64,000 nt of DNA from Flavobacterium sp. KS-LB2 (GTDB taxonomy: Bacteria; Bacteroidota; Bacteroidia; Flavobacteriales; Flavobacteriaceae): contig NZ_CP145904.1 of assembly GCF_036895565.1 (NCBI RefSeq), forward strand, positions 310,001 through 374,000. Reading direction: 5' to 3'. Position 1 is the first letter of the stretch; every line of letters begins with the position of its first letter. Shown here one piece after another: positions 1-64,000 of the stretch. The translations under genes and the position numbers were made by a program. Below the pieces are notes generated by a model that made no database searches, was not told where the DNA came from, and worked only from the letters and a program-made list of their open reading frames with translations.

Positions 1-697
1 AATATCTTGGATCGGCATTCATTACTCCGGGAACATCTTTCCAGATGGTTACACTTTCGGCATTTAAGCAATAGGCAAAAATCGCAGCAGTATAATCTGA
101 ACCTTCACGGCCTAAAGTAGTGGTGAAATTATTCTCATCAGAACCTAAGAACCCTTGTGTAATATTTAAGATTTTTCGTTTTACGTTCTTGGTAATGTTT
201 TTCTGTGTCAATTCCCAATCTACTTCCGCATCTCTATAATTGGCGTCTGTTTTTATGAAATTACGAACATCCAGCCATTGCGTTTTTATTCCCATGAAAT
301 TCATGAAATGACTAAGAATAGTTGTCGAAATTAATTCGCCATAACTTACAATCTGGTCGTAAACAAAATTATAATTAGGTGATTTGTTGTGGGCTAAAAA
401 ATATTCTAAATCAGCAAACTGGCTATTCACAGCGGCAAAAACTTCATTTTTTTCCTCTTCGAATAAATCCATCAAAATTTGATTGTGGTATTTTTTTACT
501 TCTTGGACAGATGAATTTAACTCAGCTGATTTATCGAAATAGTTTTTTATGACAATTTCCAGTGCATTCGTAGTTTTTCCCATTGCAGAAACAACCAGCA
601 ATACATCTTCGTAACCTACTTTTTGTAAAACGTCATATACGTTTTTAATCCCTGCGGCATCTTTTACAGAAGCTCCTCCAAATTTGAATACTCTCAT
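1..697 (-). CDS. aspartate kinase (N-terminal part, runs off the left edge)
   Basis: Reading leftward from an ATG at 697, the frame stays open to the window edge (about 232 codons). The N-terminus reads MRVFKFGGASV, with the KFGG nucleotide-binding motif of the amino-acid kinase superfamily at residues 5-8. Further on come VVSAMGKTTN and an FLGSDENNFTTTLGREGSD segment, which match the substrate and ATP loops of aspartokinases. The enzyme phosphorylates aspartate in the first step of Lys/Thr/Met synthesis. The ACT regulatory part, or a fused homoserine dehydrogenase, would lie outside the window, so mono- and bifunctional forms cannot be told apart. It is followed 28 bp downstream of its start side by the acetyltransferase gene in the same direction. 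Confidence 0.9.
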   Translation of the reverse strand, partial: MRVFKFGGASVKDAAGIKNVYDVLQKVGYEDVLLVVSAMGKTTNALEIVIKNYFDKSAELNSSVQEVKKYHNQILMDLFEEEKNEVFAAVNSQFADLEYFLAHNKSPNYNFVYDQIVSYGELISTTILSHFMNFMGIKTQWLDVRNFIKTDANYRDAEVDWELTQKNITKNVKRKILNITQGFLGSDENNFTTTLGREGSDYTAAIFAYCLNAESVTIWKDVPGVMNADPRY

Positions 698-725
698 AGT
701 CTTAAACAAAAATTGTTTTTTTACT

Positions 726-1232
726 TTATTTCAATTTATTTTCTAGAAACTGGTCGATTCCTATCTCGTCCATTTGTACTACATGCCAATCGGTTAGCAC
801 TTTTGCACCTGACTTTTTGTAAAATTCGATAGCCGGAGTGTTCCAGTCCAACACATGCCAGTCAATTCTTCGGACATTGTCTTTTTTGCCTTGTTTTATA
901 ATTTCAGAATACAGAGCATAGCCTAATCCTGTGCCTCTCATCGTATCTTTCACCACTAAATCTTCCAGATGGATTATTTTTCCTTTCCAAGTCGAATAAC
1001 GATAGTAATACAAGGCAATACCAACGATTTGTTTTGCTTGATTAGTATCATTTAACTCAGCATCAATTTCAGCTACAAAAACATGAAATAGAGGGACAGA
1101 GCCAAAACCATCCCGAATTAAATCGTCAACAGTTACAAGAACAGCATCTGGCTCCTTTTCAAAGTCTGCTAATTCTTGAATAAGGCCTAAAACAGCTTGC
1201 ATGTCTTCAGGTTTTCCTTTTCTAATATTCAT
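726..1232 (-). CDS. GNAT N-acetyltransferase, SSAT/thialysine-acetyltransferase-like
   Basis: A 168-aa single-domain GNAT protein. The acetyl-CoA loop is RGTGLG at residues 99-104. The preceding beta-4 strand is HLEDLVV (88-94), and the C-terminal EFYKKSGA (136-143) is the usual GNAT motif B. The order of YYYRYS, LEDLVV, RGTGLG and WNTPAIEFYKK resembles diamine (spermidine/spermine-type) and thialysine acetyltransferases more than ribosomal-protein acetyltransferases. Substrate is therefore likely a small amine, but this is inference. It lies just upstream of the aspartokinase and may be co-transcribed with it. A -7 box (CAAATATA on the plus strand, 1305-1312) lies about 70 bp upstream of the start. 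Confidence 0.85.
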   Translation of the reverse strand: MNIRKGKPEDMQAVLGLIQELADFEKEPDAVLVTVDDLIRDGFGSVPLFHVFVAEIDAELNDTNQAKQIVGIALYYYRYSTWKGKIIHLEDLVVKDTMRGTGLGYALYSEIIKQGKKDNVRRIDWHVLDWNTPAIEFYKKSGAKVLTDWHVVQMDEIGIDQFLENKLK

Positions 1233-1402
1233 AATTTTTTATTTTAATGATTCAAAAACGCAATAAAAACGCATTTTTAGGTATTTATTTTGTGTTTTAT
1301 TCAGCAAATATACAATACTGTCAAACTAAATAAATAGTATTCAAATTGTTTTCACAAAAAAAACGATATTTGTGACTTCAAAATAACTACATCGATTTCG
1401 TA

Positions 1403-2422
1403 ATGGAAGAACGCAACAAAACACTAGGAGAATTTATCATTGAAAATCAAAATGCCTTTCAATATTCGTCAGGCGAATTATCTCGAATCATCAACTCCAT
1501 CCGATTGGCCGCCAAAGTAGTCAATTATAAAGTTAACAAAGCTGGATTAGTTGATATTGTTGGGGCTGCAGGAGAACAAAACATACAAGGTGAAGACCAG
1601 CAAAAACTAGACGTTTATGCGAATGAGGTTTTTATTCAAACGTTAATCAATCGTGAAATTGTATGTGGAATCGCCTCTGAAGAAAATGATGATTTTATCA
1701 CTGTAGAAGGAAGTGACAATAGTCATAATAATAAATATGTGGTCTTGATGGATCCGCTTGATGGTTCCTCAAATATTGATGTGAATGTTTCTGTTGGAAC
1801 TATATTTTCAGTGTATAGAAGAGTTACTCCTATAGGAACTCCAGTTACTATTGAAGATTTTTTACAGCCAGGAATTAATCAGGTTGCCGCGGGATATGTG
1901 ATTTACGGAACCTCGACAATGCTAGTTTATACCACGGGACATGGAGTTAACGGATTTACATTGAATCCAGCTATTGGAACATTTTATTTATCGCATCCAA
2001 AAATGCAATTCCCAACTGATGGTCATATTTATTCTATTAATGAAGGGAATTATGTTCATTTTCCGCAAGGAGTAAAAGATTATATAAAATATTGCCAGTT
2101 AGAAGAAGGAGACAGACCGTATACTTCAAGATATATAGGAAGCTTGGTTTCGGATATTCATAGAAATATGATTAAAGGCGGGATTTATTTATATCCTACG
2201 AGTTCCAAAGCACCAAAAGGAAAATTACGATTATTATATGAATGCAATCCGTTAGCTTTTATTGCTGAGCAAGCTGGAGGTAAAGCTTCAGATGGATTTA
2301 ATAGAATCATGGAGATTGTACCGACAGAATTACATGAAAGGGTGCCGTTCTTTTGCGGAAGCTATAACATGGTTGAAAAAGCGGAAGAATTTATGCATAA
2401 AGCAAAATTAAGTAAATACTAG
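1403..2422 (+). CDS. fbp: class 1 fructose-1,6-bisphosphatase
   Basis: 339 aa, the usual length for class I FBPase. Metal- and substrate-binding motifs are visible: EENDD at residues 93-97 and [10 protein letters not shown] at 117-126, then [10 protein letters not shown] and [10 protein letters not shown] near the C-terminus, the sugar-phosphate end of the fold. The enzyme hydrolyses fructose-1,6-bisphosphate to fructose-6-phosphate in gluconeogenesis, in the cytoplasm. It is monocistronic: divergent from the acetyltransferase gene and closed by a strong hairpin at 2441-2464. A plausible promoter (TTG at 1346, a TAnnTTTG-like box ending at 1372) sits about 30 bp before the ATG. Confidence 0.97.
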
Positions 2423-2440
2423 AATAGTGCTTTAATAAAA

Positions 2441-2464
2441 AAGCTTCCGCCGAGGCGGAAGCTT
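2441..2464. terminator. bidirectional terminator between fbp and the TerB-like gene
   Basis: Two 11-base arms (AAGCTTCCGCC and its exact complement) flank a 2-base GA centre. There is an A-run on the left and a T-run on the right, so it can end transcripts from both convergent genes. Confidence 0.9.
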
Positions 2465-2481
2465 TTCTTATACTTTTGCAA

Positions 2482-2913
2482 TTACTTATTCATGTTTTGC
2501 ATTTCGAAAACGAAAGTATCTAAATCTACTTTTCTATCTACTAATTTTAGTGCTTTATGTATAATGTAATCTACATTTTCAGTGTTAAAGCCTAGTGCTA
2601 CTCCAATTTTTCGTAGTAATAATTCTTGTGTGTCACCTAACTGATGATCAACATGAACCATTCTTGCTAAATCAAATAAACGCTCTAATCTTTGTTCATG
2701 TAAATAAGGAGCATTAATAGGATATTTTAATGGGTTTTCTAAAATTTCTTCATATTCTGCTGGAGAAATCTCTAATCGAACAGCCAGTTTGTCTAAAAAT
2801 AGTTTCTCCTCTGGAGCAAACTTATCGTCAGCAAGTGCTACACGAACAATAGCTGAAAAATGACCTTTATTTCTTTGTTTGAATTCGCTATCAAATAAAT
2901 CTGAAAATGACAT
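2482..2913 (-). CDS. TerB-family (tellurite-resistance-like) helical protein
   Basis: 143 aa, all-helical. The central part has repeated acidic patches (ALADDKFAPEEK, HVDHQLGDTQE) at the two symmetric positions typical of the TerB fold, which binds metal ions. TerB-like proteins are cytosolic and in many bacteria have no shown link to tellurite. Here the gene stands alone, away from any ter cluster, so a role in tellurite resistance is not supported by context. A Bacteroidetes -7 box (CAAAGATA on the plus strand, 2935-2942) lies just upstream. Confidence 0.8.
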   Translation of the reverse strand: MSFSDLFDSEFKQRNKGHFSAIVRVALADDKFAPEEKLFLDKLAVRLEISPAEYEEILENPLKYPINAPYLHEQRLERLFDLARMVHVDHQLGDTQELLLRKIGVALGFNTENVDYIIHKALKLVDRKVDLDTFVFEMQNMNK

Positions 2914-3091
2914 AATTATTGGTTTTTTATCTTACAAAGATAAATCTATTTTTAAATTAATGATTTTAATTTTTTATATTTTTTATTTGGATTTGATCTC
3001 TTTTGAATTGCATTTATTTAAATAATCAAATGAATCATTTTCAAAATTAATCGTAAGTTTACAGCCCCTATATCAACCTAATAAATTACCT

Positions 3092-3685
3092 ATGTCAGAA
3101 TTTTGGATTTACTTTCAAATAGGATTAAAACACGTTTTAGATATTCATGCGTATGACCATGTTTTGTTTTTAATAGCATTAGCAATTCCTTTCTCCTTTA
3201 AGGATTGGAAGCGAATTGTACTTTTGGTGACGCTTTTTACCATTGGACACACTATGGCTTTGTTACTTTCTGTTTTTGGAATTATTGCCATAAAAGTGAA
3301 TGTTGTCGAATTATTAATTCCTATAACGATATTAATAACAGCCTTGTTTAATCTTTTTACAGCCGGAAAATCAAGCAAGAAAGAAAGTATAAATTTGGTG
3401 TTTTTCATCACGCTTTTCTTTGGAATAATTCATGGATTGGGTTTTTCAAATTATTTTAAATCAATTCTTGGAGGCGATGCTGTTTCTAAAATAATACCAT
3501 TGTCAGAATTTGCATTAGGAATAGAAGCGGCTCAGATTGTAGTGGTTTTTGTAGTTTTGATTTTGTCGTATATTGTACAAACCGTTTTTAGATTTTCAAA
3601 ACGAGATTGGACCTTAGTAATGTCGGCGTTTATAATAGGAGTAGTAATCCCATTGATTATTGAAAGTGAAATCTGGATTAGATAA
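3092..3685 (+). CDS. HupE/UreJ-family membrane protein
   Basis: 197 aa with about six hydrophobic segments. The N-terminal block around HVLDIHAYDHVLFL, then TIGHTMALLLS and FGIIHGLGFSN, with conserved membrane-embedded histidines and an aspartate, is the signature of the HupE/UreJ family. Family members are linked to nickel or cobalt handling for hydrogenase or urease, but neither enzyme is in this window, so the substrate is open. It is separated by only 2 bp from the downstream dCMP deaminase gene, so the two (and the S41 protease after them) probably form one operon. Confidence 0.82.
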   Translation: MSEFWIYFQIGLKHVLDIHAYDHVLFLIALAIPFSFKDWKRIVLLVTLFTIGHTMALLLSVFGIIAIKVNVVELLIPITILITALFNLFTAGKSSKKESINLVFFITLFFGIIHGLGFSNYFKSILGGDAVSKIIPLSEFALGIEAAQIVVVFVVLILSYIVQTVFRFSKRDWTLVMSAFIIGVVIPLIIESEIWIR

Positions 3686-3687
3686 AA

Positions 3688-4119
3688 ATGAACGAAAAGA
3701 AATTGAATAAATACGATAAAGCGTATCTTAGAATTGCTAAAGAATGGAGTCTTTTGTCCTACTGTAAACGCAAACAAGTTGGTGCGATTATTGTGCGTGA
3801 TAGAATGATCATCTCTGATGGATACAATGGAACTCCAACAGGTTTTGAAAACTGTTGCGAAGATGAAGAAGGATTGACACGTTGGGATGTTTTACACGCT
3901 GAGGCAAATGCGATTCTGAAAGTGGCACGATCTACGCAATCCTGCGAAGGAGCCACTTTGTATATTACGCTTTCTCCTTGTAAAGAGTGTAGCAAATTGA
4001 TTCATCAATCTGGAATAAAACGAGTGGTGTATCATAATGGATACCGTGATGATTCAGGAATTCAGTTCCTAATGAAAGCAGGAGTAGAGGTAGAACATAT
4101 CCCAGTTTTAGAAGAATAA
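3688..4119 (+). CDS. dCMP deaminase family protein
   Basis: 143 aa. The zinc site is complete: HAE at residues 70-72 (His ligand, Glu acid/base) and PCKEC at 97-101 (two Cys ligands). The GYNGTPTGFENC block (46-56) before the active site is characteristic of deoxycytidylate deaminases and of ComE-like relatives, and distinguishes it from TadA and from cytidine deaminase. The reaction is dCMP to dUMP, feeding thymidylate synthesis. It begins 2 bp after the HupE-like gene and is followed 14 bp later by the S41 protease. Confidence 0.9.
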   Translation: MNEKKLNKYDKAYLRIAKEWSLLSYCKRKQVGAIIVRDRMIISDGYNGTPTGFENCCEDEEGLTRWDVLHAEANAILKVARSTQSCEGATLYITLSPCKECSKLIHQSGIKRVVYHNGYRDDSGIQFLMKAGVEVEHIPVLEE

Positions 4120-4133
4120 ATAGTTGTCTTCGT

Positions 4134-5708
4134 ATGAAATATAATGTAAAATATTTGCCCATTATTATTTTTACTACACTCGCTCTGGGTGTTGTATTGG
4201 GCGGAATGTTAAATTTTCCTAAGGTAGCTGATCTTTCAGACAGAAATAATTCCAGGAGCAAGCTCAATAAACTGATTGATTTTATTGACAATGAATACGT
4301 TGATGATGTCAACACAGATTCGATAGTAAACCTTACTGTAGACAGTATTTTAGCACAACTTGATCCGCATTCTGTATATATTCCGCCAAGCGATCAGCTT
4401 GAAGTGGTAGAAAGTATGAAAGGAAATTTTGTGGGAATAGGTGTGAATTTTTACATGTACAACGATTCAGTTGCAGTTATAAAACCTGTAGAAAATGGCC
4501 CTTCGGCAAAAGCAGGAATCAAAGCTGGAGATCGAATTTTGTATGCCGATAAAACAAAATTATTTGGAAGAAAATTGCCAACTGACAGTTTGTTTTCTAA
4601 ATTAAAAGGAACTGTGGGTTCTGATATTGAGCTTACAATCTATAGAAAATCAGAGGGGAAAAGGCTAAAAGTAAAAATAAAAAGAGATGTTATTCCACTA
4701 AAAAGCATTGATGTTGCTTTGCTTTTAACGAATAAAGTAGGCTATATAAAAATAAATAGATTTGCCGAAACTACGTATAGAGAATTCATGGCGGGTTTAA
4801 CCAAACTCAAACAACGAGGGGCGCAATCACTCGTAATTGATGTTCGTGATAATGGTGGCGGTTACATGGAAGAAGCAATCGCAATTGCCGATGAATTATT
4901 GATGGATAAGCAACTAATTGTTTTTACCAAAAATAAAAATGGCAAAATAGACAAGACATTTGCTACCAAGAAAGGTAGTTTTGAAAACGGAAACGTATTT
5001 GTTTTAATCAATGAAAATAGTGCTTCGGCTAGTGAAATTCTAGCGGGAGCTATTCAAGATAATGATCGTGGAACTATTGTGGGCCGTCGTTCTTTTGGAA
5101 AAGGATTGGTACAGCGAGAAATGGATTTTGCCGATGGTTCAGCTGTTCGGTTGACTATTGCCAGATATTATACCCCAACGGGTCGTTCTATTCAAAAGCC
5201 ATATTCTAAGGGGAATGAAGCGTATTTTAAAGAATCAGAAGCTCGTTTTGGAAATGGTGAGTTGTATGAAAAAGACAGTATTAAAGTTTTGGATACTTTA
5301 AAATTCAAAACTAAAAAAGGTAAAATTGTTTACGGCGGTGGCGGAATCGTTCCTGATGTTTTTGTACCGCTTGAAGTGGAACATGGTAATGAAAGTACCG
5401 CTTATTTATTGCAATCCGGAATCGTGGGTAATTTTGTTTTTGAGCAATTAGATAAAAACAGAAGTGCTTTTAAAGGACTTAATTTCGAAGAATTCAAAAC
5501 TAAAATGAATCAAACGGATTTGTATTTTAATTTGTTTCAAAAATTTATTTTTACCAACGGATTGGATTTGAATTTTGGAAAAAGTAAGTTGCTAGTAAAA
5601 AGATATTTGACAGCAGAATTTGCCCGACAGTTGTTTGGAGAAAGTTATTATTATCAAATTATTTTGAAAGAAGATGCTATGATTAATGCCGTTTCCAAAA
5701 AGAAATAA
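4134..5708 (+). CDS. S41-family C-terminal processing peptidase
   Basis: 524 aa. A single N-terminal hydrophobic segment (residues about 7-25) anchors or exports it to the periplasm. A PDZ domain spans about 90-185 (GNFVGIGV, KAGIKAGDRI). The S41 catalytic core follows, with Ser298 in NSASASE and Lys323 in SFGKG. The 25-residue spacing between these equals that of the Ser/Lys dyad of E. coli Prc. The C-terminal 130 residues form an extra helical region common in Bacteroidetes members. It cleaves proteins from their C-terminus; targets are unknown. It ends the hupE-like, dCMP deaminase, protease gene run. Confidence 0.92.
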   Translation: MKYNVKYLPIIIFTTLALGVVLGGMLNFPKVADLSDRNNSRSKLNKLIDFIDNEYVDDVNTDSIVNLTVDSILAQLDPHSVYIPPSDQLEVVESMKGNFVGIGVNFYMYNDSVAVIKPVENGPSAKAGIKAGDRILYADKTKLFGRKLPTDSLFSKLKGTVGSDIELTIYRKSEGKRLKVKIKRDVIPLKSIDVALLLTNKVGYIKINRFAETTYREFMAGLTKLKQRGAQSLVIDVRDNGGGYMEEAIAIADELLMDKQLIVFTKNKNGKIDKTFATKKGSFENGNVFVLINENSASASEILAGAIQDNDRGTIVGRRSFGKGLVQREMDFADGSAVRLTIARYYTPTGRSIQKPYSKGNEAYFKESEARFGNGELYEKDSIKVLDTLKFKTKKGKIVYGGGGIVPDVFVPLEVEHGNESTAYLLQSGIVGNFVFEQLDKNRSAFKGLNFEEFKTKMNQTDLYFNLFQKFIFTNGLDLNFGKSKLLVKRYLTAEFARQLFGESYYYQIILKEDAMINAVSKKK

Positions 5709-5729
5709 AAATACTCGTTTTATTTACAA

Positions 5730-6479
5730 TTAAGTTTCATTATCCCAATCTTTTCTGTAACGAATGAGTTCTTCATCAATTATGGTTTGAGATGTATGTA
5801 GTAAATAAGCCGCGTCTTCAGAATATATCGGAGGAAAAAAAGTCATTTTAATGTCAGTAGTCCATTTTCCAAAACATTTTAAAAAATGAGGGATGAAAGT
5901 GTCGTCTCCCACAAAAGCATCTGTTTTCTCTTTATAATCAATAGCAATAGGAATGACCGCTGCTTTAATCTTCGTTGCCATGACAAAGGAGCCGTAATTA
6001 AAAGCCACAGTTGTAGGCAAAACATCTGTCGTACCTTCTGGAAAGTTAATGATTGAATATCCTTTGGCTAGAACTTCTCTAATATTTTCGGCAGTTTCTT
6101 GTCTGCTCTTTTGGCACTTTCTATCTACAAATAAAACACCGGATATTTTACAGATATAACCAATCATAGGCCATGACGCAACTTCTTTCTTGCCTACAGG
6201 AAAAGCATGTATTTGATTTACAATGACAATTGGGTCAAAATAGGAACGATGGTTGGCTACTATTAATCCTTGCGTGGTAGGTTTCTCACCGTAAATGATG
6301 GTTCTGATGCCTAAAATATAATTGGATACCCGAATTAAAAAATCGCGCAGTTGAAGTGCTCTTTTGGAATTGATTTCTTCCTTACAAAAGAAACTCGTCA
6401 AATAGAAAAGAATCGAGAAAAAGGAAACGAATACTATAAAAATGATGAGCCTTGTCAAGCCCAATAATAGTGATAACAT
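5730..6479 (-). CDS. 1-acyl-sn-glycerol-3-phosphate acyltransferase family (PlsC-like)
   Basis: 249 aa with an N-terminal membrane segment (residues 3-30). The acyltransferase HX4D motif is intact (NHRSYFD, His77 and Asp82), and the glycerol-phosphate loop FPEGT is at 146-150. It likely acylates lysophosphatidate in the inner membrane during phospholipid synthesis, though Bacteroidetes have several PlsC paralogues, some working on ornithine or glycine lipids, and sequence alone does not decide between them. It is convergent with the S41 protease and lies downstream of the short flavoprotein gene. Confidence 0.85.
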   Translation of the reverse strand: MLSLLLGLTRLIIFIVFVSFFSILFYLTSFFCKEEINSKRALQLRDFLIRVSNYILGIRTIIYGEKPTTQGLIVANHRSYFDPIVIVNQIHAFPVGKKEVASWPMIGYICKISGVLFVDRKCQKSRQETAENIREVLAKGYSIINFPEGTTDVLPTTVAFNYGSFVMATKIKAAVIPIAIDYKEKTDAFVGDDTFIPHFLKCFGKWTTDIKMTFFPPIYSEDAAYLLHTSQTIIDEELIRYRKDWDNET

Positions 6480-6545
6480 AAAAAGTGTATTGAAAATGTA
6501 AACCTACTACTATTTTTCTAGAGATTCTTCTTAATGAAAATCTAT

Positions 6546-7151
6546 TTATCTGATACTGTCGTGTGAATGGGTTTGCACGCCGTTATTCCATAAAGTAAGA
6601 AGGTCTGTTGCGACTGCCGCGCCACTTCCTGCAGCAATGGCGAGTTGGCTTCTCCAGCCTGCTAAAGTTCCTATGACGTAAATTCCTTCAGTCACTTTAT
6701 GATCGGAATTCTTAAGTTGAATGCGTTGTTTTTCGGGAAGTGATTTTTGATGCGGTTTTACATAATGCATCAATCCATCTATTGCAAAAGTATTTGCAGA
6801 ACCTATGCCTATGACAATTGTTTTTGTTTGGTAAGAATTCTTGTTTGTGATGACTATAAATTCAGGAAATTGTCCTTCAATTTTCAGTACTTTTTCCTCG
6901 GGAAGTTGAATAATATGAGGATACGCTTTTGAAAGATGTTCCGTGCTTTCTGCTAATAATTCAGAACCTAATTTGCCTGGAGCGATTCCGTAGGCATTAT
7001 TAAACAATGCTTCTTGTAGGGATGATGTTTTTTGATGGGTGATAATACCAATTCGTTTGTCTCTGACGAAAGATTTGTTTTTTGCAGAACCCAAAACGAG
7101 TGCGCAGGAAATGCCAGACACCCCACCACCTATTATAAGAACATCAAACAT
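6546..7151 (-). CDS. short FAD-binding oxidoreductase of the thioredoxin-reductase type, lacking the NADPH domain
   Basis: 201 aa. It opens with a classic FAD Rossmann motif (IIGGGVSG, glycines 8-10 and 13) and closes with the second FAD-binding block (GIYVIGTLAGWRSQLAIAAGSG) usual in TrxR-like flavoproteins. Between them there is only about 100 residues, so the inserted NAD(P)H domain and the redox CxxC pair of true thioredoxin reductases are absent. Function is unknown; it may act with a separate reductase or bind FAD as a sensor. It begins 2 bp downstream of the 67-aa membrane protein gene, so they are likely co-transcribed. Confidence 0.75.
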   Translation of the reverse strand: MFDVLIIGGGVSGISCALVLGSAKNKSFVRDKRIGIITHQKTSSLQEALFNNAYGIAPGKLGSELLAESTEHLSKAYPHIIQLPEEKVLKIEGQFPEFIVITNKNSYQTKTIVIGIGSANTFAIDGLMHYVKPHQKSLPEKQRIQLKNSDHKVTEGIYVIGTLAGWRSQLAIAAGSGAAVATDLLTLWNNGVQTHSHDSIR

Positions 7152-7153
7152 TA

Positions 7154-7357
7154 TTACAGTTGGTCATTTGATTTCTCTTCAATCTTTTTTGCCATTTTAA
7201 AAATTAGAAGAATCAATACGGCACAAAAAGAAGCGGCGATTCCGATAAAAGCAACTACGCTATCTCCTTGAAATGGATTTCTAAAATCCAACAAAGTAAC
7301 ATTAAATATGATTAGCGCGATTGCTAAAAACACCAAGATGTTAGTGAAAATTTTCAT
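7154..7357 (-). CDS. small two-helix membrane protein, function unknown
   Basis: 67 aa with two hydrophobic segments (about residues 4-24 and 34-53) joined by a short polar loop containing a DSVV turn, and a charged C-terminal tail rich in Lys/Glu. I do not recognise a family. Support for it being real: its stop lies only 2 bp from the start of the flavoprotein gene, the hydrophobic profile is clean, and no competing reading frame is better. It would be the first gene of a two-gene unit. Confidence 0.6.
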   Translation of the reverse strand: MKIFTNILVFLAIALIIFNVTLLDFRNPFQGDSVVAFIGIAASFCAVLILLIFKMAKKIEEKSNDQL

Positions 7358-7476
7358 AATACGTTTTTGTTTTTTGATATTAAAGAAACAGATTTTTACA
7401 GTAGAAACATATTTCAGTTTAAAAATCAGATTGTCTTTTAAAATTATCTTAGGGGGTAAATTTATGAAAATTTATT

Positions 7477-8055
7477 TTAGACGAACAAACCTTTAACATT
7501 CGCAGCGAATAATTTAACAGCAATCGCAAGAAGTACAACGCCAAAAGTCTTTCGAATGACGCCAAGCCCATTTTCTCCTAGTATCTTTTCGATTTTAGAG
7601 GATGATTTTAAAACGATATACACTAGAATAATATTCAAAATTATTGCGATAACAATATTTATAGTAGAAAATTGGGAGCGTAACGAGAGTAAAGTGGTCA
7701 TTGTTCCGGCTCCAGCTATCAAAGGGAACGCCAAAGGGACAATAGATGCGGAACTCGCTTCCTCATCGCGATAAATCCGAATCCCTAAAATCATTTCTAA
7801 TGCCAGAAAGAATAATACAAATGAACCGGCAACGGCAAATGAGTTTACATCAATACCTATTAAATTCAATAATTCCTCTCCCACAAAAAGGAAGACAATC
7901 ATGATTACACCAGCTACTATTGAAGCTTTTTCGGATTCTATATGTCCATGTTTTGATCTTAAATCAACAATAATAGGAATGGTTCCCACGATATCAATTA
8001 CGGCAAAAAGCACCATTCCAACCGTAATTATTTCTCTAAAATCGATTTCAAACAT
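7477..8055 (-). CDS. MarC-family integral membrane protein (UPF0056)
   Basis: 192 aa with about six transmembrane segments. The N-terminal FREIITVGMVLFAVIDIVGTIPI, and the central IVPLAFPLIAGAGTMTTLLSL block with its PLAFPLIAGPG-like motif, are diagnostic for MarC proteins. The family was once linked to multiple antibiotic resistance in E. coli, a link later withdrawn; true function is unknown. A -7 box (CAAAGTTA on the plus strand, 8069-8076) lies just upstream, giving a very short leader. Confidence 0.9.
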   Translation of the reverse strand: MFEIDFREIITVGMVLFAVIDIVGTIPIIVDLRSKHGHIESEKASIVAGVIMIVFLFVGEELLNLIGIDVNSFAVAGSFVLFFLALEMILGIRIYRDEEASSASIVPLAFPLIAGAGTMTTLLSLRSQFSTINIVIAIILNIILVYIVLKSSSKIEKILGENGLGVIRKTFGVVLLAIAVKLFAANVKGLFV

Positions 8056-8324
8056 AGTTTTTTGTTTGCAAAGTTAAACTTTTCGATAGATTTTTGATTA
8101 AAATTAAATTTTATTACAACAATTCTGATTCATTTTTTTATCTACTGGTTTTCAATTGATTTTTTGTTTGTTTTAATTCTATGTTGTTTAAGGTTAGTTT
8201 GTTAGATTGCTCTAAGAGTCAGTTGTTTCGTTGATTTTTCAAAAAGTTAAAGTTGGTTTTTATCTAAAAAATTACAATTTACTTTAACTACCTTTGCATT
8301 TCATAATCTCAGTACCCCAAAATA

Positions 8325-8891
8325 ATGTTTCAATTAGGAAAAACCATCGTCTCAGAAGACATACTCGAAAAAGATTTTGTTTGCAATTTATCAGCTTGTA
8401 AAGGGGCTTGTTGTGTTGATGGCGATGCGGGAGCTCCATTGAGCTTTGAGGAAACTAAGATTTTAGAAGAAATTTATCCTAAAGTAAAACCCTTTTTGCG
8501 CAAACAAGGCATTGCGGCTATTGAAGCGCAAGGTACTTGGACAAAAGGAACCGATGGTGATCTTGAAACGCCATTAATTGATAATAAAGATTGTGCTTAC
8601 GTAATGTTTGATGGTAAGACTGCTTTGTGTGGAATCGAACAGGCATATAATCAAGGGATGATTGACTGGAAAAAACCTGTTTCCTGTCATTTGTATCCCA
8701 TTCGTGTGAAAGACTTCACGGAGTTTGCTGCTGTTAATTATGACAAATGGGACATTTGCGATCCGGCCTGTTCTCTCGGTCAGGAGTTGGAAGTTCCCGT
8801 GTATAAATTTGTCAAAGAAGCGTTAGTTAGAAAGTTTGGTGAGGACTGGTATGCAGAGCTAGAAATAGTTGCACAAGAGCTCAAAAAATAA
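8325..8891 (+). CDS. DUF3109 family cysteine-rich protein
   Basis: 188 aa. Cysteines cluster as C20-x4-C25-x3-C29-C30 near the N-terminus, then in NKDCAYV, TALCGIE, VSCHLYP and DICDPAC. This is the DUF3109 pattern, related to YkgJ-type putative Zn/Fe-chelating proteins and to MiaE-like or Fe-S binding proposals; the bound metal is not known. A -7 box TACCTTTG is at 8289-8296, about 30 bp upstream of the ATG. It is transcribed alone, divergent from marC across a 269-bp gap in which I see nothing else definite. Confidence 0.85.
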
Positions 8892-9026
8892 TTCTAAAAT
8901 AAATTCAAATTTTCTTGGTTACGGTTTTTAAAATCCTATATTTTACGGCACTTCGTGATTTTTTTATGGTTTTAAAATTCTGATTTTCAGCAAATTAATA
9001 TTGTTATAAAAAACGTTTCAAAATTT

Positions 9027-9034
9027 TACCTTTG
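9027..9034 (+). promoter_or_regulatory. -7 promoter box of nrdB with a long leader
   Basis: TACCTTTG fits the Bacteroidetes sigma-A -7 consensus exactly; a TTG lies 23 bp upstream (9001-9003), slightly further than usual. The resulting leader is about 115 nt and contains a 9-bp inverted repeat, GATTGTGAA at 9050-9058 and its complement at 9087-9095. Confidence 0.6.
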
Positions 9035-9154
9035 TTAAAAACTAGGCGAGATTGTGAATAAGTTTGGCTTTTAATTCCGGCAATATTTCACAATCTTTGT
9101 AATCTACAGAAAGCATAAAATTTCGTTAAAATCTCAAAAAAACAAACTACTATA

Positions 9155-10132
9155 ATGGCACAACTTGAACCAATTTTACAAGAAAATAAAAATCGTTTCG
9201 TGATTTTCCCAATCAAACACAATGATATTTGGGAGTTTTATAAATCAATGGAAGCTAGTTTTTGGACTGCTGAAGAAATTGATTTGTCGCAAGATTTAAA
9301 CGACTGGAATAATAAGTTGAATGAGGATGAAAGGTATTTCATCAAGCATATTCTTGCTTTTTTTGCTGCCTCGGACGGAATTGTAAATGAGAATTTAGCA
9401 GAGAATTTTGTGAACGAAGTGCAATATGCTGAAGCAAAATTCTTCTATGGTTTCCAAATCATGATGGAAAATATTCACAGTGAAACGTATTCATTATTGA
9501 TTGATACCTATGTGAAAGATGAAGCAGAGAAAGATGAATTATTTAATGCTTTAGAAGTTTTTCCTGCGATTAAGAAAAAAGCGGATTGGGCTTTGAAATG
9601 GATTGAGTCTGATTCGTTTGCGGAGCGTTTGATTGCTTTTGCAGCTGTGGAAGGAATCTTCTTTTCGGGAGCATTTTGTTCTATTTACTGGTTGAAAAAA
9701 CGTGGATTAATGCCAGGATTAACGTTTTCTAACGAATTGATTTCTCGCGACGAAGGAGTGCACTGTGATTTTGCAGTACACTTGCACAACCACCATTTAG
9801 TAAATAAAGTTCCTAAAGAAAGAATTAGAAGCATTATCGTTGATGCCTTAAATATTGAAAGAGAGTTTATCACTGAATCGCTTCCGGTGAGTTTAATAGG
9901 AATGAATGCAGCGTTAATGACGCAATATTTAGAATTTGTTGCGGACCGTTTATTAGTTGAATTAGGTTGCGATAGAGAATACAATACTTCAAATCCTTTT
10001 GATTTTATGGATATGATTTCGCTTCAAGGGAAAACAAACTTCTTTGAAAAGAAAGTGGCCGAATATCAAAAAGCAGGTGTTATGAATACGGATGAGGATG
10101 CTCAGAAAATTAGTTTTGACGCTGATTTTTAG
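9155..10132 (+). CDS. nrdB: class Ia ribonucleotide reductase, small (radical) subunit
   Basis: 325 aa. Di-iron ligands and the radical tyrosine are all visible: Asp74 (AASDG), Glu105 and His108 with Tyr112 (ENIHSETY), Glu167 (EGIFFSG), Glu200 and His203 (RDEGVH). The sequence around these is strikingly like eukaryotic R2 (for example [12 protein letters not shown] and [19 protein letters not shown]), as is usual for Bacteroidetes. With NrdA it reduces ribonucleoside diphosphates to deoxy forms. It is co-directional with nrdA, from which it is separated by about 200 bp holding a dispersed hairpin repeat. Confidence 0.97.
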
Positions 10133-10157
10133 AAAGTAGTTATCGCATCATCGGGTG

Positions 10158-10265
10158 TTTTTAGCCCCGATGGAAGGGAATATCCTTTCTAGTCCTGAAC
10201 TTGTTTCAGGATCCTGAAACAAGTTCAGGACTAGAAAGATTGGAATGACAGCGGGATTAGCTTCC
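10158..10265 (+). repeat. dispersed hairpin element, copy 1, between nrdB and nrdA
   Basis: Left end TTTTTAGCCCCG is shared with the copy at 33580-33662, and right end GCGGGATTAGCTTCC resembles the right ends of the other copies. The core, 10185-10238, is a 54-bp perfect palindrome centred on GGATCC at 10209-10214, built from TCCTGAACTTGTTTCAGGA-type sequence. The segment 10147-10173 can also fold (CATCGGG with CCCGATG). It sits inside the nrdBA transcription unit and reads in the same direction. Confidence 0.8.
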
Positions 10266-10331
10266 CAAAAAAATGAAACAAATACTCAAAAACGGGAAAG
10301 GGATTTTCTGTTTTTTAAAACAATTAAGCGT

Positions 10332-12761
10332 ATGTATGTAGTTAAAAGAGATGGGCACAAAGAGCCGGTAATGTTCGACAAAATCACGGATAGAATTAAA
10401 AAACTATGCTATGGTTTGAATGATTTGGTTGATGCTGTGAAAGTGGCAATGCGCGTAATTGAAGGACTTTATGATGGTGTTTCGACATCTGAACTAGATA
10501 ATCTTGCTGCCGAAACTGCCGCGTCAATGACTATTGCACATCCTGATTATGCCCAATTAGCAGCCCGTATTGCAATCTCTAATTTACATTCAAACACAAA
10601 AAAATCATTCTCAGAAACGATGAATGATATGTTCAATTATGTGAATCCAAGAAACGGTCAATATGCACCGTTAGTTTCTGATGAAGTGCATAAAGTAATT
10701 ATGGATAATGCGGAGTTTTTAGATTCCCACATTATATACAATAGAGATTTCAATTACGATTATTTTGGTTTTAAAACCTTAGAAAGATCGTATTTGCTAA
10801 AAATAAATGGTAAAATCGTGGAACGTCCGCAACATATGTTGATGCGTGTGTCTGTTGGGATTCACTTAGACGATTTGAAATCGGTAATAGAAACCTACGA
10901 CTTAATGTCGAAAAAATTCTTTACGCATGCAACACCAACATTGTTTAATGCTGGAACTCCAAAACCTCAAATGTCTTCTTGTTTCCTTTTGGCCATGCAA
11001 GACGATAGTATTGATGGGATTTATGACACGTTGAAACAAACGGCTAAAATCTCACAATCAGCAGGTGGAATAGGACTTTCTATTCACAATGTAAGAGCAA
11101 CTGGTTCTTATATTCGTGGTACTAACGGAACGTCTAACGGAATTGTTCCTATGTTGCGTGTTTTCAATGATACAGCACGTTATGTAGATCAAGGAGGAGG
11201 AAAACGTAAAGGAAGTTTTGCCATTTATATCGAAACTTGGCATGCGGATATCTTTGAATTCCTTGACTTGAAAAAGAATACCGGAAAAGAAGAAATGCGT
11301 GCAAGAGATTTGTTTTTTGCGATGTGGACTTCGGATTTGTTTATGAAAAGAGTACAAGAAGACAGTTATTGGACCTTAATGTGTCCTAATGAATGTCCTG
11401 GATTGTATGACGTTTATGGAGACGATTTCGAAAAAATGTACACGGATTACGAAAAAGCTGGAAAAGGTAGAAAAACTATCAAAGCACATGAATTGTGGGA
11501 GAAAATTCTAGAATCGCAAATCGAAACTGGAACGCCTTACATGTTGTACAAAGATGCAGCCAATAGAAAATCAAACCAAAAAAATCTAGGTACGATTCGT
11601 TCTTCGAATTTGTGTACGGAGATTATGGAATACACATCTACAGATGAAATTGCAGTTTGTAACTTGGCTTCACTTTCGTTGCCAATGTTTGTGGAAAACA
11701 AAAAATTCAATCATGACTTGTTATTCAGCGTTACCAAACGTGTAACTAGAAACTTGAATAAAGTAATTGATAGAAATTATTATCCAGTAAAAGAGGCCGA
11801 AAACTCCAATATGCGTCACAGACCAGTTGGTCTTGGAGTACAAGGACTAGCGGATGCTTTCATTATGCTTCGTATGCCATTTACGAGTGACGAAGCGAAG
11901 AAACTGAATCAGGAAATTTTTGAGACCCTGTACTTTGCAGCAGTAACCGCATCGATGGAAATGGCCAAAGAAGAAGGGCCGTATTCTACTTTTGAAGGTT
12001 CGCCAATGTCACAAGGAGAATTTCAGTACAATTTGTGGGGATTGAAAGATGAGGAATTATCAGGTCGTTGGGATTGGGCTTCTTTGCGAAAAGAAGTGAT
12101 GGAACACGGGGTGAGAAACTCCTTATTAGTAGCGCCGATGCCAACCGCTTCGACTTCTCAAATATTGGGTAACAATGAAGCATTCGAACCATATACTTCT
12201 AATATTTACACCAGAAGAGTACTTTCGGGTGAGTTTATTGTGGTAAACAAACACTTGTTACACGATTTAGTAGAACGCGGTTTGTGGAACGAAACATTGA
12301 AACAAGAATTGATGCGAAATAACGGTTCTGTTCAAGCACTTGATATTCCGCAGGACTTGAAAGAATTGTACAAAACTGTATGGGAAATGTCTATGAAAGA
12401 TATTATTGATATGTCACGTCAGCGTGGGTATTTTGTCGATCAATCACAATCATTGAATTTATTCATGCAAAATGCCAATTATTCTAAATTGACATCGATG
12501 CATTTCTACGCTTGGCAATCCGGATTGAAAACAGGAATGTATTATTTGAGAACAAAAGCTGCGGTGGATGCGATTAAATTTACATTGAATAATGATAAAA
12601 AAGCAGAACCAATTGAAATTAAAGAGCAACCCGTTTTGGAGCGATTAGAGTCAATTGCCGTTTTAAATGAACCTGTTGAAATGACTGCTGAAGAATACAG
12701 AGCAATGATTGAACTGGCTAAAAATGCTGGTCCAGACGAATGCGAAATGTGTGGGTCTTAA
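10332..12761 (+). CDS. nrdA: class Ia ribonucleotide reductase, large (catalytic) subunit
   Basis: 809 aa from the ATG at 10332. An in-frame ATG at 10245 would add 29 residues, but those are encoded inside the repeat element and the family begins at [17 protein letters not shown], so the later start is chosen. An ATP-cone spans the first 90 residues. The catalytic barrel shows [27 protein letters not shown] (active-site Cys and Glu) and [13 protein letters not shown]. The C-terminal tail CEMC is the redox pair re-reduced by thioredoxin or glutaredoxin. It partners NrdB. A terminator follows at 12780. Confidence 0.97.
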
Positions 12762-12779
12762 TGACTCAGGAAAATAATA

Positions 12780-12804
12780 AAGGCTTCTTAATTGAAGCCT
12801 TTTA
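12780..12804 (+). terminator. rho-independent terminator after nrdA
   Basis: AAGGCTTC pairs with GAAGCCTT across a 6-base loop and is followed by TTTT. Confidence 0.85.
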
Positions 12805-13105
12805 TAAGAACATATTAACCTTTAATTTATTTTGCTGAGGTAAAGAAAAAAGTAATGCGCATAAAAAAAGGGACATCTATGACATCCCTATTTTGGAGAA
12901 CTTAAATAATTTTGGATCCGACCCCTAAAATTTTAAGTTGTTTAAGAAGGAAAAGGTTACCTCGCCTACTTTTTATATACCTCAAAAGTATATAATTCGA
13001 ATCTTCTTTCCAAAATTATTTTTTAAGATAATATCAATGTTGATATTATTAATCTACAACTCTTATGTCATAAGAGATTAAAGAGTTGTTAACAAAACAA
13101 ATAAA
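12805..13105. other. intergenic region rich in short hairpins, no recognised gene
   Basis: Several perfect inverted repeats occur in close succession: TATATAC/GTATATA (12974-12980 and 12988-12994), ATAATATCAA/TTGATATTAT (13028-13037 and 13040-13049), CTCTTATG/CATAAGAG (13060-13076) nested within CAACTCTT/AAGAGTTG (13057-13064 and 13081-13088). No long coding frame is convincing. It may be the leader of the 41-aa gene or an unannotated small RNA. Confidence 0.4.
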
Positions 13106-13231
13106 ATGGAAAATCCATCAAACAATGATTTTTACTACATTTTTAGAAAATGTATCACGACCAGAAATGGAAGAAGAATTTGTAAAACTGACGGAAGTTG
13201 TTTTAAAATTCGAATTAAGAAAAGCATTTAA
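13106..13231 (+). CDS. 41-aa basic conserved-looking small protein
   Basis: An ATG at 13106 opens a 41-codon frame whose product contains FRKCITTRNGRRICKTDG, a compact basic segment with three cysteines overall (residues 16, 26 and 32). From memory, short Bacteroidetes proteins with an FRxxITxRNGxx core exist, but I cannot confirm the family here. A good terminator (13242-13270) begins 10 bp after the stop, which supports an independent short gene. A longer overlapping frame (13086-13325) runs through the terminator and the following repeat, so it is judged spurious. Function unknown. Confidence 0.55.
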   Translation: MENPSNNDFYYIFRKCITTRNGRRICKTDGSCFKIRIKKSI

Positions 13232-13241
13232 ATTTGAAAAG

Positions 13242-13270
13242 CAGCTGTCAATTGATAGCTGTTTTTTTTT
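13242..13270 (+). terminator. terminator after the 41-aa gene
   Basis: CAGCTGTCAATTGATAGCTG is nearly self-complementary (one G-T pair on each side) and is followed by nine T residues. Confidence 0.75.
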
Positions 13271-13354
13271 GGTAGCTATTCCCCGCTCTCGGTACTTCAA
13301 ACGAATTTCACTGAACTCTAATTAAAATAAATGCTTAGTTAAGCAGTAAGGGCT
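13271..13354 (-). repeat. dispersed hairpin element, degenerate copy 6
   Basis: Reading leftward, it opens with AGCCCTTACTGC and ends with AGCGGGGAATAGCTACC, comparable to AGCCCCGGTAGCAGC and AACGGGAAATAGCTCC of the better copy at 33580-33662. The interior is AT-rich and its core hairpin is not clear, so the copy is probably decayed. Confidence 0.4.
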
Positions 13355-13374
13355 AGAACATCGAGAGTTAATAG

Positions 13375-13404
13375 TTGAAATTAGGTTGTAATTCACTATA
13401 TTTG
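13375..13404 (+). promoter_or_regulatory. promoter of the RDD-protein gene
   Basis: TTG at 13375-13377, a 19-bp spacer and TATATTTG at 13397-13404 match the Bacteroidetes -33/-7 promoter very well. The start codon is 50 bp downstream. Confidence 0.75.
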
Positions 13405-13454
13405 AGTTGTTTAATATGGTTTGTGTCCTTTTGTAATAACTAAAAATATTAAAA

Positions 13455-13931
13455 ATGGAAAGTAAAGAATTTGCCGTCACAGAAGATTTATTAGCTTCCA
13501 AAAGTCAACGTTTTCTGAATTTTAGTATTGATTTAGGGATTGTTTATATAATACAAATTACAATTGGAACAACCATCGATATTATTGGAGATTTGACGCG
13601 AAGTTATGCTGCATCGAATTGGTTGAAATCATTGACTTTGATTGAAAATTTTTTCTTTGGACTTGTAATCTTATTTTTTTACTACGGATTATCAGAACTG
13701 TATTTCTCCAGAACTTTTGGAAAATATTTTACGAAAACAATAGTTGTCAAGCATAATGGTTCAAAGCCCAACATGAAAAGCATTATTATCCGAACTGTAT
13801 CGAGATTAATTCCTTTGGAGCCTTTTTCTTTTTTAACTGCTGAGCGAGGATGGCATGATACATTATCCGTTACGTATGTGGTTAAAAAGCATGAGTTTGT
13901 TGCAAAAAAGAAATTATTTTCTGAAGAATAA
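13455..13931 (+). CDS. RDD-family membrane protein
   Basis: 158 aa. The N-terminal ASKSQRFLNFSIDLGIVYII carries the Arg and Asp residues that give the RDD family its name, and the second half has the conserved FGKYFTKTIVVK and IIRTVSRLIPLEPFSF segments. There are about two to three transmembrane helices. RDD proteins have unclear roles; some act as ion antiporters. The gene has its own promoter and is followed by a weak hairpin with a T-run (13953-13982) before dgt, which overlaps only non-coding sequence if dgt starts at 14033. Confidence 0.85.
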   Translation: MESKEFAVTEDLLASKSQRFLNFSIDLGIVYIIQITIGTTIDIIGDLTRSYAASNWLKSLTLIENFFFGLVILFFYYGLSELYFSRTFGKYFTKTIVVKHNGSKPNMKSIIIRTVSRLIPLEPFSFLTAERGWHDTLSVTYVVKKHEFVAKKKLFSEE

Positions 13932-14032
13932 AGAAGTAGAAAAGATAAAAATTGCAGTCATTTTAGGCTGCTTTTTTGTTTTTAAACACATCCTTTTCTT
14001 TATATTCGCTCCTTCTAAATACCAACAATAAT

Positions 14033-15382
14033 ATGATGAACTGGGAACAACTTTTATCACTAAAACGACAAGGCGACAAAGGCAAAAGATTGCGTGTAGA
14101 ACAAGATGATACCCGCTTGGGTTTTGAAGTCGATTACGACCGTATCATTTTCTCAGCCGCTTTTAGAAGTTTGCAGGATAAAACCCAAGTTATTCCGTTA
14201 TCAAAAACTGATTTTGTGCATACTCGACTGACACACAGTTTAGAAGTTTCGGTTGTTGGACGTTCTTTAGGACGATTGGTTGGTAAAAAAATCATCGAAA
14301 AATACCCGCATCTGAAAGAAGTTCACGGCTATCACATGAATGATTTTGGAGCTATCGTAGCTGCAGCATCTTTGGCGCATGATATTGGGAATCCGCCTTT
14401 TGGACATTCCGGTGAAAAAGCGATTGGCGAATATTTTTCCATTGGAAAAGGACAGCAATACAAAGACCAGCTTACGGCAAAAGAATGGCAGGATTTAATT
14501 GATTTTGAAGGAAATGCAAATGGTTTTTCGGTATTGACAGCTAGTCGTCCCGGAATTGAAGGCGGACTTCGAATTTCGTATGCGACTCTTGGTGCTTTTA
14601 TGAAATATCCAAAAGAAAGTTTGCCGAAAAAACCAACAAAGGACATTGCTGACAAAAAATACGGTTTCTTTCAAACTGAAAAAGCTTTTTTTCAAGAAGT
14701 GGCTCTTGATATGGGTTTGATTCCAAATAAATCCGGAGATAATATAGGTTTCGAAAGACATCCTTTGGCATACTTAGTCGAAGCTGCGGATGATATTTGT
14801 TACACCATTATTGATTTTGAAGACGGAATCAATTTAGGATTGGTTTCGGAGGATTTTGCGTTGGAATATTTGATAAAATTGGTAAAAGACAGCATTGACA
14901 CTTCGAAATATAAGACCTTAGAAACCAAAGAAGATCGCATCAGTTATTTGCGTGCTTTAGCAATTGGGAGTTTAATCAATGATGCGGTAAAGGTTTTTAT
15001 CGAAAATGAAGCATTAATTTTGGCTGGGAAATTCCCGTATGCTATAATGGATAAAAGTAAGTACAAAGCACAGATGGATGACATTATCAAAATCAGTGTT
15101 AAAAACATTTACCAAAGCCGTGAAGTTATTGAGAAAGAAATTGTTGGGTATCAAATTATACAAACGTTGTTGGATAAATTCATAACAGCTTTTAATAATA
15201 AATTCAACGGAAATGCGTCTAATTACGATTCCTTAATTATGAAAATGTTGCCAGAAAAGCATCATTTGGAAAAAGAGAATCTATATGGAAGACTGCTCCA
15301 TATTTGTCATTATGTGTCGCTTTTGACCGATGGGAATGCACTTGAATTATTTGAAACTATTAATGGTAGAAAGAAGAATTAA
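14033..15382 (+). CDS. dgt: deoxyguanosinetriphosphate triphosphohydrolase (dGTPase)
   Basis: 449 aa from ATG 14033 (a second ATG follows at once at 14036). An upstream in-frame ATG at 13976 lies in a T-rich stretch resembling the terminator of the preceding gene and is not used here. HD-domain residues are visible: His68 in RLTHSLEV, and His116-Asp117 in AHDIGNPPFGH. FRSLQDKTQV (44-53) is the dGTPase family signature. The enzyme hydrolyses dNTPs, chiefly dGTP, to the nucleoside and tripolyphosphate, and so influences the dNTP pool made by NrdAB upstream. Confidence 0.93.
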   Translation: MMNWEQLLSLKRQGDKGKRLRVEQDDTRLGFEVDYDRIIFSAAFRSLQDKTQVIPLSKTDFVHTRLTHSLEVSVVGRSLGRLVGKKIIEKYPHLKEVHGYHMNDFGAIVAAASLAHDIGNPPFGHSGEKAIGEYFSIGKGQQYKDQLTAKEWQDLIDFEGNANGFSVLTASRPGIEGGLRISYATLGAFMKYPKESLPKKPTKDIADKKYGFFQTEKAFFQEVALDMGLIPNKSGDNIGFERHPLAYLVEAADDICYTIIDFEDGINLGLVSEDFALEYLIKLVKDSIDTSKYKTLETKEDRISYLRALAIGSLINDAVKVFIENEALILAGKFPYAIMDKSKYKAQMDDIIKISVKNIYQSREVIEKEIVGYQIIQTLLDKFITAFNNKFNGNASNYDSLIMKMLPEKHHLEKENLYGRLLHICHYVSLLTDGNALELFETINGRKKN

Positions 15383-15385
15383 TTC

Positions 15386-16420
15386 TTAAAAAACATATTC
15401 AATTCCTACACCAATAGCTTGTCGAACTTGTGTTTTTGGGCCCTCGGTTACTTGTATTCCTGCGATCTCTCTTTTTGATTTGATATCGTCGTCATAGATA
15501 ACATGTGCTCCAATGTTTGCTTTTACATATTGATTTACTACAAGTTCTACTAGAAAATCACAATCTATATCGATGTTTCCAAAACGATTTACATAGTCAG
15601 AATATAAGCTTAGGCGATTTTCTAGATTAATATTTTTGAAGATTTCTTTTTTGTATTTATTAGTTATTAAAAATCCAAGTTCCATTTTTGATTGTTCCCC
15701 TTCGGTGAGTAGATTTCCATCCAAGTCATAGGTTGCTTTTGCAACACCAAAAGCACCTTGATTCGCTAATCTTTGGTCTAAAACCAAAGTAGTTTTAAAT
15801 GTAAATGGGGAAATATAAAATGTTCTTTTCTTATCTTTATCAATATTCTCAGCACCTACTCCCATAAAAATATAGGCTGGCGCAAAAGGTTTTGAGATTG
15901 CTTTTTCTGTATTTGGATAGGCATAACCATTCGTGAATTGCGTGTTGAAATTAAATTTTGCTGAGTGATACCAATTAGAAAGAGTGTCTTTTCTATAGCC
16001 AAATGTGGAGTTTAATTGTAAGGCGTCCTCTGTTTTTCGTATATCAATTCCGTCTTGTTTGTTTAAACCATATTTAACAATTAGTTCGTTTGACCAGTTG
16101 TAATTACTCCTCGCATAAACTCTATGGAATTTCCCTTTAAACAATCCTGAAATCGAACTAGTTCCTCCTGCACTCCAGTTGACAAAAGCAACTTCAGAGA
16201 TGTCGAATCCTAAACTGTTTTTTTTTGTCCAATGCGATAATGGAAGATAATGTGTTAGAGTTTGTATTTTTAATGCTACTTTCAACGGCCTATTTGCAGT
16301 TGATAGGGTTTTTATTGGACTAAGAGTATCAGATAACGGTGTAATTCTTACTTCTTGAGCAAAACAATTAAAAGAGATAGAAAGGCTAAGTATGAGAAAA
16401 GTGTAGGTTAATAGCTTCAT
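15386..16420 (-). CDS. DUF3078 outer-membrane-type protein
   Basis: 344 aa with a signal peptide (about residues 1-21, ending SFNCFAQ). The body has the DUF3078 features EVAFVNWSAGGTSSISG and, further on, a repeated alternation of aromatic and polar residues expected of a beta-barrel, ending in an aromatic residue (EYVF) as outer-membrane barrels do. Function unknown; the family is restricted to Bacteroidetes. It lies 38 bp downstream of dxs, in the same direction, and is convergent with dgt. Confidence 0.85.
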   Translation of the reverse strand: MKLLTYTFLILSLSISFNCFAQEVRITPLSDTLSPIKTLSTANRPLKVALKIQTLTHYLPLSHWTKKNSLGFDISEVAFVNWSAGGTSSISGLFKGKFHRVYARSNYNWSNELIVKYGLNKQDGIDIRKTEDALQLNSTFGYRKDTLSNWYHSAKFNFNTQFTNGYAYPNTEKAISKPFAPAYIFMGVGAENIDKDKKRTFYISPFTFKTTLVLDQRLANQGAFGVAKATYDLDGNLLTEGEQSKMELGFLITNKYKKEIFKNINLENRLSLYSDYVNRFGNIDIDCDFLVELVVNQYVKANIGAHVIYDDDIKSKREIAGIQVTEGPKTQVRQAIGVGIEYVF

Positions 16421-16458
16421 TTTGGACTAGTTGTGTTTAAGGTTGCAAAATAATTATT

Positions 16459-18240
16459 TTAATAGCTCGAAAAAAGTATTTCAAGACTTTTAACGTCAAT
16501 TTTACAGTATTGTTGTAATTCAGCTACAGTTCCATGTTCAATAAACTCATCGGGAATACCCAAAACGGTTATCTTTGGAGTATGCTTATTCTCAGCAGCA
16601 TACTCGAGAATTGCACTTCCAAAACCACCTTTTACAGTTCCATCTTCTATCGTTATTATAGTTGTAAATTCAGTGCAAATAGTGTGTAATGCGTTTTTGT
16701 CTAATGGTTTAACGAATGAAAAATCGTAATGTGCAATAGTTTCTGGATGATTCATTTTGGCTATTGCCAAAGTAACATTATTGCCAATAGTTCCATTTGA
16801 TAAAACGGCAACTTTTGTACCTTCTTTTATGCAAATGCTTTTTCCAATGGCTATTTTTTCGTACTTACCAAGATGTTGCGTTTGCCAGTCTGCAATGACA
16901 CCTCGACCTCTTGGATAACGAATGGCTATTGGATGATTTAATCCTAATTGTGCGGTATATAAAATATTTTGCAATGCTATTTCATTCATTGGAGCGTATA
17001 CAATCATGTTAGGAATGCAACGCAAATAAGCCAAATCGAAAACACCATGGTGCGTTGCTCCGTCTTCTCCGACTAAACCAGCTCTGTCCAGACAAAAAAT
17101 TACCGGAAGGTTTTGCAAAGCGACATCGTGAATTATTTGGTCGTATGCTCTTTGTAAAAATGTCGAGTAAATATTGCAATAAACAATCATTCCTTGAGTT
17201 GCCATTCCAGCTGCCAAAGTTACCGCATGTTGTTCGGCAATTCCAACGTCAAAAGCGCGTTTTGGGAAGGCGTCCATCATGAACTTTAAAGAACTTCCCG
17301 ATGGCATAGCAGGAGTAATTCCTATGATTTTTTCATTACTTTTAGCCAAATCCAATACGGTCAAGCCAAAAACATCCTGATATTTTGGAGGTAGATTTTC
17401 TTCGGATTTAATGTGGATTTCCCCTGTTGCAGCGTCAAATTTTCCCGGAGCATGATATTTTACCTGATTTTCTTCGGCTTGAAGTAATCCTTTGCCTTTT
17501 GTAGTAATGATATGAAGGAATTTTGGTCCTTTGGTTTTTTGTAAACGTTTCAATTCTTTGATAACAGCAAAAATATCATGGCCGTCAATAGGCCCCGAAT
17601 AATCAAAATTCAGGGATTTAATCATGTTATTTTGCCTCGGATTTTTTCCTTCTTTTACGGCAGTGAGGTATTGTTTTAAAGCACCCACGCTTGGATCAAT
17701 CCCGATAGCGTTATCATTGAGAATCACCAGTAAATTAGCATCGGTAACTCCGGCGTGATTCAATCCTTCAAAAGCCATCCCTGAGGCAATTGAAGCGTCT
17801 CCAATTACCGCAATGTGTTGTTTGTGGAAATCGCCTTTCAAATTAGAAGCTATTGCCATTCCTAATGCTGCCGAAATAGAAGTAGAGGAGTGGCCTACTC
17901 CAAAAGCATCGTAAATACTCTCACTCCTTTTTGGGAAACCGGAAATACCGCCGAGTTGCCTGTTGGTATGAAAATTTTCTCTTCGGCCGGTGAGTATTTT
18001 ATGTCCATAGGCTTGATGACCTACATCCCAAATCAATAAATCGTTTGGGGTGTCAAAAACATAATGCAAGGCAATTGTCAATTCTACAACTCCCAGGCTT
18101 GCACCGAGATGACCTTCTTTTACAGCCACAATGTCGATAATAAAATCGCGTAATTCTTGGGCTACTTGAGGAAGTTGGGCTACGTCAAGCAGTCGTAAAT
18201 CGGTTGGGTTATTGATGTTTGAAAGTAAATTATCTGACAT
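16459..18240 (-). CDS. dxs: 1-deoxy-D-xylulose-5-phosphate synthase
   Basis: 593 aa, the shorter Bacteroidetes form (about 620-640 in E. coli-like enzymes). Substrate-entry histidine region KEGHLGASLG, thiamine-diphosphate motif beginning GDASIASGMAFEGLNHAG and ending NDN, and transketolase central domain GIAEQHAVTLAAGMA with DRAGLVGEDGATHHG are all present. It condenses pyruvate and glyceraldehyde-3-phosphate, the first step of the MEP isoprenoid pathway, which feeds the prenylglyceryl phosphate synthase elsewhere in the window. It is divergent from tadA across only 38 bp. Confidence 0.96.
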   Translation of the reverse strand: MSDNLLSNINNPTDLRLLDVAQLPQVAQELRDFIIDIVAVKEGHLGASLGVVELTIALHYVFDTPNDLLIWDVGHQAYGHKILTGRRENFHTNRQLGGISGFPKRSESIYDAFGVGHSSTSISAALGMAIASNLKGDFHKQHIAVIGDASIASGMAFEGLNHAGVTDANLLVILNDNAIGIDPSVGALKQYLTAVKEGKNPRQNNMIKSLNFDYSGPIDGHDIFAVIKELKRLQKTKGPKFLHIITTKGKGLLQAEENQVKYHAPGKFDAATGEIHIKSEENLPPKYQDVFGLTVLDLAKSNEKIIGITPAMPSGSSLKFMMDAFPKRAFDVGIAEQHAVTLAAGMATQGMIVYCNIYSTFLQRAYDQIIHDVALQNLPVIFCLDRAGLVGEDGATHHGVFDLAYLRCIPNMIVYAPMNEIALQNILYTAQLGLNHPIAIRYPRGRGVIADWQTQHLGKYEKIAIGKSICIKEGTKVAVLSNGTIGNNVTLAIAKMNHPETIAHYDFSFVKPLDKNALHTICTEFTTIITIEDGTVKGGFGSAILEYAAENKHTPKITVLGIPDEFIEHGTVAELQQYCKIDVKSLEILFSSY

Positions 18241-18244
18241 AAAG

Positions 18245-18273
18245 CAAATGTACGAATTGAATTCTTATTTTTG
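18245..18273. promoter_or_regulatory. closely spaced divergent -7 boxes for dxs and tadA
   Basis: On the minus strand TACATTTG (plus 18245-18252) faces dxs, and on the plus strand TATTTTTG (18266-18273) faces tadA. The tadA ATG is at 18279, only 5 bp after its box, so the tadA mRNA would be leaderless or nearly so. No good -33 TTG is seen for either. Confidence 0.45.
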
Positions 18274-18278
18274 TAGCT

Positions 18279-18722
18279 ATGATAAACCCATTTACCGACG
18301 AATATTTCATGAAAAAAGCTTTGCAGGAAGCTGAAATAGCTTTTGAAAAAGGCGAAATTCCTGTTGGAGCTATTGTTGTCATTGATAATAAAGTCATTGC
18401 GCGAGGTCATAATCTGACTGAAATGCTGATTGATGTTACGGCTCATGCCGAAATGCAGGCAATTACTGCCGCTGCAAATTTTCTTGGTGGGAAATATTTA
18501 ATAGGTTGTACACTATATGTCACACTGGAACCTTGCCAGATGTGTGCAGGCGCTTTGTACTGGAGTCAAATTTCGAAAATTGTGTATGGTGCCAGCGATG
18601 ACAATCGCGGTTTTGTAAAAATGGGAACGCAATTGCATCCTAAAACTACCGTTGTTTCTGGAGTTTTGGCAAATGATGCTAGTGATTTGATGAAGCGTTT
18701 TTTTGTGGAGCGGAGGAAATAA
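18279..18722 (+). CDS. tadA: tRNA-specific adenosine deaminase
   Basis: 147 aa. The zinc-deaminase site is complete: HAE at residues 56-58 and PCQMC at 85-89. The PFTDEYFMKKALQEAEIAFEKGEIPVGA N-terminal helix and GASDDNRGFV loop are typical of TadA, which converts A34 to inosine in tRNA-Arg(ACG). It differs from the dCMP deaminase at 3688 by lacking the GYNG/CC insert. It stands alone and is followed by a dispersed repeat element. Confidence 0.9.
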   Translation: MINPFTDEYFMKKALQEAEIAFEKGEIPVGAIVVIDNKVIARGHNLTEMLIDVTAHAEMQAITAAANFLGGKYLIGCTLYVTLEPCQMCAGALYWSQISKIVYGASDDNRGFVKMGTQLHPKTTVVSGVLANDASDLMKRFFVERRK

Positions 18723-18743
18723 TATTCTTCTCCTAAATACACT

Positions 18744-18815
18744 AGCCCAGATAGTAGCGAAAATCCTTTTCTTTTTTTTAAAGAAAAGATTGTAGAGGAT
18801 AGCTGGATTAGCTCC
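18744..18815 (+). repeat. dispersed hairpin element, copy 2
   Basis: It begins AGCCCAGATAGTAGCG and ends GATAGCTGGATTAGCTCC; between them ATCCTTTTCTT and AAGAAAAGAT form the self-complementary core. It fills most of the gap between the convergent genes tadA and RNase G. Confidence 0.7.
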
Positions 18816-18842
18816 TTAAAATTCTAAAAAAGTGCAAAAAAA

Positions 18843-18866
18843 AACTCCCCAATTTCTTGAGGAGTT
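18843..18866 (-). terminator. terminator of the RNase G gene
   Basis: AACTCC and GGAGTT pair across a 12-base loop, followed on the minus strand by a long T-run. Confidence 0.8.
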
Positions 18867-18872
18867 ATTTAT

Positions 18873-20417
18873 TTATTCTATGACAGCATTTTCTTTTTTG
18901 TCGTAGAAATGATATTCTAGGTACGTGTAAGCATCACGAGGTATAATTTTCACCCATTTTTTATGTTCAAGAAACCATTTTGAACGTAATGATGGAAAAC
19001 CTTTGGTAAGGTATGCGGCCACAAAAGGGTGTACATTAAGCACAACATCTTTGTGGTTTTTTAATACTCTTTCCAGATCAAAAGCGATTTTATCAATGAT
19101 TTGAATTGGCGCTTCAATTTCGCCACTTTCATTGTTTGGATCTTCTTCTCTAGTTTTAATATTTACTTCTGGTCTTACTCTTTGACGTGTAATTTGAACT
19201 AATCCAAATTTACTCGGAGGTAAGATCTTGTGTTTTGCTTTATCATCGCTCATTTCTTCTTTCAAGAAATCGAACAAGACTTTACGATTTTCAGGATTTG
19301 ACATATCGATAAAATCGACAACTATGATTCCGCCCATGTCACGAAGACGCAATTGTCTTGCGATTTCGGCAGCTGCAATCATATTGACTTCCATGGCGGT
19401 ATCCTCCTGGTTGGTGGCTTTATTAGAACGGTTTCCACTGTTTACGTCAATGACGTGCAAAGCTTCAGTGTGTTCGATAATAAGATACGCCCCTTTACTC
19501 ATGGATACTGTTTTTCCAAAAGAAGTTTTGATTTGTCTCTCTATGTTGTATTTCTCAAAAATAGGTGTGTCTTTTGATTGATAAAACTTAACAATTGATT
19601 GTTTGGATGGTGCAATTTCTTGCAAATAATCCTTTGTTTGGTTGTACAACTCTTCATCATCAATTTGAATACCGCTGAAGGTATCATTAAATACATCTCT
19701 TAATATCGAAGAGGCTCTGTTGAGTTCTCCTAATACTTTTGATGGATGATGAGCAGTTGGTAATTTTTTACACATTGCAGTCCATCTGCTAAGCAGGTTC
19801 TGCAAATCTTTTTCTAATTCGGCTGTATTTTTGCCTTCGGCTACTGTGCGAACAATAACACCAAATCCTTTTGGTTTGATGGATTGCACTAATCGTTTCA
19901 AGCGTTCTTTTTCTTTTTTGTCTTCTATTTTTTGTGAAATAGAAACGCGGTCAGAAAACGGAACCAAAACTATAAATCTTCCGGCAAGAGAAAGCTCAGC
20001 GCTAATTCTTGGTCCTTTTGTAGATATAGGTTCTTTGACGACTTGTACTAAAACAGATTGATTGGCACTTAATACATCCGTAATAGTACCATCTTTATCT
20101 ATTTCTTTTTCAAACTGAAAGGTTTTTAGGGAGAAATCTTTTAATTTACCTGCGCTTACAAGTTTTATGAATTTCAGTTGGGAAGATAAGTTAGGACCTA
20201 AATCGTGATAATGTAAAAAAGCATCTTTTTCGAAGCCTACATTTACAAAAGCAGCGTTCAATCCGGCAACTGGTTTCCTGATTTTGGCAATAAAAATATC
20301 ACCAACCTGGAAGTTGCTTTTTTCTTCTTCTTTGTGTAATTCAATTAGTTTTCCATCTTTTAATAAGGCAAAATCTACGGCTTCAGAACTAGATCTAATG
20401 ATTAATTCTTTATTCAC
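18873..20417 (-). CDS. rng: ribonuclease E/G family protein (RNase G type)
   Basis: 514 aa. An S1 RNA-binding domain lies near the N-terminus (about 36-120, FQVGDIFIAKIRKPVAGLNAAFV). The catalytic region follows, with metal-binding aspartates in IDVNSG and VDFIDM, and KFGLVQITRQRVRP. There is no long C-terminal scaffold, so it is RNase G-like in length. It cleaves single-stranded RNA for rRNA maturation and mRNA decay. It lies downstream of the HU gene and a tiny basic-protein gene in the same direction; the 190-bp gap between holds a short TTCGCC/GGCGAA palindrome (20437-20450). Confidence 0.93.
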   Translation of the reverse strand: MNKELIIRSSSEAVDFALLKDGKLIELHKEEEKSNFQVGDIFIAKIRKPVAGLNAAFVNVGFEKDAFLHYHDLGPNLSSQLKFIKLVSAGKLKDFSLKTFQFEKEIDKDGTITDVLSANQSVLVQVVKEPISTKGPRISAELSLAGRFIVLVPFSDRVSISQKIEDKKEKERLKRLVQSIKPKGFGVIVRTVAEGKNTAELEKDLQNLLSRWTAMCKKLPTAHHPSKVLGELNRASSILRDVFNDTFSGIQIDDEELYNQTKDYLQEIAPSKQSIVKFYQSKDTPIFEKYNIERQIKTSFGKTVSMSKGAYLIIEHTEALHVIDVNSGNRSNKATNQEDTAMEVNMIAAAEIARQLRLRDMGGIIVVDFIDMSNPENRKVLFDFLKEEMSDDKAKHKILPPSKFGLVQITRQRVRPEVNIKTREEDPNNESGEIEAPIQIIDKIAFDLERVLKNHKDVVLNVHPFVAAYLTKGFPSLRSKWFLEHKKWVKIIPRDAYTYLEYHFYDKKENAVIE

Positions 20418-20593
20418 ACTGTAAATTTTTTATCTATTCGCCAAGGCGAACAAATGGATTAAACAATATTTTAACAGGTATTGAACCCGGGGAAAATTAG
20501 CTGGCAGTTTGCAGTGGTAAGTACGCAGTTAACTGAATACTAAAAACTGGATACTGATTACTAATTCTCAATTTCAATGAACGTTTAAAAAGA

Positions 20594-20618
20594 AAAAAGT
20601 AGTTTAAAACTACTTTTT
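20594..20618 (-). terminator. terminator overlapping the end of the 30-aa gene
   Basis: AAAAAGTAGTTT and AAACTACTTTTT form a near-perfect palindrome with a T-rich run on the minus strand. The stop codon of the small gene (20610-20612) lies inside the stem. Confidence 0.7.
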
Positions 20619-20702
20619 CTTTTTGTGACGGTTAGCTCTCGCTCTTTTCTTACGTTTGTGCGTTGCTACCTTATGTCTCTTTCTTTTTTTACCACTTGGC
20701 AT
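20610..20702 (-). CDS. 30-aa extremely basic protein, possibly ribosome-associated
   Basis: ATG at 20702 opens a 30-codon frame encoding MPSGKKRKRHKVATHKRKKR followed by ARANRHKKKK; over half of the residues are Lys, Arg or His. Near-identical tiny proteins are, from memory, conserved next to the HU gene and rng in Bacteroidetes, which argues for a real gene although it is too short for most gene callers. Composition suggests rRNA binding, like the small THX-type ribosomal proteins; a novel protein called bL38 was reported in the F. johnsoniae ribosome, but I cannot say if this is it. Confidence 0.75.
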   Translation of the reverse strand: MPSGKKRKRHKVATHKRKKRARANRHKKKK

Positions 20703-20733
20703 ATCTTGTAGATTTTATGATTAATTAATATTA

Positions 20734-21024
20734 TTATTTTGCTTCGTTATTTGTTTTCACTCCTTCTACAAAAACTTTTGCAGGTTTGAATGCAGGAATG
20801 TTGTGTGCAGGAATTTTTATTGTCGTATTCTTAGAAATATTTCTTCCTGTTTTCTCCGCTCTAGTCTTCACTATAAAACTTCCAAAACCTCTTAAATATA
20901 CATTGTCTCCAGTTTCTAATGAATTTTTTACTTCATTCATAAAAGTCTCTACAGTTGCCTGAACATCTCCTTTTTCAAGACCTAATTTTTCTGAAATTTT
21001 CGCTACGATATCTGCTTTCGTCAT
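20734..21024 (-). CDS. HU-family DNA-binding protein
   Basis: 96 aa, the standard length. It has the HU/IHF layout: N-terminal helices (MTKADIVAKISEKLGLEKGDVQATVETFMNEV), GSFIVKTRAEKTGRNISKNTTIKIPAHNIPAFKPAKVF, i.e. the DNA-minor-groove arm with the NISKNTTIKIPA segment. It is a nucleoid protein that bends DNA. A good promoter is present at 21067-21098. It is the first gene in a minus-strand run HU, 30-aa protein, RNase G. Confidence 0.95.
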   Translation of the reverse strand: MTKADIVAKISEKLGLEKGDVQATVETFMNEVKNSLETGDNVYLRGFGSFIVKTRAEKTGRNISKNTTIKIPAHNIPAFKPAKVFVEGVKTNNEAK

Positions 21025-21066
21025 TTTCTTTCCTATTTATAATGTTGTACTATTTTTTTGAGTTTG

Positions 21067-21098
21067 CAAATATAGGAATTTAAAAAACAATTATTCAA
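21067..21098 (-). promoter_or_regulatory. promoter of the HU gene
   Basis: On the minus strand, TTG (plus 21096-21098), a 21-bp spacer and TATATTTG (plus 21067-21074) match the Bacteroidetes consensus. Confidence 0.7.
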
Positions 21099-21157
21099 GC
21101 TAATTCATTAAATTTTAATCAACTAAACTTTTACTTTTGCTAACAAATAATTAAAAC

Positions 21158-22195
21158 ATGATTTTTTCTAACTTGCTAATACAATGGTATTTACAAAATA
21201 AACGTGATTTACCTTGGCGAAATACTACCAATCCATACCCTATTTGGCTCTCTGAAATCATGTTACAACAAACTCGTGTTGCACAAGGAATGCCTTATTT
21301 TTTATCTTTTACAACCGCTTTTCCTACTGTTTTTGATTTGGCGAAAGCCAATGAAGAACAAGTTTTGAAACTTTGGCAAGGATTAGGATATTATTCTAGA
21401 GCTCGAAACTTGCATCAAACTGCACAGCATATCGCTTTTAATTTGTCGGGAATTTTTCCGGACACATATAATGACTTATTGAAATTAAAAGGAGTAGGAG
21501 AATATACTGCAGCGGCGATTGCTTCTTTCTCCTATAATGAAGCCGTTCCGGTGGTTGATGGGAACGTGTTCCGGGTTTTGTCTCGTTATTTTGATATGGA
21601 TACGGATATTGCTCAGGCTTCTGCCAAAAAAGAATTCGCTGCTTTGGCTTTCGAACTCATGCCAAAGGATAATCCTGCAACGTTCAATCAAGCCATTATG
21701 GAGTTTGGCGCGTTGCAATGCGTTCCTAAAAGTCCGAATTGCGGTATTTGTGTTTTCAACGAAAGTTGTGCTGCTTTACAAAAAAATAAAGTTGACCAAT
21801 TGCCGGTAAAGTCCAAAAAACTTAAAGTTAGGAACCGATACTTTAATTATTTGGTTCTTGAAGATGAAACGGGAAATACAGTTATCCAGAAACGAACGGA
21901 CAAAGGGATTTGGCACAACTTATATGAATTCCCTTTGATAGAAACAGAAAAAGAAGAAGATTTTGAAACTGTTGCTGCTTTTATACAAAAGGATTTTAGC
22001 GACCAATATGAAATTATAAGTATATTAGAATACAACGAAAAAAGCATCATTCATAAATTGTCACACCAGCATTTGCATATCAAGTTTTGGAAAGTGAAAA
22101 TTGAAGGAACAATTGAAAACGGAATTGATGGGGGAACTTTGAGAACTTTTCCTTTCCCAATTGTGATTCATAATTTTATTGAAAAGGATTTATAG
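21158..22195 (+). CDS. mutY: A/G-specific adenine glycosylase
   Basis: 345 aa. The HhH-GPD core shows the catalytic Glu33 in SEIMLQQTRV, LKGVGEYTAAAI (the helix-hairpin-helix) and Asp134 in VVDGNV. The four-cysteine 4Fe-4S loop has the exact C-x6-C-x2-C-x5-C spacing (CVPKSPNCGICVFNESC). The C-terminal third is the NUDIX-like 8-oxoG recognition domain. It removes adenine mispaired with 8-oxoguanine. A -7 box TACTTTTG at 21132-21139 precedes it, and ssb-gldE-gldD follow in the same direction. Confidence 0.96.
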   Translation: MIFSNLLIQWYLQNKRDLPWRNTTNPYPIWLSEIMLQQTRVAQGMPYFLSFTTAFPTVFDLAKANEEQVLKLWQGLGYYSRARNLHQTAQHIAFNLSGIFPDTYNDLLKLKGVGEYTAAAIASFSYNEAVPVVDGNVFRVLSRYFDMDTDIAQASAKKEFAALAFELMPKDNPATFNQAIMEFGALQCVPKSPNCGICVFNESCAALQKNKVDQLPVKSKKLKVRNRYFNYLVLEDETGNTVIQKRTDKGIWHNLYEFPLIETEKEEDFETVAAFIQKDFSDQYEIISILEYNEKSIIHKLSHQHLHIKFWKVKIEGTIENGIDGGTLRTFPFPIVIHNFIEKDL

Positions 22196-22211
22196 AGTTT
22201 CTAAAAAAATG

Positions 22212-22219
22212 TATCTTTG
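22212..22219 (+). promoter_or_regulatory. -7 box of ssb, which decides its start
   Basis: TATCTTTG is a perfect TAnnTTTG box. An in-frame TTG (22217-22219) lies inside it and therefore cannot be the translation start; the ATG at 22241 is used instead. Confidence 0.65.
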
Positions 22220-22240
22220 ATAGAAATACAAAATCCTACA

Positions 22241-22681
22241 ATGAACGGAACATTAAATAAGGTTATGCTAATTGGATTTCTTGGTGATGATATCAAAATG
22301 CATTATTTCGACGGAGGCAATTGTATCGGAAGATTTCAGTTGGCAACAAACGAAGTGTATATCAATAAAACCACCAATGAAAAAATCACTTCTACGGAGT
22401 GGCATAATTTGGTAGTACGCAATAAAGCGGCTGAACTTTGTGAAAAATACCTTTCTAAAGGAGATAAAATCTACGTGGAAGGTCGCATTAAGTCACGTCA
22501 ATGGCAATCAGAAGACGGAAGTACGAAACACACCACTGAAATTCAGGTAACTGAATTTACTTTTCTTTCTACAAAGAAAGATAGTGAAAGTAACAAACAA
22601 ATTCCTGTACCTGATGTTCCAAAAAATACTAATTTTGACCCAGAAAATAATGTCTTGCCTATTAATGACTTGCCATTTTGA
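22241..22681 (+). CDS. ssb: single-stranded DNA-binding protein
   Basis: 146 aa from ATG 22241 (MNGTLNKVMLIG, the usual SSB start). The OB fold runs to about residue 107 (TEWHNLVVRNKAAE, GDKIYVEGRIKSRQW). After a short Asn/Pro-rich linker the protein ends in NDLPF, the acidic-aromatic tip by which SSB recruits repair and replication proteins. It coats single-stranded DNA. It lies between mutY and gldE, an arrangement I recall from F. johnsoniae, with its own -7 box at 22212. Confidence 0.95.
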   Translation: MNGTLNKVMLIGFLGDDIKMHYFDGGNCIGRFQLATNEVYINKTTNEKITSTEWHNLVVRNKAAELCEKYLSKGDKIYVEGRIKSRQWQSEDGSTKHTTEIQVTEFTFLSTKKDSESNKQIPVPDVPKNTNFDPENNVLPINDLPF

Positions 22682-22704
22682 TTGTTTAATTAATCTTAAC
22701 TAAT

Positions 22705-24000
22705 TTGGACCCAGAGCCCAGTTTATTTTTCTCATACGCTATTGATGCTAATGTAGTGTTTGGTTTTGTAGGAATTGCCATTTTGCTGTTTTGTTCCGCA
22801 TTAATTTCAGGAGCTGAAGTAGCCTTGTTTTCGTTGTCACAAAAAGACATCGACGAAATAGTACAGGAAAATAACTCTAAAGGGAAAATTATTTCGGAAC
22901 TTTTAGCAAAACCCAAAAAATTGGTTGCAACGCTTCTGGTTGCGAATAATTTCATCAATATCTCCATAATACTTTTGTTTTCGGTAGTTGGAAAAACGAT
23001 TTTTTCGGCAGTAACAGTACCACTTTTAAAATTTATTCTAGAAGTATTAATCGCTGCTTTTTTAATTTTATTATTCGGTCAGGTCTTGCCGAAAGTGTAT
23101 GCCAGCAGAAACAATATAAAGTTTGCTAAACTGATTGTCTATCCAATTGCTTTTTTGGACACATTGCTTTCGCCAATAAGTTTGCCCATGCGCGCTGCCA
23201 CAATTTATTTGCATAACAAATTAGGAAAGCAAAAAACAAATTTCTCTGTCGATCAATTGTCTCAAGCGTTGGAATTAACCTCTTCGGATGAGACTTCTAC
23301 CGAAGAACAAAAAATTTTAGAAGGAATTGTAAGCTTTGGAAATACCGATACCAGACAAGTGATGAGTCCGCGAATTGATATTTTTGCTTTAGAAATAGAC
23401 GAGTCTTTTACCGCAATTTGTCCCAAAATCATAGAAAAAGGATATTCCAGAATTCCGGTTTATCGGGACAATATAGACCAGATAGAAGGCGTTTTGTATG
23501 TCAAAGATTTATTGCCACATATTAATACCAATGAATTTGACTGGAAATCGTTGTTGCGAGAGCCTTTCTTTGTTCCAGAAAACAAAAAACTGGACAATTT
23601 GCTGAAAGATTTTCAAAGTATGAAAAGTCATTTGGCTATAGTAGTTGATGAATATGGAGGAACTTCTGGGTTAGTTTCTTTGGAAGATGTTATTGAAGAA
23701 ATTGTAGGCGATATTAGTGATGAATTTGATGATGAAAATATTAATTTTTCACAAATTGATGATAATAATTATCTTTTTGAAGGAAAAGTAAATCTCAAGG
23801 ATTTCTACAGAATAATTGATGTTGATGAAGAGTTATTCGAAATCAAAAAAGGAGAAGCGGAGACACTAGCTGGTTTTATTCTTGAAATTTTAGGTAATTT
23901 CCCCAAAAAAAATCAAAAAATTACCTTCGAAAATTATCTCTTTACCATAGAATCGGTAGATCAAAAAAGAGTAAAGCAAATAAAAGTAACGATTGAATAA
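22705..24000 (+). CDS. gldE: gliding motility-associated protein GldE (CBS/CorC-type membrane protein)
   Basis: 431 aa. Start is a TTG at 22705: an in-frame stop lies 18 bp upstream (22687-22689) and no ATG exists in the early frame. The N-terminal half is a DUF21-type membrane domain with about four helices (ISGAEVALFSLS). Two CBS domains follow (about 205-320, RQVMSPRIDIFALE and VDEYGGTSGLVSLEDVIEEIVGDISDE), then a CorC_HlyC transporter-associated domain (NNYLFEGKVNLKDF). Family and position directly before gldD identify it as GldE, needed with GldD for gliding in F. johnsoniae. Confidence 0.93.
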   Translation: MDPEPSLFFSYAIDANVVFGFVGIAILLFCSALISGAEVALFSLSQKDIDEIVQENNSKGKIISELLAKPKKLVATLLVANNFINISIILLFSVVGKTIFSAVTVPLLKFILEVLIAAFLILLFGQVLPKVYASRNNIKFAKLIVYPIAFLDTLLSPISLPMRAATIYLHNKLGKQKTNFSVDQLSQALELTSSDETSTEEQKILEGIVSFGNTDTRQVMSPRIDIFALEIDESFTAICPKIIEKGYSRIPVYRDNIDQIEGVLYVKDLLPHINTNEFDWKSLLREPFFVPENKKLDNLLKDFQSMKSHLAIVVDEYGGTSGLVSLEDVIEEIVGDISDEFDDENINFSQIDDNNYLFEGKVNLKDFYRIIDVDEELFEIKKGEAETLAGFILEILGNFPKKNQKITFENYLFTIESVDQKRVKQIKVTIE

Positions 24001-24006
24001 GTAAAA

Positions 24007-24570
24007 ATGGTAAAAAAAAGAATCGCTTTTTCGGCAATAATTGCAGTCTCATTCTTGAGTTTTAGTTGTAAAGATGATGTCTTACCAAAACCATCAAGCT
24101 ATTTGCGATTGGATTACCCGGAAGCCAAATATGTAAATTTTGAGAACGAATGCCCTTTTGCTTTCGAAATGAATGCGGATGCTATTATCAAAAAAGAGAC
24201 CGATTGTGGCTTTACGATTACATATCCAAAAATGAAAGCGACTATTTATCTCACCTATAAACCCGTTGCGAAAAACATCAATCAACTGTTGGGTGATGCA
24301 CAAAAATTGACCTATGAGCATGTGATTAAAGCAGATGATATTCTAGAGCAACCGTATTTGAATTCCGATAAAAAAGTCTATGGAATGTTTTATCAGGTAG
24401 AAGGAAATGCGGCAACAAATTCACAGTTTTATGTTACTGATAGTACTAAACATTTTGTAACAGGCTCAGTTTATTTCTATGCAAAACCCAATTACGATTC
24501 TATTATGCCAGCAGCCAGTTACATCAAAAATGACATGCAGCGACTGATGGAAACCCTGAAATGGAAATAA
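24007..24570 (+). CDS. gldD: gliding motility lipoprotein GldD
   Basis: 187 aa lipoprotein: a short hydrophobic signal ends in the lipobox FLSFSC (Cys21), followed by KDDVLPKPSSYLRLDYPEAKY, the conserved start of mature GldD. The body (FTITYPKMKATIYLTYKPV, VEGNAATNSQFYVTDSTKHFVTGSVYF) matches the family. GldD is essential for gliding motility and connected type IX secretion functions in F. johnsoniae. It starts 6 bp after gldE and the pair is closed by a strong terminator. Confidence 0.94.
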   Translation: MVKKRIAFSAIIAVSFLSFSCKDDVLPKPSSYLRLDYPEAKYVNFENECPFAFEMNADAIIKKETDCGFTITYPKMKATIYLTYKPVAKNINQLLGDAQKLTYEHVIKADDILEQPYLNSDKKVYGMFYQVEGNAATNSQFYVTDSTKHFVTGSVYFYAKPNYDSIMPAASYIKNDMQRLMETLKWK

Positions 24571-24578
24571 TATTTCAT

Positions 24579-24613
24579 AAAAAAAGCATTCGCCAGTAAC
24601 GAATGCTTTTTTT
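24579..24613. terminator. terminator after gldD, bidirectional
   Basis: AAAAAAAGCATTCG pairs with CGAATGCTTTTTTT over a 7-base loop. It can also serve the convergent heavy-metal lipoprotein gene. Confidence 0.9.
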
Positions 24614-24633
24614 GTAGAATTTGAAAGTCTGGA

Positions 24634-25014
24634 TTACGACTTCATATTCGAAACTTTGTATGTTTTTCCATCAGCAGCGGCTTCGACAACTTTGGTCAAT
24701 TTAGCTGGAGTTTGAACTGTTTTGTCAAAGGTTACGGTGGCTAATTTTGTGTCAAAATCTACCGTTGCTTTTTGAACGCCATCTAGTCCGGTCAAATCTT
24801 CTTGAATTGTTTTGGCACAACCCACAGCGCAAGTCATTCCCTCTACAGAGAAACTCGCTGTTTGAAGATTGGCAGCTGCAATTTCCTTTTTAACTTTTGG
24901 AGCTGCTGTTTCAGTAGTTTCTTTTGAAACAGTTTCCGATTCTTTTTCTTTGCAGCCTACAAATAAAACACTTGCAAGCACTAGTGTTACGATTGATTTT
25001 TTGAAATTCATCAT
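24634..25014 (-). CDS. heavy-metal-associated (HMA) domain lipoprotein
   Basis: 126 aa. The N-terminus is a lipoprotein signal with Cys21 in LFVGC, followed by a Glu/Thr/Lys-rich linker and one HMA domain (about residues 53-122). The metal motif is GMTCAVGC, i.e. Cys62-x3-Cys66, one residue longer than the CxxC of classical copper chaperones. The rest (VDFDTKLATVTFDKT) fits the ferredoxin-like HMA fold. It is probably a periplasm-facing copper-binding protein; no copper ATPase lies nearby. ATG at 25011 is an equally possible start. Confidence 0.85.
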   Translation of the reverse strand: MMNFKKSIVTLVLASVLFVGCKEKESETVSKETTETAAPKVKKEIAAANLQTASFSVEGMTCAVGCAKTIQEDLTGLDGVQKATVDFDTKLATVTFDKTVQTPAKLTKVVEAAADGKTYKVSNMKS

Positions 25015-25120
25015 ATTGAAAATTTAAAAGATTAAAAGCATATTTATGAATGGCAAAATTAATTAAAAAAAGAAGCACTAATTCATAAAATAATTACAAT
25101 TTTGGGGCAAAATTATCTTT

Positions 25121-25987
25121 ATGGAATCAAAGCAGTTAAAATGGGTGTACTTGATGGTTCTTGCCTTAGTTTGGGGGAGTTCATTTATATTAATTAAAAA
25201 AGGACTAATAGGTTTGACAGCTTTGCAATTAGGATCGTTGCGAATTATTTTTGCAGCTATTTTTTTAGTGCTGATAGGGTTTAAAAGTTTGTCAAAGATT
25301 CCAAAGTTTAAATGGAAGTATATTGCCTTGACCTCAATGTTTGGAACGTTTATTCCTGCTTATTTATTTGCTATTGCCCAAACCGAAATTGATAGCTCTG
25401 TAAGTTCTATTTTGAATTCTCTGACTCCTTTGAATACATTAATTTTAGGAGCTTTGGTTTTTGGATTGCAATTCAAAAGAAATCAGATTTTTGGAATTCT
25501 AATTGGTTTAATAGGAAGTGCATTGTTGATTTTGAACGGTGCAATTCATCATCCAGAACAAAACTATTATTATGCTATTTTGGTTTTAATAGCTTCAATA
25601 TGTTATGCCGTCAATGTGAATTTAATCAAGAAATATTTACATGATTTGAGTCCGTTGAGTATTACTACCGGTAATTTTATGGTGTTGTTTTTTCCGGCAT
25701 TCATAATCTTGTTTTTATCCGGTTTCTTTGAAGTGGTTCATGATGTGAAAGTACAGGAATCGGTTTTGTTTATAATGATTCTTGGGGTTGTAGGAACTGG
25801 AATTGCGAATATTCTGTTCTTTAAACTCATCCAAATGTCTTCGCCCGTTTTTGCTACTTCTGTTACTTATTTGATTCCTGTTGTTGCTTTTTGTTGGGGA
25901 TTATTAGACCATGAAATGCTTACGCCAGTGCAGTTTTTTGGTGCTTTTATTATTTTAATCGGAGTGTATTTGTCAGCGAAAAAATAG
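25121..25987 (+). CDS. EamA-family (DMT superfamily) transporter
   Basis: 288 aa with about ten transmembrane helices in two EamA repeats (roughly 9-138 and 150-286). ALVWGSSFILIKKGL and the second-repeat LIPVVAFCWGLLDHE are typical. Substrates in this superfamily are metabolites or amino acids and cannot be told from sequence. It is a single gene, divergent from the HMA lipoprotein, and ends at a hairpin shared with the M16 peptidases. Confidence 0.88.
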   Translation: MESKQLKWVYLMVLALVWGSSFILIKKGLIGLTALQLGSLRIIFAAIFLVLIGFKSLSKIPKFKWKYIALTSMFGTFIPAYLFAIAQTEIDSSVSSILNSLTPLNTLILGALVFGLQFKRNQIFGILIGLIGSALLILNGAIHHPEQNYYYAILVLIASICYAVNVNLIKKYLHDLSPLSITTGNFMVLFFPAFIILFLSGFFEVVHDVKVQESVLFIMILGVVGTGIANILFFKLIQMSSPVFATSVTYLIPVVAFCWGLLDHEMLTPVQFFGAFIILIGVYLSAKK

Positions 25988-26010
25988 ATTTAGAAATAGC
26001 ATAAAAAACA

Positions 26011-26042
26011 ACAAAGGCTGCCTATTTCTAGACAGCCTTTGT
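26011..26042. terminator. bidirectional terminator between the EamA transporter and the M16 pair
   Basis: ACAAAGGCTG and CAGCCTTTGT are exact complements over a 12-base loop. Confidence 0.8.
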
Positions 26043-26060
26043 ACTATTTAGAAGATTTGA

Positions 26061-28109
26061 TTACTGAAAATCAGCATCAGTAACACCTTCGTTGATTTTT
26101 ACATCAGACATTTTTATATCCAATTCAAAACCTACATTTTGGATGATATTAAACGGAACTTTAACTCCTTTTACTTCTTTATAATCTCCATAATTGGTAG
26201 TTTGTGTAATGGTTTGTCCGCCTTGTTCCATTACTTTCGATTCGGCTAGTTTTAGTCCTGAGGTCACATCATAATACAAGGTTGTTTTTCCATTTTTTAC
26301 AGCATACGCGTCTTTTCCATTTATTGTCTCAATGCCGTTCAAGAGTAGCCCTTCTTTTTTAGAAAGCAATAATTCTTCAAAAGTCGTTGCGCTAGCTTTC
26401 ATCTCGGTAAGCGTCGTTCCTTCAATGTTCTGGCGTTGCCCTTGTTGCATTACATAAGCGCCTTTTTCATTTACTACTTGTTTCATCAGGCTCATGGTTC
26501 CCATTGCTAATTCGACCATTATTTTGCCTTTAACATCAATTTTTGAAGTAAAGGTTAAAGGCGATGGTGCTTGAGGAATAGTTGTAGTTCCGTTCATCAC
26601 AATCGTTTTTACTGCAGTAGCCGCTTTTTCTCCACCAATAGCTTTGATGTAATTATCAATAACACTTTTTGCTGTTACACCTGCAGGAACATCTTTTTTG
26701 AAAACCGGTTTTTCCATTGGGTTCCCGTATTTGTCAAAATAAAACATTGGAATTTTTAATTTTTCCAAAGCTGGAATCACTTCTGATCCTTTTCCGGCAA
26801 TAATGATTCGTTTGTTGTCTAAAAGGAAATATTTGTTGGCTGCACGAAGTACATCATCGGCAGTTACTGCATTGATTGTTTTGATGTAGTTCTCATAAAA
26901 ATCTTTTGGAAGATCTTCAGTCTCAATATTCAAGGCGTATCGTGCAATTGATTGTGGTTTTTCTACCTGCATCACAAATCGTCCTATATAACCAGCTTTT
27001 GTATTGCGGAGTAGTTCTTCGCTTACTTTCTCAGTTCGTATTTTTTTTATTTCTTTGATGAATTCCACTACAGCACTATCAGTAACTACATTTCTTACCG
27101 CCGAAGTTGATCTTAACTTAGTTACATATTTTCCGCTTCCTATTACAGAGCTAGCGCCATAAGTCCATGCGTGTTGTTCTCTTAAATTCATATTAAGGTA
27201 ACTGTTGAAGTCGCCACCAAGAATAGAAGTTGCGATTACGGCTGGGAAGAAATCAGGATCACTCATTTTTAAATTTAGTGTATTCACTAATGAAATCTCC
27301 GACTGTACTGCATTAGGCACGTCAACAAAATTGATTTGGGTAAACGGCACATTTTCTGGCGCGGCATAGGTCAATTTTGGTGTGCTTCTTTTTTGCCATG
27401 CCCCAAATAGTTTCTCTATAATTGGTTTTGCTTCTTTGTATTTGATGTCTCCAATAATCACCAAATACGCATTTTCAGGAACAAAATAATTAGTATAATT
27501 AGCTTGAACGTCTGCAAGAGTTACGTTTTTAATCGTTTCTTCGGTCATGTATTCTCCAGATGGGTGGTTTTTTCCAAAAGCAAGTGCATCAACTACCCTG
27601 TTTGCAATTGCGGGAACACTTTTTTCCTGAGATTTAAGTCCTTCTAGTAATTTTGCTTTTTCTTTCTCAAATTCTTCTTGAGTGAAATTTGGGTGTAAAG
27701 CTCCTTCGGCCATCAATTCCAATATTCGTTTAGAATATTTAGAAAGAGTGCTAGCGTAGGCTCCTTGAGAATTAAAATTAATATCGGCTCCTAGGAAATC
27801 AATTTCTTCATTGAAAGCATCTTTTGCTAATTTTTTGCTTCCGTTTCCTATCATGCTGCTCGTCAATTCGTCAACTCCTTTTTTATTGCCTTCCGCATAA
27901 GGGGCGTTGTCTAATGAAAGACTGAAACTAACTTTTGGGAGTTTGTGATTTTCAACAATCATAACCTTCAAGCCATTTGTGAGAACAAAAGTTTGTGGTT
28001 TTTTAATGTTTACTACTGGTGAAGCTCCAGGTTTAGGTTGTGTGCGCTCTTGTGCCTGCATAATTCCTGTTACCAACAAAATGAATAATAATATATTTGT
28101 TTTTTTCAT
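26061..28109 (-). CDS. M16-family (insulinase-like) protein without the zinc motif
   Basis: 682 aa with a signal peptide (ends GIMQAQ). The usual HxxEH zinc site is absent: the equivalent region after the first strands reads NKKGVDELTSSMIGNGSKK. Two M16 lobes are otherwise recognisable, the second with LGGDFNSYLNMNLREQHAWTYGASS, the R/Y signature of M16 substrate-binding C-domains. The extra C-terminal ~200 residues (from about 480) resemble the DUF4292-like LolA/outer-membrane-lipoprotein-carrier type fold, but this is tentative. It likely forms the non-catalytic partner of the upstream HxxEH protein, 13 bp away. Confidence 0.88.
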   Translation of the reverse strand: MKKTNILLFILLVTGIMQAQERTQPKPGASPVVNIKKPQTFVLTNGLKVMIVENHKLPKVSFSLSLDNAPYAEGNKKGVDELTSSMIGNGSKKLAKDAFNEEIDFLGADINFNSQGAYASTLSKYSKRILELMAEGALHPNFTQEEFEKEKAKLLEGLKSQEKSVPAIANRVVDALAFGKNHPSGEYMTEETIKNVTLADVQANYTNYFVPENAYLVIIGDIKYKEAKPIIEKLFGAWQKRSTPKLTYAAPENVPFTQINFVDVPNAVQSEISLVNTLNLKMSDPDFFPAVIATSILGGDFNSYLNMNLREQHAWTYGASSVIGSGKYVTKLRSTSAVRNVVTDSAVVEFIKEIKKIRTEKVSEELLRNTKAGYIGRFVMQVEKPQSIARYALNIETEDLPKDFYENYIKTINAVTADDVLRAANKYFLLDNKRIIIAGKGSEVIPALEKLKIPMFYFDKYGNPMEKPVFKKDVPAGVTAKSVIDNYIKAIGGEKAATAVKTIVMNGTTTIPQAPSPLTFTSKIDVKGKIMVELAMGTMSLMKQVVNEKGAYVMQQGQRQNIEGTTLTEMKASATTFEELLLSKKEGLLLNGIETINGKDAYAVKNGKTTLYYDVTSGLKLAESKVMEQGGQTITQTTNYGDYKEVKGVKVPFNIIQNVGFELDIKMSDVKINEGVTDADFQ

Positions 28110-28122
28110 GATTGAGAATGTC

Positions 28123-29448
28123 TTAGTTTTTAGCCTGTTCGGTTGAAGGGATGTAGTCCAAAAGCAATCTTTGGTTTGGATTCAAGTATTTTTTTGCTAC
28201 GTCTCTAATTTCTTCGCGAGTGATAGAATGTAAAAGCTCAATCTCGGTGTTGATTAGATTGATATCGCCGTAAAGCATATAATAAGTCGCTAAATTTTCA
28301 GCAATTCCTTCTACATTTGAATTGGCATTCACAAAATTATTGTCAAACTTGTTTTGTAGTTTTTGGAAATCTTTTTCAGAAATCAATTCGGTTTGAATTT
28401 TTACAATTTCTTCGTCAATTTCAGCAAGAATACTTTCTGCTGTGTTTGGAGCTTGAGGTAAGCCATAGATAATGTAGCTTCCGTAGTCTTCTTGACTGTT
28501 ACTAAAAGCCCCAATTTGTAAAGCCATTTTCTTATCGTCTACTATTTTTTTATATAATCTAGAGCTTTTGCCATCACTTAGAATAGAAGAAATCATATCT
28601 AATACTCTGGCGTCTCTGGTTTTCATAGATGGTGTTCTGTAGGCGGCTACGATTGCAGGAATTTGAATGTTTGCATCTTCAAATTTTGCTTTTATGGTTT
28701 GAGTAATCGGTTCTTCAACAAATGTCTCTCGTTGAATAGCAGCTCCTTTTTTTATAGGTCCAAAATATTTCTGAATCCATTCTTTGGCCTGATTTTTTTC
28801 GAAATCACCTGCAACTACTAAAACAGCATTGTTTGGTATGTAGAATTTTTTATTGAACGCTTGGAATTCCTCTAAGGTTGCGGCGTCTAAATGGCTCATG
28901 GAGCCAATTGTTGACCAGCGATACGGGTGTTTTGTGAAGATATTCTTTTTTACTTCTGCTAAAAAGTTTCCGTAAGGTCTATTGTCAAAACTGGTTCTTT
29001 TCTCTTCCTTTACAACTTCATTTTGAGTATCAACCCCAATTTGATTGATTACAGGATGCATTAATCTTTCGGATTCCATCCAAAGGGCTAATTCTAAATT
29101 ATTAGAAGGGAATACTTCATAGTAATAGGTTCTGTCATCCGAAGTGTTGGCATTGTTAGTACCTCCATTTCCGGTTACAATTTTCATCCATTCGCCTCGT
29201 TTAATGTTTTCAGTTCCTTCAAATAATAAATGTTCAAAGAAATGAGCAAAACCAGTGCGGTCTGGTTTTTCATCTTTGGAACCTACATGGTACATTACAG
29301 AAGTCACCACTACTGGCGCAGAAGGATCGTTATGCAGAATGACATGCATGCCATTGTCTAAATTATATTCTTCGAAAACTACTTTTTGAGCCGAAGCTAC
29401 TCCACCAAGCATGAGTGCTGTACTTAAGGCCATTATTGATTTTTTCAT
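28123..29448 (-). CDS. M16-family zinc peptidase (catalytic partner)
   Basis: 441 aa, signal peptide to about residue 20. The inverted zinc motif HFFEH is intact (His69, Glu72, His73), with the distal Glu in NEVVKEEKR. It has two M16 lobes ending with KKYLNPNQRLLLDYIPS. It degrades peptides in the periplasm or at the outer membrane. As the first gene of a two-gene operon with the zinc-less partner, it recalls the active/inactive M16B pairing known in bacteria and mitochondria. Confidence 0.92.
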   Translation of the reverse strand: MKKSIMALSTALMLGGVASAQKVVFEEYNLDNGMHVILHNDPSAPVVVTSVMYHVGSKDEKPDRTGFAHFFEHLLFEGTENIKRGEWMKIVTGNGGTNNANTSDDRTYYYEVFPSNNLELALWMESERLMHPVINQIGVDTQNEVVKEEKRTSFDNRPYGNFLAEVKKNIFTKHPYRWSTIGSMSHLDAATLEEFQAFNKKFYIPNNAVLVVAGDFEKNQAKEWIQKYFGPIKKGAAIQRETFVEEPITQTIKAKFEDANIQIPAIVAAYRTPSMKTRDARVLDMISSILSDGKSSRLYKKIVDDKKMALQIGAFSNSQEDYGSYIIYGLPQAPNTAESILAEIDEEIVKIQTELISEKDFQKLQNKFDNNFVNANSNVEGIAENLATYYMLYGDINLINTEIELLHSITREEIRDVAKKYLNPNQRLLLDYIPSTEQAKN

Positions 29449-29622
29449 ATTGGATTAATAATTTTTTATTTTATATAAGTAACAAAAAAAAAAGGATTGT
29501 TACATCAAAAACACAATGGATTCAAACTTTAACAATTGTTCATTTTGTTTTTTTTATCAAACAGCATTAAAAGTATGATAAATCAGGGTGTTAGATGTGT
29601 TTAATTTTTTTTGTTTTACTAA

Positions 29623-29652
29623 TTGCACGTTAAATATTTAATTGTATATTTG
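29623..29652 (+). promoter_or_regulatory. promoter of rplU-rpmA
   Basis: TTG at 29623-29625, 19-bp spacer and TATATTTG at 29645-29652 give one of the cleanest Bacteroidetes promoters in the window. Confidence 0.8.
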
Positions 29653-29682
29653 CAACCTTAAAAATTATTAAAACAATTCAGT

Positions 29683-30105
29683 ATGTATGCAATCGTAGAG
29701 ATAGCAGGGCAACAGTTTAAAGTAAGCAAAGACCTAAAGGTTTACGTTAACCGTTTGACAAATGAAGAAGGTTCGAAAGTTTCTTTCGACAAAGTTTATT
29801 TGTTAGATGATAACGGTACAATCACAATAGGCGCCCCAGCTATAGAAGGTGCTTCAGTAGAAGCTAAAGTGTTACAACACTTAAAAGGAGATAAAGTTAT
29901 CGTTTTCAAAAAGAAAAGAAGAAAAGGATACAAAAAGAGAAACGGTCACAGACAATATCTTACTCAAATTGTAATTGAAGGTATTACTGGTGTTGGTGCA
30001 AAGAAAGCAGCTCCTAAAAAAGCAGCAGTTGAAGCAACTACAGAAGAAGTTGAAGCTCCAAAGAAAAAGGTAGCTAAAGCTAAAAAAGAAGACACAAAAG
30101 AATAA
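29683..30105 (+). CDS. rplU: 50S ribosomal protein L21 with C-terminal extension
   Basis: 140 aa, about 35 residues longer than the usual 103. Residues 1-103 are normal L21 (MYAIVEIAGQQFKV, VIVFKKKRRKGYKKRNGHRQ). The tail is low-complexity Lys/Ala/Glu (PKKAAVEATTEEVEAPKKK), probably disordered. L21 binds 23S rRNA near L20. It forms an operon with rpmA, 22 bp downstream, under the promoter at 29623. Confidence 0.97.
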   Translation: MYAIVEIAGQQFKVSKDLKVYVNRLTNEEGSKVSFDKVYLLDDNGTITIGAPAIEGASVEAKVLQHLKGDKVIVFKKKRRKGYKKRNGHRQYLTQIVIEGITGVGAKKAAPKKAAVEATTEEVEAPKKKVAKAKKEDTKE

Positions 30106-30127
30106 TAACAAAATAAACTAATACGTC

Positions 30128-30394
30128 ATGGCTCACAAGAAAGGTGTCGGTAGTTCTAAGAATGGTAGAGAATCAGAATCAAAACGTTTAGGCGTTAAGA
30201 TATTTGGTGGTCAAGCTGCTATTGCTGGGAACATCATCGTAAGACAAAGAGGTTCAAAACATAATCCAGGTGCAAACGTTTACATTAGTAAAGATCACAC
30301 ACTACACGCAAGAGTAGATGGAGTTGTTTTCTTCCAAAAGAAAAGAGATAACAAATCGTATGTTTCTATCCTTCCATTTGAAGTTGAAGCATAA
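30128..30394 (+). CDS. rpmA: 50S ribosomal protein L27
   Basis: 88 aa, normal length. The N-terminus [20 protein letters not shown] lies close to the peptidyl transferase centre in mature ribosomes; there is no cleavable N-terminal extension as found in Firmicutes. [18 protein letters not shown] is the family signature. It is the second gene of rplU-rpmA and is closed by a strong terminator. Confidence 0.98.
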
Positions 30395-30413
30395 TTGATT
30401 TTCTCAATTATTT

Positions 30414-30444
30414 AAAAACCCATTTCGAAAGAAATGGGTTTTTT
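30414..30444 (+). terminator. terminator after rpmA
   Basis: AAAAACCCATTTC pairs with GAAATGGGTTTTT around a GAAA tetraloop, followed by more T. Confidence 0.92.
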
Positions 30445-30544
30445 GTTTTTATCTTGAATCAGTTCTAATGATTTTAACATGGAAGATGTAATAGAATTAG
30501 ATGTTGTGATTTGTTAGTTTCATTACTTGAAATGAAGTTTTTAA

Positions 30545-31153
30545 CTATTGTAATTTGAAATAAAATAATTCTCTATTGCCGCACACTAATTCAGTATAAT
30601 TATCGTCTATTTTTTCGCCTACATAATATGCTTTTAATTCGCCGGTAGTTGAATCAATTTTATAATCCCAAATTTCATTATTGGAATTTAAAAATTCAGT
30701 AAAGGAATATGACTCTGGATTTTCTGAAAATCTGTTCTTTTCGGTTTGTACTAATTTCCATTCTCTGGAATTCTTATATAATTCAAAAAAATGTATTTCT
30801 TCTGCAGTAATATGAATCATTTTTCCAACTAAATTATCTTCTCGTATTGCCCAATTACCTTCTTTGGGGATCCATTTCCATTTTCCTATTACTTTATTGA
30901 TTTTATTTTCTCTTAAGATAAGTTTTAATGAATCTGCTTTTTTAAGTGCAAGCATTGCAATTTCTGCTTTTGGATTAATATTGGTACTTGTATTAAAGGT
31001 TCTTATTGCTTCTAAATAATCCCCACTCTCACTCGTTTGTATTGCTAGTTTATACAGTTGCTTTTGGTATTCGCTGCGGTCGTTATCTTGTGCTAGTAAG
31101 TTTTGGAAAACAGTTATCAACAGTATAACTAAGTAAGGCTTGATTAGAGTCAT
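30545..31153 (-). CDS. secreted protein of unknown function with one TPR-like repeat
   Basis: 202 aa. A signal peptide ends at about residue 21 (FQNLLAQ). Residues 28-75 (KLAIQTSESGDYLEAIRTFNTSTNINPKAEIAMLALKKAD, quoted here only as the region) look like a TPR helix pair. The rest, starting VIGKWKWIPKEGNW, is beta-rich and could be a lipocalin-like barrel. I do not recognise a specific family. It lies 19 bp from the upstream secreted protein, in the same direction. Confidence 0.6.
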   Translation of the reverse strand: MTLIKPYLVILLITVFQNLLAQDNDRSEYQKQLYKLAIQTSESGDYLEAIRTFNTSTNINPKAEIAMLALKKADSLKLILRENKINKVIGKWKWIPKEGNWAIREDNLVGKMIHITAEEIHFFELYKNSREWKLVQTEKNRFSENPESYSFTEFLNSNNEIWDYKIDSTTGELKAYYVGEKIDDNYTELVCGNRELFYFKLQ

Positions 31154-31172
31154 AATGTTTTTTTCTTATGAT

Positions 31173-31820
31173 TTATTCTTGTATAATCAAATACAAAGTT
31201 ATGGAGTTTATTTGTCTTAATTTTTCGCTAAACACTAATTTATTTTGAATATCCCTTAAGTGCGATTGTACAACTAGCCCATTTGGCATTTTCCTTGTCA
31301 CTCTCCAAACCTCAAAAGCTGTTGAAAATGTCAATAGTGGTTGATGATCCAAATCAGTATCAAAAATATATTGTAAAGTTCCTAATTTTTTCCTTTTTGC
31401 TCTTTTTAAATCATTACTCAAAAAGGTGATATGCTTGTACGCTTTATTACTTATAATGGTGTCATTAACTTCTGAAAAATGATAGTTATTTAGTTGGTAT
31501 AGAAATAGATAAGTGTAATTCCGAATCTCATTTCTTGCTATATAAATATTTTTATTATTGAAAATACTATTGCTAACTTTCTTCTTGACATAAACTCCAT
31601 TTGAGTCAATAAATTCAATATTTGAAGTTGTACTATCTAACATAATCCTGTAGATAGAATAAGAGTTGTCTTTTGAATTAGTGTAGTAGGTCTTAATACA
31701 GTTTTTAGTTGTGTCTAAATGATTTGTAAATTCATAATCTGTTTTACTGTCAAAGTAATATATGTTCTGGGAATAACAAATTGTAGAAATAAGTACTGTA
31801 AGGACCCAAAGTTTCTTCAT
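31173..31820 (-). CDS. secreted protein of unknown function
   Basis: 215 aa with a signal peptide (ends TICYSQ). The mature part is beta-rich, with many Asn/Tyr and no recognised motif. Together with the downstream 202-aa secreted protein it makes a small two-gene unit between rpmA and ahcY. Both look like accessory exported proteins; AT content is even higher than in neighbouring genes, which may suggest weaker constraint. Confidence 0.55.
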   Translation of the reverse strand: MKKLWVLTVLISTICYSQNIYYFDSKTDYEFTNHLDTTKNCIKTYYTNSKDNSYSIYRIMLDSTTSNIEFIDSNGVYVKKKVSNSIFNNKNIYIARNEIRNYTYLFLYQLNNYHFSEVNDTIISNKAYKHITFLSNDLKRAKRKKLGTLQYIFDTDLDHQPLLTFSTAFEVWRVTRKMPNGLVVQSHLRDIQNKLVFSEKLRQINSITLYLIIQE

Positions 31821-31915
31821 AACTGTCTTTTGTATTTAAAGTCTTAGCTAAAGTATTAAATTAAATAACTGCTGCAGTTGTAATACCCCATTTTTTTACA
31901 CTATTCTACTTATTT

Positions 31916-32029
31916 GCATGAGGGATAGCAGCGGCATTCTTTTATGGAGCGCAGCGCAATAAAAGATACAGCGAATAGCCCGACCCGTAGTTGCGAGGAG
32001 GAACGACGCTGCAAACTGAAGAGTCATGC
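31916..32029 (+). repeat. dispersed hairpin element, copy 3 (longer variant)
   Basis: GCATGA at 31916 and TCATGC ending 32029 close it. GGATAGCAGCGGCATTCTTTT and AAAAGATACAGCGAATAGCC are the arms also seen in copy 4, around a TTTTATGGAGCGC/GCGCAATAAAA core hairpin (31940-31964). A second variable part follows. It is GC-richer than its surroundings. Confidence 0.7.
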
Positions 32030-32043
32030 CCAAAAACAAAAAA

Positions 32044-32063
32044 CCCTTGCATTAATGCAAGGG
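32044..32063 (-). terminator. terminator of ahcY
   Basis: CCCTTGCATTAATGCAAGGG is a perfect palindrome, with a T-run on the minus strand just beyond. Confidence 0.85.
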
Positions 32064-32110
32064 CTTATCTATTTTTATTTAGCTAGTCACTAAGGACTAA
32101 TTACTAATTT

Positions 32111-33427
32111 CTAGTATCTGTAGTATTCTGGTTTGAACGGTCCAGCTACTTCAACACCAATATATTCTGCTTGATCAACACGTAAAGTCTCTAATTCAAC
32201 ACCTAATTTAGCTAAGTGCAACATTGCTACTTTCTCGTCAAGGTGTTTTGGTAACATGTACACGTCATTGTTGTATGCCGCGCTGTTTTTCCATAATTCG
32301 ATTTGAGCTAAAGTTTGGTTTGTAAATGAGTTACTCATTACAAAACTTGGGTGACCTGTAGCACAACCAAGGTTTACCAAACGACCTTCAGCAAGAACAA
32401 TGATGTCATTTCCAGCGATAGTATATTTGTCTACTTGTGGTTTGATCTCTACTTTAGATGCGCCGTGGTTGGTGTTCAACCAAGCCATATCAATTTCGTT
32501 ATCAAAATGTCCGATGTTACAAACGATAGTTTTGTCTTTCATTTTCTCGAAATGAGAACCTAAAACGATGTCTTTGTTACCTGTTGTTGTAATTATAATA
32601 TCAGCAGTAGCGATAACGGTATCTAATTTTTTTACTTCAAAACCGTCCATTGCAGCTTGAAGCGCACAAATTGGATCAATTTCAGTAACCGTAACAATAG
32701 AACCAGCACCTCTAAAAGAAGCAGCTGTACCTTTACCTACGTCACCATAACCACAAACGATTACTCTTTTTGCAGCAAGCATAACATCAGTTGCACGACG
32801 TACTGCATCAACTGCAGATTCTTTACAACCGTATTTATTGTCAAATTTCGATTTAGTAACCGAGTCATTCACGTTGATTGCAGGCATTGGCAATGTTCCC
32901 GCTTTTACTCTTTCGTACAATCTGTGTACTCCAGTTGTAGTTTCTTCAGACAATCCTTTGATTCCAGCTACTAATTCTGGGTAACGATCAATAACCATAT
33001 TAGTCAAATCTCCACCGTCATCAAGAATCATGTTCAATGGTTTTCTGTCTTCGCCAAAGAATAAAGTTTGTTCAATACACCAGTCAAAATCTTCCTCGTT
33101 CAAACCTTTCCAAGCATAAACCTGAATTCCTGCAGCAGCGATAGCAGCAGCAGCCTGATCTTGAGTAGAGAAAATGTTACAAGAACTCCAAGTCACCTCA
33201 GCACCAAGAGCAATTAAAGTTTCAATCAAAACCGCAGTCTGGATTGTCATGTGCAAACATCCTGCAATACGAGCACCAGCAAGTGGTTGTTCGTTTTTAT
33301 ATTCTGCACGAAGCGCCATTAAACCTGGCATTTCAGCTTCTGCTAGTTCAATTTCTTTTCTTCCCCAAGCTGCTAGAGAAATGTCTTTAACTTTGAAAGC
33401 CACAAAAGGCATAGTCGATGTACTCAT
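32111..33427 (-). CDS. ahcY: adenosylhomocysteinase
   Basis: 438 aa. The NAD-binding Rossmann motif [16 protein letters not shown], the substrate residues in [15 protein letters not shown], and the C-terminal [14 protein letters not shown] with KPEYYRY end are all present, as in the SAHase family. It hydrolyses S-adenosylhomocysteine to adenosine and homocysteine, removing the product inhibitor of methyltransferases. It is a single gene with a -7 box (plus CAAATTTA, 33459-33466) and a palindromic terminator. Confidence 0.97.
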
Positions 33428-33579
33428 TTATAGTATATTTGTATTGTAAAAATTTTTGCAAATTTACGGAATAACTTTAGAATTTAACTATTTTCTAGAA
33501 GATTTATGAATTGTTTAATTCGCTAATCTTTTGAACATTAACTAAATAATTTCTTGAAGCTGAACTTGTTTTGGTTTTA

Positions 33580-33662
33580 GGAGCTATTTCCCGTTATTCG
33601 CTATATCTTTTTACACGCAAAAAAGCGTGAAAAAAGGATGCCGCTGCTACCGGGGCTAAAAA
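33580..33662 (-). repeat. dispersed hairpin element, copy 4 (best-preserved)
   Basis: Reading leftward: TTTTTAGCCCCGGTAGCAGC, then GGCATCCTTTTTT, a CACGC-T6-GCGTG core hairpin, TAAAAAGATATAGCGAATAA and CGGGAAATAGCTCC. The two outer arms can pair imperfectly, so the whole element may fold as one long hairpin. It lies between the divergent ahcY and phosphopantetheinyl transferase genes and ends 14 bp before the latter's ATG. Confidence 0.8.
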
Positions 33663-33675
33663 TCAGGATACGACT

Positions 33676-34317
33676 ATGCCATTATTCAAAACCATACAAT
33701 TTTCCCGAAGCATCGGAGCTATTACCCAAATTCTAATTTGGAAAGTAACCGAAACCTATGCAGAGTTACTAGAACAGGTGGTTTTAAATGACAGCAACCG
33801 CATTCGCCTGAACGGAATGAAATCAGAAATACACCAACGCGCTTTTCTTAGTGTTCGCATGTTATTACAAGAAACGGGTCACACGGATTTAGATTTGTAT
33901 TATGACGAATTCGGGAAACCACATCTTCATGGAGAGAAGCACATTTCGATAACGCATTCGCATAATTTTTCGGCCATAATCATCAGTGACGAAACCGTAG
34001 GAATCGATATCGAATTACAAAGAGATAAAATCACTCGAATTGCCGATAAATTTTGTGACTCCGAATTTCAATTTCTAGAACCAGAGAATGCTGATTATAT
34101 TCGGAAACTTACCGTTATCTGGGGTGCCAAAGAAGCTATTTTTAAAATTAGAAACGAAAAAGGAATCAGTTTCAAAGACCACATTAAAGTTGAGTCTTTT
34201 GAATTGCAAAATAATAAAGTCACTTCAGAACTTCATTTTAATGCTTTAGTTAAGGATTTCAATATTCATTTTGAAGAAATGGAAGGCTTCACTTTAGTTT
34301 ATGCATTTGAAAATTAA
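33676..34317 (+). CDS. 4'-phosphopantetheinyl transferase superfamily protein
   Basis: 213 aa, Sfp-type. Metal and CoA residues lie in VGIDIELQRDKI and in WGAKEAIFK, in the standard order and spacing. It transfers the phosphopantetheine arm of CoA to carrier proteins; whether its target is fatty-acid ACP or a secondary-metabolite or polyene (flexirubin-type) carrier is not visible here. It heads an operon of five genes to 38212, with gaps of 36 bp or less. Confidence 0.87.
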   Translation: MPLFKTIQFSRSIGAITQILIWKVTETYAELLEQVVLNDSNRIRLNGMKSEIHQRAFLSVRMLLQETGHTDLDLYYDEFGKPHLHGEKHISITHSHNFSAIIISDETVGIDIELQRDKITRIADKFCDSEFQFLEPENADYIRKLTVIWGAKEAIFKIRNEKGISFKDHIKVESFELQNNKVTSELHFNALVKDFNIHFEEMEGFTLVYAFEN

Positions 34318-34353
34318 AACCAACTGCAAATTCGCAAATTCGCGGTAAAACGT

Positions 34354-35097
34354 ATGACAAATATTTATAAAGACATTTTAAAAGCAAAAAGCGAGAATGC
34401 AAAATTACTCGCCATTCTTCTTGATCCTGATAAAATTGATTTGAACACTATTGAAGTACTAATTTCAAAAATATATCAATCTCCAGCGACACACATTTTT
34501 ATTGGAGGAAGTTTGGTTACAACAAATATTCTTGACGAATTGATTTTAAAAATTAAAAAAAGGGGTAACTTACCTATTGTTCTTTTCCCAGGCAATCCGT
34601 CTCAAATTTCAGATAAAGCAGATGCTATTTTGTTTTTGACTTTAATCTCTGGTCGCAATCCGGATTTTCTAATCGAACACCAAGTAAAAGCAGCACCTAT
34701 TTTAAAGAAAACGCAACTCGAAATCATTTCTACTGGTTATATTTTAATTGAAAGTGGCAATGAAACTGCCGTGGAACGCGTTAGTAAAACCAAACCTTTA
34801 GATAGAAATAATCTGGATTTAGCATTAGCAACGGCACAAGCTGGCGAAATGTTAGGGAATAAATTGATTTATCTAGAAGCGGGAAGTGGAGCAAAACAAG
34901 CTGTTTCTATGGAAATGATTAAAAAAGTAGCTCAAAATATTGAGATTCCGTTACTAGTTGGAGGCGGAATTGTAGATTTACAAGGCATTCAAAATGCGTA
35001 TCAAGCCGGAGCCGATTTAGTGATTATAGGAACCGCTTTTGAAAACGACACAAATTTTTTTAATTCTGAAATCAACAATCGTCAATCAACAATCTAA
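34354..35097 (+). CDS. geranylgeranylglyceryl/heptaprenylglyceryl phosphate synthase (PcrB-like)
   Basis: 247 aa TIM-barrel. Characteristic blocks are LLAILLDPDKID (Asp metal ligand), THIFIGGSLVT, LFPGNPSQIS, ISTGYILIESG, YLEAGSGAK and LLVGGGI (phosphate loops). The enzyme links a polyprenyl diphosphate to sn-glycerol-1-phosphate. The family is archaeal in fame, but a bacterial group occurs in Bacteroidetes; its lipid product there is not well understood. It starts 36 bp after the PPTase and ends 6 bp before pnuC. Confidence 0.92.
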   Translation: MTNIYKDILKAKSENAKLLAILLDPDKIDLNTIEVLISKIYQSPATHIFIGGSLVTTNILDELILKIKKRGNLPIVLFPGNPSQISDKADAILFLTLISGRNPDFLIEHQVKAAPILKKTQLEIISTGYILIESGNETAVERVSKTKPLDRNNLDLALATAQAGEMLGNKLIYLEAGSGAKQAVSMEMIKKVAQNIEIPLLVGGGIVDLQGIQNAYQAGADLVIIGTAFENDTNFFNSEINNRQSTI

Positions 35098-35103
35098 AAT
35101 CAA

Positions 35104-35733
35104 ATGATAGAATACTTTTTTTCGCAATATAAGGATTACCCAACTTTAGATATAGTTTTAGAAATTGTGGCTGTCATTTTTGGTTTGTTAAGCGTTTGGT
35201 ATGCTAAGAAAGATAATATTTTGGTTTTTCCAACGGGATTAATAAGTACTTCTATTTATGTTTATTTGCTTTGGAAATGGACTTTATGGGGCGATATGAT
35301 GATCAATGGGTACTATTTTGTGATGAGTATTTATGGCTGGTATCATTGGACCCGAAAAAAAGAAGATACGGTAGAGTTTCCAATTTCAAAAATTTCAAGC
35401 TCTGAAAAACGAATTGCGATAATTCTTTTTATATTTACCGTCGCTTTTGTGGTTTCGGTGTATCATTATTTCGGAAAATTCACCACTTGGTATGCATATG
35501 TTGATACATTTATTACAGGAATTTTCTTCGTAGGAATGTGGCTCATGGCCAAAAGGAAAGTAGAAAATTGGGTATTTTGGATTATTGGAGATGTAATTTC
35601 AATTCCATTATATTTTTCAAAAGGGTTTACCTTTACAAGTTTTCAATACATAGTATTTACAATTGTTGCCATTTTTGGCTATTTAGAATGGAAGAAAATC
35701 TCAGACAGCTCTCAAACGGAGCTACAAAAATAA
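35104..35733 (+). CDS. pnuC: nicotinamide riboside/mononucleotide transporter PnuC
   Basis: 209 aa with about seven transmembrane helices. FGLLSVWYAKKDNILVFPTGLISTSIYVYLLWKW (region 26-60) and the NGYYFVMSIYGWYHWTR motif are PnuC signatures. It imports nicotinamide riboside by facilitated diffusion, trapped by phosphorylation. The next gene, overlapping by 46 bp, encodes the NadR-like kinase that would do this trapping. A TPP-type thiamine transporter variant (PnuT) exists, but the kinase neighbour favours the NAD precursor. Confidence 0.93.
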   Translation: MIEYFFSQYKDYPTLDIVLEIVAVIFGLLSVWYAKKDNILVFPTGLISTSIYVYLLWKWTLWGDMMINGYYFVMSIYGWYHWTRKKEDTVEFPISKISSSEKRIAIILFIFTVAFVVSVYHYFGKFTTWYAYVDTFITGIFFVGMWLMAKRKVENWVFWIIGDVISIPLYFSKGFTFTSFQYIVFTIVAIFGYLEWKKISDSSQTELQK

Positions 35734-37811
35734 TTAAAATAGCGCTATTTGGCCCAGAAAGTACTGGAAAAACCACATTAGCAAAACAACTCGCTGAATA
35801 TTATAAAACAGAATGGGTTCCTGAATACGCACGCGAATACCTTCAAGAAAAATGGGATAAAAATCAGCAAATATGCGATGTTGAAGATATGCTACCCATT
35901 GCTTATGGTCAAACTAAATTAGAAAATGAAAGCGCTTTAAGGGCTAATAAATATCTTTTTTGTGATACTAATCTATTGGTGACCAAAGTTTTTTCGGAAG
36001 TGTATTATGATTTTTGTGATCCATTATTGGACCAAGCAGCTCGAGAACATGAATACGATTTGTTTTTTCTTACCGATATTGATGTTCCGTGGGAAAAAGA
36101 TGATTTAAGAGACCGTCCTGATGAGAGAGAGTCTGTATTTGCAATTTTCAAGCAATCTTTAATTGATAATAAAAAACCATTTGTAATTCTTTCAGGAGAT
36201 AAAAAATTACGACTGAAGAAAGCCATAGCGATTATCAATAACTTGTCAAAAGCTAAAGAAATGGGATTTTCATCTCTAGATTTTGTTCAGATTTATGAGC
36301 ATGGTGTTCCATTAAAAAATATCCAGCAACAACTTAGCTTTTTTAGAAACGGAATAGCAAAGAGTAATCTGGTAGGACCAGCAACTTTATTTAATGGTAT
36401 TTTAAAATTATCAGAAAATAATTTCCAAGAAAAGGCTGCTTTCTTCGATGAAAATAAATCTAATTTTAAATTAGAAAAATTTGTTCCTGCCTCTGGAGCG
36501 GCAAGCAGAATGTTCAAATTTTTGATTGCTTTTTTAAATGATTTTGATATTGAGAACGAAACTATCAATGCCTACATAAACAAGAAAAAAGATACTGAGT
36601 TGTCAATTTTTATAGTAGGTTTAGAAAAATTTCCATTTTTTAAGACCATTGATAAAAAATTAAGAGAGGAATTTTCTGATTTTGAATCTCTCGATAAGGA
36701 CAGTAAAAACTATTATTTTATAAAATTACTTTTAGCAAAAGATTTCTTTGACTTTGCTAATAAACCTAAAGGAGCGCTTCCTTTTCATAAATATCAAAAA
36801 CGTATTGTAACCCCTGTTGAAGAGCATCTTCAGGAGTGTGTATATTATGCGAGTTCAAACAACAGTTCAAATTTGCATTTTACAATGTCTGAAGCGCATT
36901 TGGGTCAATTTGAAACTATAATTAATGCCATTAAAAATGAAGCTGAAAGAAAATCAGAAACAACAATAAATGTAAGCTATTCGTATCAAAATAAGAATAC
37001 CGATACCATCGCAGTAGATTCTGAAAACAATCCATTTAGAGATGAAAACGGGAGGTTGTTTTTTAGACCAGGAGGTCATGGCGCTTTGATTGAAAATTTA
37101 AACAACCTCGATGCTGATATTGTATTTATCAAAAATATAGATAATGTAATTCAAAATAATATCGAAAAAACGGCTCGGTATAAAAAAGCATTAGCCGGGA
37201 TTCTGATAGAATTGCAACGTCAAATTTTTAAGTATTTGCATGCAATTGAGGCTAAAGAAATTCAAGAGGAATTTATTGATGAAATAGTGCTTTTTTTAGA
37301 GGAAAAATTGAATGTTAGAATTCCATACGATTTTTATAAACTTAGTTTTGAAAATAAACTAATTGAAATGAAGTCTGTTTTAAACAAGCCGATACGAGTT
37401 TGTGGAATGGTAAAAAATGAAGGAGAAGCCGGTGGAGGTCCATTTTGGGTAAAAGATAAAGACAATTCTATTTCGTTGCAAATTGTTGAAAGTTCACAAG
37501 TTGATTTATCAAATGAAAATCAAAAAAATATACTTAATGCGTCGACTTATTTTAATCCTGTCGACTTAGTTTGCGGAATAAAAAACTACAAAAAAGAGAA
37601 GTTTGATTTGACTCAGTTTGTAGATCATAATAGTGGGTTTATTGTAGAGAAAACAACTTTTGGAAGGAAAATTAAATCGTATGAATTACCTGGATTATGG
37701 AATGGTGCTATGGCAAACTGGATAACCATTTTTGTTCAAGTTCCTTTAATTACTTTCAATCCGGTCAAAAGCGTAAATGATTTATTAAAATCAGCGCACC
37801 AGCCGCAATAA
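35688..37811 (+). CDS. fusion of NadR-like nucleoside kinase and DUF4301 domain
   Basis: 707 aa from ATG 35688; the longer frame from 35538 lies inside pnuC and translates to unrelated sequence, so it is rejected. Residues about 14-185 are a NadR-type P-loop kinase (GPESTGKT 22-29, YAREYL, FCDTNLLVTKVFSE, DLFFLTDIDVPWEKDDLRDRP), expected to phosphorylate nicotinamide riboside. Residues about 194-707 are DUF4301. That part has PASGAASRM (267-275), PGGHG (461-465) and NIDNV (483-487), comparable to the loops of UDP-sugar pyrophosphorylases. E. coli NadR has an adenylyltransferase domain where this protein has DUF4301. It overlaps pnuC by 46 bp and the release factor-like gene by 1 bp. Confidence 0.88.
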   Translation: MEENLRQLSNGATKIIKIALFGPESTGKTTLAKQLAEYYKTEWVPEYAREYLQEKWDKNQQICDVEDMLPIAYGQTKLENESALRANKYLFCDTNLLVTKVFSEVYYDFCDPLLDQAAREHEYDLFFLTDIDVPWEKDDLRDRPDERESVFAIFKQSLIDNKKPFVILSGDKKLRLKKAIAIINNLSKAKEMGFSSLDFVQIYEHGVPLKNIQQQLSFFRNGIAKSNLVGPATLFNGILKLSENNFQEKAAFFDENKSNFKLEKFVPASGAASRMFKFLIAFLNDFDIENETINAYINKKKDTELSIFIVGLEKFPFFKTIDKKLREEFSDFESLDKDSKNYYFIKLLLAKDFFDFANKPKGALPFHKYQKRIVTPVEEHLQECVYYASSNNSSNLHFTMSEAHLGQFETIINAIKNEAERKSETTINVSYSYQNKNTDTIAVDSENNPFRDENGRLFFRPGGHGALIENLNNLDADIVFIKNIDNVIQNNIEKTARYKKALAGILIELQRQIFKYLHAIEAKEIQEEFIDEIVLFLEEKLNVRIPYDFYKLSFENKLIEMKSVLNKPIRVCGMVKNEGEAGGGPFWVKDKDNSISLQIVESSQVDLSNENQKNILNASTYFNPVDLVCGIKNYKKEKFDLTQFVDHNSGFIVEKTTFGRKIKSYELPGLWNGAMANWITIFVQVPLITFNPVKSVNDLLKSAHQPQ

Positions 37812-38212
37812 TGGAAATCGAAAAAATCATATCCGAATTAAGTTTTAAAGCCGTCCGCAGCAGTGGAGCAGGTGGCCAAAACGTAAATAAAGTTTCCTCG
37901 AAAGTGGTGTTAACATTTGATTTGAAAAATTCTAAAGCCTTGACCGAAGATGAAAAATTTTTGGTTAAAACCAAATTATCTTCCAGATTAACTACTGATG
38001 CTGTTTTAGTATTGAATTGTGATGAAGACCGAAGCCAGTTTAGAAACAAAGAGATTGTTATCAAGCGTTTTTTAGAGCTTATCAAAAATGCGCTTTTTAT
38101 TCCCAAAGAACGTAAGCCTACTAAAATTCCAAAATCGGTTATTAGAAAACGAATAAAGGATAAAAAAAGCCTTTCTGATGTCAAGAAAAATCGTAGAAAA
38201 CCAGATTTTTAA
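37811..38212 (+). CDS. arfB: ArfB-like (YaeJ) alternative ribosome-rescue factor
   Basis: 133 aa. The GGQ motif (residues 21-23, in SSGAGGQNVNK) is the peptidyl-tRNA hydrolysis centre, and there is no codon-recognition domain. The C-terminal 35 residues are strongly basic (KPTKIPKSVIRKRIKDKKS, KKNRRKPDF), as needed to enter the empty mRNA channel of stalled ribosomes. Length fits ArfB (about 140). It is the last gene of the operon and starts in the TAATG overlap with the fusion gene. Confidence 0.92.
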   Translation: MEIEKIISELSFKAVRSSGAGGQNVNKVSSKVVLTFDLKNSKALTEDEKFLVKTKLSSRLTTDAVLVLNCDEDRSQFRNKEIVIKRFLELIKNALFIPKERKPTKIPKSVIRKRIKDKKSLSDVKKNRRKPDF

Positions 38213-38253
38213 AATTTATTTCAATTCATAATTTATAATTCACAATTTATAAT

Positions 38254-38261
38254 TAGTTTTG
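38254..38261 (+). promoter_or_regulatory. -7 box of the TPP-riboswitch transcript
   Basis: TAGTTTTG fits TAnnTTTG and places the transcription start about at 38267, the first bases of the riboswitch. Confidence 0.6.
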
Positions 38262-38264
38262 CGC

Positions 38265-38349
38265 TGTCTCAAAGGGGTGCTCTAAATAACGAGCTGAGAT
38301 TATACCCAAAGAACCTGGACAAGTAATGTTGTCAAGGGAAAAAATGACA
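38265..38349 (+). promoter_or_regulatory. thiamine pyrophosphate (TPP) riboswitch
   Basis: The conserved THI-box segments are plain: AGGGGTGCTC (38273 on), GAGCTGAGATTATACCC (38291 on), GAACCTGGAC, then GTCAAGGGAA. The P3 arm GCTC/GAGC closes over TAAATAAC, and the P4-P5 arm GGACAA/TTGTC is formed. The ligand-binding core is complete. P1 (TGTC/GACA) is short and competes with a downstream TGTCA at 38377-38381 through hairpin 38345-38381. It controls the TonB-dependent receptor downstream. Confidence 0.93.
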
Positions 38350-38449
38350 AAAAAATAGGGTGCACACTACTTTATTTGTCATAGGAAACAATCATTTTTT
38401 AATTTAACAAAAAGAATAATTCCCCCTTTTATTCGTAAACTTTTTACGG

Positions 38450-40600
38450 ATGAATTTTTTATTTTACAAAAGCGGCCAAGCGCCAAGGTCTAAGCGCCTA
38501 GCAAGTGTATTTCGAATATTTTCTATATTCTTGACGCTTCACTTTTCACTTTTCACTTTTTCACAAGTCAAAGACACTACACAAGTTAATGCGCTTGATG
38601 AAGTATTAGTTTCAGCGGTTCGTGTAACCACAAAAACACCAGTCAGCTTCAGCAATTTGGGCAAAAAAGAAATTAAATTCCGAAATTTAGGACAAGATAT
38701 TCCCATTTTGATGAATTACTTGCCTTCAATTGTTACCACTTCTGATGCTGGTAACGGAGTAGGATATACCGGAATCCGGGTTCGTGGTAGCGATGCCACT
38801 CGAGTGAATGTAACCATTAACGGAATTCCGTACAATGACTCTGAAAGTCATGGAACCTATTGGGTTAATATGCCGGATTTTGCATCTTCTGTAGAGAGTT
38901 TACAGTTGCAGCGCGGTGTAGGAACTTCTACCAATGGTGCGGGTGCTTTTGGCGCAAGCCTGAACATGCTTACGGATAATTTTGCTAAAAAAAGTACAGG
39001 TGAAATCTCGAACTCTTTTGGAAGTTTCAATACTAGAAAACACACGGTAAAATTCAGTACGGGTTTGATGAACGACCATTTTGAAATTGCGGGACGTTTG
39101 TCTGCTTTAAATTCTGATGGCTATGTAGATCGTGGTGCTTCTGATTTGAAATCGTATTTTCTGCAAGGAACGTATGTTGGTAAAACTACGTTGATAAAAG
39201 CATTGGTTTTTGGTGGAACTGAAAAAACGTACCAATCATGGAACGGAATAGACGGCGAGACATTAAAAAATGACCGAACCTTTAATTCAGCAGGGGCTTT
39301 TACAGATGAGCAAGGCAACGCTCGTTTTTATGATAATGAAACCGATAATTACCAGCAAGATCACTCTCAGTTGCATTGGAACGAAAAACTATCAGAAAAC
39401 TGGAGTACTAACTTTGCAATACACTACACCAAAGGAAAAGGATATTACGAAAACTACAAAGAAGATGCTGATTTAGCAGATTATGGATTGCAACCAGTTG
39501 GCACAGTAACAACAACTGATTTGATTCGTCAAAAATGGTTAGATAATGATTTCTACGGAACCACATTTTCTGCTAATTATAAAGCCGAAAGACTAGATGT
39601 AATTTTTGGTGGTGGATGGAACAAGTATGAAGGAGACCATTTCGGGAAAGTGATTTGGGCGCGATTTGCATCTCAAAGCGAACTTGGCGATAAATATTAT
39701 GACGATTATGCCGTTAAAACGGATGGAAATATTTTTGCCAAAGCCAATTACCAAATTACAGAGAAATTAAGTTTATTTGGAGATTTACAATACCGTACGG
39801 TTGATTATAAAGCTAATGGTGTTCAAGCAAACCTGGTAGAGGATACGTTTAATTTTTTTAATCCAAAGACAGGATTGACTTTCGATATCAATGGGAATAA
39901 TGCTTTGTACTTTTCGTATGCAAGAGCAAACAGAGAACCAAACAGAACTGATTATGAAGGCGGAAACGTAAAACCAGAAAAACTAAATGACTTTGAATTG
40001 GGTTGGAGATTCAACTCGGCCAAAGTGCAGTTGAATACCAATGTGTATTACATGGTCTATAAAGACCAATTGATATTGACAGGAAATCTAGATGATGTTG
40101 GTGCTCCAATACGTTCCAATAGCGAAAAAAGTTACCGTTTAGGACTAGAAGTTGATGCAACAATTGCATTGACAAATCAGTTGATTATTCGTCCAAATTT
40201 TACTTTGAGTGCGAATAAAAATTCGGATTTAGCGGTAGAAGGTCAGAATTATGGAACTACTGATATTGCGTATTCACCATCTATTATTGCAGGTAATATT
40301 TTGGTTTATACACCAGTGGAGAATCTTCATATTTCATGGTTGCAAAAATTCGTCGGGGAACAATACATGAATAACATCGAATTGCCTGCTGCTAGGTTGG
40401 CAGATTATTTTGTGAATGATTTGAATGTAGCTTATACTTTTAAACCAAAAACAATTTTCAAAGAGATTGTGTTAACAGGTTTAGTGAATAATTTTTTAGA
40501 TAAGAAGTATGTTTCAAACGGTTACATGTATGATGTATATCCGTATTATTATCCACAAGCGGGAATTAATTTCCTTGCCGGTTTGACGCTGAAGTTTTAG
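38450..40600 (+). CDS. TonB-dependent outer-membrane receptor under TPP control (probable thiamine receptor)
   Basis: 716 aa. The signal peptide (about 17-38) is encoded by tandem CTTTTCA-type repeats and ends FTFSQ. A plug domain follows (VLVSAVRVTTKTPVSFSNL, then IRVRGSDATRVNVTINGIPYNDSE, VESLQLQRGVGTSTNGAGAFGA), then a 22-strand barrel to a terminal Phe (LAGLTLKF). There is no N-terminal carboxypeptidase-like domain, so it is not a SusC. The riboswitch implies thiamine or a precursor as substrate, as for OMR1-type receptors. ATG 38450 lies inside a hairpin (38431-38451) that could govern translation. Confidence 0.9.
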   Translation: MNFLFYKSGQAPRSKRLASVFRIFSIFLTLHFSLFTFSQVKDTTQVNALDEVLVSAVRVTTKTPVSFSNLGKKEIKFRNLGQDIPILMNYLPSIVTTSDAGNGVGYTGIRVRGSDATRVNVTINGIPYNDSESHGTYWVNMPDFASSVESLQLQRGVGTSTNGAGAFGASLNMLTDNFAKKSTGEISNSFGSFNTRKHTVKFSTGLMNDHFEIAGRLSALNSDGYVDRGASDLKSYFLQGTYVGKTTLIKALVFGGTEKTYQSWNGIDGETLKNDRTFNSAGAFTDEQGNARFYDNETDNYQQDHSQLHWNEKLSENWSTNFAIHYTKGKGYYENYKEDADLADYGLQPVGTVTTTDLIRQKWLDNDFYGTTFSANYKAERLDVIFGGGWNKYEGDHFGKVIWARFASQSELGDKYYDDYAVKTDGNIFAKANYQITEKLSLFGDLQYRTVDYKANGVQANLVEDTFNFFNPKTGLTFDINGNNALYFSYARANREPNRTDYEGGNVKPEKLNDFELGWRFNSAKVQLNTNVYYMVYKDQLILTGNLDDVGAPIRSNSEKSYRLGLEVDATIALTNQLIIRPNFTLSANKNSDLAVEGQNYGTTDIAYSPSIIAGNILVYTPVENLHISWLQKFVGEQYMNNIELPAARLADYFVNDLNVAYTFKPKTIFKEIVLTGLVNNFLDKKYVSNGYMYDVYPYYYPQAGINFLAGLTLKF

Positions 40601-40620
40601 AATATATTTAGTTAAAAAGT

Positions 40621-40654
40621 AAAAAATCCTGATAGTTCGCTGTCAGGATTTTTT
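40621..40654. terminator. bidirectional terminator between receptor and Rieske-like genes
   Basis: AAAAAATCCTGA and TCAGGATTTTTT are exact complements around a short loop. Confidence 0.88.
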
Positions 40655-40657
40655 TGT

Positions 40658-41071
40658 TTAATTATAAACTCGAAGCATATTTCCATTTACCTGAACTCGG
40701 TATTGTTTCAAAGGGTATTGTAAAGACCCTTGTCCAGTAAATAAGCTGTATTCTTTGTTGTCACACCCGCAAACGGCATTTATTCCATCAATAGTCATAG
40801 TAGAGCAAGAACTTATAGCTTGATTGGGACATGCTGCATCAAAAGCATTGTAACCGCTGCCGGTATTAAAAACAATAACTCCTCGTGCACCAGTTCCAGA
40901 AATGTAAACAGCATTACTTGCAAATTTAAGATTTGAATAGGTAGCCAAATTTAGATTGAGATCTATAGAAAAAGAGTAGTTAGGAATAAATGGATTACTG
41001 TTGTTTAGACCGGAATCACTACATGAAAAAAAGAAAGGAATTATAATGGAAAGTAGCAGGTATTTTTTCAT
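40658..41071 (-). CDS. Rieske-like fold lipoprotein lacking the iron-sulfur histidines
   Basis: 137 aa. A lipoprotein signal ends at Cys17 (FFFSC). The C-terminal half follows the Rieske plan: GVIVFNTGSGYNAFDAACPNQ, then VCGCDNKEYSLFTGQ and PLKQYRVQVNGNMLRVY. But the two cluster boxes are altered: C81-x-N83 instead of CxH and C101-x-x-D104 instead of CxxH, with extra cysteines at 89 and 103. A normal 2Fe-2S cluster is unlikely; disulfides are possible. It is a small exported protein of unknown role, convergent with the receptor. Confidence 0.7.
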   Translation of the reverse strand: MKKYLLLSIIIPFFFSCSDSGLNNSNPFIPNYSFSIDLNLNLATYSNLKFASNAVYISGTGARGVIVFNTGSGYNAFDAACPNQAISSCSTMTIDGINAVCGCDNKEYSLFTGQGSLQYPLKQYRVQVNGNMLRVYN

Positions 41072-41170
41072 TTTAAAATAGTGTCAAAGTATTAGTGAAA
41101 CAAATTTAATTTATTTAACTTTGAATTATATATGATTAACATATATTTATAGACGAAAAAAAAATAATAG

Positions 41171-41178
41171 TATCTTTG
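41171..41178 (+). promoter_or_regulatory. -7 box of greA
   Basis: TATCTTTG fits TAnnTTTG. Expected transcription start is about 41184-41186, exactly where the leader hairpin begins. Confidence 0.65.
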
Positions 41179-41185
41179 TGGAAAG

Positions 41186-41211
41186 AAATCCCGTCCTGAT
41201 GGGATTTTTTC
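41186..41211 (+). promoter_or_regulatory. 5'-end hairpin with T-run in the greA leader
   Basis: AAATCCC and GGGATTT pair over an 8-base loop and are followed by TTTC. It resembles a small terminator but begins at the predicted +1, so it may instead protect the 5' end or cause early termination. Confidence 0.65.
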
Positions 41212-41233
41212 TATTTATATAAATGAGGAAGTT

Positions 41234-41710
41234 ATGAGTACAGTATCGTATTACACCGCAGAAGGGTTGAAAAAGTTAAGAGAAGAGTTAGATTATTTAA
41301 AAAGCGTAATGCGTCCAAAAGCATCAGCAGATATAGCCGAAGCAAGAGATAAAGGAGATCTTTCTGAGAATGCTGAATACGATGCTGCTAAAGAAGCACA
41401 AGGAATGCTGGAAATGCGTATTGCCAAACTGGAAGAAGTGCATTCAAACGCCAGATTAATTGATGAAACCCATCTAGATGTGTCTAAAGTTTTGGTGTTG
41501 TCTAATGTAAAAATCAAAAACCAAACCAACGGAATGGAAATGAAATACACATTGGTTGCAGAAAGTGAAGCCGACCTTAAAACTGGGAAAATCTCTGTGA
41601 CCTCACCTATTGGGAAAGGTTTGCTAGGAAAATCAGTAGGAGAAGTGGCAGAAATCACAGTGCCTAATGGAGTGTTGAAATTTGAAATTTTAGAAATTTC
41701 ACGCGATTAA
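41234..41710 (+). CDS. greA: transcription elongation factor GreA
   Basis: 158 aa. The N-terminal coiled coil (GLKKLREELDYLKS, EARDKGDLSENAEYDAAKEAQ, with the acidic tip residues that enter the polymerase secondary channel) and the C-terminal FKBP-like domain (ISVTSPIGKGLLGKSVGEVAEI) are both present. It stimulates RNA cleavage in backtracked polymerase. A GAGGAAG stretch ends 3 bp before the ATG, unusual in this lineage; it belongs to a 4-codon mini-frame (ATG at 41223) ending across the greA start. HIT gene follows 44 bp later. Confidence 0.96.
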   Translation: MSTVSYYTAEGLKKLREELDYLKSVMRPKASADIAEARDKGDLSENAEYDAAKEAQGMLEMRIAKLEEVHSNARLIDETHLDVSKVLVLSNVKIKNQTNGMEMKYTLVAESEADLKTGKISVTSPIGKGLLGKSVGEVAEITVPNGVLKFEILEISRD

Positions 41711-41754
41711 AGAATCAAAGATTTAATCGATTCAAACAATTAACCAATTTTACA

Positions 41755-42144
41755 ATGTCAAGTATTTTTACTAAAATAATAAACGGCGAAATCCCGTGTT
41801 ATAAAGTTGCAGAAGACGAAAATTTCTTAGCTTTTTTGGATGTAAATCCAAATGCAAAAGGACACACACTTTGTATTCCAAAACAAGAAATCAATAAGAT
41901 TTTTGAGATGGATGATGATTTGTATATCGGGCTAATGCAGTTTTCTAAAAAAATAGCGGTCGCTCTTGAAAAAACGGTTCCATGCAAAAGAATCGGAATG
42001 GCAGTGGTGGGATTAGAAGTTCCTCATACACATGTTCATTTGATTCCATTGAATGAAATGGATGAAATGCGTTTTCAAAATAAAGTAACGTTGTCCAAAG
42101 ACGAATTTGAAGCTTTGGCAGAACGTATTAAATCCAATTTATAA
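41755..42144 (+). CDS. HIT-family (histidine triad) protein
   Basis: 129 aa. The triad HTHVHLIPL (His91, 93 and 95) is complete, and the N-terminal SIFTKIINGEIPCYKV and GHTLCIPK segments are typical of the Hint/protein kinase C-interacting branch. Such proteins hydrolyse adenosine 5'-monophosphoramidates and related nucleotides. It lies between greA and a strong terminator, so it is likely co-transcribed with greA. Confidence 0.92.
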   Translation: MSSIFTKIINGEIPCYKVAEDENFLAFLDVNPNAKGHTLCIPKQEINKIFEMDDDLYIGLMQFSKKIAVALEKTVPCKRIGMAVVGLEVPHTHVHLIPLNEMDEMRFQNKVTLSKDEFEALAERIKSNL

Positions 42145-42181
42145 TTTCTACATAAAATAAATTGGTATAGTTTTAGTTTAG

Positions 42182-42222
42182 AAAGGGAATAGGTGTAAGC
42201 CTATTCCCTTTTAATTTTTTTA
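42182..42222 (+). terminator. terminator after the HIT gene
   Basis: AAAGGGAATAGG pairs with CCTATTCCCTTT over a 6-base loop, followed by T-rich sequence. Confidence 0.9.
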
Positions 42223-42238
42223 GTCTAGATTGCATACT

Positions 42239-43411
42239 ATGAAAAACATTTATATCGTACTTTTTTTCTTTTTCACCATGCTGAGTTTTGGACAGGGTAA
42301 TCCTGGATATGTTCTGATTGATGCTAAAATGGCTGCTATTCCAGTTAATTCAACAACTTCAATTGAAGCGATTGCCAAATATATTAATGCAAATTTCAAA
42401 ACAGAATCAGATAAAATCAGGGCAGTTTTCTACTGGACAGCTTCCAATATCAGCTATGACATTCCTGGAATGTATGACGTAAATTTCAATGAAACAGTTC
42501 CAGAAAAAATTGCAAAAACGTTAAAAACTAAAAAAGGAGTGTGTATTCATTATGCTGTTGTTTTTAATGCCCTTTCCCAAAAAATAGGATTAGAATCTTA
42601 CATAATCGAAGGATACACCAAGCAAAATGGGAGAATAAGTAACTTAGCGCACGCTTGGACCGCTGTAAAAATTGACAAAAAGTGGTTTGTATTTGATCCA
42701 ACTTGGGGTGCCGGTTATGTGAATAATGGGAAATTTTCTAAAAAAATAAACAACAGTTATTTTAAGGTGGCTCCAGCTGCTATAATCGCTTCGCATATTC
42801 CGTTTGATTATTTATGGCAATTTTTGAATTATCCTATTACCAATAGTGAGTTTTACGAAGGTCAAATCCAAATCAACAAAGCAAAAAAATATTTCGATTT
42901 TGAAAAAGAAATCGCCAGTTACAACGCCATGTCAGAGGAAGATCAATTGTTTGTTTCTGCAGAAAGAATAGCTAAAAACGGTTTGAAAAATGCTATGATT
43001 CTCGAACGCTATGAAGGGAAAAAGCAACAATTGACTTATCTGCGACAAAATACCAATATTGAAAAATTGAATGCTATTGTGAATGAAATGAATCAGGCAG
43101 TAGTCTTGCTAAATGACTTTATTTATTACAGAAACAATAAATTCAAGCCTACTTTTTCAGATGATGAGATTAGTAGTATGATTGAAACACCAAGAGCAAA
43201 ACTAGTCAAATGTCAGAACGATATTTACAGTGTTGGTCCAGTTGGTGATAAAAATGCATCTAATGTAGCGTCGATTAAAGCATCAATTGGAGCAGCTTTG
43301 GCACAAGCCGAAGAACACTCATTGTTTGTGAAAAATTATTTGAGTAAGTCTAAATTAGTCCGAAAAACGATGTTTTCTAAAGTGTCTTGGTTTGGCGTTC
43401 CTTTAAACTAA
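42239..43411 (+). CDS. secreted transglutaminase-like protein
   Basis: 390 aa from ATG 42239 (a TTG three codons upstream is less likely). Signal peptide ends MLSFGQ. The transglutaminase-like catalytic triad is visible: Cys in KKGVCIHYA, His in LAHAWTAVKI and Asp in FVFDPTWG. Further C-terminal helices from about 220 are unassigned. It probably is a periplasmic protease or cross-linking-type enzyme. The start follows the terminator at 42182 by 17 bp. Its last 9 bp overlap the end of the convergent histidine kinase gene. Confidence 0.87.
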   Translation: MKNIYIVLFFFFTMLSFGQGNPGYVLIDAKMAAIPVNSTTSIEAIAKYINANFKTESDKIRAVFYWTASNISYDIPGMYDVNFNETVPEKIAKTLKTKKGVCIHYAVVFNALSQKIGLESYIIEGYTKQNGRISNLAHAWTAVKIDKKWFVFDPTWGAGYVNNGKFSKKINNSYFKVAPAAIIASHIPFDYLWQFLNYPITNSEFYEGQIQINKAKKYFDFEKEIASYNAMSEEDQLFVSAERIAKNGLKNAMILERYEGKKQQLTYLRQNTNIEKLNAIVNEMNQAVVLLNDFIYYRNNKFKPTFSDDEISSMIETPRAKLVKCQNDIYSVGPVGDKNASNVASIKASIGAALAQAEEHSLFVKNYLSKSKLVRKTMFSKVSWFGVPLN

Positions 43412-44557
43412 AGTACTTTTTTTAAAACTGACTTGCATTGTTGTTCCTTTTCCAATTTCGGAATGCAGTACTTTAATCGTTCCTTTGTGGTATTCTTCCA
43501 CGATTCTTTTGGTCAATGAAAGACCTAATCCCCATCCGCGTTTTTTAGTAGTGAAACCAGGTTCAAAAATATTTTTGAATTGATTTTTTTGAATTCCGCT
43601 TCCCGTATCGGAAACGTTAATTTTTACAGCATCTCCTTCTTGCTCAATTTCTAGGGCTAATTTTCCTTTTCCTTTCATGGCATCGATAGCATTTTTCACT
43701 AAGTTTTCTATGGTCCAGCTGTGAAGTGTGGGATTGAGGGATACCATAATAGGAGATTTTGGAGCTTTAAACGAAAATTCAATTTGTTTAGAAAATCGGG
43801 ATTGCAAATAGTCGTAAGACTGAAGTGTTTCTGCTACGATGTCTTTATTTTCTAATTTGGGTTCCGATCCTATTTTAGAAAAACGATCGGTTATGGTTTG
43901 CAAACGCTCAATGTCTTTTTCAATTTCAAATGTGGTGCTTTCATCCACATTTTCAGATTTCAAGAGTTCAACCCAGCCAATCAATGAAGAAAGTGGCGTT
44001 CCTATTTGGTGTGCGGTTTCTTTGGCCATACCAGCCCAAAGTTTGTTTTGCGTAGCCATTTTGGTGCTTCTGTAAAAATTATAAACGAGCGCCCCAAAAA
44101 GCACAATGATCAGCACTAATGCAACGGGATAATATTTCAGTTTATTCAGTAATGCGGAATTACCATAATATAAATTTTGAAATTTTCCTGGAACGTATTC
44201 AATGACTATTGGTTCATTTTCGTTTTTCAATTTGGATAAAAAACTCTTGGCTTTGTCGTCATTTTTTACAATAGCATCGTCAATGTTTACGGTGTTTATG
44301 ATGCGGTTATTCTCAGTAACTATAATAGGAATTGAGGTGTTGTTACTGAAAATCTGAAGTGGAAGTTCCACATCAGTATTTTCACCGGCATTGTTAAGTG
44401 TTTTTTGAGCTTTTGCCCAAAGGTTCATTTTCAATCGTTCTTCATTTTTGAAGATTTGAAAAAAAGTATAGGTGTTCCAGAGAATTAATGAAATGATTAA
44501 AAACGATGCAAAAATAATAACCCAACGAGTTGTATTTCTTCTATCAGAAAACTGCAT
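43403..44557 (-). CDS. sensor histidine kinase, orphan
   Basis: 384 aa. Two transmembrane helices (about 12-34 and 143-162) enclose a roughly 110-residue periplasmic sensor. The H-box lies at AKETAHQIGTPLSSL with His183. The ATPase domain shows NLVKNAIDAM (N-box), DTGSGIQ (G1), FEPGFTTKKRGWGLGLSLTKRIV (F and G2). No HAMP domain is evident. No response regulator gene is adjacent, so its partner is unknown. Confidence 0.92.
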   Translation of the reverse strand: MQFSDRRNTTRWVIIFASFLIISLILWNTYTFFQIFKNEERLKMNLWAKAQKTLNNAGENTDVELPLQIFSNNTSIPIIVTENNRIINTVNIDDAIVKNDDKAKSFLSKLKNENEPIVIEYVPGKFQNLYYGNSALLNKLKYYPVALVLIIVLFGALVYNFYRSTKMATQNKLWAGMAKETAHQIGTPLSSLIGWVELLKSENVDESTTFEIEKDIERLQTITDRFSKIGSEPKLENKDIVAETLQSYDYLQSRFSKQIEFSFKAPKSPIMVSLNPTLHSWTIENLVKNAIDAMKGKGKLALEIEQEGDAVKINVSDTGSGIQKNQFKNIFEPGFTTKKRGWGLGLSLTKRIVEEYHKGTIKVLHSEIGKGTTMQVSFKKSTLV

Positions 44558-44697
44558 AAATATGATTTAGAGGTATAAATATAATGAAATAAAAGCTTTC
44601 GTATTTTAGTTTTAGATAAAGATTTTTTTTGAGAAAATCAAATCTTTATTTTATTCTAATTTCAAGTTACTGCTTTTTAAACTTAATTCATTTGTAT

Positions 44698-44705
44698 ACT
44701 TTTGT
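44698..44705 (+). promoter_or_regulatory. -7 box upstream of the flavin reductase gene
   Basis: TACTTTTG fits the TAnnTTTG consensus and lies 26 bp before the ATG. Confidence 0.5.
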
Positions 44706-44731
44706 ATCTTTCAGCACTAAATTAAAAGCGT

Positions 44732-45613
44732 ATGATTACAATTGATCCCAAAAGTATCGAAACTGCAAAACTACAAGGGTATTTGCAAAGTTCTGTTGGG
44801 CCTAGACCCATAGCTTTTGCTAGTACAATGGACGCTAAGGGGAATCCTAATGTGTCGCCTTTTAGTTTCTTTAATGTGTTCAGTGCTAATCCGCCTGTTT
44901 TGATATTTTCGCCAGCAAGACGCGTTCGTGACAATTCAATAAAGCATACATTAATCAATGCCGAAGCGACTCGGGAAGTAGTGATTAATGTGGTCAATTA
45001 TGATATGGTACAGCAAATTTCTCTGGCTAGTACAGAATATGCTGATGGCGTAGATGAGTTTATAAAATCTGGCTTGACGCCAATTGCTTCAGAGGTTGTA
45101 AAACCGTTTAGAGTAAAGGAATCACCAGTACAATTTGAATGCAAAGTCACTCAGATTATTCCACTGGGAACAGAAGGAGGAGCAGGAAATTTAGTGCTTT
45201 GCGAAGTTTTGAGAATTCATATTGACGAATCTGTTTTAGACGAAAACGGAGCGATTGATCAACATAAAATTGACTTAGTTTCTAGATTAGGAGGCAATTG
45301 GTATTCCAGGTCCAATCAAGGACTTTTTGAAGTTCCAAAACCCCTATCGACGTTAGGAATTGGGGTAGATGCGATTCCAAATTTTATAAAAGAAAGTCCT
45401 ATTTTTGATGGAAACGATTTAGGTATTTTGGGGAATGTAGAAGCCTTGCCTACAATGGAAGAAGTTAGTATATTTGTACAGCAAAATTTCGCAGTGAAAG
45501 GAGTTTTAAGTTCCGATGATGCCGAAAAAGTGTATTTAGAAGCGAAAAAATATCTAAATGCTAATGATGTTTCCTCCGCATGGAAAGTCCTTTTGGCAGA
45601 GAAAAAAAAATAG
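44732..45613 (+). CDS. flavin reductase / flavoredoxin-like FMN-binding protein
   Basis: 293 aa. The N-terminal FMN-binding split-barrel (residues 1-200) shows SVGPRPIAFASTMDAKG, NVSPFSFFNVFSANPP and REVVINVV, characteristic of the flavin-reductase-like/flavoredoxin family. The C-terminal ~90 residues (ESPIFDGNDLGILGNVE) are a helical addition found in Bacteroidetes members. It binds FMN and reduces or carries electrons; partner unknown. DUF3127 gene follows 24 bp later. Confidence 0.88.
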   Translation: MITIDPKSIETAKLQGYLQSSVGPRPIAFASTMDAKGNPNVSPFSFFNVFSANPPVLIFSPARRVRDNSIKHTLINAEATREVVINVVNYDMVQQISLASTEYADGVDEFIKSGLTPIASEVVKPFRVKESPVQFECKVTQIIPLGTEGGAGNLVLCEVLRIHIDESVLDENGAIDQHKIDLVSRLGGNWYSRSNQGLFEVPKPLSTLGIGVDAIPNFIKESPIFDGNDLGILGNVEALPTMEEVSIFVQQNFAVKGVLSSDDAEKVYLEAKKYLNANDVSSAWKVLLAEKKK

Positions 45614-45637
45614 AGCAAAACAATTAAAATAGAGAAG

Positions 45638-46018
45638 ATGGAAGTTACAGGAAAAATTAAAATGATTGATCAAACTAAAGAAGTTGGATCTGGAGGTTTC
45701 AAGAAAAGAGATGTTGTTGTGACAACAGATGAGCAATATCCTCAACATATTCTCGTTCAGTTTGTTCAGGACAAATGTGACTTATTGAACGGTTTTCAAG
45801 TAGGAGAGCCTGTAAAAATTGATATTAATTTAAGAGGTAGAGAATGGACAAATCCTCAAGGGGAAACAGTTTATTTCAATACGATCCAAGGATGGAGAAT
45901 AGGAAAGTTACAAGTTGAAACTCCTTCTGCTGCACAAATGCCTCCAATGCCTGCTGCTGAAGCTTTTGCACCAGCAACAAACTTAAACGAAGAAGAGGCA
46001 GACGATTTGCCTTTCTAA
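45638..46018 (+). CDS. DUF3127 OB-fold-like protein with SSB-type C-terminal tip
   Basis: 126 aa. The DUF3127 domain (about 1-90: EVTGKIKMIDQTKEVGSGGFKKRDVVV, QYPQHILVQFVQDKC, VKIDINLRGREW) has the strand pattern of an OB fold. A Pro/Ala linker leads to EEEADDLPF at the very end, closely like the terminal DDxPF of single-stranded DNA-binding proteins, and like NDLPF of the SSB in this window. It may bind nucleic acid and recruit SSB partners (inference). A hairpin terminator at 46044 follows. Confidence 0.88.
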   Translation: MEVTGKIKMIDQTKEVGSGGFKKRDVVVTTDEQYPQHILVQFVQDKCDLLNGFQVGEPVKIDINLRGREWTNPQGETVYFNTIQGWRIGKLQVETPSAAQMPPMPAAEAFAPATNLNEEEADDLPF

Positions 46019-46043
46019 AATAAAATTCTAAATTTTTTATATT

Positions 46044-46092
46044 CCAAATTCCAAATTGAGCTTGTCTTTATATTGGAATTTGGTTTTTTTTT
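46044..46092 (+). terminator. terminator after the DUF3127 gene
   Basis: CCAAATTCCAA (46044-46054) and TTGGAATTTGG (46073-46083) are exact complements, followed by nine T. Confidence 0.8.
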
Positions 46093-46140
46093 AAATTGAT
46101 TTTTAAAATTTCCATTACCATTGATTTTTGAAATTGAAAA

Positions 46141-46782
46141 ATGTATTATTTATCTTCAGCCTTATTTTTTCCTCCTATTGACCAAGCCAATCGCGATGGA
46201 ATTTTAGCCATAGGAGGCGATTTGTCCCCAGAACGATTACAACTAGCATACAAAAGCGGTATTTTTCCTTGGTTTGAAGATGGAGAACCCATTATATGGT
46301 GGTCACCAAATCCAAGAATGGTTTTATTTCTGGATGAATTAATCGTTTCCAAAAGCATGCGAAACATTCTGAATAGAGATAGTTTCAAAGTAACATTCAA
46401 TCAGAATTTCAGGGAAGTAATTTCAAATTGTCAAAAGATAAAACGTGACGGTCAAAACGGCACTTGGATTACTAATGAAATGATTGATGCCTATTGTAAC
46501 CTTCACGAATTAGGCATAGCAAAATCAGTTGAGGTTTGGCAAAATGACACCTTAGTAGGTGGCTTGTATGGCATCGATTTAGGTCATGTTTTTTGTGGAG
46601 AAAGTATGTTTTCTAAAGTATCAAATGCTTCTAAAGTGGCTTTCATTGCCTTGGTAAACCAATTAAAAAAAGAAGAGTACAAACTGCTGGATTGTCAGGT
46701 TTATAATCCGCATTTGGAAAGTTTAGGTTGTCGTGAAATAAAGCGTGATGATTTTATGAAAATTCTTCAAGGAAATAATTAG
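46141..46782 (+). CDS. aat: leucyl/phenylalanyl-tRNA-protein transferase
   Basis: 213 aa. FPPIDQANRDGILAIGGDLSPERL, AYKSGIFPWFEDGEPIIWWSPNPR and GLYGIDLGHVFCGESMFS are the defining motifs of Aat (GNAT-like fold). It attaches Leu or Phe from tRNA to N-terminal Lys/Arg, marking proteins for ClpAP degradation. It is a single gene. Its stop (TAG at 46780-46782) directly touches a dispersed repeat. Confidence 0.95.
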   Translation: MYYLSSALFFPPIDQANRDGILAIGGDLSPERLQLAYKSGIFPWFEDGEPIIWWSPNPRMVLFLDELIVSKSMRNILNRDSFKVTFNQNFREVISNCQKIKRDGQNGTWITNEMIDAYCNLHELGIAKSVEVWQNDTLVGGLYGIDLGHVFCGESMFSKVSNASKVAFIALVNQLKKEEYKLLDCQVYNPHLESLGCREIKRDDFMKILQGNN

Positions 46783-46924
46783 AGCCTAATCCGGCTGTAC
46801 GTTTCAAGTCCTCCTTCAAAACCTTTTTTTTCTAAAGTCATAAAAGGAGCTTCCTGCCGGTCGCTCTTTTCTGCCTAGAAAAAAATAGTCTTTTCAGTCC
46901 GGGCTTTCCACTGCCATCCGGGGC
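46783..46924 (-). repeat. dispersed hairpin element, copy 5 (long variant)
   Basis: Reading leftward it opens GCCCCGGATGGCAGTGG and ends CAGCCGGATTAGGCTC; inside, GGCAGGAAGCTCC repeats the usual right end. It completely fills the 145-bp gap between the convergent genes aat and tag. I believe this exact type of sequence (with CCCGGACTGAAAAG) is frequent in Flavobacterium genomes, from memory. Confidence 0.7.
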
Positions 46925-46927
46925 AAA

Positions 46928-47494
46928 TTACTGTTTTTTCCAGCAACTCGTCACGTGATCGTCTACCATTCCAGTGGCTTGCATGTGTGCATAAACCACT
47001 GTAGAACCTACAAATTTAAAGCCACGTTTTTTTAAATCTTTACTAATTGCATCAGAAAGTGGTGTGGTAGCAGGGACTTCTTTCAAGGATTGTCGGTTGT
47101 TTTGTATGGGTTTACCATCAGTAAATTTCCAAATATAGCTAGAAAAACTACCAAATTCCTCTTGGATTTTTAGAAACGCTTGTGCATTAGTAACGGCCGA
47201 ATACACTTTGAGTTTGTTCCGAATAATACCGGCATCTTGCAATAAATCGAGAATTTTTTCATCGGTGTATTCAGCGATTTTTTTGTAGTCAAATTGATCA
47301 AAGGCGGCTCTAAAATTTTCTCTTTTGTTTAAAATAGTAATCCAGCTTAGTCCAGCCTGAAACGTTTCCAAAAGCAAAAACTCAAATAAAGTCGCATCAT
47401 CATACACGGGAACACCCCATTCTTCATCATGGTATTTTTTATATAAAGCGCTAGAAGTACACCAGCCACATCGAGGTTTGTCGTCTATTATCAT
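46928..47494 (-). CDS. tag: DNA-3-methyladenine glycosylase I
   Basis: 188 aa. The N-terminal RCGWC and C-terminal HVTSCW/HMQATG residues supply the zinc-binding Cys/His set of Tag. YHDEEWGVPVYDDATLFEFLLLETFQAGLSW is the family's substrate-pocket block. It excises 3-methyladenine from alkylated DNA. It overlaps the upstream transporter gene by 4 bp, so the two are translated together though their functions seem unrelated. Confidence 0.95.
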   Translation of the reverse strand: MIIDDKPRCGWCTSSALYKKYHDEEWGVPVYDDATLFEFLLLETFQAGLSWITILNKRENFRAAFDQFDYKKIAEYTDEKILDLLQDAGIIRNKLKVYSAVTNAQAFLKIQEEFGSFSSYIWKFTDGKPIQNNRQSLKEVPATTPLSDAISKDLKKRGFKFVGSTVVYAHMQATGMVDDHVTSCWKKQ

Positions 47495-48144
47495 TGTTTT
47501 TCAGAGGCTAAATAGTTTTTTATTAAATAGTGACCTAAGTAGATCAGCGGAGTCAAGAGAATTGCGATACCGAGTTTAAACGTATAACCCGTCAATGCGG
47601 AAGTAAGGAACGTGTCGAAATTTATTTTCCCGGGCAACCAAAAAGCGATTCCAAGTACAATAAAAGAATCGAATAATTGAGAAATAACAGTAGAACCGGT
47701 AGCTCTAAGCCAAATTTTGTTGTTTCCCGTTTTATTTTTAAAAAACCAAAAGACAGTCACATCAATCAATTGCGAAACTAGAAAAGCGATAATACTCCCT
47801 ACAATAATCCACATACTTTGCCCAAAAACGGCAAAGAACTGTTCATCATTCACAGGGCTGATGCCTTTTGCGGCGGGAATACTTATGGCTAAAAACAAGA
47901 GTATAAAAGCATAAGCTATCAATCCAGCTGTAATCAAGGATAGTTTTTTAACACCCTTTTCGCCAAAATACTCATTGATTAAATCAGTAGTCAAGAAAAC
48001 GATGGGCCAAGGCAAAATCCCGATGCTTATTACAAATGGACCTATTTGTATCAGTTTTCCACCTATTAATTCAGCCGTGACAGCATTAGTAATAAAGATT
48101 CCTGCGAGAATAACAAATACGAGCTCTTTTTTGGTTTTAAACAT
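47491..48144 (-). CDS. queuosine precursor transporter (YhhQ/VUT family)
   Basis: 217 aa from ATG 48144. An in-frame TTG at 48162 lies inside a TAnnTTTG box (plus CAAATTTA, 48160-48167), so it is probably promoter, not start. About six transmembrane helices; ELIGGKLIQIGPFVISIGILPWPIVFLTTDLINEYFG is the diagnostic first half of the YhhQ family, which imports preQ0/preQ1 for queuosine tRNA modification. The 4-bp overlap with tag suggests co-transcription. Confidence 0.9.
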   Translation of the reverse strand: MFKTKKELVFVILAGIFITNAVTAELIGGKLIQIGPFVISIGILPWPIVFLTTDLINEYFGEKGVKKLSLITAGLIAYAFILLFLAISIPAAKGISPVNDEQFFAVFGQSMWIIVGSIIAFLVSQLIDVTVFWFFKNKTGNNKIWLRATGSTVISQLFDSFIVLGIAFWLPGKINFDTFLTSALTGYTFKLGIAILLTPLIYLGHYLIKNYLASEKQ

Positions 48145-48228
48145 GAAGTATTCTTTCTCCAAATTTAATAATTTAAATAGAATTTAGTAAATCTTTTGCT
48201 TGTGAAAGTAAATAAATGTACACAAAAA

Positions 48229-48259
48229 AACCCATTTCAAAATTGATTTGAAATGGGTT
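48229..48259 (-). terminator. terminator of tsf
   Basis: AACCCATTTCAAA and TTTGAAATGGGTT pair over a 5-base loop, with seven T on the minus strand. Confidence 0.9.
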
Positions 48260-48308
48260 ATTATATAAATTGAAATCAAATATCGTTGATCTGAAATCAA
48301 ATAGTAAT

Positions 48309-49271
48309 TTATCCTAAAGCAGCTCTTTTGAAACCTGTAATTTCAACTTTGAATTCTTTAACATAGTCACCAACTTTTTTACTGTCATCTTTGATGAAGT
48401 TTTGATCCAATAAAGCTTTTTCTTGATCTAAAGTAGTGTTGTCAGAGATGAAACGCAGTACTTTTCCAGGAATAATTTTGTCCCAAATTTGTTCTGGTTT
48501 ACCTTCAGCTTTTAGTTCCGCTTTAGCATCTTCTTCAGCTTGTTTTAAAACTTCTTCCGTTAATTGAGAGTAAGAAATATATTTAGGAACATTTTTCAAC
48601 GTTTTTCCTAAACGTTTTGCTTCTTCATTTTCTTTTTCGATTATAGCAATACGAGCAGCAAGTTCAGAAGCAACGAAAGATGGGTCAAAATCTTTGTAAG
48701 ATAATGTATCAGCTCCCATTGATGCAACTTGCATAGAGATATCTTTAGTAAGAACTTCTGCGTTAGCTACAGCAGCAGAAATAGCAGTTAATGCAGCAAT
48801 TTTGTTAACGTGAACATAAGATCCAACAAAAGCACCTTCTAAAATTTCAAAACCACCGATTTCGATTTTCTCTCCAATAACACCTGTTTGCTCGATCAAT
48901 TTCTCAGCAACAGTCATACCGTTGAAATCTGACGCTAAAAATTCTTCTTTAGAAGAGAAGTTAATCGCTTTTTCAACTAATTCTTTAGCTAAAGAAACGA
49001 AAGATTCATTTTTACCTACGAAATCTGTTTCACAATTTAAAGTGATGATAGCTCCTTTAGTTTTGTCAGCATTGATAAAAGAAACAGCAGCTCCTTCGCT
49101 AGACTCACGGTCAGAACGGTTAGCAGCAACTTTTTGTCCTTTTTCTCTAAGGTTTTGTATAGCTTTATCGAAATCTCCATCAGCTTCAACTAAAGCTTTT
49201 TTACAGTCCATCATTCCGGCACCTGTAGTTTGTCTTAATTTATTTACATCTGCAGCAGTAATTGTTGCCAT
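48309..49271 (-). CDS. tsf: elongation factor Ts
   Basis: 320 aa. The N-terminal UBA-like domain (LRQTTGAGMMDCKKALVEADGDFDKAI) and the core Phe-containing exchange region (LNCETDFVGKNESF) are plain. The core shows the Bacteroidetes insert (KRLGKTLKNVPKYISYSQLTEE, about 205-250). It recycles EF-Tu-GDP. It follows rpsB, as in most bacteria, across 111 bp that hold an imperfect inverted repeat. Confidence 0.97.
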   Translation of the reverse strand: MATITAADVNKLRQTTGAGMMDCKKALVEADGDFDKAIQNLREKGQKVAANRSDRESSEGAAVSFINADKTKGAIITLNCETDFVGKNESFVSLAKELVEKAINFSSKEEFLASDFNGMTVAEKLIEQTGVIGEKIEIGGFEILEGAFVGSYVHVNKIAALTAISAAVANAEVLTKDISMQVASMGADTLSYKDFDPSFVASELAARIAIIEKENEEAKRLGKTLKNVPKYISYSQLTEEVLKQAEEDAKAELKAEGKPEQIWDKIIPGKVLRFISDNTTLDQEKALLDQNFIKDDSKKVGDYVKEFKVEITGFKRAALG

Positions 49272-49310
49272 AATTTTTTTATTTTAAAATTGAAAATTCT
49301 TTTAAAAGAA

Positions 49311-49377
49311 ATTACGAATTACAAATTATGAATTACGCAAAACTTACATAATTCATGATTCATAATTCGTAATTGTT
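49311..49377. repeat. AT-rich imperfect inverted repeat between rpsB and tsf
   Basis: AATTACGAATTACAAATTATGAATTA-type sequence on the left is mirrored by TAATTCATGATTCATAATTCGTAATT on the right (stem about 26 bp with mismatches). Similar AATTCATAATTTATAATTCAC sequence occurs at 38222-38252. Confidence 0.6.
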
Positions 49378-49382
49378 TAGAT

Positions 49383-50180
49383 TTACTCTTCAGTAGCTGT
49401 TGGAGCAGCAGCTTCTACAGCAGGAGCTACTTCTACAGCTTCAGCAGCAGGAGCAACAACTTCAGCAGTAGCATCAGCTTCTTTGTCAGAACCTCTATCA
49501 GAAAGTCCTTCAACAATTGCAGCTGTAACTAAAGATAAAATTTTATCAATTGATTTAGAAGCATCATCATTTGCAGGAATTACATATTCTACTTCACGAG
49601 GATCAGAATTTGTATCAACCATTGCAAAAACTGGAATGTTTAATTTTTGAGCTTCTTTTATTGCGATGTGTTCCGCTTTGATATCAACTACGAACAATGC
49701 AGCTGGTAGTCTTGACATGTCAGCGATTGAACCTAAGTTTTTCTCTAATTTAGCACGAAGACGATCTACTTGTAAACGCTCTTTTTTAGAAAGAGTCATG
49801 AATGTACCATCTTTCTTCATTTTATCAATAGTAGCCATTTTTTTAACAGCTTTACGGATAGTCACGAAGTTAGTTAGCATTCCACCAGGCCATCTTTCAG
49901 TGATGTAAGGCATGTTTGCAGCTTTTGCTTTTTCAGCAACGATGTCTTTTGCTTGTTTTTTGGTAGCAACGAATAATATTTTTCTACCTGATGCAGCGAT
50001 TTTTTTCAAAGCGTCATTCGCTTCTTCAATTTTTGCTGCAGTTTTATATAGATTGATAATGTGAATGCCATTACGCTCCATATAAATGTAAGGAGCCATG
50101 TTTGGATCCCATTTTCTAGTCATGTGTCCGAAGTGAACACCTGCTTCTAGTAATTCTTTTACTTCTACTTTGTTTGCCAT
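49383..50180 (-). CDS. rpsB: 30S ribosomal protein S2
   Basis: 265 aa. LLEAGVHFGHMTRKWDPNMAPYIY (start), RWPGGMLTNF and AEHIAIKEAQKLNIPVFAMVDTNSDP are S2 motifs. An Ala/Glu/Val-rich C-terminal tail of about 35 residues (EVVAPAAEAVEVAPAVEA) goes beyond the usual length, like the tail on L21 in this window. It sits between rpsI and tsf. The 173-bp leader holds short stem-loops (for example GTCTTGT/ACAAGAC near 50325-50345). Confidence 0.97.
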   Translation of the reverse strand: MANKVEVKELLEAGVHFGHMTRKWDPNMAPYIYMERNGIHIINLYKTAAKIEEANDALKKIAASGRKILFVATKKQAKDIVAEKAKAANMPYITERWPGGMLTNFVTIRKAVKKMATIDKMKKDGTFMTLSKKERLQVDRLRAKLEKNLGSIADMSRLPAALFVVDIKAEHIAIKEAQKLNIPVFAMVDTNSDPREVEYVIPANDDASKSIDKILSLVTAAIVEGLSDRGSDKEADATAEVVAPAAEAVEVAPAVEAAAPTATEE

Positions 50181-50353
50181 TTTGTTCTAGTTTACGTTCT
50201 GTTGATTAGCAATGAATAAATGGCGATTTCTCGGCTTTATGCATTTAGATGCTAAACTATTTCCTACCTCAGTAGGAGAGCAACAACAACTGTTTTTTAA
50301 AATTCAATAATAAATGAACGATGTCTTGTCCCATTTGAACAAGACAGGTAATA

Positions 50354-50740
50354 TTAACGTTTAGAGAATTGGAATCTCTTACGAGCTTTCTTCTGACCGA
50401 ATTTCTTACGTTCAACCATTCTTGGATCTCTTGTTAATAAACCTTCTGGTTTCAAGATAGCTCTGTTTTCAGCATTTACTTCACACATAACGCGTGCCAA
50501 TGCCATTCTTACAGCTTCTGCTTGACCAGTTGAACCACCTCCGTAAACGTTAACTTTTACGTCAAAGTTGCTTACATTTTCTGTCATAGACATAGGTTGT
50601 AATACTTTGTACTGTAAAGTTGCAGTTGGGAAGTACGTTTCGAATGCTTTTTTGTTTACAGTGATTACTCCTGTTCCTTCTGAAACATAAACACGTGCAA
50701 CAGCGGTTTTTCTTCTACCGATTTTGTGAATAACTCCCAT
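50354..50740 (-). CDS. rpsI: 30S ribosomal protein S9
   Basis: 128 aa. HKIGRRKTAVARVYVSEGTG at the start and the C-terminal KKFGQKKARKRFQFSKR, whose last Lys-Arg contacts the P-site tRNA, are standard. It starts one base into the rplM stop codon overlap (50740 shared), so it is translationally coupled to rplM. Confidence 0.98.
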   Translation of the reverse strand: MGVIHKIGRRKTAVARVYVSEGTGVITVNKKAFETYFPTATLQYKVLQPMSMTENVSNFDVKVNVYGGGSTGQAEAVRMALARVMCEVNAENRAILKPEGLLTRDPRMVERKKFGQKKARKRFQFSKR

Positions 50741-51195
50741 TACTTAAGATCGTTAAGGTTAACTGTTTTAGGTTTTTGAGCGCCTTGTTTGTGCTCAGAT
50801 CCTACAACAACATTTAAATTTCTAAAAAGTTCAGCACCTAATTTATTTTTAGGTAACATCCCTCTTACAGCTTTCTCTACTAATAATGCAGGGTTTTTTG
50901 ATTGCAATACTTTAGCAGTTAAAGTTCTTTGACCTCCTGGGTAACCAGTGTGACGGATGTATGTTTTTTCATCCATTTTGTTACCTGTAAGGTTGATTTT
51001 TTCTGAGTTGATAACGATTACGTTATCACCGCAGTCCACGTGTGGTGTGTAACTTGGTTTGTACTTACCTCTCAAAATCATAGCGACTTTTGAAGCAAGA
51101 CGACCTAAGTTGTGACCATCAGCATCTACAACAATCCACTCTTTAGTAACTGTGGCTTTGCTTGCTGATTGTGTCTTGTAGCTTAATGCGTCCAT
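50740..51195 (-). CDS. rplM: 50S ribosomal protein L13
   Basis: 151 aa. WIVVDADGHNLGRLASKVAMILRGK, DNVIVINSEKI, RHTGYPGG and AVRGMLPKNKLG are the L13 signature blocks. It heads the rplM-rpsI-rpsB-tsf run, with a clean promoter at 51239-51268 and a short leader hairpin (CCCC/GGGG around TTTATT). Confidence 0.98.
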   Translation of the reverse strand: MDALSYKTQSASKATVTKEWIVVDADGHNLGRLASKVAMILRGKYKPSYTPHVDCGDNVIVINSEKINLTGNKMDEKTYIRHTGYPGGQRTLTAKVLQSKNPALLVEKAVRGMLPKNKLGAELFRNLNVVVGSEHKQGAQKPKTVNLNDLK

Positions 51196-51238
51196 AATAT
51201 ATTTTTAATTAAACATTCCATCCCCAATAAAGGGGTTG

Positions 51239-51268
51239 CAAAAGTACAATTAATTATTTTAAATACAA
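51239..51268 (-). promoter_or_regulatory. promoter of rplM-rpsI
   Basis: Minus strand TTG (plus 51266-51268; preceded by T), 19-bp spacer, TACTTTTG (plus 51239-51246). It matches the Bacteroidetes consensus fully. Confidence 0.8.
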
Positions 51269-51269
51269 A

Positions 51270-51540
51270 TACCTTAAATGAATATTTTTTTCTTGTTTTT
51301 ACTCTGATAATCAAATGTATATTTAAAATATTAAGGTATAGATTGAATTTGTCTTTCTCACTTCTTCGTGACTGGAATACGATAGGCTATTGTTTTTATT
51401 TAATTTTATTGTATATTTCTAATTTTTGGAAGGAAATTTTATATTTTATTGGCTATTTTTGTCATTTAAACAGTTAATATTCTAATCATTCCTATATTGT
51501 TACTATTTTTATTATATAAATTACGTCAAATATATCTCTT
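51270..51540. other. AT-rich intergenic region before the LacI-family gene
   Basis: Apart from a possible -7 box TATTTTTG at 51454-51461, 80 bp before the regulator, I see no gene, RNA or repeat here. Confidence 0.5.
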
Positions 51541-52563
51541 ATGAAAGCTAAAGCAACTTTAAAACAAATCGCTAAAGAACTGAATGTTTCTGTTTCTACA
51601 GTTTCTAAAGCCTTGAACGATAGCCCAGAGATTAGCGAGCAGACGAAGGTTAAAATTAAAGAATATGCGAAGCTTAAAAATTACAAACCCAATGTAATTG
51701 GTCTGAACCTTAAAAATAGAAAGACAAAAACCATAGGTGTTATTATTCCAAATATTTTAAATTCTTTTTTTGCCAAAGTATTTAGCGGTATTGAAAAAAT
51801 TGCTGATGAAAAAGGATACAACGTTATTATGTGTATCTCTAACGAATCATCAGAAAAAGAAGCCCATACGCTGGAAATGTTAAGCAATGGAACTATCGAT
51901 GGATTTATTGTTTCGGTTTCTGAAGAAGCACAAAAAAATCAGGATTACGAACATTTTTCTGCCATCATTAATGATGGAACTCCAATAGTTATGTTTGATC
52001 GAATTGCCGATGGCGTAGATTGTGACAAGGTAATTGTCGATGATTTTGACTCCGCGTTAAATTCGACCCAACATTTAATTGATTTAGGATGCAAAAATAT
52101 CGCTTTGTTGTCCTCTATTGATAATTTGAGTGTGGGCAAATTAAGAGCCGATGGATATTTGAAAGCATTGGAAAATAATAATATCACTGTAAACAACGAT
52201 ATAATTTTAAGAACGGAGTCGGAAGATGATTTAAAGGATAAAATAGAAAAAGTATTTGAGAATAAAATAGACGGAATCTTCGCTCTTGAAGAAAATGACT
52301 CCGTAGCGGCTTTGCGTATTGCGCTTAAAAAAGGATATAAAGTGCCAGAAGATATTTCTATTATTGGTTTTGCTGATGGAATTCTTGCTTCCCGCAGATT
52401 GTCTCCAAGTTTAACTACGGTAAGTCAACACGGAATAGAAATAGGAGAAGTAGCCGCTAAATTACTGATTGATAGATTAGAATCAAAAGAAGAGAATCTG
52501 CCTTATGAAACCGTGGTGATTAAGACGGTGTTGAAGGAAAGAGAGTCAACAACAAAATTGTAG
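51541..52563 (+). CDS. LacI-family transcriptional regulator
   Basis: 340 aa. The helix-turn-helix is at residues 5-25 (TLKQIAKELNVSVSTVSKALN), followed by the hinge (YKPNVIGLNLKNRKT) and a periplasmic-binding-protein-like sensor domain (KTIGVIIPNILNSFFAKVF). LacI regulators usually respond to sugars or nucleosides and control adjacent genes, but no sugar gene lies nearby, so the target is unknown. The conserved LNL residues of the minor-groove hinge helix are as in Bacteroidetes members. Confidence 0.93.
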   Translation: MKAKATLKQIAKELNVSVSTVSKALNDSPEISEQTKVKIKEYAKLKNYKPNVIGLNLKNRKTKTIGVIIPNILNSFFAKVFSGIEKIADEKGYNVIMCISNESSEKEAHTLEMLSNGTIDGFIVSVSEEAQKNQDYEHFSAIINDGTPIVMFDRIADGVDCDKVIVDDFDSALNSTQHLIDLGCKNIALLSSIDNLSVGKLRADGYLKALENNNITVNNDIILRTESEDDLKDKIEKVFENKIDGIFALEENDSVAALRIALKKGYKVPEDISIIGFADGILASRRLSPSLTTVSQHGIEIGEVAAKLLIDRLESKEENLPYETVVIKTVLKERESTTKL

Positions 52564-52574
52564 TGACTCATATT

Positions 52575-52633
52575 TATACTCATAAAAAAATCTCTAATCA
52601 TTTAAAACGATTAGAGATTTTTTTATGAGTATA
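52575..52633. terminator. long bidirectional terminator between LacI-type gene and polA
   Basis: 25-base arms (52575-52599 and 52609-52633) are exact complements over a 9-base loop. They include an A7 and a T7 run, so either direction ends well. Confidence 0.93.
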
Positions 52634-52646
52634 AAGAAAGATAATT

Positions 52647-55490
52647 TTAGTGCGCTTCCAGCCAATCTTTTCCTAACCCTAAATCAACATCTAAGGGAAC
52701 TTCTAACTTGAAAGCATGTTCCATTTCGTGTTTTATCATTGGTTGGATTTTTTCGAGTTCCGAATTGTGAACATCGAAAACCAATTCATCATGAACCTGC
52801 AACAACATTTTACTTTTCCAGTTTTCAGACGTTAGTTTTTCATGAATGTTAATCATTGCAATTTTGATGATATCGGCAGCACTTCCTTGTATCGGTGCGT
52901 TTACCGCATTTCGTTCTGCACCACCACGAACAATGGCGTTTTGTGAATTAATATCTTTTAAATAACGGCGACGTCCCAATATGGTTTGCACATAACCGTT
53001 CTCTCTTGCAAAATCAATTTGTTCTTGAATGTAGGATTTCAATCTGGGATACGTTTGGTAATACGCATCAATTAAATCAGCGCTTTCTTTGCGGGATAAG
53101 CTAGTTTGATTGCTCAATCCAAAAGCCGAAACACCGTATATAATTCCAAAATTCACCGTTTTGGCATGACTTCGTTGTTCACGAGTCACTTCTTCGAGCG
53201 GAACATTAAATACTTTTGAAGCAGTAGATTTGTGAATGTCTTCGTGATTTTGGAATGCCTTAATCATGTTTTCTTCACCGCTCAATGCCGCAATTACACG
53301 CAATTCTATTTGGGAATAATCCGCAGAAACCAAGGTGTAATTTTCATCTCGGGCCACGAATGCTTTACGGATTTGTCGGCCACGTTCCGTACGAATCGGG
53401 ATGTTTTGCAAGTTAGGATTATTAGAACTCAATCGTCCCGTTGCCGCAACGGTTTGCATATAATCCGTGTGAATTCGGTTTGTGATTTTATCAACTTGGT
53501 TTGGCAAAGCTTCTACATATGTGTTTTGTAGTTTAACTAGTTGTCGCCAATCCAGAATGTCTTTTACTATTGGGTTTTCGGCGGCTAAATAACTTAAAAT
53601 TTCCTCTCCAGTAGCATATTGACCGGTTTTGGTTTTCTTTTGTTTAGCTCCTCCAATTTTTAACTTATCGAATAAAATATCTCCCAACTGTTTTGGGGAA
53701 GCCAGGTTGAATTTCTCTCCAGCAGTTTCAAAAATGTTTGCTTCTAATATTTTGATATCATCGTCTAATGTTTTTGAAAGCGATTTCAAGAAATCTACAT
53801 CAACACGAATCCCCTCTTTTTCCATGTCAGCCAAGACTTTTACCAATGGGATTTCGATTTCTTCAAAAAGTTTTTTGGTTCCTGTTTTGTCTAATTCCGA
53901 TGTAAATATTTCTTTAAGTTGCAAGGTTACGTCAGCATCTTCAACGGCATATTCTTTTATTTCTTCCAATGCAACGTCACGCATTGATTTTTGGTTTTTT
54001 CCTTTTTTTCCAATTAAAGTTTCAATGGATTGAGGCGAATATTTTAAATATGTTTCTGCCAAAATATCCATATTATGACGCATATCCGGATTGATCAGAT
54101 AATGGGCAATCATGGTGTCGAATAATTTTCCCTTTACTGTGATGTTATAATTAGAAAGTATTTTTAAATCGTATTTCAAATTTTGACCTATTTTCTCAAT
54201 GTTTTCATTTTCAAAGAAAGGAATGAATTTTTCGATTAAAGTTTTTGATTCCTCTTGATTTTCAGGAAATGGAACATAGAATCCTTTTCCCTTTTCATAA
54301 GAGAAAGATATTCCAACTAGCTCTGCATGCAAAGCATCCAAGCCAGTTGTTTCAGTATCAAAACACACCGAAGATTGGTTTTGTAAATTTTGAAGTAACA
54401 AGCGGAGTCCTAAATCACCTTGTATTATTTGATAGGAATGTTCCGTATTTTCTAATGAATTGTAGTAGTGATGACGAGTTTCTTCTGATGAGTCATCTTG
54501 AATGCCACTTCCAAAAAGATCAAATTGTTCCTCATTTTTTGGTTGTGGTTTTTTGTATAGTTTGTTTTCGTCAACTGGATTGTTGTTGTTGGTTGGAGTT
54601 GCGCCTTTTTTGAATATAGCATCAAATTGTTCCGCCATTCTTCTAAATTCTAATTCATTGAATAGCGCATCTGTTTTTTCAACATCGGGAGTTGATAATT
54701 CATAGTCTGTTTCGTCAAAAATAACGGGACAATCCAGTAATATTGTTGCCAAAGTTTTGGATAATAATCCTTTTTCCTTGTTGGCTTCAATATTTTCTTT
54801 CATTTTTCCTTTCAGCTTGTCTGTATTAGCCAAAAGATTTTCCATGGTGCCAAATTCTTTCAAAAGTTTCTTGGCGGTTACTTCACCTACGCCAGGAAGA
54901 CCTGGAATATTATCGGCAGTATCACCCATCATCCCCAAGAAGTCAATCACCTGATCTGGTCTTTCGATTTCAAATTTTGCCAAAACCTCAGGAATTCCCC
55001 AAATTTCAATTCCATTACCCATTCGGGCAGGTTTGTACATGAATATGTTTTCAGATACTAGTTGTGCAAAATCCTTATCCGGTGTAACCATAAAGACTTT
55101 GTAGTTTTGTTTTTCTGCTTGTTTCGCAATAGTACCAATTAAGTCATCGGCTTCATATCCTTTTACTTCTATAATCGGAATATGCATAGCTTTTAGCAAA
55201 TCTTGGATATAAGGAATGGCAATCTTAATGGCTTCGGGAGTGGCGTCACGATGGGCTTTGTATTCTGGAAAAATTTCGTTTCTCAATTGACTTCCACCAT
55301 TATCAAAGGCAACGGCTAAATGGTCTGGTTTTTCTCGTTTAATTACATCCATTAAGGAATTCATGAATCCCATAATGGCTGATGTGTCCATTCCTTTAGA
55401 ATTGATTCTTGGGTTTTTTATAAAAGCATAATAACCTCGAAAGATCAAAGCATAGGCATCAAGAAGGAAAAGGCGTTTTTGTTGTGACAT
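52647..55490 (-). CDS. polA: DNA polymerase I
   Basis: 947 aa with all three domains. The 5'-3' exonuclease spans 1-300 (LLDAYALIFRGYYAF, EVKGYEADDLIGT, GLPGVGEVTAKKLL). The proofreading domain appears intact, with DTETTGLDAL as Exo I. The polymerase domain shows DYSQIELRV (motif A), RSHAKTVNFGIIYG (motif B) and LQVHDELVFD (motif C). It serves repair and Okazaki fragment processing. It is a single gene with a -7 box (plus CAAAAGTA, 55513-55520). Confidence 0.98.
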   Translation of the reverse strand: MSQQKRLFLLDAYALIFRGYYAFIKNPRINSKGMDTSAIMGFMNSLMDVIKREKPDHLAVAFDNGGSQLRNEIFPEYKAHRDATPEAIKIAIPYIQDLLKAMHIPIIEVKGYEADDLIGTIAKQAEKQNYKVFMVTPDKDFAQLVSENIFMYKPARMGNGIEIWGIPEVLAKFEIERPDQVIDFLGMMGDTADNIPGLPGVGEVTAKKLLKEFGTMENLLANTDKLKGKMKENIEANKEKGLLSKTLATILLDCPVIFDETDYELSTPDVEKTDALFNELEFRRMAEQFDAIFKKGATPTNNNNPVDENKLYKKPQPKNEEQFDLFGSGIQDDSSEETRHHYYNSLENTEHSYQIIQGDLGLRLLLQNLQNQSSVCFDTETTGLDALHAELVGISFSYEKGKGFYVPFPENQEESKTLIEKFIPFFENENIEKIGQNLKYDLKILSNYNITVKGKLFDTMIAHYLINPDMRHNMDILAETYLKYSPQSIETLIGKKGKNQKSMRDVALEEIKEYAVEDADVTLQLKEIFTSELDKTGTKKLFEEIEIPLVKVLADMEKEGIRVDVDFLKSLSKTLDDDIKILEANIFETAGEKFNLASPKQLGDILFDKLKIGGAKQKKTKTGQYATGEEILSYLAAENPIVKDILDWRQLVKLQNTYVEALPNQVDKITNRIHTDYMQTVAATGRLSSNNPNLQNIPIRTERGRQIRKAFVARDENYTLVSADYSQIELRVIAALSGEENMIKAFQNHEDIHKSTASKVFNVPLEEVTREQRSHAKTVNFGIIYGVSAFGLSNQTSLSRKESADLIDAYYQTYPRLKSYIQEQIDFARENGYVQTILGRRRYLKDINSQNAIVRGGAERNAVNAPIQGSAADIIKIAMINIHEKLTSENWKSKMLLQVHDELVFDVHNSELEKIQPMIKHEMEHAFKLEVPLDVDLGLGKDWLEAH

Positions 55491-55520
55491 AATTGTGATT
55501 TTGTAAAGTTTTCAAAAGTA

Positions 55521-55858
55521 CAAAACTTGTGAGATAAAGGAGTGAAGGATTGAAATATTTCTTGTGATTGAAACCACAGTTCTTTTTTAATGTGCTGAAA
55601 ATTTTTCAATTCTTTTTTTTAGAATAAATTTTTTTATCAAGATGAAAAATCACAAATTATCATTTGAAAGAAAATAAGGACTAATCTTCTTTTGAAGGAG
55701 TATTTTTAAATCTCAAATTGTAAGAATATTAATATTTATTAATTAAAATAGTGCTTTTAAACGATTATTTGTGTATTTAATCGTCATTTTGTGTAATTTT
55801 GTACAAGAAGTTTTGTGCCATTGAGGTTCTTTATAATTAATCTTTAATTCGTTATATT
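55521..55858. other. AT-rich gap with the surface-protein promoter
   Basis: The region is about 75 percent AT. The only definite site is TAATTTTG at 55794-55801, with TTTG at 55768-55771 (spacer 22), a probable promoter for the 491-aa gene. I see nothing else. Confidence 0.45.
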
Positions 55859-57334
55859 ATGGAAAAAAATTATTTTTCAAAAAAGGTATTACAAGCCTGT
55901 GTGTTATTTTTCATGATAATAACTGCAAATGTGTTTGCTCAAGTAGGCATAGGAACTATTACACCTCATGCTAGTTCAGTATTGGATGTTTCATCAACAA
56001 CTCAAGGGATGTTAACTCCTAGGATGACAACCGTGCAAAGAACGGCTATTGCTACTCCAGCTGATGGTTTAATGGTGTATGACACGGATTTAAAATCGTT
56101 TTACCACTATAATTCAGCGATTGCTTCATGGAATGTAATTAATAGTGCTACAACCGGTAGATCAAAGTTTAAACGTATAAAATCTACAGATGTTTTAGCG
56201 ACAGTTTTAGCAACTGAATTAGCTGCAGGTAGTGGTGCTAAATACGTTTTAGATAGTAGTACCTATTATGAAATTAACGGTACAATTACTCTCAATTTCC
56301 CAATTGATTTGAACAATGCGTATATTTCTGGTCAGGATGCAAATGAAGATAAGTTAGTTAGAACAAGTGGGAATCTATTTGATGGAGCCTTGGGAGGTAG
56401 TATTAGGAATGTTACCATTCAGGTTACCGGAGGAGGAAAAGTTTTTAATCTTAGTGGTGCGAATACACAAAATTTAATTATCAGAGACTCAGTAATTGCA
56501 GGCTGTTCTAATGTTGGTTCGATAACAGGATTTGGGTTGGTTTTTGTCAGTATTGTACAATATATAAGCAATAGTACGGGCATCATTTATGATTCCATTG
56601 ATAAGTTATTGATAAGTAATGCGGCATGGTTTAGCACTAATTCAGGGACTTATGAAAAATTACAAGGTACATTTGGTTTAGTACAAAAACAAGGAGGATT
56701 TAGCGAGGTTTCTGGAATAAGTGTTGGCTTTGATGTGTCTTCAAACCCTACAATCACAGGAGATGCCGTTATGGAAACGGTTGTTTTTACAGGGACAGTT
56801 TCTACTGGGAAATATGTGAATGGATATACAGTGGGGAGTTATACAGGATATAATTTTAATAACAAATGGAATATTCGATGCTCCGGTATTCCTAGTGAAA
56901 GTGATGCAGTTTCCGTGGGTGATATAAATTTCAATTATCCAGTAGGTTCTGGGGCAGCTACTACACTTTCAGGAACTCCAGTTAAATTGGCAGGAGTTAC
57001 AACTTCAAATAACCTTTATAGATTTTCAAGAGGAAGTGCTGATAATAAATTACAATATCTGGGAACAAAGAAAAGGTTTTTTAGAGTTAGTGGATCGGCA
57101 TCATTTCAATCTAATGCAACATCTACAGTTTACGTTTTTTATGTTGCAAGAAACGGAGTTGTTGTTAATCAATCTAAGGTTTATGTAAGCTCTAACTCAA
57201 CAGTTGATATTTTAGCTGTTCCAATAGAGGCAATTGTAGAAATGAGTTCAAATGACTACATAGAGGTTTTTGCAGAACGTTTTTCAGGGTCAGGAAATAT
57301 TTTAACAGTTTCTATGAATCTTGTAGTAAACTAA
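55859..57334 (+). CDS. secreted surface protein with tail-fibre-like C-terminal domain
   Basis: 491 aa. Signal peptide ends NVFAQ (about 28). The first mature part (VGIGTITPHASSVLDVSSTTQGMLTPRM, then ADGLMVYDTDLKSFYHY) is a short Bacteroidetes surface-protein module found at the start of many tail-fibre-like or adhesin proteins. The middle is a beta-rich region with SxIRNVTIQVTG and NLIIRDSVIAG repeats suggesting a right-handed beta-helix. The last 85 residues (FFRVSGSASFQSNATSTVYVFYVARNG) look like a C1q/TNF-like or phage receptor-binding jelly roll. No type IX C-terminal sorting domain is seen. A strong terminator follows. Confidence 0.7.
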   Translation: MEKNYFSKKVLQACVLFFMIITANVFAQVGIGTITPHASSVLDVSSTTQGMLTPRMTTVQRTAIATPADGLMVYDTDLKSFYHYNSAIASWNVINSATTGRSKFKRIKSTDVLATVLATELAAGSGAKYVLDSSTYYEINGTITLNFPIDLNNAYISGQDANEDKLVRTSGNLFDGALGGSIRNVTIQVTGGGKVFNLSGANTQNLIIRDSVIAGCSNVGSITGFGLVFVSIVQYISNSTGIIYDSIDKLLISNAAWFSTNSGTYEKLQGTFGLVQKQGGFSEVSGISVGFDVSSNPTITGDAVMETVVFTGTVSTGKYVNGYTVGSYTGYNFNNKWNIRCSGIPSESDAVSVGDINFNYPVGSGAATTLSGTPVKLAGVTTSNNLYRFSRGSADNKLQYLGTKKRFFRVSGSASFQSNATSTVYVFYVARNGVVVNQSKVYVSSNSTVDILAVPIEAIVEMSSNDYIEVFAERFSGSGNILTVSMNLVVN

Positions 57335-57364
57335 AACAGGAAAAACATCAATCTACAATTTTTG

Positions 57365-57403
57365 AAAAACCGCATTATTTTTAACCTAAATAATGCGGTT
57401 TTT
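57365..57403 (+). terminator. terminator after the surface-protein gene
   Basis: AAAAACCGCATTATTT pairs exactly with AAATAATGCGGTTTTT over a 7-base loop. Confidence 0.92.
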
Positions 57404-57524
57404 ATTTGTATTCCAAATCTTCAAATTACAGGAGCTTATCTTAAGTTTAATCAAGCGTTAAATTTTAATTAATAAAAAAACATTTTGGTTAATTGTTTTG
57501 TTATTTTGTTAAAAATTTTTTTAA

Positions 57525-58760
57525 ATGATCTTTCGTGTCGTATTCTTGAGCTTGATCCTTCTTATTATTGAATTGTATACTTTTCAAGTATTAAAAACTT
57601 TAATAAAATCAAAGCCGGTATTGTTTTCTATTCAGGGTATCAGCCTTTTGATTTTGGTATATATTGTTTACTCTTTGATGCAGTTTGATCGAAGTGTAGG
57701 ACAAACCAAACAAATGATGGTTACAATGGGATTGCTACTCATTGTTTATGTTCCAAAATTAATTCTGACATTTATATTAATGGGAGAAGACATCTTTAGA
57801 TTAGGTGCTGGAACAGTTAACTATTTTGTGAACTATGATAAAAGTGCAGACTTTTTTAATTCTAGAAGAAAGTTTGTCAGTCAAATAGGATTAGGAATAG
57901 CTGCTGTGCCTTTTTTGTCTTTAATATATGGAGTTACCATAGGTAAATACAATTATAAAGTTATTAAGCAACGCATCTTTTTCCCAGATTTACCGGATGC
58001 TTTTGATGGCTTTACGATTACTCAAATATCTGACGTTCACAGCGGAAGTTTTGATAATCCAGAGAAAATTAATTATGCAATAGATTTAGTCAACGAGCAA
58101 AATTCCGATATGATTTTGTTTACTGGAGATATTGTGAATACTGACGCCAAAGAAATGCATCCTTGGATAGAGACCTTTAATAGGATTAAAAAACATGAAT
58201 ATGGTAAATATTCGGTTTTAGGAAATCACGATTATGGAGAATATGTAACTTGGCCATCAGAGGTGGCGAAAGAAAATAACTTTAAAGCCATTAAAGATTT
58301 ATATGGGCAAATAGGTTTTAAATTAATGTTAAACGAACATACTTTTATTCAAAAAGGAGATGCTAAAATAGCATTAGTTGGTGTAGAAAATTGGGGACAT
58401 AACTTCAAAAAAGCAGGCGATATTAACAAAGCTGCTCAGCATGTAAGTAAAGAAGATTTTAAAATTTTGATGAGTCATGATCCTTCACATTGGGAACACG
58501 AAATTCAACATCATGATAAAAATTTCCATCTTACACTTTCCGGTCACACACACGGAATGCAGTTTGGAATAGAAATACCAGGTTATTTTAAGTGGAGTTT
58601 GGCGCAATATGTCTACAAACAATGGGCAGGATTATATGAAAACGTAGGACGATATGTTTATGTAAATAGAGGTTTTGGTTTTCATGCCTATCCCGGTAGA
58701 GTAGGAATCATGCCAGAAATTACGGTCATCGAACTAAAAAAAGGTGTTAATGTAGCATAA
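57525..58760 (+). CDS. membrane-anchored metallophosphoesterase
   Basis: 411 aa. Three to four hydrophobic segments occupy the first ~130 residues. The calcineurin-like phosphoesterase domain follows, with all metal-binding blocks in order: ISDVHSG, TGDIVN, GNHDYG, MSHDPSHW and SGHTHGMQFG. This is the YaeI-like arrangement known from membrane-anchored phosphodiesterases; YaeI acts on lipid-linked substrates, but the substrate here is unproven. The downstream thioredoxin-like gene begins 73 bp later. Confidence 0.9.
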   Translation: MIFRVVFLSLILLIIELYTFQVLKTLIKSKPVLFSIQGISLLILVYIVYSLMQFDRSVGQTKQMMVTMGLLLIVYVPKLILTFILMGEDIFRLGAGTVNYFVNYDKSADFFNSRRKFVSQIGLGIAAVPFLSLIYGVTIGKYNYKVIKQRIFFPDLPDAFDGFTITQISDVHSGSFDNPEKINYAIDLVNEQNSDMILFTGDIVNTDAKEMHPWIETFNRIKKHEYGKYSVLGNHDYGEYVTWPSEVAKENNFKAIKDLYGQIGFKLMLNEHTFIQKGDAKIALVGVENWGHNFKKAGDINKAAQHVSKEDFKILMSHDPSHWEHEIQHHDKNFHLTLSGHTHGMQFGIEIPGYFKWSLAQYVYKQWAGLYENVGRYVYVNRGFGFHAYPGRVGIMPEITVIELKKGVNVA

Positions 58761-58782
58761 TTCGTTTAAAATGCTACATTTG
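58749..58782 (+). promoter_or_regulatory. inverted repeat overlapping the -7 box of the thioredoxin-like gene
   Basis: AATGTAGCAT (58749-58758) and ATGCTACATT (58771-58780) are exact complements over 12 bases. The right arm contains TACATTTG (58775-58782), a -7 box, so the repeat could be an operator or the terminator of the upstream gene. Confidence 0.5.
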
Positions 58783-58833
58783 TAAAATAAATATCTCTTT
58801 TTAGTGAATTTAAAAAATTAAATTTTTGGTTTT

Positions 58834-59130
58834 ATGTCAAAATTTGGAGAACTTATAAATGCTCAAGTACCGGTGTTAATAGACTTTTACACAGAATGGA
58901 ATGAGCCTTCAGTTTCAATGCATCCTGTAATTAGAGATGTAGCAGCGGCCCTTGGCGATAAAGCAAAAGTCATAAAGATTGATGTGGATAAGAATCAAGA
59001 GTTAGCGGATGCTTTGCGCATTAAAGGTTTGCCTACGTTGATGATTTACAAACAAGGTCAAATGATATGGAGACAATCCGGAGAATTAGACGCGAACACT
59101 ATCATCAGTCTTGTTCAAGAACAATTGTAG
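58834..59130 (+). CDS. thioredoxin-fold protein with no active-site cysteines
   Basis: 98 aa, full thioredoxin length. LIDFYTEWNEPSVSMHPVI corresponds to the active-site helix, but the WCGPC motif reads W22-N-E-P-S26, so both redox cysteines are gone. The rest of the fold is intact, including the cis-proline loop GLPTLMIYK (Pro67), VIKIDVDKNQ and LVQEQL. It cannot do disulfide exchange; it might act as a binding or chaperone domain. From memory, near-identical Cys-less copies occur in other flavobacteria, so the loss is old. Confidence 0.85.
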   Translation: MSKFGELINAQVPVLIDFYTEWNEPSVSMHPVIRDVAAALGDKAKVIKIDVDKNQELADALRIKGLPTLMIYKQGQMIWRQSGELDANTIISLVQEQL

Positions 59131-59139
59131 CGTATTTCA

Positions 59140-59787
59140 TTACAACACCTCACAATTAAAATTATTTTCTTTTAAATAAGCTAATGTTTTCGGTAATACA
59201 TATTCTAAGTTTTTAAACGCTTTTATACTATCGTGGAAAACAATTACACTTCCTGGTCTTAGATTTGAGGTTACATTTTCTAAGCATTGTTCCTTCGATA
59301 AATTTTGGTCAAAATCTGCACTTAGAACATCCCACATAATTATTTTGTAGCCAAGTTTTCTGATCTGTCTAGATTGGGATGTATTTAACTTTCCATATGG
59401 TGGGCGGAAAAGGTTAGATTTTACATTGTAACTGCTATTTTTTTGAATCGCTTCTTCACATAGTTTCGTGTTTTTAAGGTAAACATCAGTTGTGGTTTTC
59501 CATCCGTTCAAATGATTAAAAGTATGATTTCCTATAGAATGACCTTCGCTAATTAACCTGTTGAATATATTGGGACTTTTGTTAATATTATCTCCAATAC
59601 AGAAAAAAGTAGCTTTTACTTGGTGCTCTTCTAATTGATTCAAAACCCATTCTGTGATTTCAGGAACGGGTCCATCATCAAATGTGAGGTAAATTGTATT
59701 ACTGTTTCCAGCCTTGGAAACATCCCAAGTATAATTTGAGAATATTTTTTTTACAACCCAACTTGTTTTTATCCAGTAAAACTTCAT
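59140..59787 (-). CDS. polysaccharide deacetylase family protein (NodB-like)
   Basis: 215 aa. Catalytic motifs are present: TFDDGPVPE (MT1, catalytic base and metal Asp), EGHSIGNHTFNH (MT2, metal His), LFRPPYGKLN (MT3) and WDVLSADFD (MT4), with IVFHDS (MT5). It removes N-acetyl groups from a cell-wall or surface glycan. No clear signal peptide; a hydrophobic stretch is missing, so location is uncertain. It is convergent with the thioredoxin-like gene and lies downstream of the DUF2723 gene. Confidence 0.9.
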   Translation of the reverse strand: MKFYWIKTSWVVKKIFSNYTWDVSKAGNSNTIYLTFDDGPVPEITEWVLNQLEEHQVKATFFCIGDNINKSPNIFNRLISEGHSIGNHTFNHLNGWKTTTDVYLKNTKLCEEAIQKNSSYNVKSNLFRPPYGKLNTSQSRQIRKLGYKIIMWDVLSADFDQNLSKEQCLENVTSNLRPGSVIVFHDSIKAFKNLEYVLPKTLAYLKENNFNCEVL

Positions 59788-59866
59788 TTTTTAATTTTAA
59801 AGTTAAAAAAAATAGCGATATTTTTCAACATCGCTACCTTTTCTAATCAGAGTTTTTTATCGAAAA

Positions 59867-62800
59867 TTATTCTTTATCGCGTCCAAAACGATCAAACATC
59901 TTAATATAAGTATTGAAAATAATTCGGTTTTTATTATAAAAATCTAAATCGCCATTCTCTTTCATAACCGTTAACAGACTTCGGTATCGTTCAATATCAG
60001 TGATGATAGGAATCGCAATACTAGTTTGTTCTGAAGGAGCAAGTTTGCCATAATAATTTAGGTTTTCTCTATACTTTAGGACTAATTTATCTAATAATTG
60101 TTGTGCTTTTGCTTTTTCATCAATTTTGTAATAGCCGCCAGCAAAAGGTTCTACTAAGGAATAATAGTCGAAATATTCCACAGGCATTTTTGTCATTGCC
60201 AAATCGATAATCTTTTTTGCTTTGTCTTTTTGTCCTTCAACAATTAATTGATTCATTAATCTAGAAAGGTTTGTTCTATATGTTATGCTGTTTCTACGAG
60301 TTTCAGGATCGTGATAGATACTTGGACTTTCGCCATTTCCCCAATCCCATTTCATAACTTTAGCATACATTTTGTCAGAATCGATCTGTCCCATATCAAG
60401 CGGACTCGCATCTTTTGGTAAAGCAGTGCGTATTGGAACTAATTTGTAAACCATTCCTTCTAGTTGAAGGTATTCTTTCATCCAAATATAATCTTCGCTG
60501 TCAAATGCGCCACCGCTAAAATAGATGGGTCTTTTCCAATTGTTATTAGCAACAATGTCAAGCATCATTAATCTGTTTTTGTATAATGCATTTCCTTTAA
60601 TGTCTAAGTCAATGTAGGGTACAATAGAATCATTGTGTTTAGGATTAACTACTTTATTTTTTATGATTGTATTCTTGTCAACAGGAATTCTAACCTTATT
60701 TGTAGGGTAAAAATGGATGGTTTGTCCATTTTGCATATCTACTGTTGATTTTGGATTTTTGATAAAATTGATAAAGTCTTTGATGTCCCAACGGCTTTCC
60801 ACTTTTGGAATGTGAGCAACATAATCCAGTTTATCTCCTACATACTGATCGTGTGTAAAAGAGATAGGCAAAGGATCTGATTCGTATGTTTTAGTTTTCA
60901 TCTGATCGATATACCAATCGGTCATGAAAAGACTAGTATTTACAATTTTGACATCCGTTCGTACTCCTTCAATTTCTTGTGCATACCAAAGTGGGAACGT
61001 ATCATTATCGCCAATAGTGAATAAAATAGCGTCTGGATCACATGATTCTAGATATGCTTTTGCCATTGCAACGGCAGTATATTTTCCGGAACGGTCGTGA
61101 TCATCCCAGTTTTGAGAAGCCATAAGAACTGGAGCTGCTAGTAAGCTGGCTGCAATGATAATAGGACCTGCCAGTTTTGGAGCTAGATATTTCTGGGCAC
61201 TTTCATATAATGCATAAACACCAAAGCCTATCCAAATGGCAAATACATAAAAGGAACCTACTAAGGCGTAATCTCTTTCTCTAGGTTCGAAAGGCCTTTC
61301 GTTTAAGTAAATTTTTAATGCTATTCCCGTAAAAAGGAATAAGGCGAGTAATACATAGAAACTCTTCAAGTCTTTATTGGCGTGATACATTAAACCGATT
61401 AGACCAAGAATAAATGGTAGAAAGAAATACACATTTCTACCTTTATTGTTCAATACATCCGAAGGAAGATTGTCTTGACTTCCCAAGTGTAATTCATCTA
61501 TAAAAGAGATTCCACTGAGCCAGTTTCCGTCTAAATAGTCGTATTTTCCTTGGACATCATTTTGTCTACCAACAAAATTCCACATCAAATATCTCCAGTA
61601 CATGTAACCAAATTGGTATTCAACCATGAATCCTAAATTGTCAACAGTGGTTGGTTTTTCAACAATTAAATAATCACCATAGCTTTTTAAGAAGGTAACA
61701 TAACCTTCATTGTCAATTTGTTTTTGAGCGTAAGCTTGTCTAAATTCAGTAACAATTTTTTCAGTTTCATTTCGGAGTTGTGCAATCGCTTTGTTATAAT
61801 CTTCCTCGCTCAACTGACTTGGATCAATTCCGTATTTTGCTAAATCATCTTCGTATGGGTAATCAGGATTCAATCTAAACTCAGGTGGATTGGTAAAATT
61901 CATGTAGTTCTCAATATGATCACCGCTCCACATTCTTGGCAAAATAGTTTTTTGATTGTTATCGGTATTTTGCTCCGCATTTTTGAAATTATTTGTAATA
62001 ATATATTTCCCGGTTGTATAATCTCTTTCGTAATTGGGAGCTTTGTCTAGGTAGGGATTATTCTTATCTAAACCAGCAAAAGCCTCTGTGTATTGTGGAC
62101 CATAAAACAAAGGATTTACGCCGTATTGCTCTCTGTTGTAGTAGGCTAGAACTTCGGCAGCATCCGAAGGTTTATTTTCGTTTATTACGGTATTGGCATT
62201 TGCTCTAATGGGTAACATCATCCATGTAGAGAAGCCAATTAGAATAAATAATATACATAGGATTATAGTATTGTAGAATACGAAACCTTTTTGTTTGGTG
62301 TATTTTAATCCAAAGTGAAAGAAAGCAATTAAGACTAAAGCAACAAATATAGTTCCTGAGTCAAAGGGTAATCCCAGGCTGTTAACCATAAAAACTTCGG
62401 TTTTACCAAAAAATCCCATGGTAAGAGGCAGTAACAATTTGAAAATAAATAATAAAACGGCAATCACAACAATATTTGCAATAATGAAATTTTTGAGGGT
62501 TACGACTTTATAATTTTTAAAAAAGTATAGAAAACCTATTGCAGGAATTGTCAATAAAGCCATGAAATGGACTCCAAACGAAAGTCCAACAACAAGAGAA
62601 ATGATTAGTAACCATTTATTTCCTCTAGGCTTGTCCATATCTTGTTCCCATCGTAAACCCAACCAAAATAGCAAAGCAATCAATAATGAAGCCATGGCAT
62701 ATACTTCGGCTTCAACGGCATTAAACCAAAAACTATCTGAAAAAGTATAGGCTAAAGCCCCTACAAAGGAACTCCCAAGTACAACAATGTCATTGTTCTT

Positions 62801-63148
62801 ATTCGATTCTGAAAACCGAGAAACTAATTTTTTCAAGATAATTGATGAGGACCAAAATAAGAATAGAATAGTAAATGCACTCGAAAACACAGACATCATG
62901 TTCACCATTAAGGCAATTTTTGTGTTATCTGAAGCAAACATGGCAAAAAAGGCACCAATCATTTGGTATAAAGGGGCTCCCGGAGGATGACCTACTTCAA
63001 GTTTGGCTGCTGTAGCTATATATTCGCCACAATCCCAAAAACTCATGGTGGGTTCAACAGTTAAAGTGTATGTTAATAATGCTATTCCAAATGTAAACCA
63101 ACCAATAATTGTATTCCATTTATTAAAATTGAATGCTGCTTTATCCAT
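59867..63148 (-). CDS. large DUF2723 membrane protein, putative protein O-mannosyltransferase
   Basis: 1093 aa. The N-terminal ~650 residues hold about 12 hydrophobic segments; LTVEPTMSFWDCGEYIATAAKLEVGHPPGAPLYQM is the DUF2723 signature, with the acidic Asp and Glu expected of GT-C catalytic loops. A large periplasmic part follows (GDNDTFPLWYAQEIEGVRTDV). The family includes human TMEM260, reported as a protein O-mannosyltransferase; a role in the general O-glycosylation of exported proteins in Bacteroidetes is inference. It is a long single gene upstream of the deacetylase. Confidence 0.87.
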   Translation of the reverse strand: MDKAAFNFNKWNTIIGWFTFGIALLTYTLTVEPTMSFWDCGEYIATAAKLEVGHPPGAPLYQMIGAFFAMFASDNTKIALMVNMMSVFSSAFTILFLFWSSSIILKKLVSRFSESNKNNDIVVLGSSFVGALAYTFSDSFWFNAVEAEVYAMASLLIALLFWLGLRWEQDMDKPRGNKWLLIISLVVGLSFGVHFMALLTIPAIGFLYFFKNYKVVTLKNFIIANIVVIAVLLFIFKLLLPLTMGFFGKTEVFMVNSLGLPFDSGTIFVALVLIAFFHFGLKYTKQKGFVFYNTIILCILFILIGFSTWMMLPIRANANTVINENKPSDAAEVLAYYNREQYGVNPLFYGPQYTEAFAGLDKNNPYLDKAPNYERDYTTGKYIITNNFKNAEQNTDNNQKTILPRMWSGDHIENYMNFTNPPEFRLNPDYPYEDDLAKYGIDPSQLSEEDYNKAIAQLRNETEKIVTEFRQAYAQKQIDNEGYVTFLKSYGDYLIVEKPTTVDNLGFMVEYQFGYMYWRYLMWNFVGRQNDVQGKYDYLDGNWLSGISFIDELHLGSQDNLPSDVLNNKGRNVYFFLPFILGLIGLMYHANKDLKSFYVLLALFLFTGIALKIYLNERPFEPRERDYALVGSFYVFAIWIGFGVYALYESAQKYLAPKLAGPIIIAASLLAAPVLMASQNWDDHDRSGKYTAVAMAKAYLESCDPDAILFTIGDNDTFPLWYAQEIEGVRTDVKIVNTSLFMTDWYIDQMKTKTYESDPLPISFTHDQYVGDKLDYVAHIPKVESRWDIKDFINFIKNPKSTVDMQNGQTIHFYPTNKVRIPVDKNTIIKNKVVNPKHNDSIVPYIDLDIKGNALYKNRLMMLDIVANNNWKRPIYFSGGAFDSEDYIWMKEYLQLEGMVYKLVPIRTALPKDASPLDMGQIDSDKMYAKVMKWDWGNGESPSIYHDPETRRNSITYRTNLSRLMNQLIVEGQKDKAKKIIDLAMTKMPVEYFDYYSLVEPFAGGYYKIDEKAKAQQLLDKLVLKYRENLNYYGKLAPSEQTSIAIPIITDIERYRSLLTVMKENGDLDFYNKNRIIFNTYIKMFDRFGRDKE

Positions 63149-63336
63149 GTACTAAAATTTAATTTAATTTTGAGTTACAAAGAAAATGTTTTTTTGTTTA
63201 ACCATGATGCCATTAACAATATTTTCTGGAAAAGTATTGCATTTCAATAACACATTGATTGTAAAGGTTTTTTGTGATTTTTTGAAGTTGTTTCGAATTT
63301 TTATCAAATTTTTTTTCAAAAAAGAGCAAAATAAAT

Positions 63337-63366
63337 TTGTACAAACTAAAATTTATTTTAAATTTG
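63337..63366 (+). promoter_or_regulatory. promoter of tRNA-Gln
   Basis: TTG 63337-63339, 19-bp spacer, TAAATTTG 63359-63366: a full consensus match. Expected start is about 14 bases before the tRNA. Confidence 0.8.
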
Positions 63367-63386
63367 CACTCGCTTAGCAGCAATGC

Positions 63387-63457
63387 TGGTCTATGGTGTA
63401 ATGGTAACACAACTGTTTTTGGTGCAGTCTTTCAAGGTTCGAGTCCTTGTAGACCAA
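63387..63457 (+). tRNA. tRNA-Gln (anticodon TTG)
   Basis: 71 bases. Acceptor TGGTCTA pairs fully with TAGACCA; D arm GTGT...CAC; anticodon arm ACTGT/GCAGT with loop TTTTGGT giving anticodon TTG; T arm CAAGG/CCTTG with loop TTCGAGT. The CCA end is not encoded, so it must be added afterwards. It has its own promoter and terminator, i.e. a monocistronic unit. Confidence 0.97.
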
Positions 63458-63460
63458 CGT

Positions 63461-63489
63461 AAAACCCCTCATTTTTGAGGGGTTTTTTT
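63461..63489 (+). terminator. terminator after tRNA-Gln
   Basis: AAAACCCCTCA pairs with TGAGGGGTTTT over a 4-base loop, then T-run. Confidence 0.93.
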
Positions 63490-63587
63490 ATTCACAAAAC
63501 TCAAGGAAATGTTTGTTGTGTCCGCTTTATTGAAAGCATTTTTGTAAACAAAAGGAATGGGGTTGAGTTAGTTTCCTTTTGGAACAC

Positions 63588-64000
63588 TTAAATCTTGAAA
63601 GTAATCACAGGTTTAGCTGTATGGTTGACTAGGTCTTCGCTAATGCTTCCGTTAAAGAAATGAGCAAATCCAGTTCTTCCGTGTGTGCAAAGACCTATTA
63701 AGTCGGCGTCAATGCTATTGGTAAAATTGATAATTCCGTTTTCTATATTGACGTCGTTGTAAATATGTGTGGAGTAATTTTCAATTTCAAAAGAGGCGGT
63801 GAATTTTGTCATGATTTCCTCGGCCATTTTTGTAGTTTTAAAACTATTGGGTGTACAAATCATTACCAAGAATAAATTTGCATTAAATATTTTGGCAAAT
63901 TCTATCATTTTTTTGAAAGGTTTTTTAATTTCTTTCGAAAAATCAGAAGCGAACACAAAGTTATTGAATTGAAAATTTCGAATGTTCTTTTTTATAACTA
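63588..64000 (-). CDS. universal stress protein (C-terminal part, runs off the right edge)
   Basis: The frame is open from the window end to 63588 (about 137 codons). A GTG at 63956 is an internal codon: upstream sequence remains open and coding-like, and the Usp core normally begins before it (here FNNFVFASDFSKE is the first strand and ATP loop). The C-terminal ATP-binding loop is CTHGRTGFAHFFNGS. In Bacteroidetes, Usp proteins often have two tandem domains; this is probably the second one. The gene's 5' part lies outside the window. Confidence 0.83.
   Translation of the reverse strand, partial: VIKKNIRNFQFNNFVFASDFSKEIKKPFKKMIEFAKIFNANLFLVMICTPNSFKTTKMAEEIMTKFTASFEIENYSTHIYNDVNIENGIINFTNSIDADLIGLCTHGRTGFAHFFNGSISEDLVNHTAKPVITFKI

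Follow-up and report, generated by a model that had tools for sequence, protein, structure and literature searches.

Flavo-1 elements of a Flavobacterium genome: three architectures on one mismatch-marked stem

Intergenic palindromic repeats have been described in several guises. The REP, BIME and REPIN sequences are short, imperfect palindromes of high copy number and asymmetric with respect to strand, and the ERIC, BOX and Correia (NEMIS) repeats are intergenic palindromes of ~100-150 bp that fold when transcribed, some of them with modular middles. A different case is that of the attC sites, which have conserved ends and an interchangeable middle constrained by folding, and which are recognised as a folded single strand. 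The closest described family is Flavo-1 (Rfam RF01705), introduced in 2010 as a candidate structured RNA with no known function, according to the accessible text of Weinberg et al. (PMC2864571), and counted among the most abundant small-RNA families in the accessible text of a 2022 review (PMC9029176).

Here we present an analysis of six such elements in a 64,000-nucleotide stretch of the genome of Flavobacterium sp. KS-LB2 (the window) and of their relatives in the host and related genomes. The family itself is known; what is added here is two larger forms that lie outside the Rfam model, a long form and a three-way-junction form. Neither is described in the accessible text of the literature searched, which included PMC2864571, PMC9723704, PMC9029176 and PMC12306157, most subscription papers lying outside this scope.

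Six copies in the window and the family in the genus

The initial annotation, made from the sequence alone, had described six related intergenic elements and mentioned similar sequences in Flavobacterium without a name or function for them. An Rfam scan supplied the name, Flavo-1, and the six elements proved to be real (Table 1). Four reach the gathering threshold of 42 bits, with E-values down to 2e-13, and a fifth (46784-46928 on the minus strand, 35.1 bits) falls below it. The remaining element, 13271-13354, is not matched by Rfam at E<=1; an intact element in the corresponding spacer of the relative G007, also downstream of nrdA, makes it most likely a genuine copy that has decayed. The cores reported for the individual copies were present as given, including the 54-bp palindrome of copy 1, which is perfect (10185-10238, 100% self-match on the other strand), and the bounds first proposed for copy 4, 31916-32029, coincide with its outer helix, GCATGA/TCATGC.

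Table 1. Flavo-1 copies in the window, with model scores
Copy	Form	Site	Coordinates	Strand	Evidence
1	short	nrdB/nrdA spacer	10159..10265	+	RF01705 51.9 bits at 10159-10262; R1 model 62.1 bits
2	short, decayed (most likely)	downstream of nrdA	13271..13354	-	remnants of both ends
3	short	between tadA and convergent rng-like gene	18740..18816	+	RF01705 70.4 bits at 18740-18813
4	three-way junction		31914..32031	+	RF01705 50.3 bits, covering only 31911-31989
5	short	upstream of ahcY	33580..33661	-	RF01705 68.4 bits at 33583-33661
6	long, 148 nt	spacer of convergent aat/tag-like genes	46781..46928	-	R1 135.4 bits full length (copy belongs to the R1 training set)

Few or no further hits in the genome would have spoken against a family. 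The host holds at least 83 RF01705 matches, a lower bound since 150 of 1015 candidates were scored, and 20 further long-form copies outside these 83, so that its total exceeds 100 intergenic copies. None of 14 control genomes had an RF01705 match, and a model built from the host copies alone matched 38 of 60 related genomes. Chance similarity between palindromes, or an assembly artefact, is refuted by the E-values, the clean controls and the matches in relatives; nothing was found in its favour and we consider it practically negligible. Within the genus, 46 of 49 genomes (the host included, with up to 51 matches listed per genome) have RF01705 matches and three have none. Copy number is uneven (83, 59, 86 and 74 in four genomes) and spans 0 to 86.

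Three architectures on one stem

All forms share an outer stem that is interrupted, at a regular spacing, by 3x3 internal loops, GNA/GNA, whose G.A mismatches are conserved on the Rfam strand. Three architectures are built on this stem: a short hairpin, a three-way junction and a long hairpin of 146 nt.

The short form has an interchangeable core: any hairpin can serve as its inner arm. Across 20 loci at an orthologous site upstream of ahcY, the ends are kept and the core palindrome is swapped. Elements with other cores were also found in the nrdB/nrdA spacer of G007, G029 and G045 and at the tadA/rng-like site of G007 and G029, in a comparison of the six sites with six relatives in which many cells had no usable anchors (none usable at s4, two at s6). 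The earlier proposal that the ends are held by sequence and the cores only by folding stands for the short form; the rule of a different core for each copy is incomplete, copy 6 belonging to a long form whose core is itself kept in sequence and length. Two-sided stem changes in the short form were seen by inspection of the 83 copies. G.T and A.C pairs in short cores number 11 to 7; the core-pairing script left out 15 of the 83 copies because it failed to locate their ends, and it divided a few others wrongly. Half of the copy 1 palindrome occurs exactly only there in the genome, which rules out an abundant nested repeat (REP) of this core sequence in the host; with up to two mismatches it has eight matches, against two for a reversed control.

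The three-way-junction form extends up to ~50 nt past the 3' end of the RF01705 model. A typing script divided the 83 copies into 50 AGCC-ended, 19 three-way-junction and 14 assigned to neither, the last group including some evident three-way-junction copies that the pattern missed. The outer helix is complementary in all 19 of the recognised copies, with seven different stems, and covaries. In copy 4 it pairs 31916-31921 with 32024-32029, enclosing a main arm that reaches ~31980 and a second arm at ~31981-32023.

The long form is near-constant in length (143-149 nt in 75 of 76 copies) and carries a conserved, unpaired tip, RAGCGAC..GGAAGCTY. Some 70 nt of its conserved, paired core are an insert in the RF01705 model. 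The long form is not thereby invisible to Rfam, since the ends alone bring 6 of the 15 scanned long loci to the threshold; just the core is unmodelled. Among the 76 copies, two-sided changes occur at 41 of 42 pairs. In an alignment that was fitted to the structure, 93.5% of 3180 cells are paired, against 43-53% with the structure slid, and 785 cells are two-sided, against 225 in shuffles. When the test was confined to the 14 long copies of the host, 30 of the 42 pairs still had two-sided changes. The long form thus has what is expected of RF01705, a stem with two-sided changes. When copies occupying a shared site were compared, 469 cells had a two-sided change that keeps the pair, against 244 with a broken pair; these cell comparisons are pairwise and not independent, more than half coming from one ten-copy cluster. 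The pair-keeping changes look like selection for function.

The nature of the folding strand was approached through the mismatches. In the fitted alignment G.U exceeds A.C by 119 to 40. With all mismatches scored alike, G.T outnumbers A.C by 83 to 55 when each site contributes one copy and by 37 to 25 among isolated mismatches, and these symmetric counts do not distinguish RNA from DNA folding. Under symmetric pairing of the 76 copies, G.A and A.G together account for 535 of 1094 mismatched cells. The Rfam strand is more stable as an RNA fold than its complement in 37 of 44 cases.

Genomic context and dispersal

The initial annotation had placed every element between genes, with none interrupted. 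A crude ORF caller reported overlap for 8 of the 83 copies, in each case at the 5' end of the ORF, where an alternative start beyond the element leaves at least 147 codons; because all eight ORFs have such a later start codon, no interrupted gene is shown. Between tandem genes, 34 of the 83 copies are antisense and 19 sense, and divergent spacers hold a further 19. The long form, counted by site (44), is antisense at 18, sense at 5, divergent at 12 and convergent at 8, with one undetermined; the unclustered count of 40 antisense to 7 sense is inflated by copies sharing a site. Neither the 83 copies nor the 44 long sites show the fixed place and sense orientation by gene class that mark a cis-regulatory RNA. 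The neighbours of 12 long loci look like ordinary household genes when their translations are read.

Where a long copy faces the stop codon of its right-hand gene, it ends within 10 nt of that codon in 28 of 49 cases, orthologues included, or 11 of 26 by site, and copy 6 occupies the entire 145-nt spacer between two convergent stop codons. As a rule the elements are not intrinsic terminators: a run of five T within the ~15 nt after the element follows 7 of the 83 copies on the Rfam strand and 5 on the other; no terminator-like site lies inside the six window copies, and some adjoin them. The 83 copies show no clear replication-strand bias at any tested origin. By manual count 16 of 21 long host copies oppose the leading strand, with origin (~0) and terminus (~1.55 Mb) taken from sparse, noisy GC-skew samples; this bias is inseparable from the antisense bias, because genes tend to be co-oriented with replication.

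Occupancy was compared among relatives. The aat/tag spacer lacks the element, at 58 and 40 nt, in G007 and G045, the two relatives with a readable short spacer. Of 30 same-genus loci examined at the ahcY site, among them one (L139) that stops before the site, 16 are occupied, and G010 has an element at the site of 10 of the 21 long host copies. Occupancy thus differs from species to species, and many sites are nevertheless inherited. Among the 83 host copies there is none with a partner at 90% identity or more; 22 have their nearest copy at 80-90%, the median nearest identity of the copies is 76%, and there is little recent movement in the host.

Five within-genome pairs of similar copies were examined for their limits. 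The shared stretch starts with (C)CTAGCCC or TTGCGTGAGG and ends with AGCTTC, GCTCC or CACGCCCAAA, and the flanks are seemingly unrelated in four of the five, the members of the remaining pair (L369/L371) being also alike over ~20 nt of left flank. Identity is 93% and 91% in the two long-form pairs. That similar copies lie in unrelated surroundings suggests a spread as exact blocks, few of the copies being recent. A target duplication, as a MITE of a DDE transposon would leave, was not seen by eye at the ends of the five pairs, nor was any filled and empty pair with alignable flanks. Two queries gave no match on plasmids and one gave none in phages; the tip pattern in a viral contig (L390) is taken as chance, there being no long-form match.

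No transposase or recombinase that would mobilise Flavo-1 was found. PF01797, the family of the Y1 transposases, RAYT and IS200 included, has two weak matches in the host and no match in seven genomes that are at least 88% complete and carry at least 29 copies (G004, G011, G029, G030, G035, G038 and G043); across 80 genomes Y1/RAYT genes do not track Flavo-1 copy number. A left-end scan for an autonomous partner, confined to the host and to ends other than those of the three-way junction, gave 68 matches, of which 17 were new (13 ordinary copies and four inside other ORFs), and in none of the copies was a gene seen within the element. A strict REPIN reading is thus not sustained, given the missing Y1/RAYT link and the lack of closely identical copies. 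The broader alternative put forward at the outset, a mobilised element or a structured RNA, named the right pair of candidates.

Candidate explanations and known systems

REP sequences in 3' untranslated regions of E. coli are the model for an mRNA-end or insulator role, in which the hairpin would block exonucleases or read-through between neighbouring genes and be kept for that reason. The intergenic position, the crowding of facing long copies against stop codons and the spacer filled by copy 6 are consistent with it. We think it unlikely: T-runs are scarce and none of the window copies contains a terminator-like site, 19 of the 83 copies and 12 of the 44 long sites lie in divergent spacers, where no mRNA ends, and orientation, which should matter little, is 18 to 5 antisense at tandem long sites. 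A functional RNA is a more serious candidate, possible though rather less so than the reading we favour. The Rfam strand would be transcribed and its fold, above all the 146-nt form with its tip, would bind a protein and would work either in trans or in the manner of an antisense or 3'-end RNA, the short forms being simplified versions. Covariation at nearly all long-form pairs well above shuffled levels, constant length, a tip that is unpaired but conserved, the two-sided changes seen when copies at a shared site are compared, the G.U excess of the fitted alignment and the scarcity of recent movement all argue for it. Against it stand the inconsistent genes and orientations, the smaller G.T excess of the unfitted counts and short cores, the range of copy number within the genus, and the transcriptome of F. 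psychrophilum, in which, in the accessible text, Flavo-1 matches lie indistinctly sense or antisense to transcribed regions and many lie outside them (PMC9723704).

We lean, tentatively, towards a mobile palindrome that is non-autonomous and is read in the form of a folded single strand, over a dedicated RNA. In its favour are the uneven copy number within the genus, the similar copies in mostly unrelated flanks, the variable occupancy between species, the lack of a sense association with genes and the signs that one strand is the one that folds. Against it are the missing transposase or recombinase, the scarcity of recent movement in the host, the lack of plasmid and phage matches in the queries made, the age of many sites and the pair-keeping changes at shared sites, and the symmetric mismatch counts do not tell RNA from DNA folding. 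A trans-acting enzyme would read the folded strand when it is exposed in replication or transcription and would insert a copy into intergenic DNA, leaving no target duplication; this would account for the conserved ends and mismatches, the core merely needing to fold. Cores might be swapped when copies recombine or when the template switches inside the hairpin, and copies would survive mostly where the stable strand stays outside mRNA. Because no host copy has a 90% partner and one similar pair shares some of its left flank, the mobile palindrome is given somewhat less weight and the functional RNA slightly more. A fuller version of the mobile palindrome is more doubtful still: that all of its information resides in the folded single DNA strand, with a mismatch-marked stem addressed by a putative enzyme class of its own and a head that takes the form of a simple hairpin, of a second arm or of the conserved 146-nt structure, making Flavo-1 a structure-addressed mobile site with attC-like logic and REP-like scatter in several branches of the phylum.

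Since 2010 Flavo-1 has stood in the catalogue with no function assigned to it. The fuller forms give it better boundaries, and the conserved tip of the long form is enough to fish for a binding protein. Mobility predicts gain and loss of exact blocks, which can be checked in strain collections. Annotation types the copies as small RNA genes, although a dispersed repeat accounts for their layout no less well.

With RF01705 as modelled, the window copies have the conserved ends and the stem in common; the Rfam model is a 76-nt single hairpin, and the 3' part of the three-way junction and the core of the long form lie beyond it. The ERIC, BOX and Correia repeats, likened here by description, belong to other phyla, and Flavo-1 is set apart from them by its periodic G.A loops and three architectures. 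With REP, BIME and REPIN it shares short intergenic imperfect palindromes, many copies and strand asymmetry; it differs from the RAYT-linked systems in the lack of Y1 tracking over 80 genomes, the free core of the short form and the divergence of its copies. The likeness to attC, again by description, is in the logic of the site, and Flavo-1 copies are scattered singly through the genome, not gathered in cassette arrays.

Family membership, copy number and architecture

The host genome is a single contig of 3.41 Mb (the window being positions 310001-374000), and its closest named relatives by AHCY protein, among the best 80 loci listed, are Flavobacterium turcicum and Flavobacterium sp. AED (97%). 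Gene names used here (nrdA, nrdB, tadA, rng, ahcY, aat, tag, pbpC) were assigned by reading translations. The six-member family proposed in the initial annotation holds: four members are named Flavo-1 (RF01705) by Rfam and a fifth matches below the cut-off. The copy described as decayed is most likely real; the same spacer of a relative, G007, holds an intact element. As for copy number, at least 83 Rfam-model matches were found in the host at E<=1e-3, a lower bound with 150 of 1015 candidates scored, and 73 of them exceed the cut-off.

Three architectures were distinguished (see table). The short form consists of the ends and a free hairpin. The three-way-junction form has the left end GCGTGAGGG and a right end in which CCCGACCC is followed by an arm and then by CACGCCCAAA; this right end is complementary to the left in all 19 script-recognised copies, with seven different stems. 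The long form came to light through a left-end pattern, 17 of whose 68 matches were absent from the Rfam list: 12 long copies, one short copy (L298) and four inside other ORFs. The host carries 21 long copies of 143-149 nt, one already among the 83.

A profile, R1, built from fourteen host long copies, matches 38 of 60 related genomes and, across the phylum, 18 of 198 genomes (7 of 102 genera); it scores short copies too. The full-length matches in the phylum list lie almost all in the host's own genus; a second genus of the family (G142) contributes about three, all weak. Since RF01705 reaches 28 of the 198 genomes and 17 of the 102 genera, the short form is wider, and the long form appears to be special to one lineage. 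R1 matches of intermediate length may be partial deletions, standing between the long form and the short. Extra left-side sequence (..GATTACTTCAC..GAGTTCAGTGAAC) in L098, L101, L106, L107, L361 and L368 is possibly a further arm.

Coordinates of Flavo-1 copies and other features
Feature	Sequence	Position	Detail
Short form	window	10159	
Short form	window	18740	
Short form	window	33580	
Three-way-junction form	window	31914-32031	stem GCATGA/TCATGC
Decayed copy	window	13271-13354	
Intermediate-length match	G000:C1	786935-787067	133 nt
Intermediate-length match	G010:C1	2879721-2879840	120 nt
Direct copy at tadA-rng	G030, L163	6610-6692	
Direct copy at tadA-rng	G030, L163	15117-15197	
TPP-riboswitch-like match	window	38263-38356 (+)	38.3 bits, below the Rfam cut-off of 54.3
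TonB-dependent-receptor-like gene	window	38450	716 aa

Conserved fold and variable cores

Over 83 aligned host copies, the left end AGCCC.GAT.G.AR.G..ATCC pairs with the right end GAT..AG.G.A.AGC.GGGA in a stem broken by 3x3 internal loops of the type GNA/GNA. By inspection, the base 3' of GAT (A, G or T) covaries with that 5' of AGC (T, C or A), and AG[C/T]G with [G/A]CG. The G.A mismatches are confined to one strand, the complement showing C.T, and the strand matched by the Rfam model is therefore the one with the conserved fold.

Covariation, proposed as a check for the cores, is borne out over the fold of the long form. In an alignment of 76 copies (75 of 143-149 nt, one of 157), fitted to the structure and counting related copies many times, 93.5% of cells are paired, against 43-53% with the structure slid. 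Two-sided changes affect 41 of 42 pairs, in 785 cells versus 225 in shuffles, and none of 500 shuffles attains any of the five measures; an unfitted alignment of the 14 host copies still gives 30 of 42. When copies sharing a site are compared two by two, the paired cell is unchanged in 2261 comparisons, changed on both sides in 469, changed on one side but still paired in 124 and broken on either side of the comparison in 244, one ten-copy cluster contributing 1890 of the 3098 comparisons.

Among same-genus loci, the site upstream of ahcY is occupied in 16 of 30, always in one orientation; these 30 represent the best of the 55 genomes with a match, and one of them, L139, breaks off short of the site. 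Of 11 contigs that are named or come from metagenomes, 4 are occupied in that orientation too, and the Rfam search confirmed these calls. The 20 elements, which may count some organisms twice (L133 and L200 are identical), keep their ends, and the core palindrome between them takes about a dozen different versions, which include CACGC/GCGTG, GTTCTG/CAGAAC and long composite arms. At tadA-rng and nrdB-nrdA the spacers behave likewise, kept ends enclosing cores that differ between relatives, and we see in this signs of core exchange.

Movement, placement and orientation

There are signs of dispersal. Similar copies from one genome were compared in five cases, and each time the stretch in common had the same limits; the flanks appear unrelated in four, the pair L369/L371 being also alike over ~20 nt on the left, and no target duplication was seen by eye at the ends of these five pairs. 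In G007 and G045 the aat/tag spacer is without the element, other DNA takes the position in G030 and G087, and anchors were lacking for G010 and G029. The suggested link to a RAYT transposase is not supported, the Y1 transposases (PF01797) not tracking Flavo-1 over 80 genomes. Much recent movement is opposed by the absence, among the 83 Rfam-model host copies, of any with a partner at 90% identity or more, and by the 10 of 21 host long copies that occupy the same site in G010.

At the tadA-rng junction of G030, two direct copies flank pbpC-like (penicillin-binding-protein-like) and alpha-2-macroglobulin-like genes; the host, G007 and G029 carry just one copy there and lack these genes. Recombination between copies may thus add or remove genes, and the single copy of the host may derive from recombination between the two. 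The G010 junction (L149) holds ~2.8 kb of other DNA without a long-form match. The junction looks like a variable place.

In tandem gene pairs, the Rfam-model copies lie 34 antisense versus 19 sense, and the long sites 18 versus 5 (p = 0.011). The crude ORF caller placed 8 of 83 Rfam-model and 6 of 76 long copies in overlaps, 12 of these 14 at an ORF 5' end with another start beyond the element; in the remaining two cases (L375, L321) the ORFs, 110 and 91 codons long, are perhaps not genes. Among the 49 long copies towards which the right-hand gene is oriented, 28 (11 of 26 by site) lie no more than 10 nt from the stop codon of that gene at their end, so that the element is often nearly all that remains of the spacer. 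The element could be kept while the rest erodes; alternatively, sense copies could be lost, a stable strand in mRNA being harmful. The TPP-riboswitch-like match, just 5' of the TonB-dependent-receptor-like gene, is possibly a diverged thiamine-transport riboswitch.

RNA or single-stranded DNA

G.U exceeds A.C by 119 to 40 in the structure-fitted long-form alignment; scoring all mismatches alike, by 146 to 97 over all 76 long copies, 83 to 55 with one copy per site and 37 to 25 for isolated mismatches; and by 11 to 7 in short-form cores. Single-stranded DNA likewise tolerates G.T better than A.C, and this ratio therefore does not separate an RNA from a DNA fold. Most of the data fit a mobile palindrome recognised as a folded strand, which we tentatively adopt; a functional RNA is somewhat less likely but a real possibility, above all for the long form. 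In the F. psychrophilum transcriptome report, Flavo-1 matches lie indistinctly sense or antisense to transcribed regions, with many outside them (PMC9723704). The Flavo-1 elements are an already known family; the two fuller architectures, three-way junction and long, are absent from the Rfam model.
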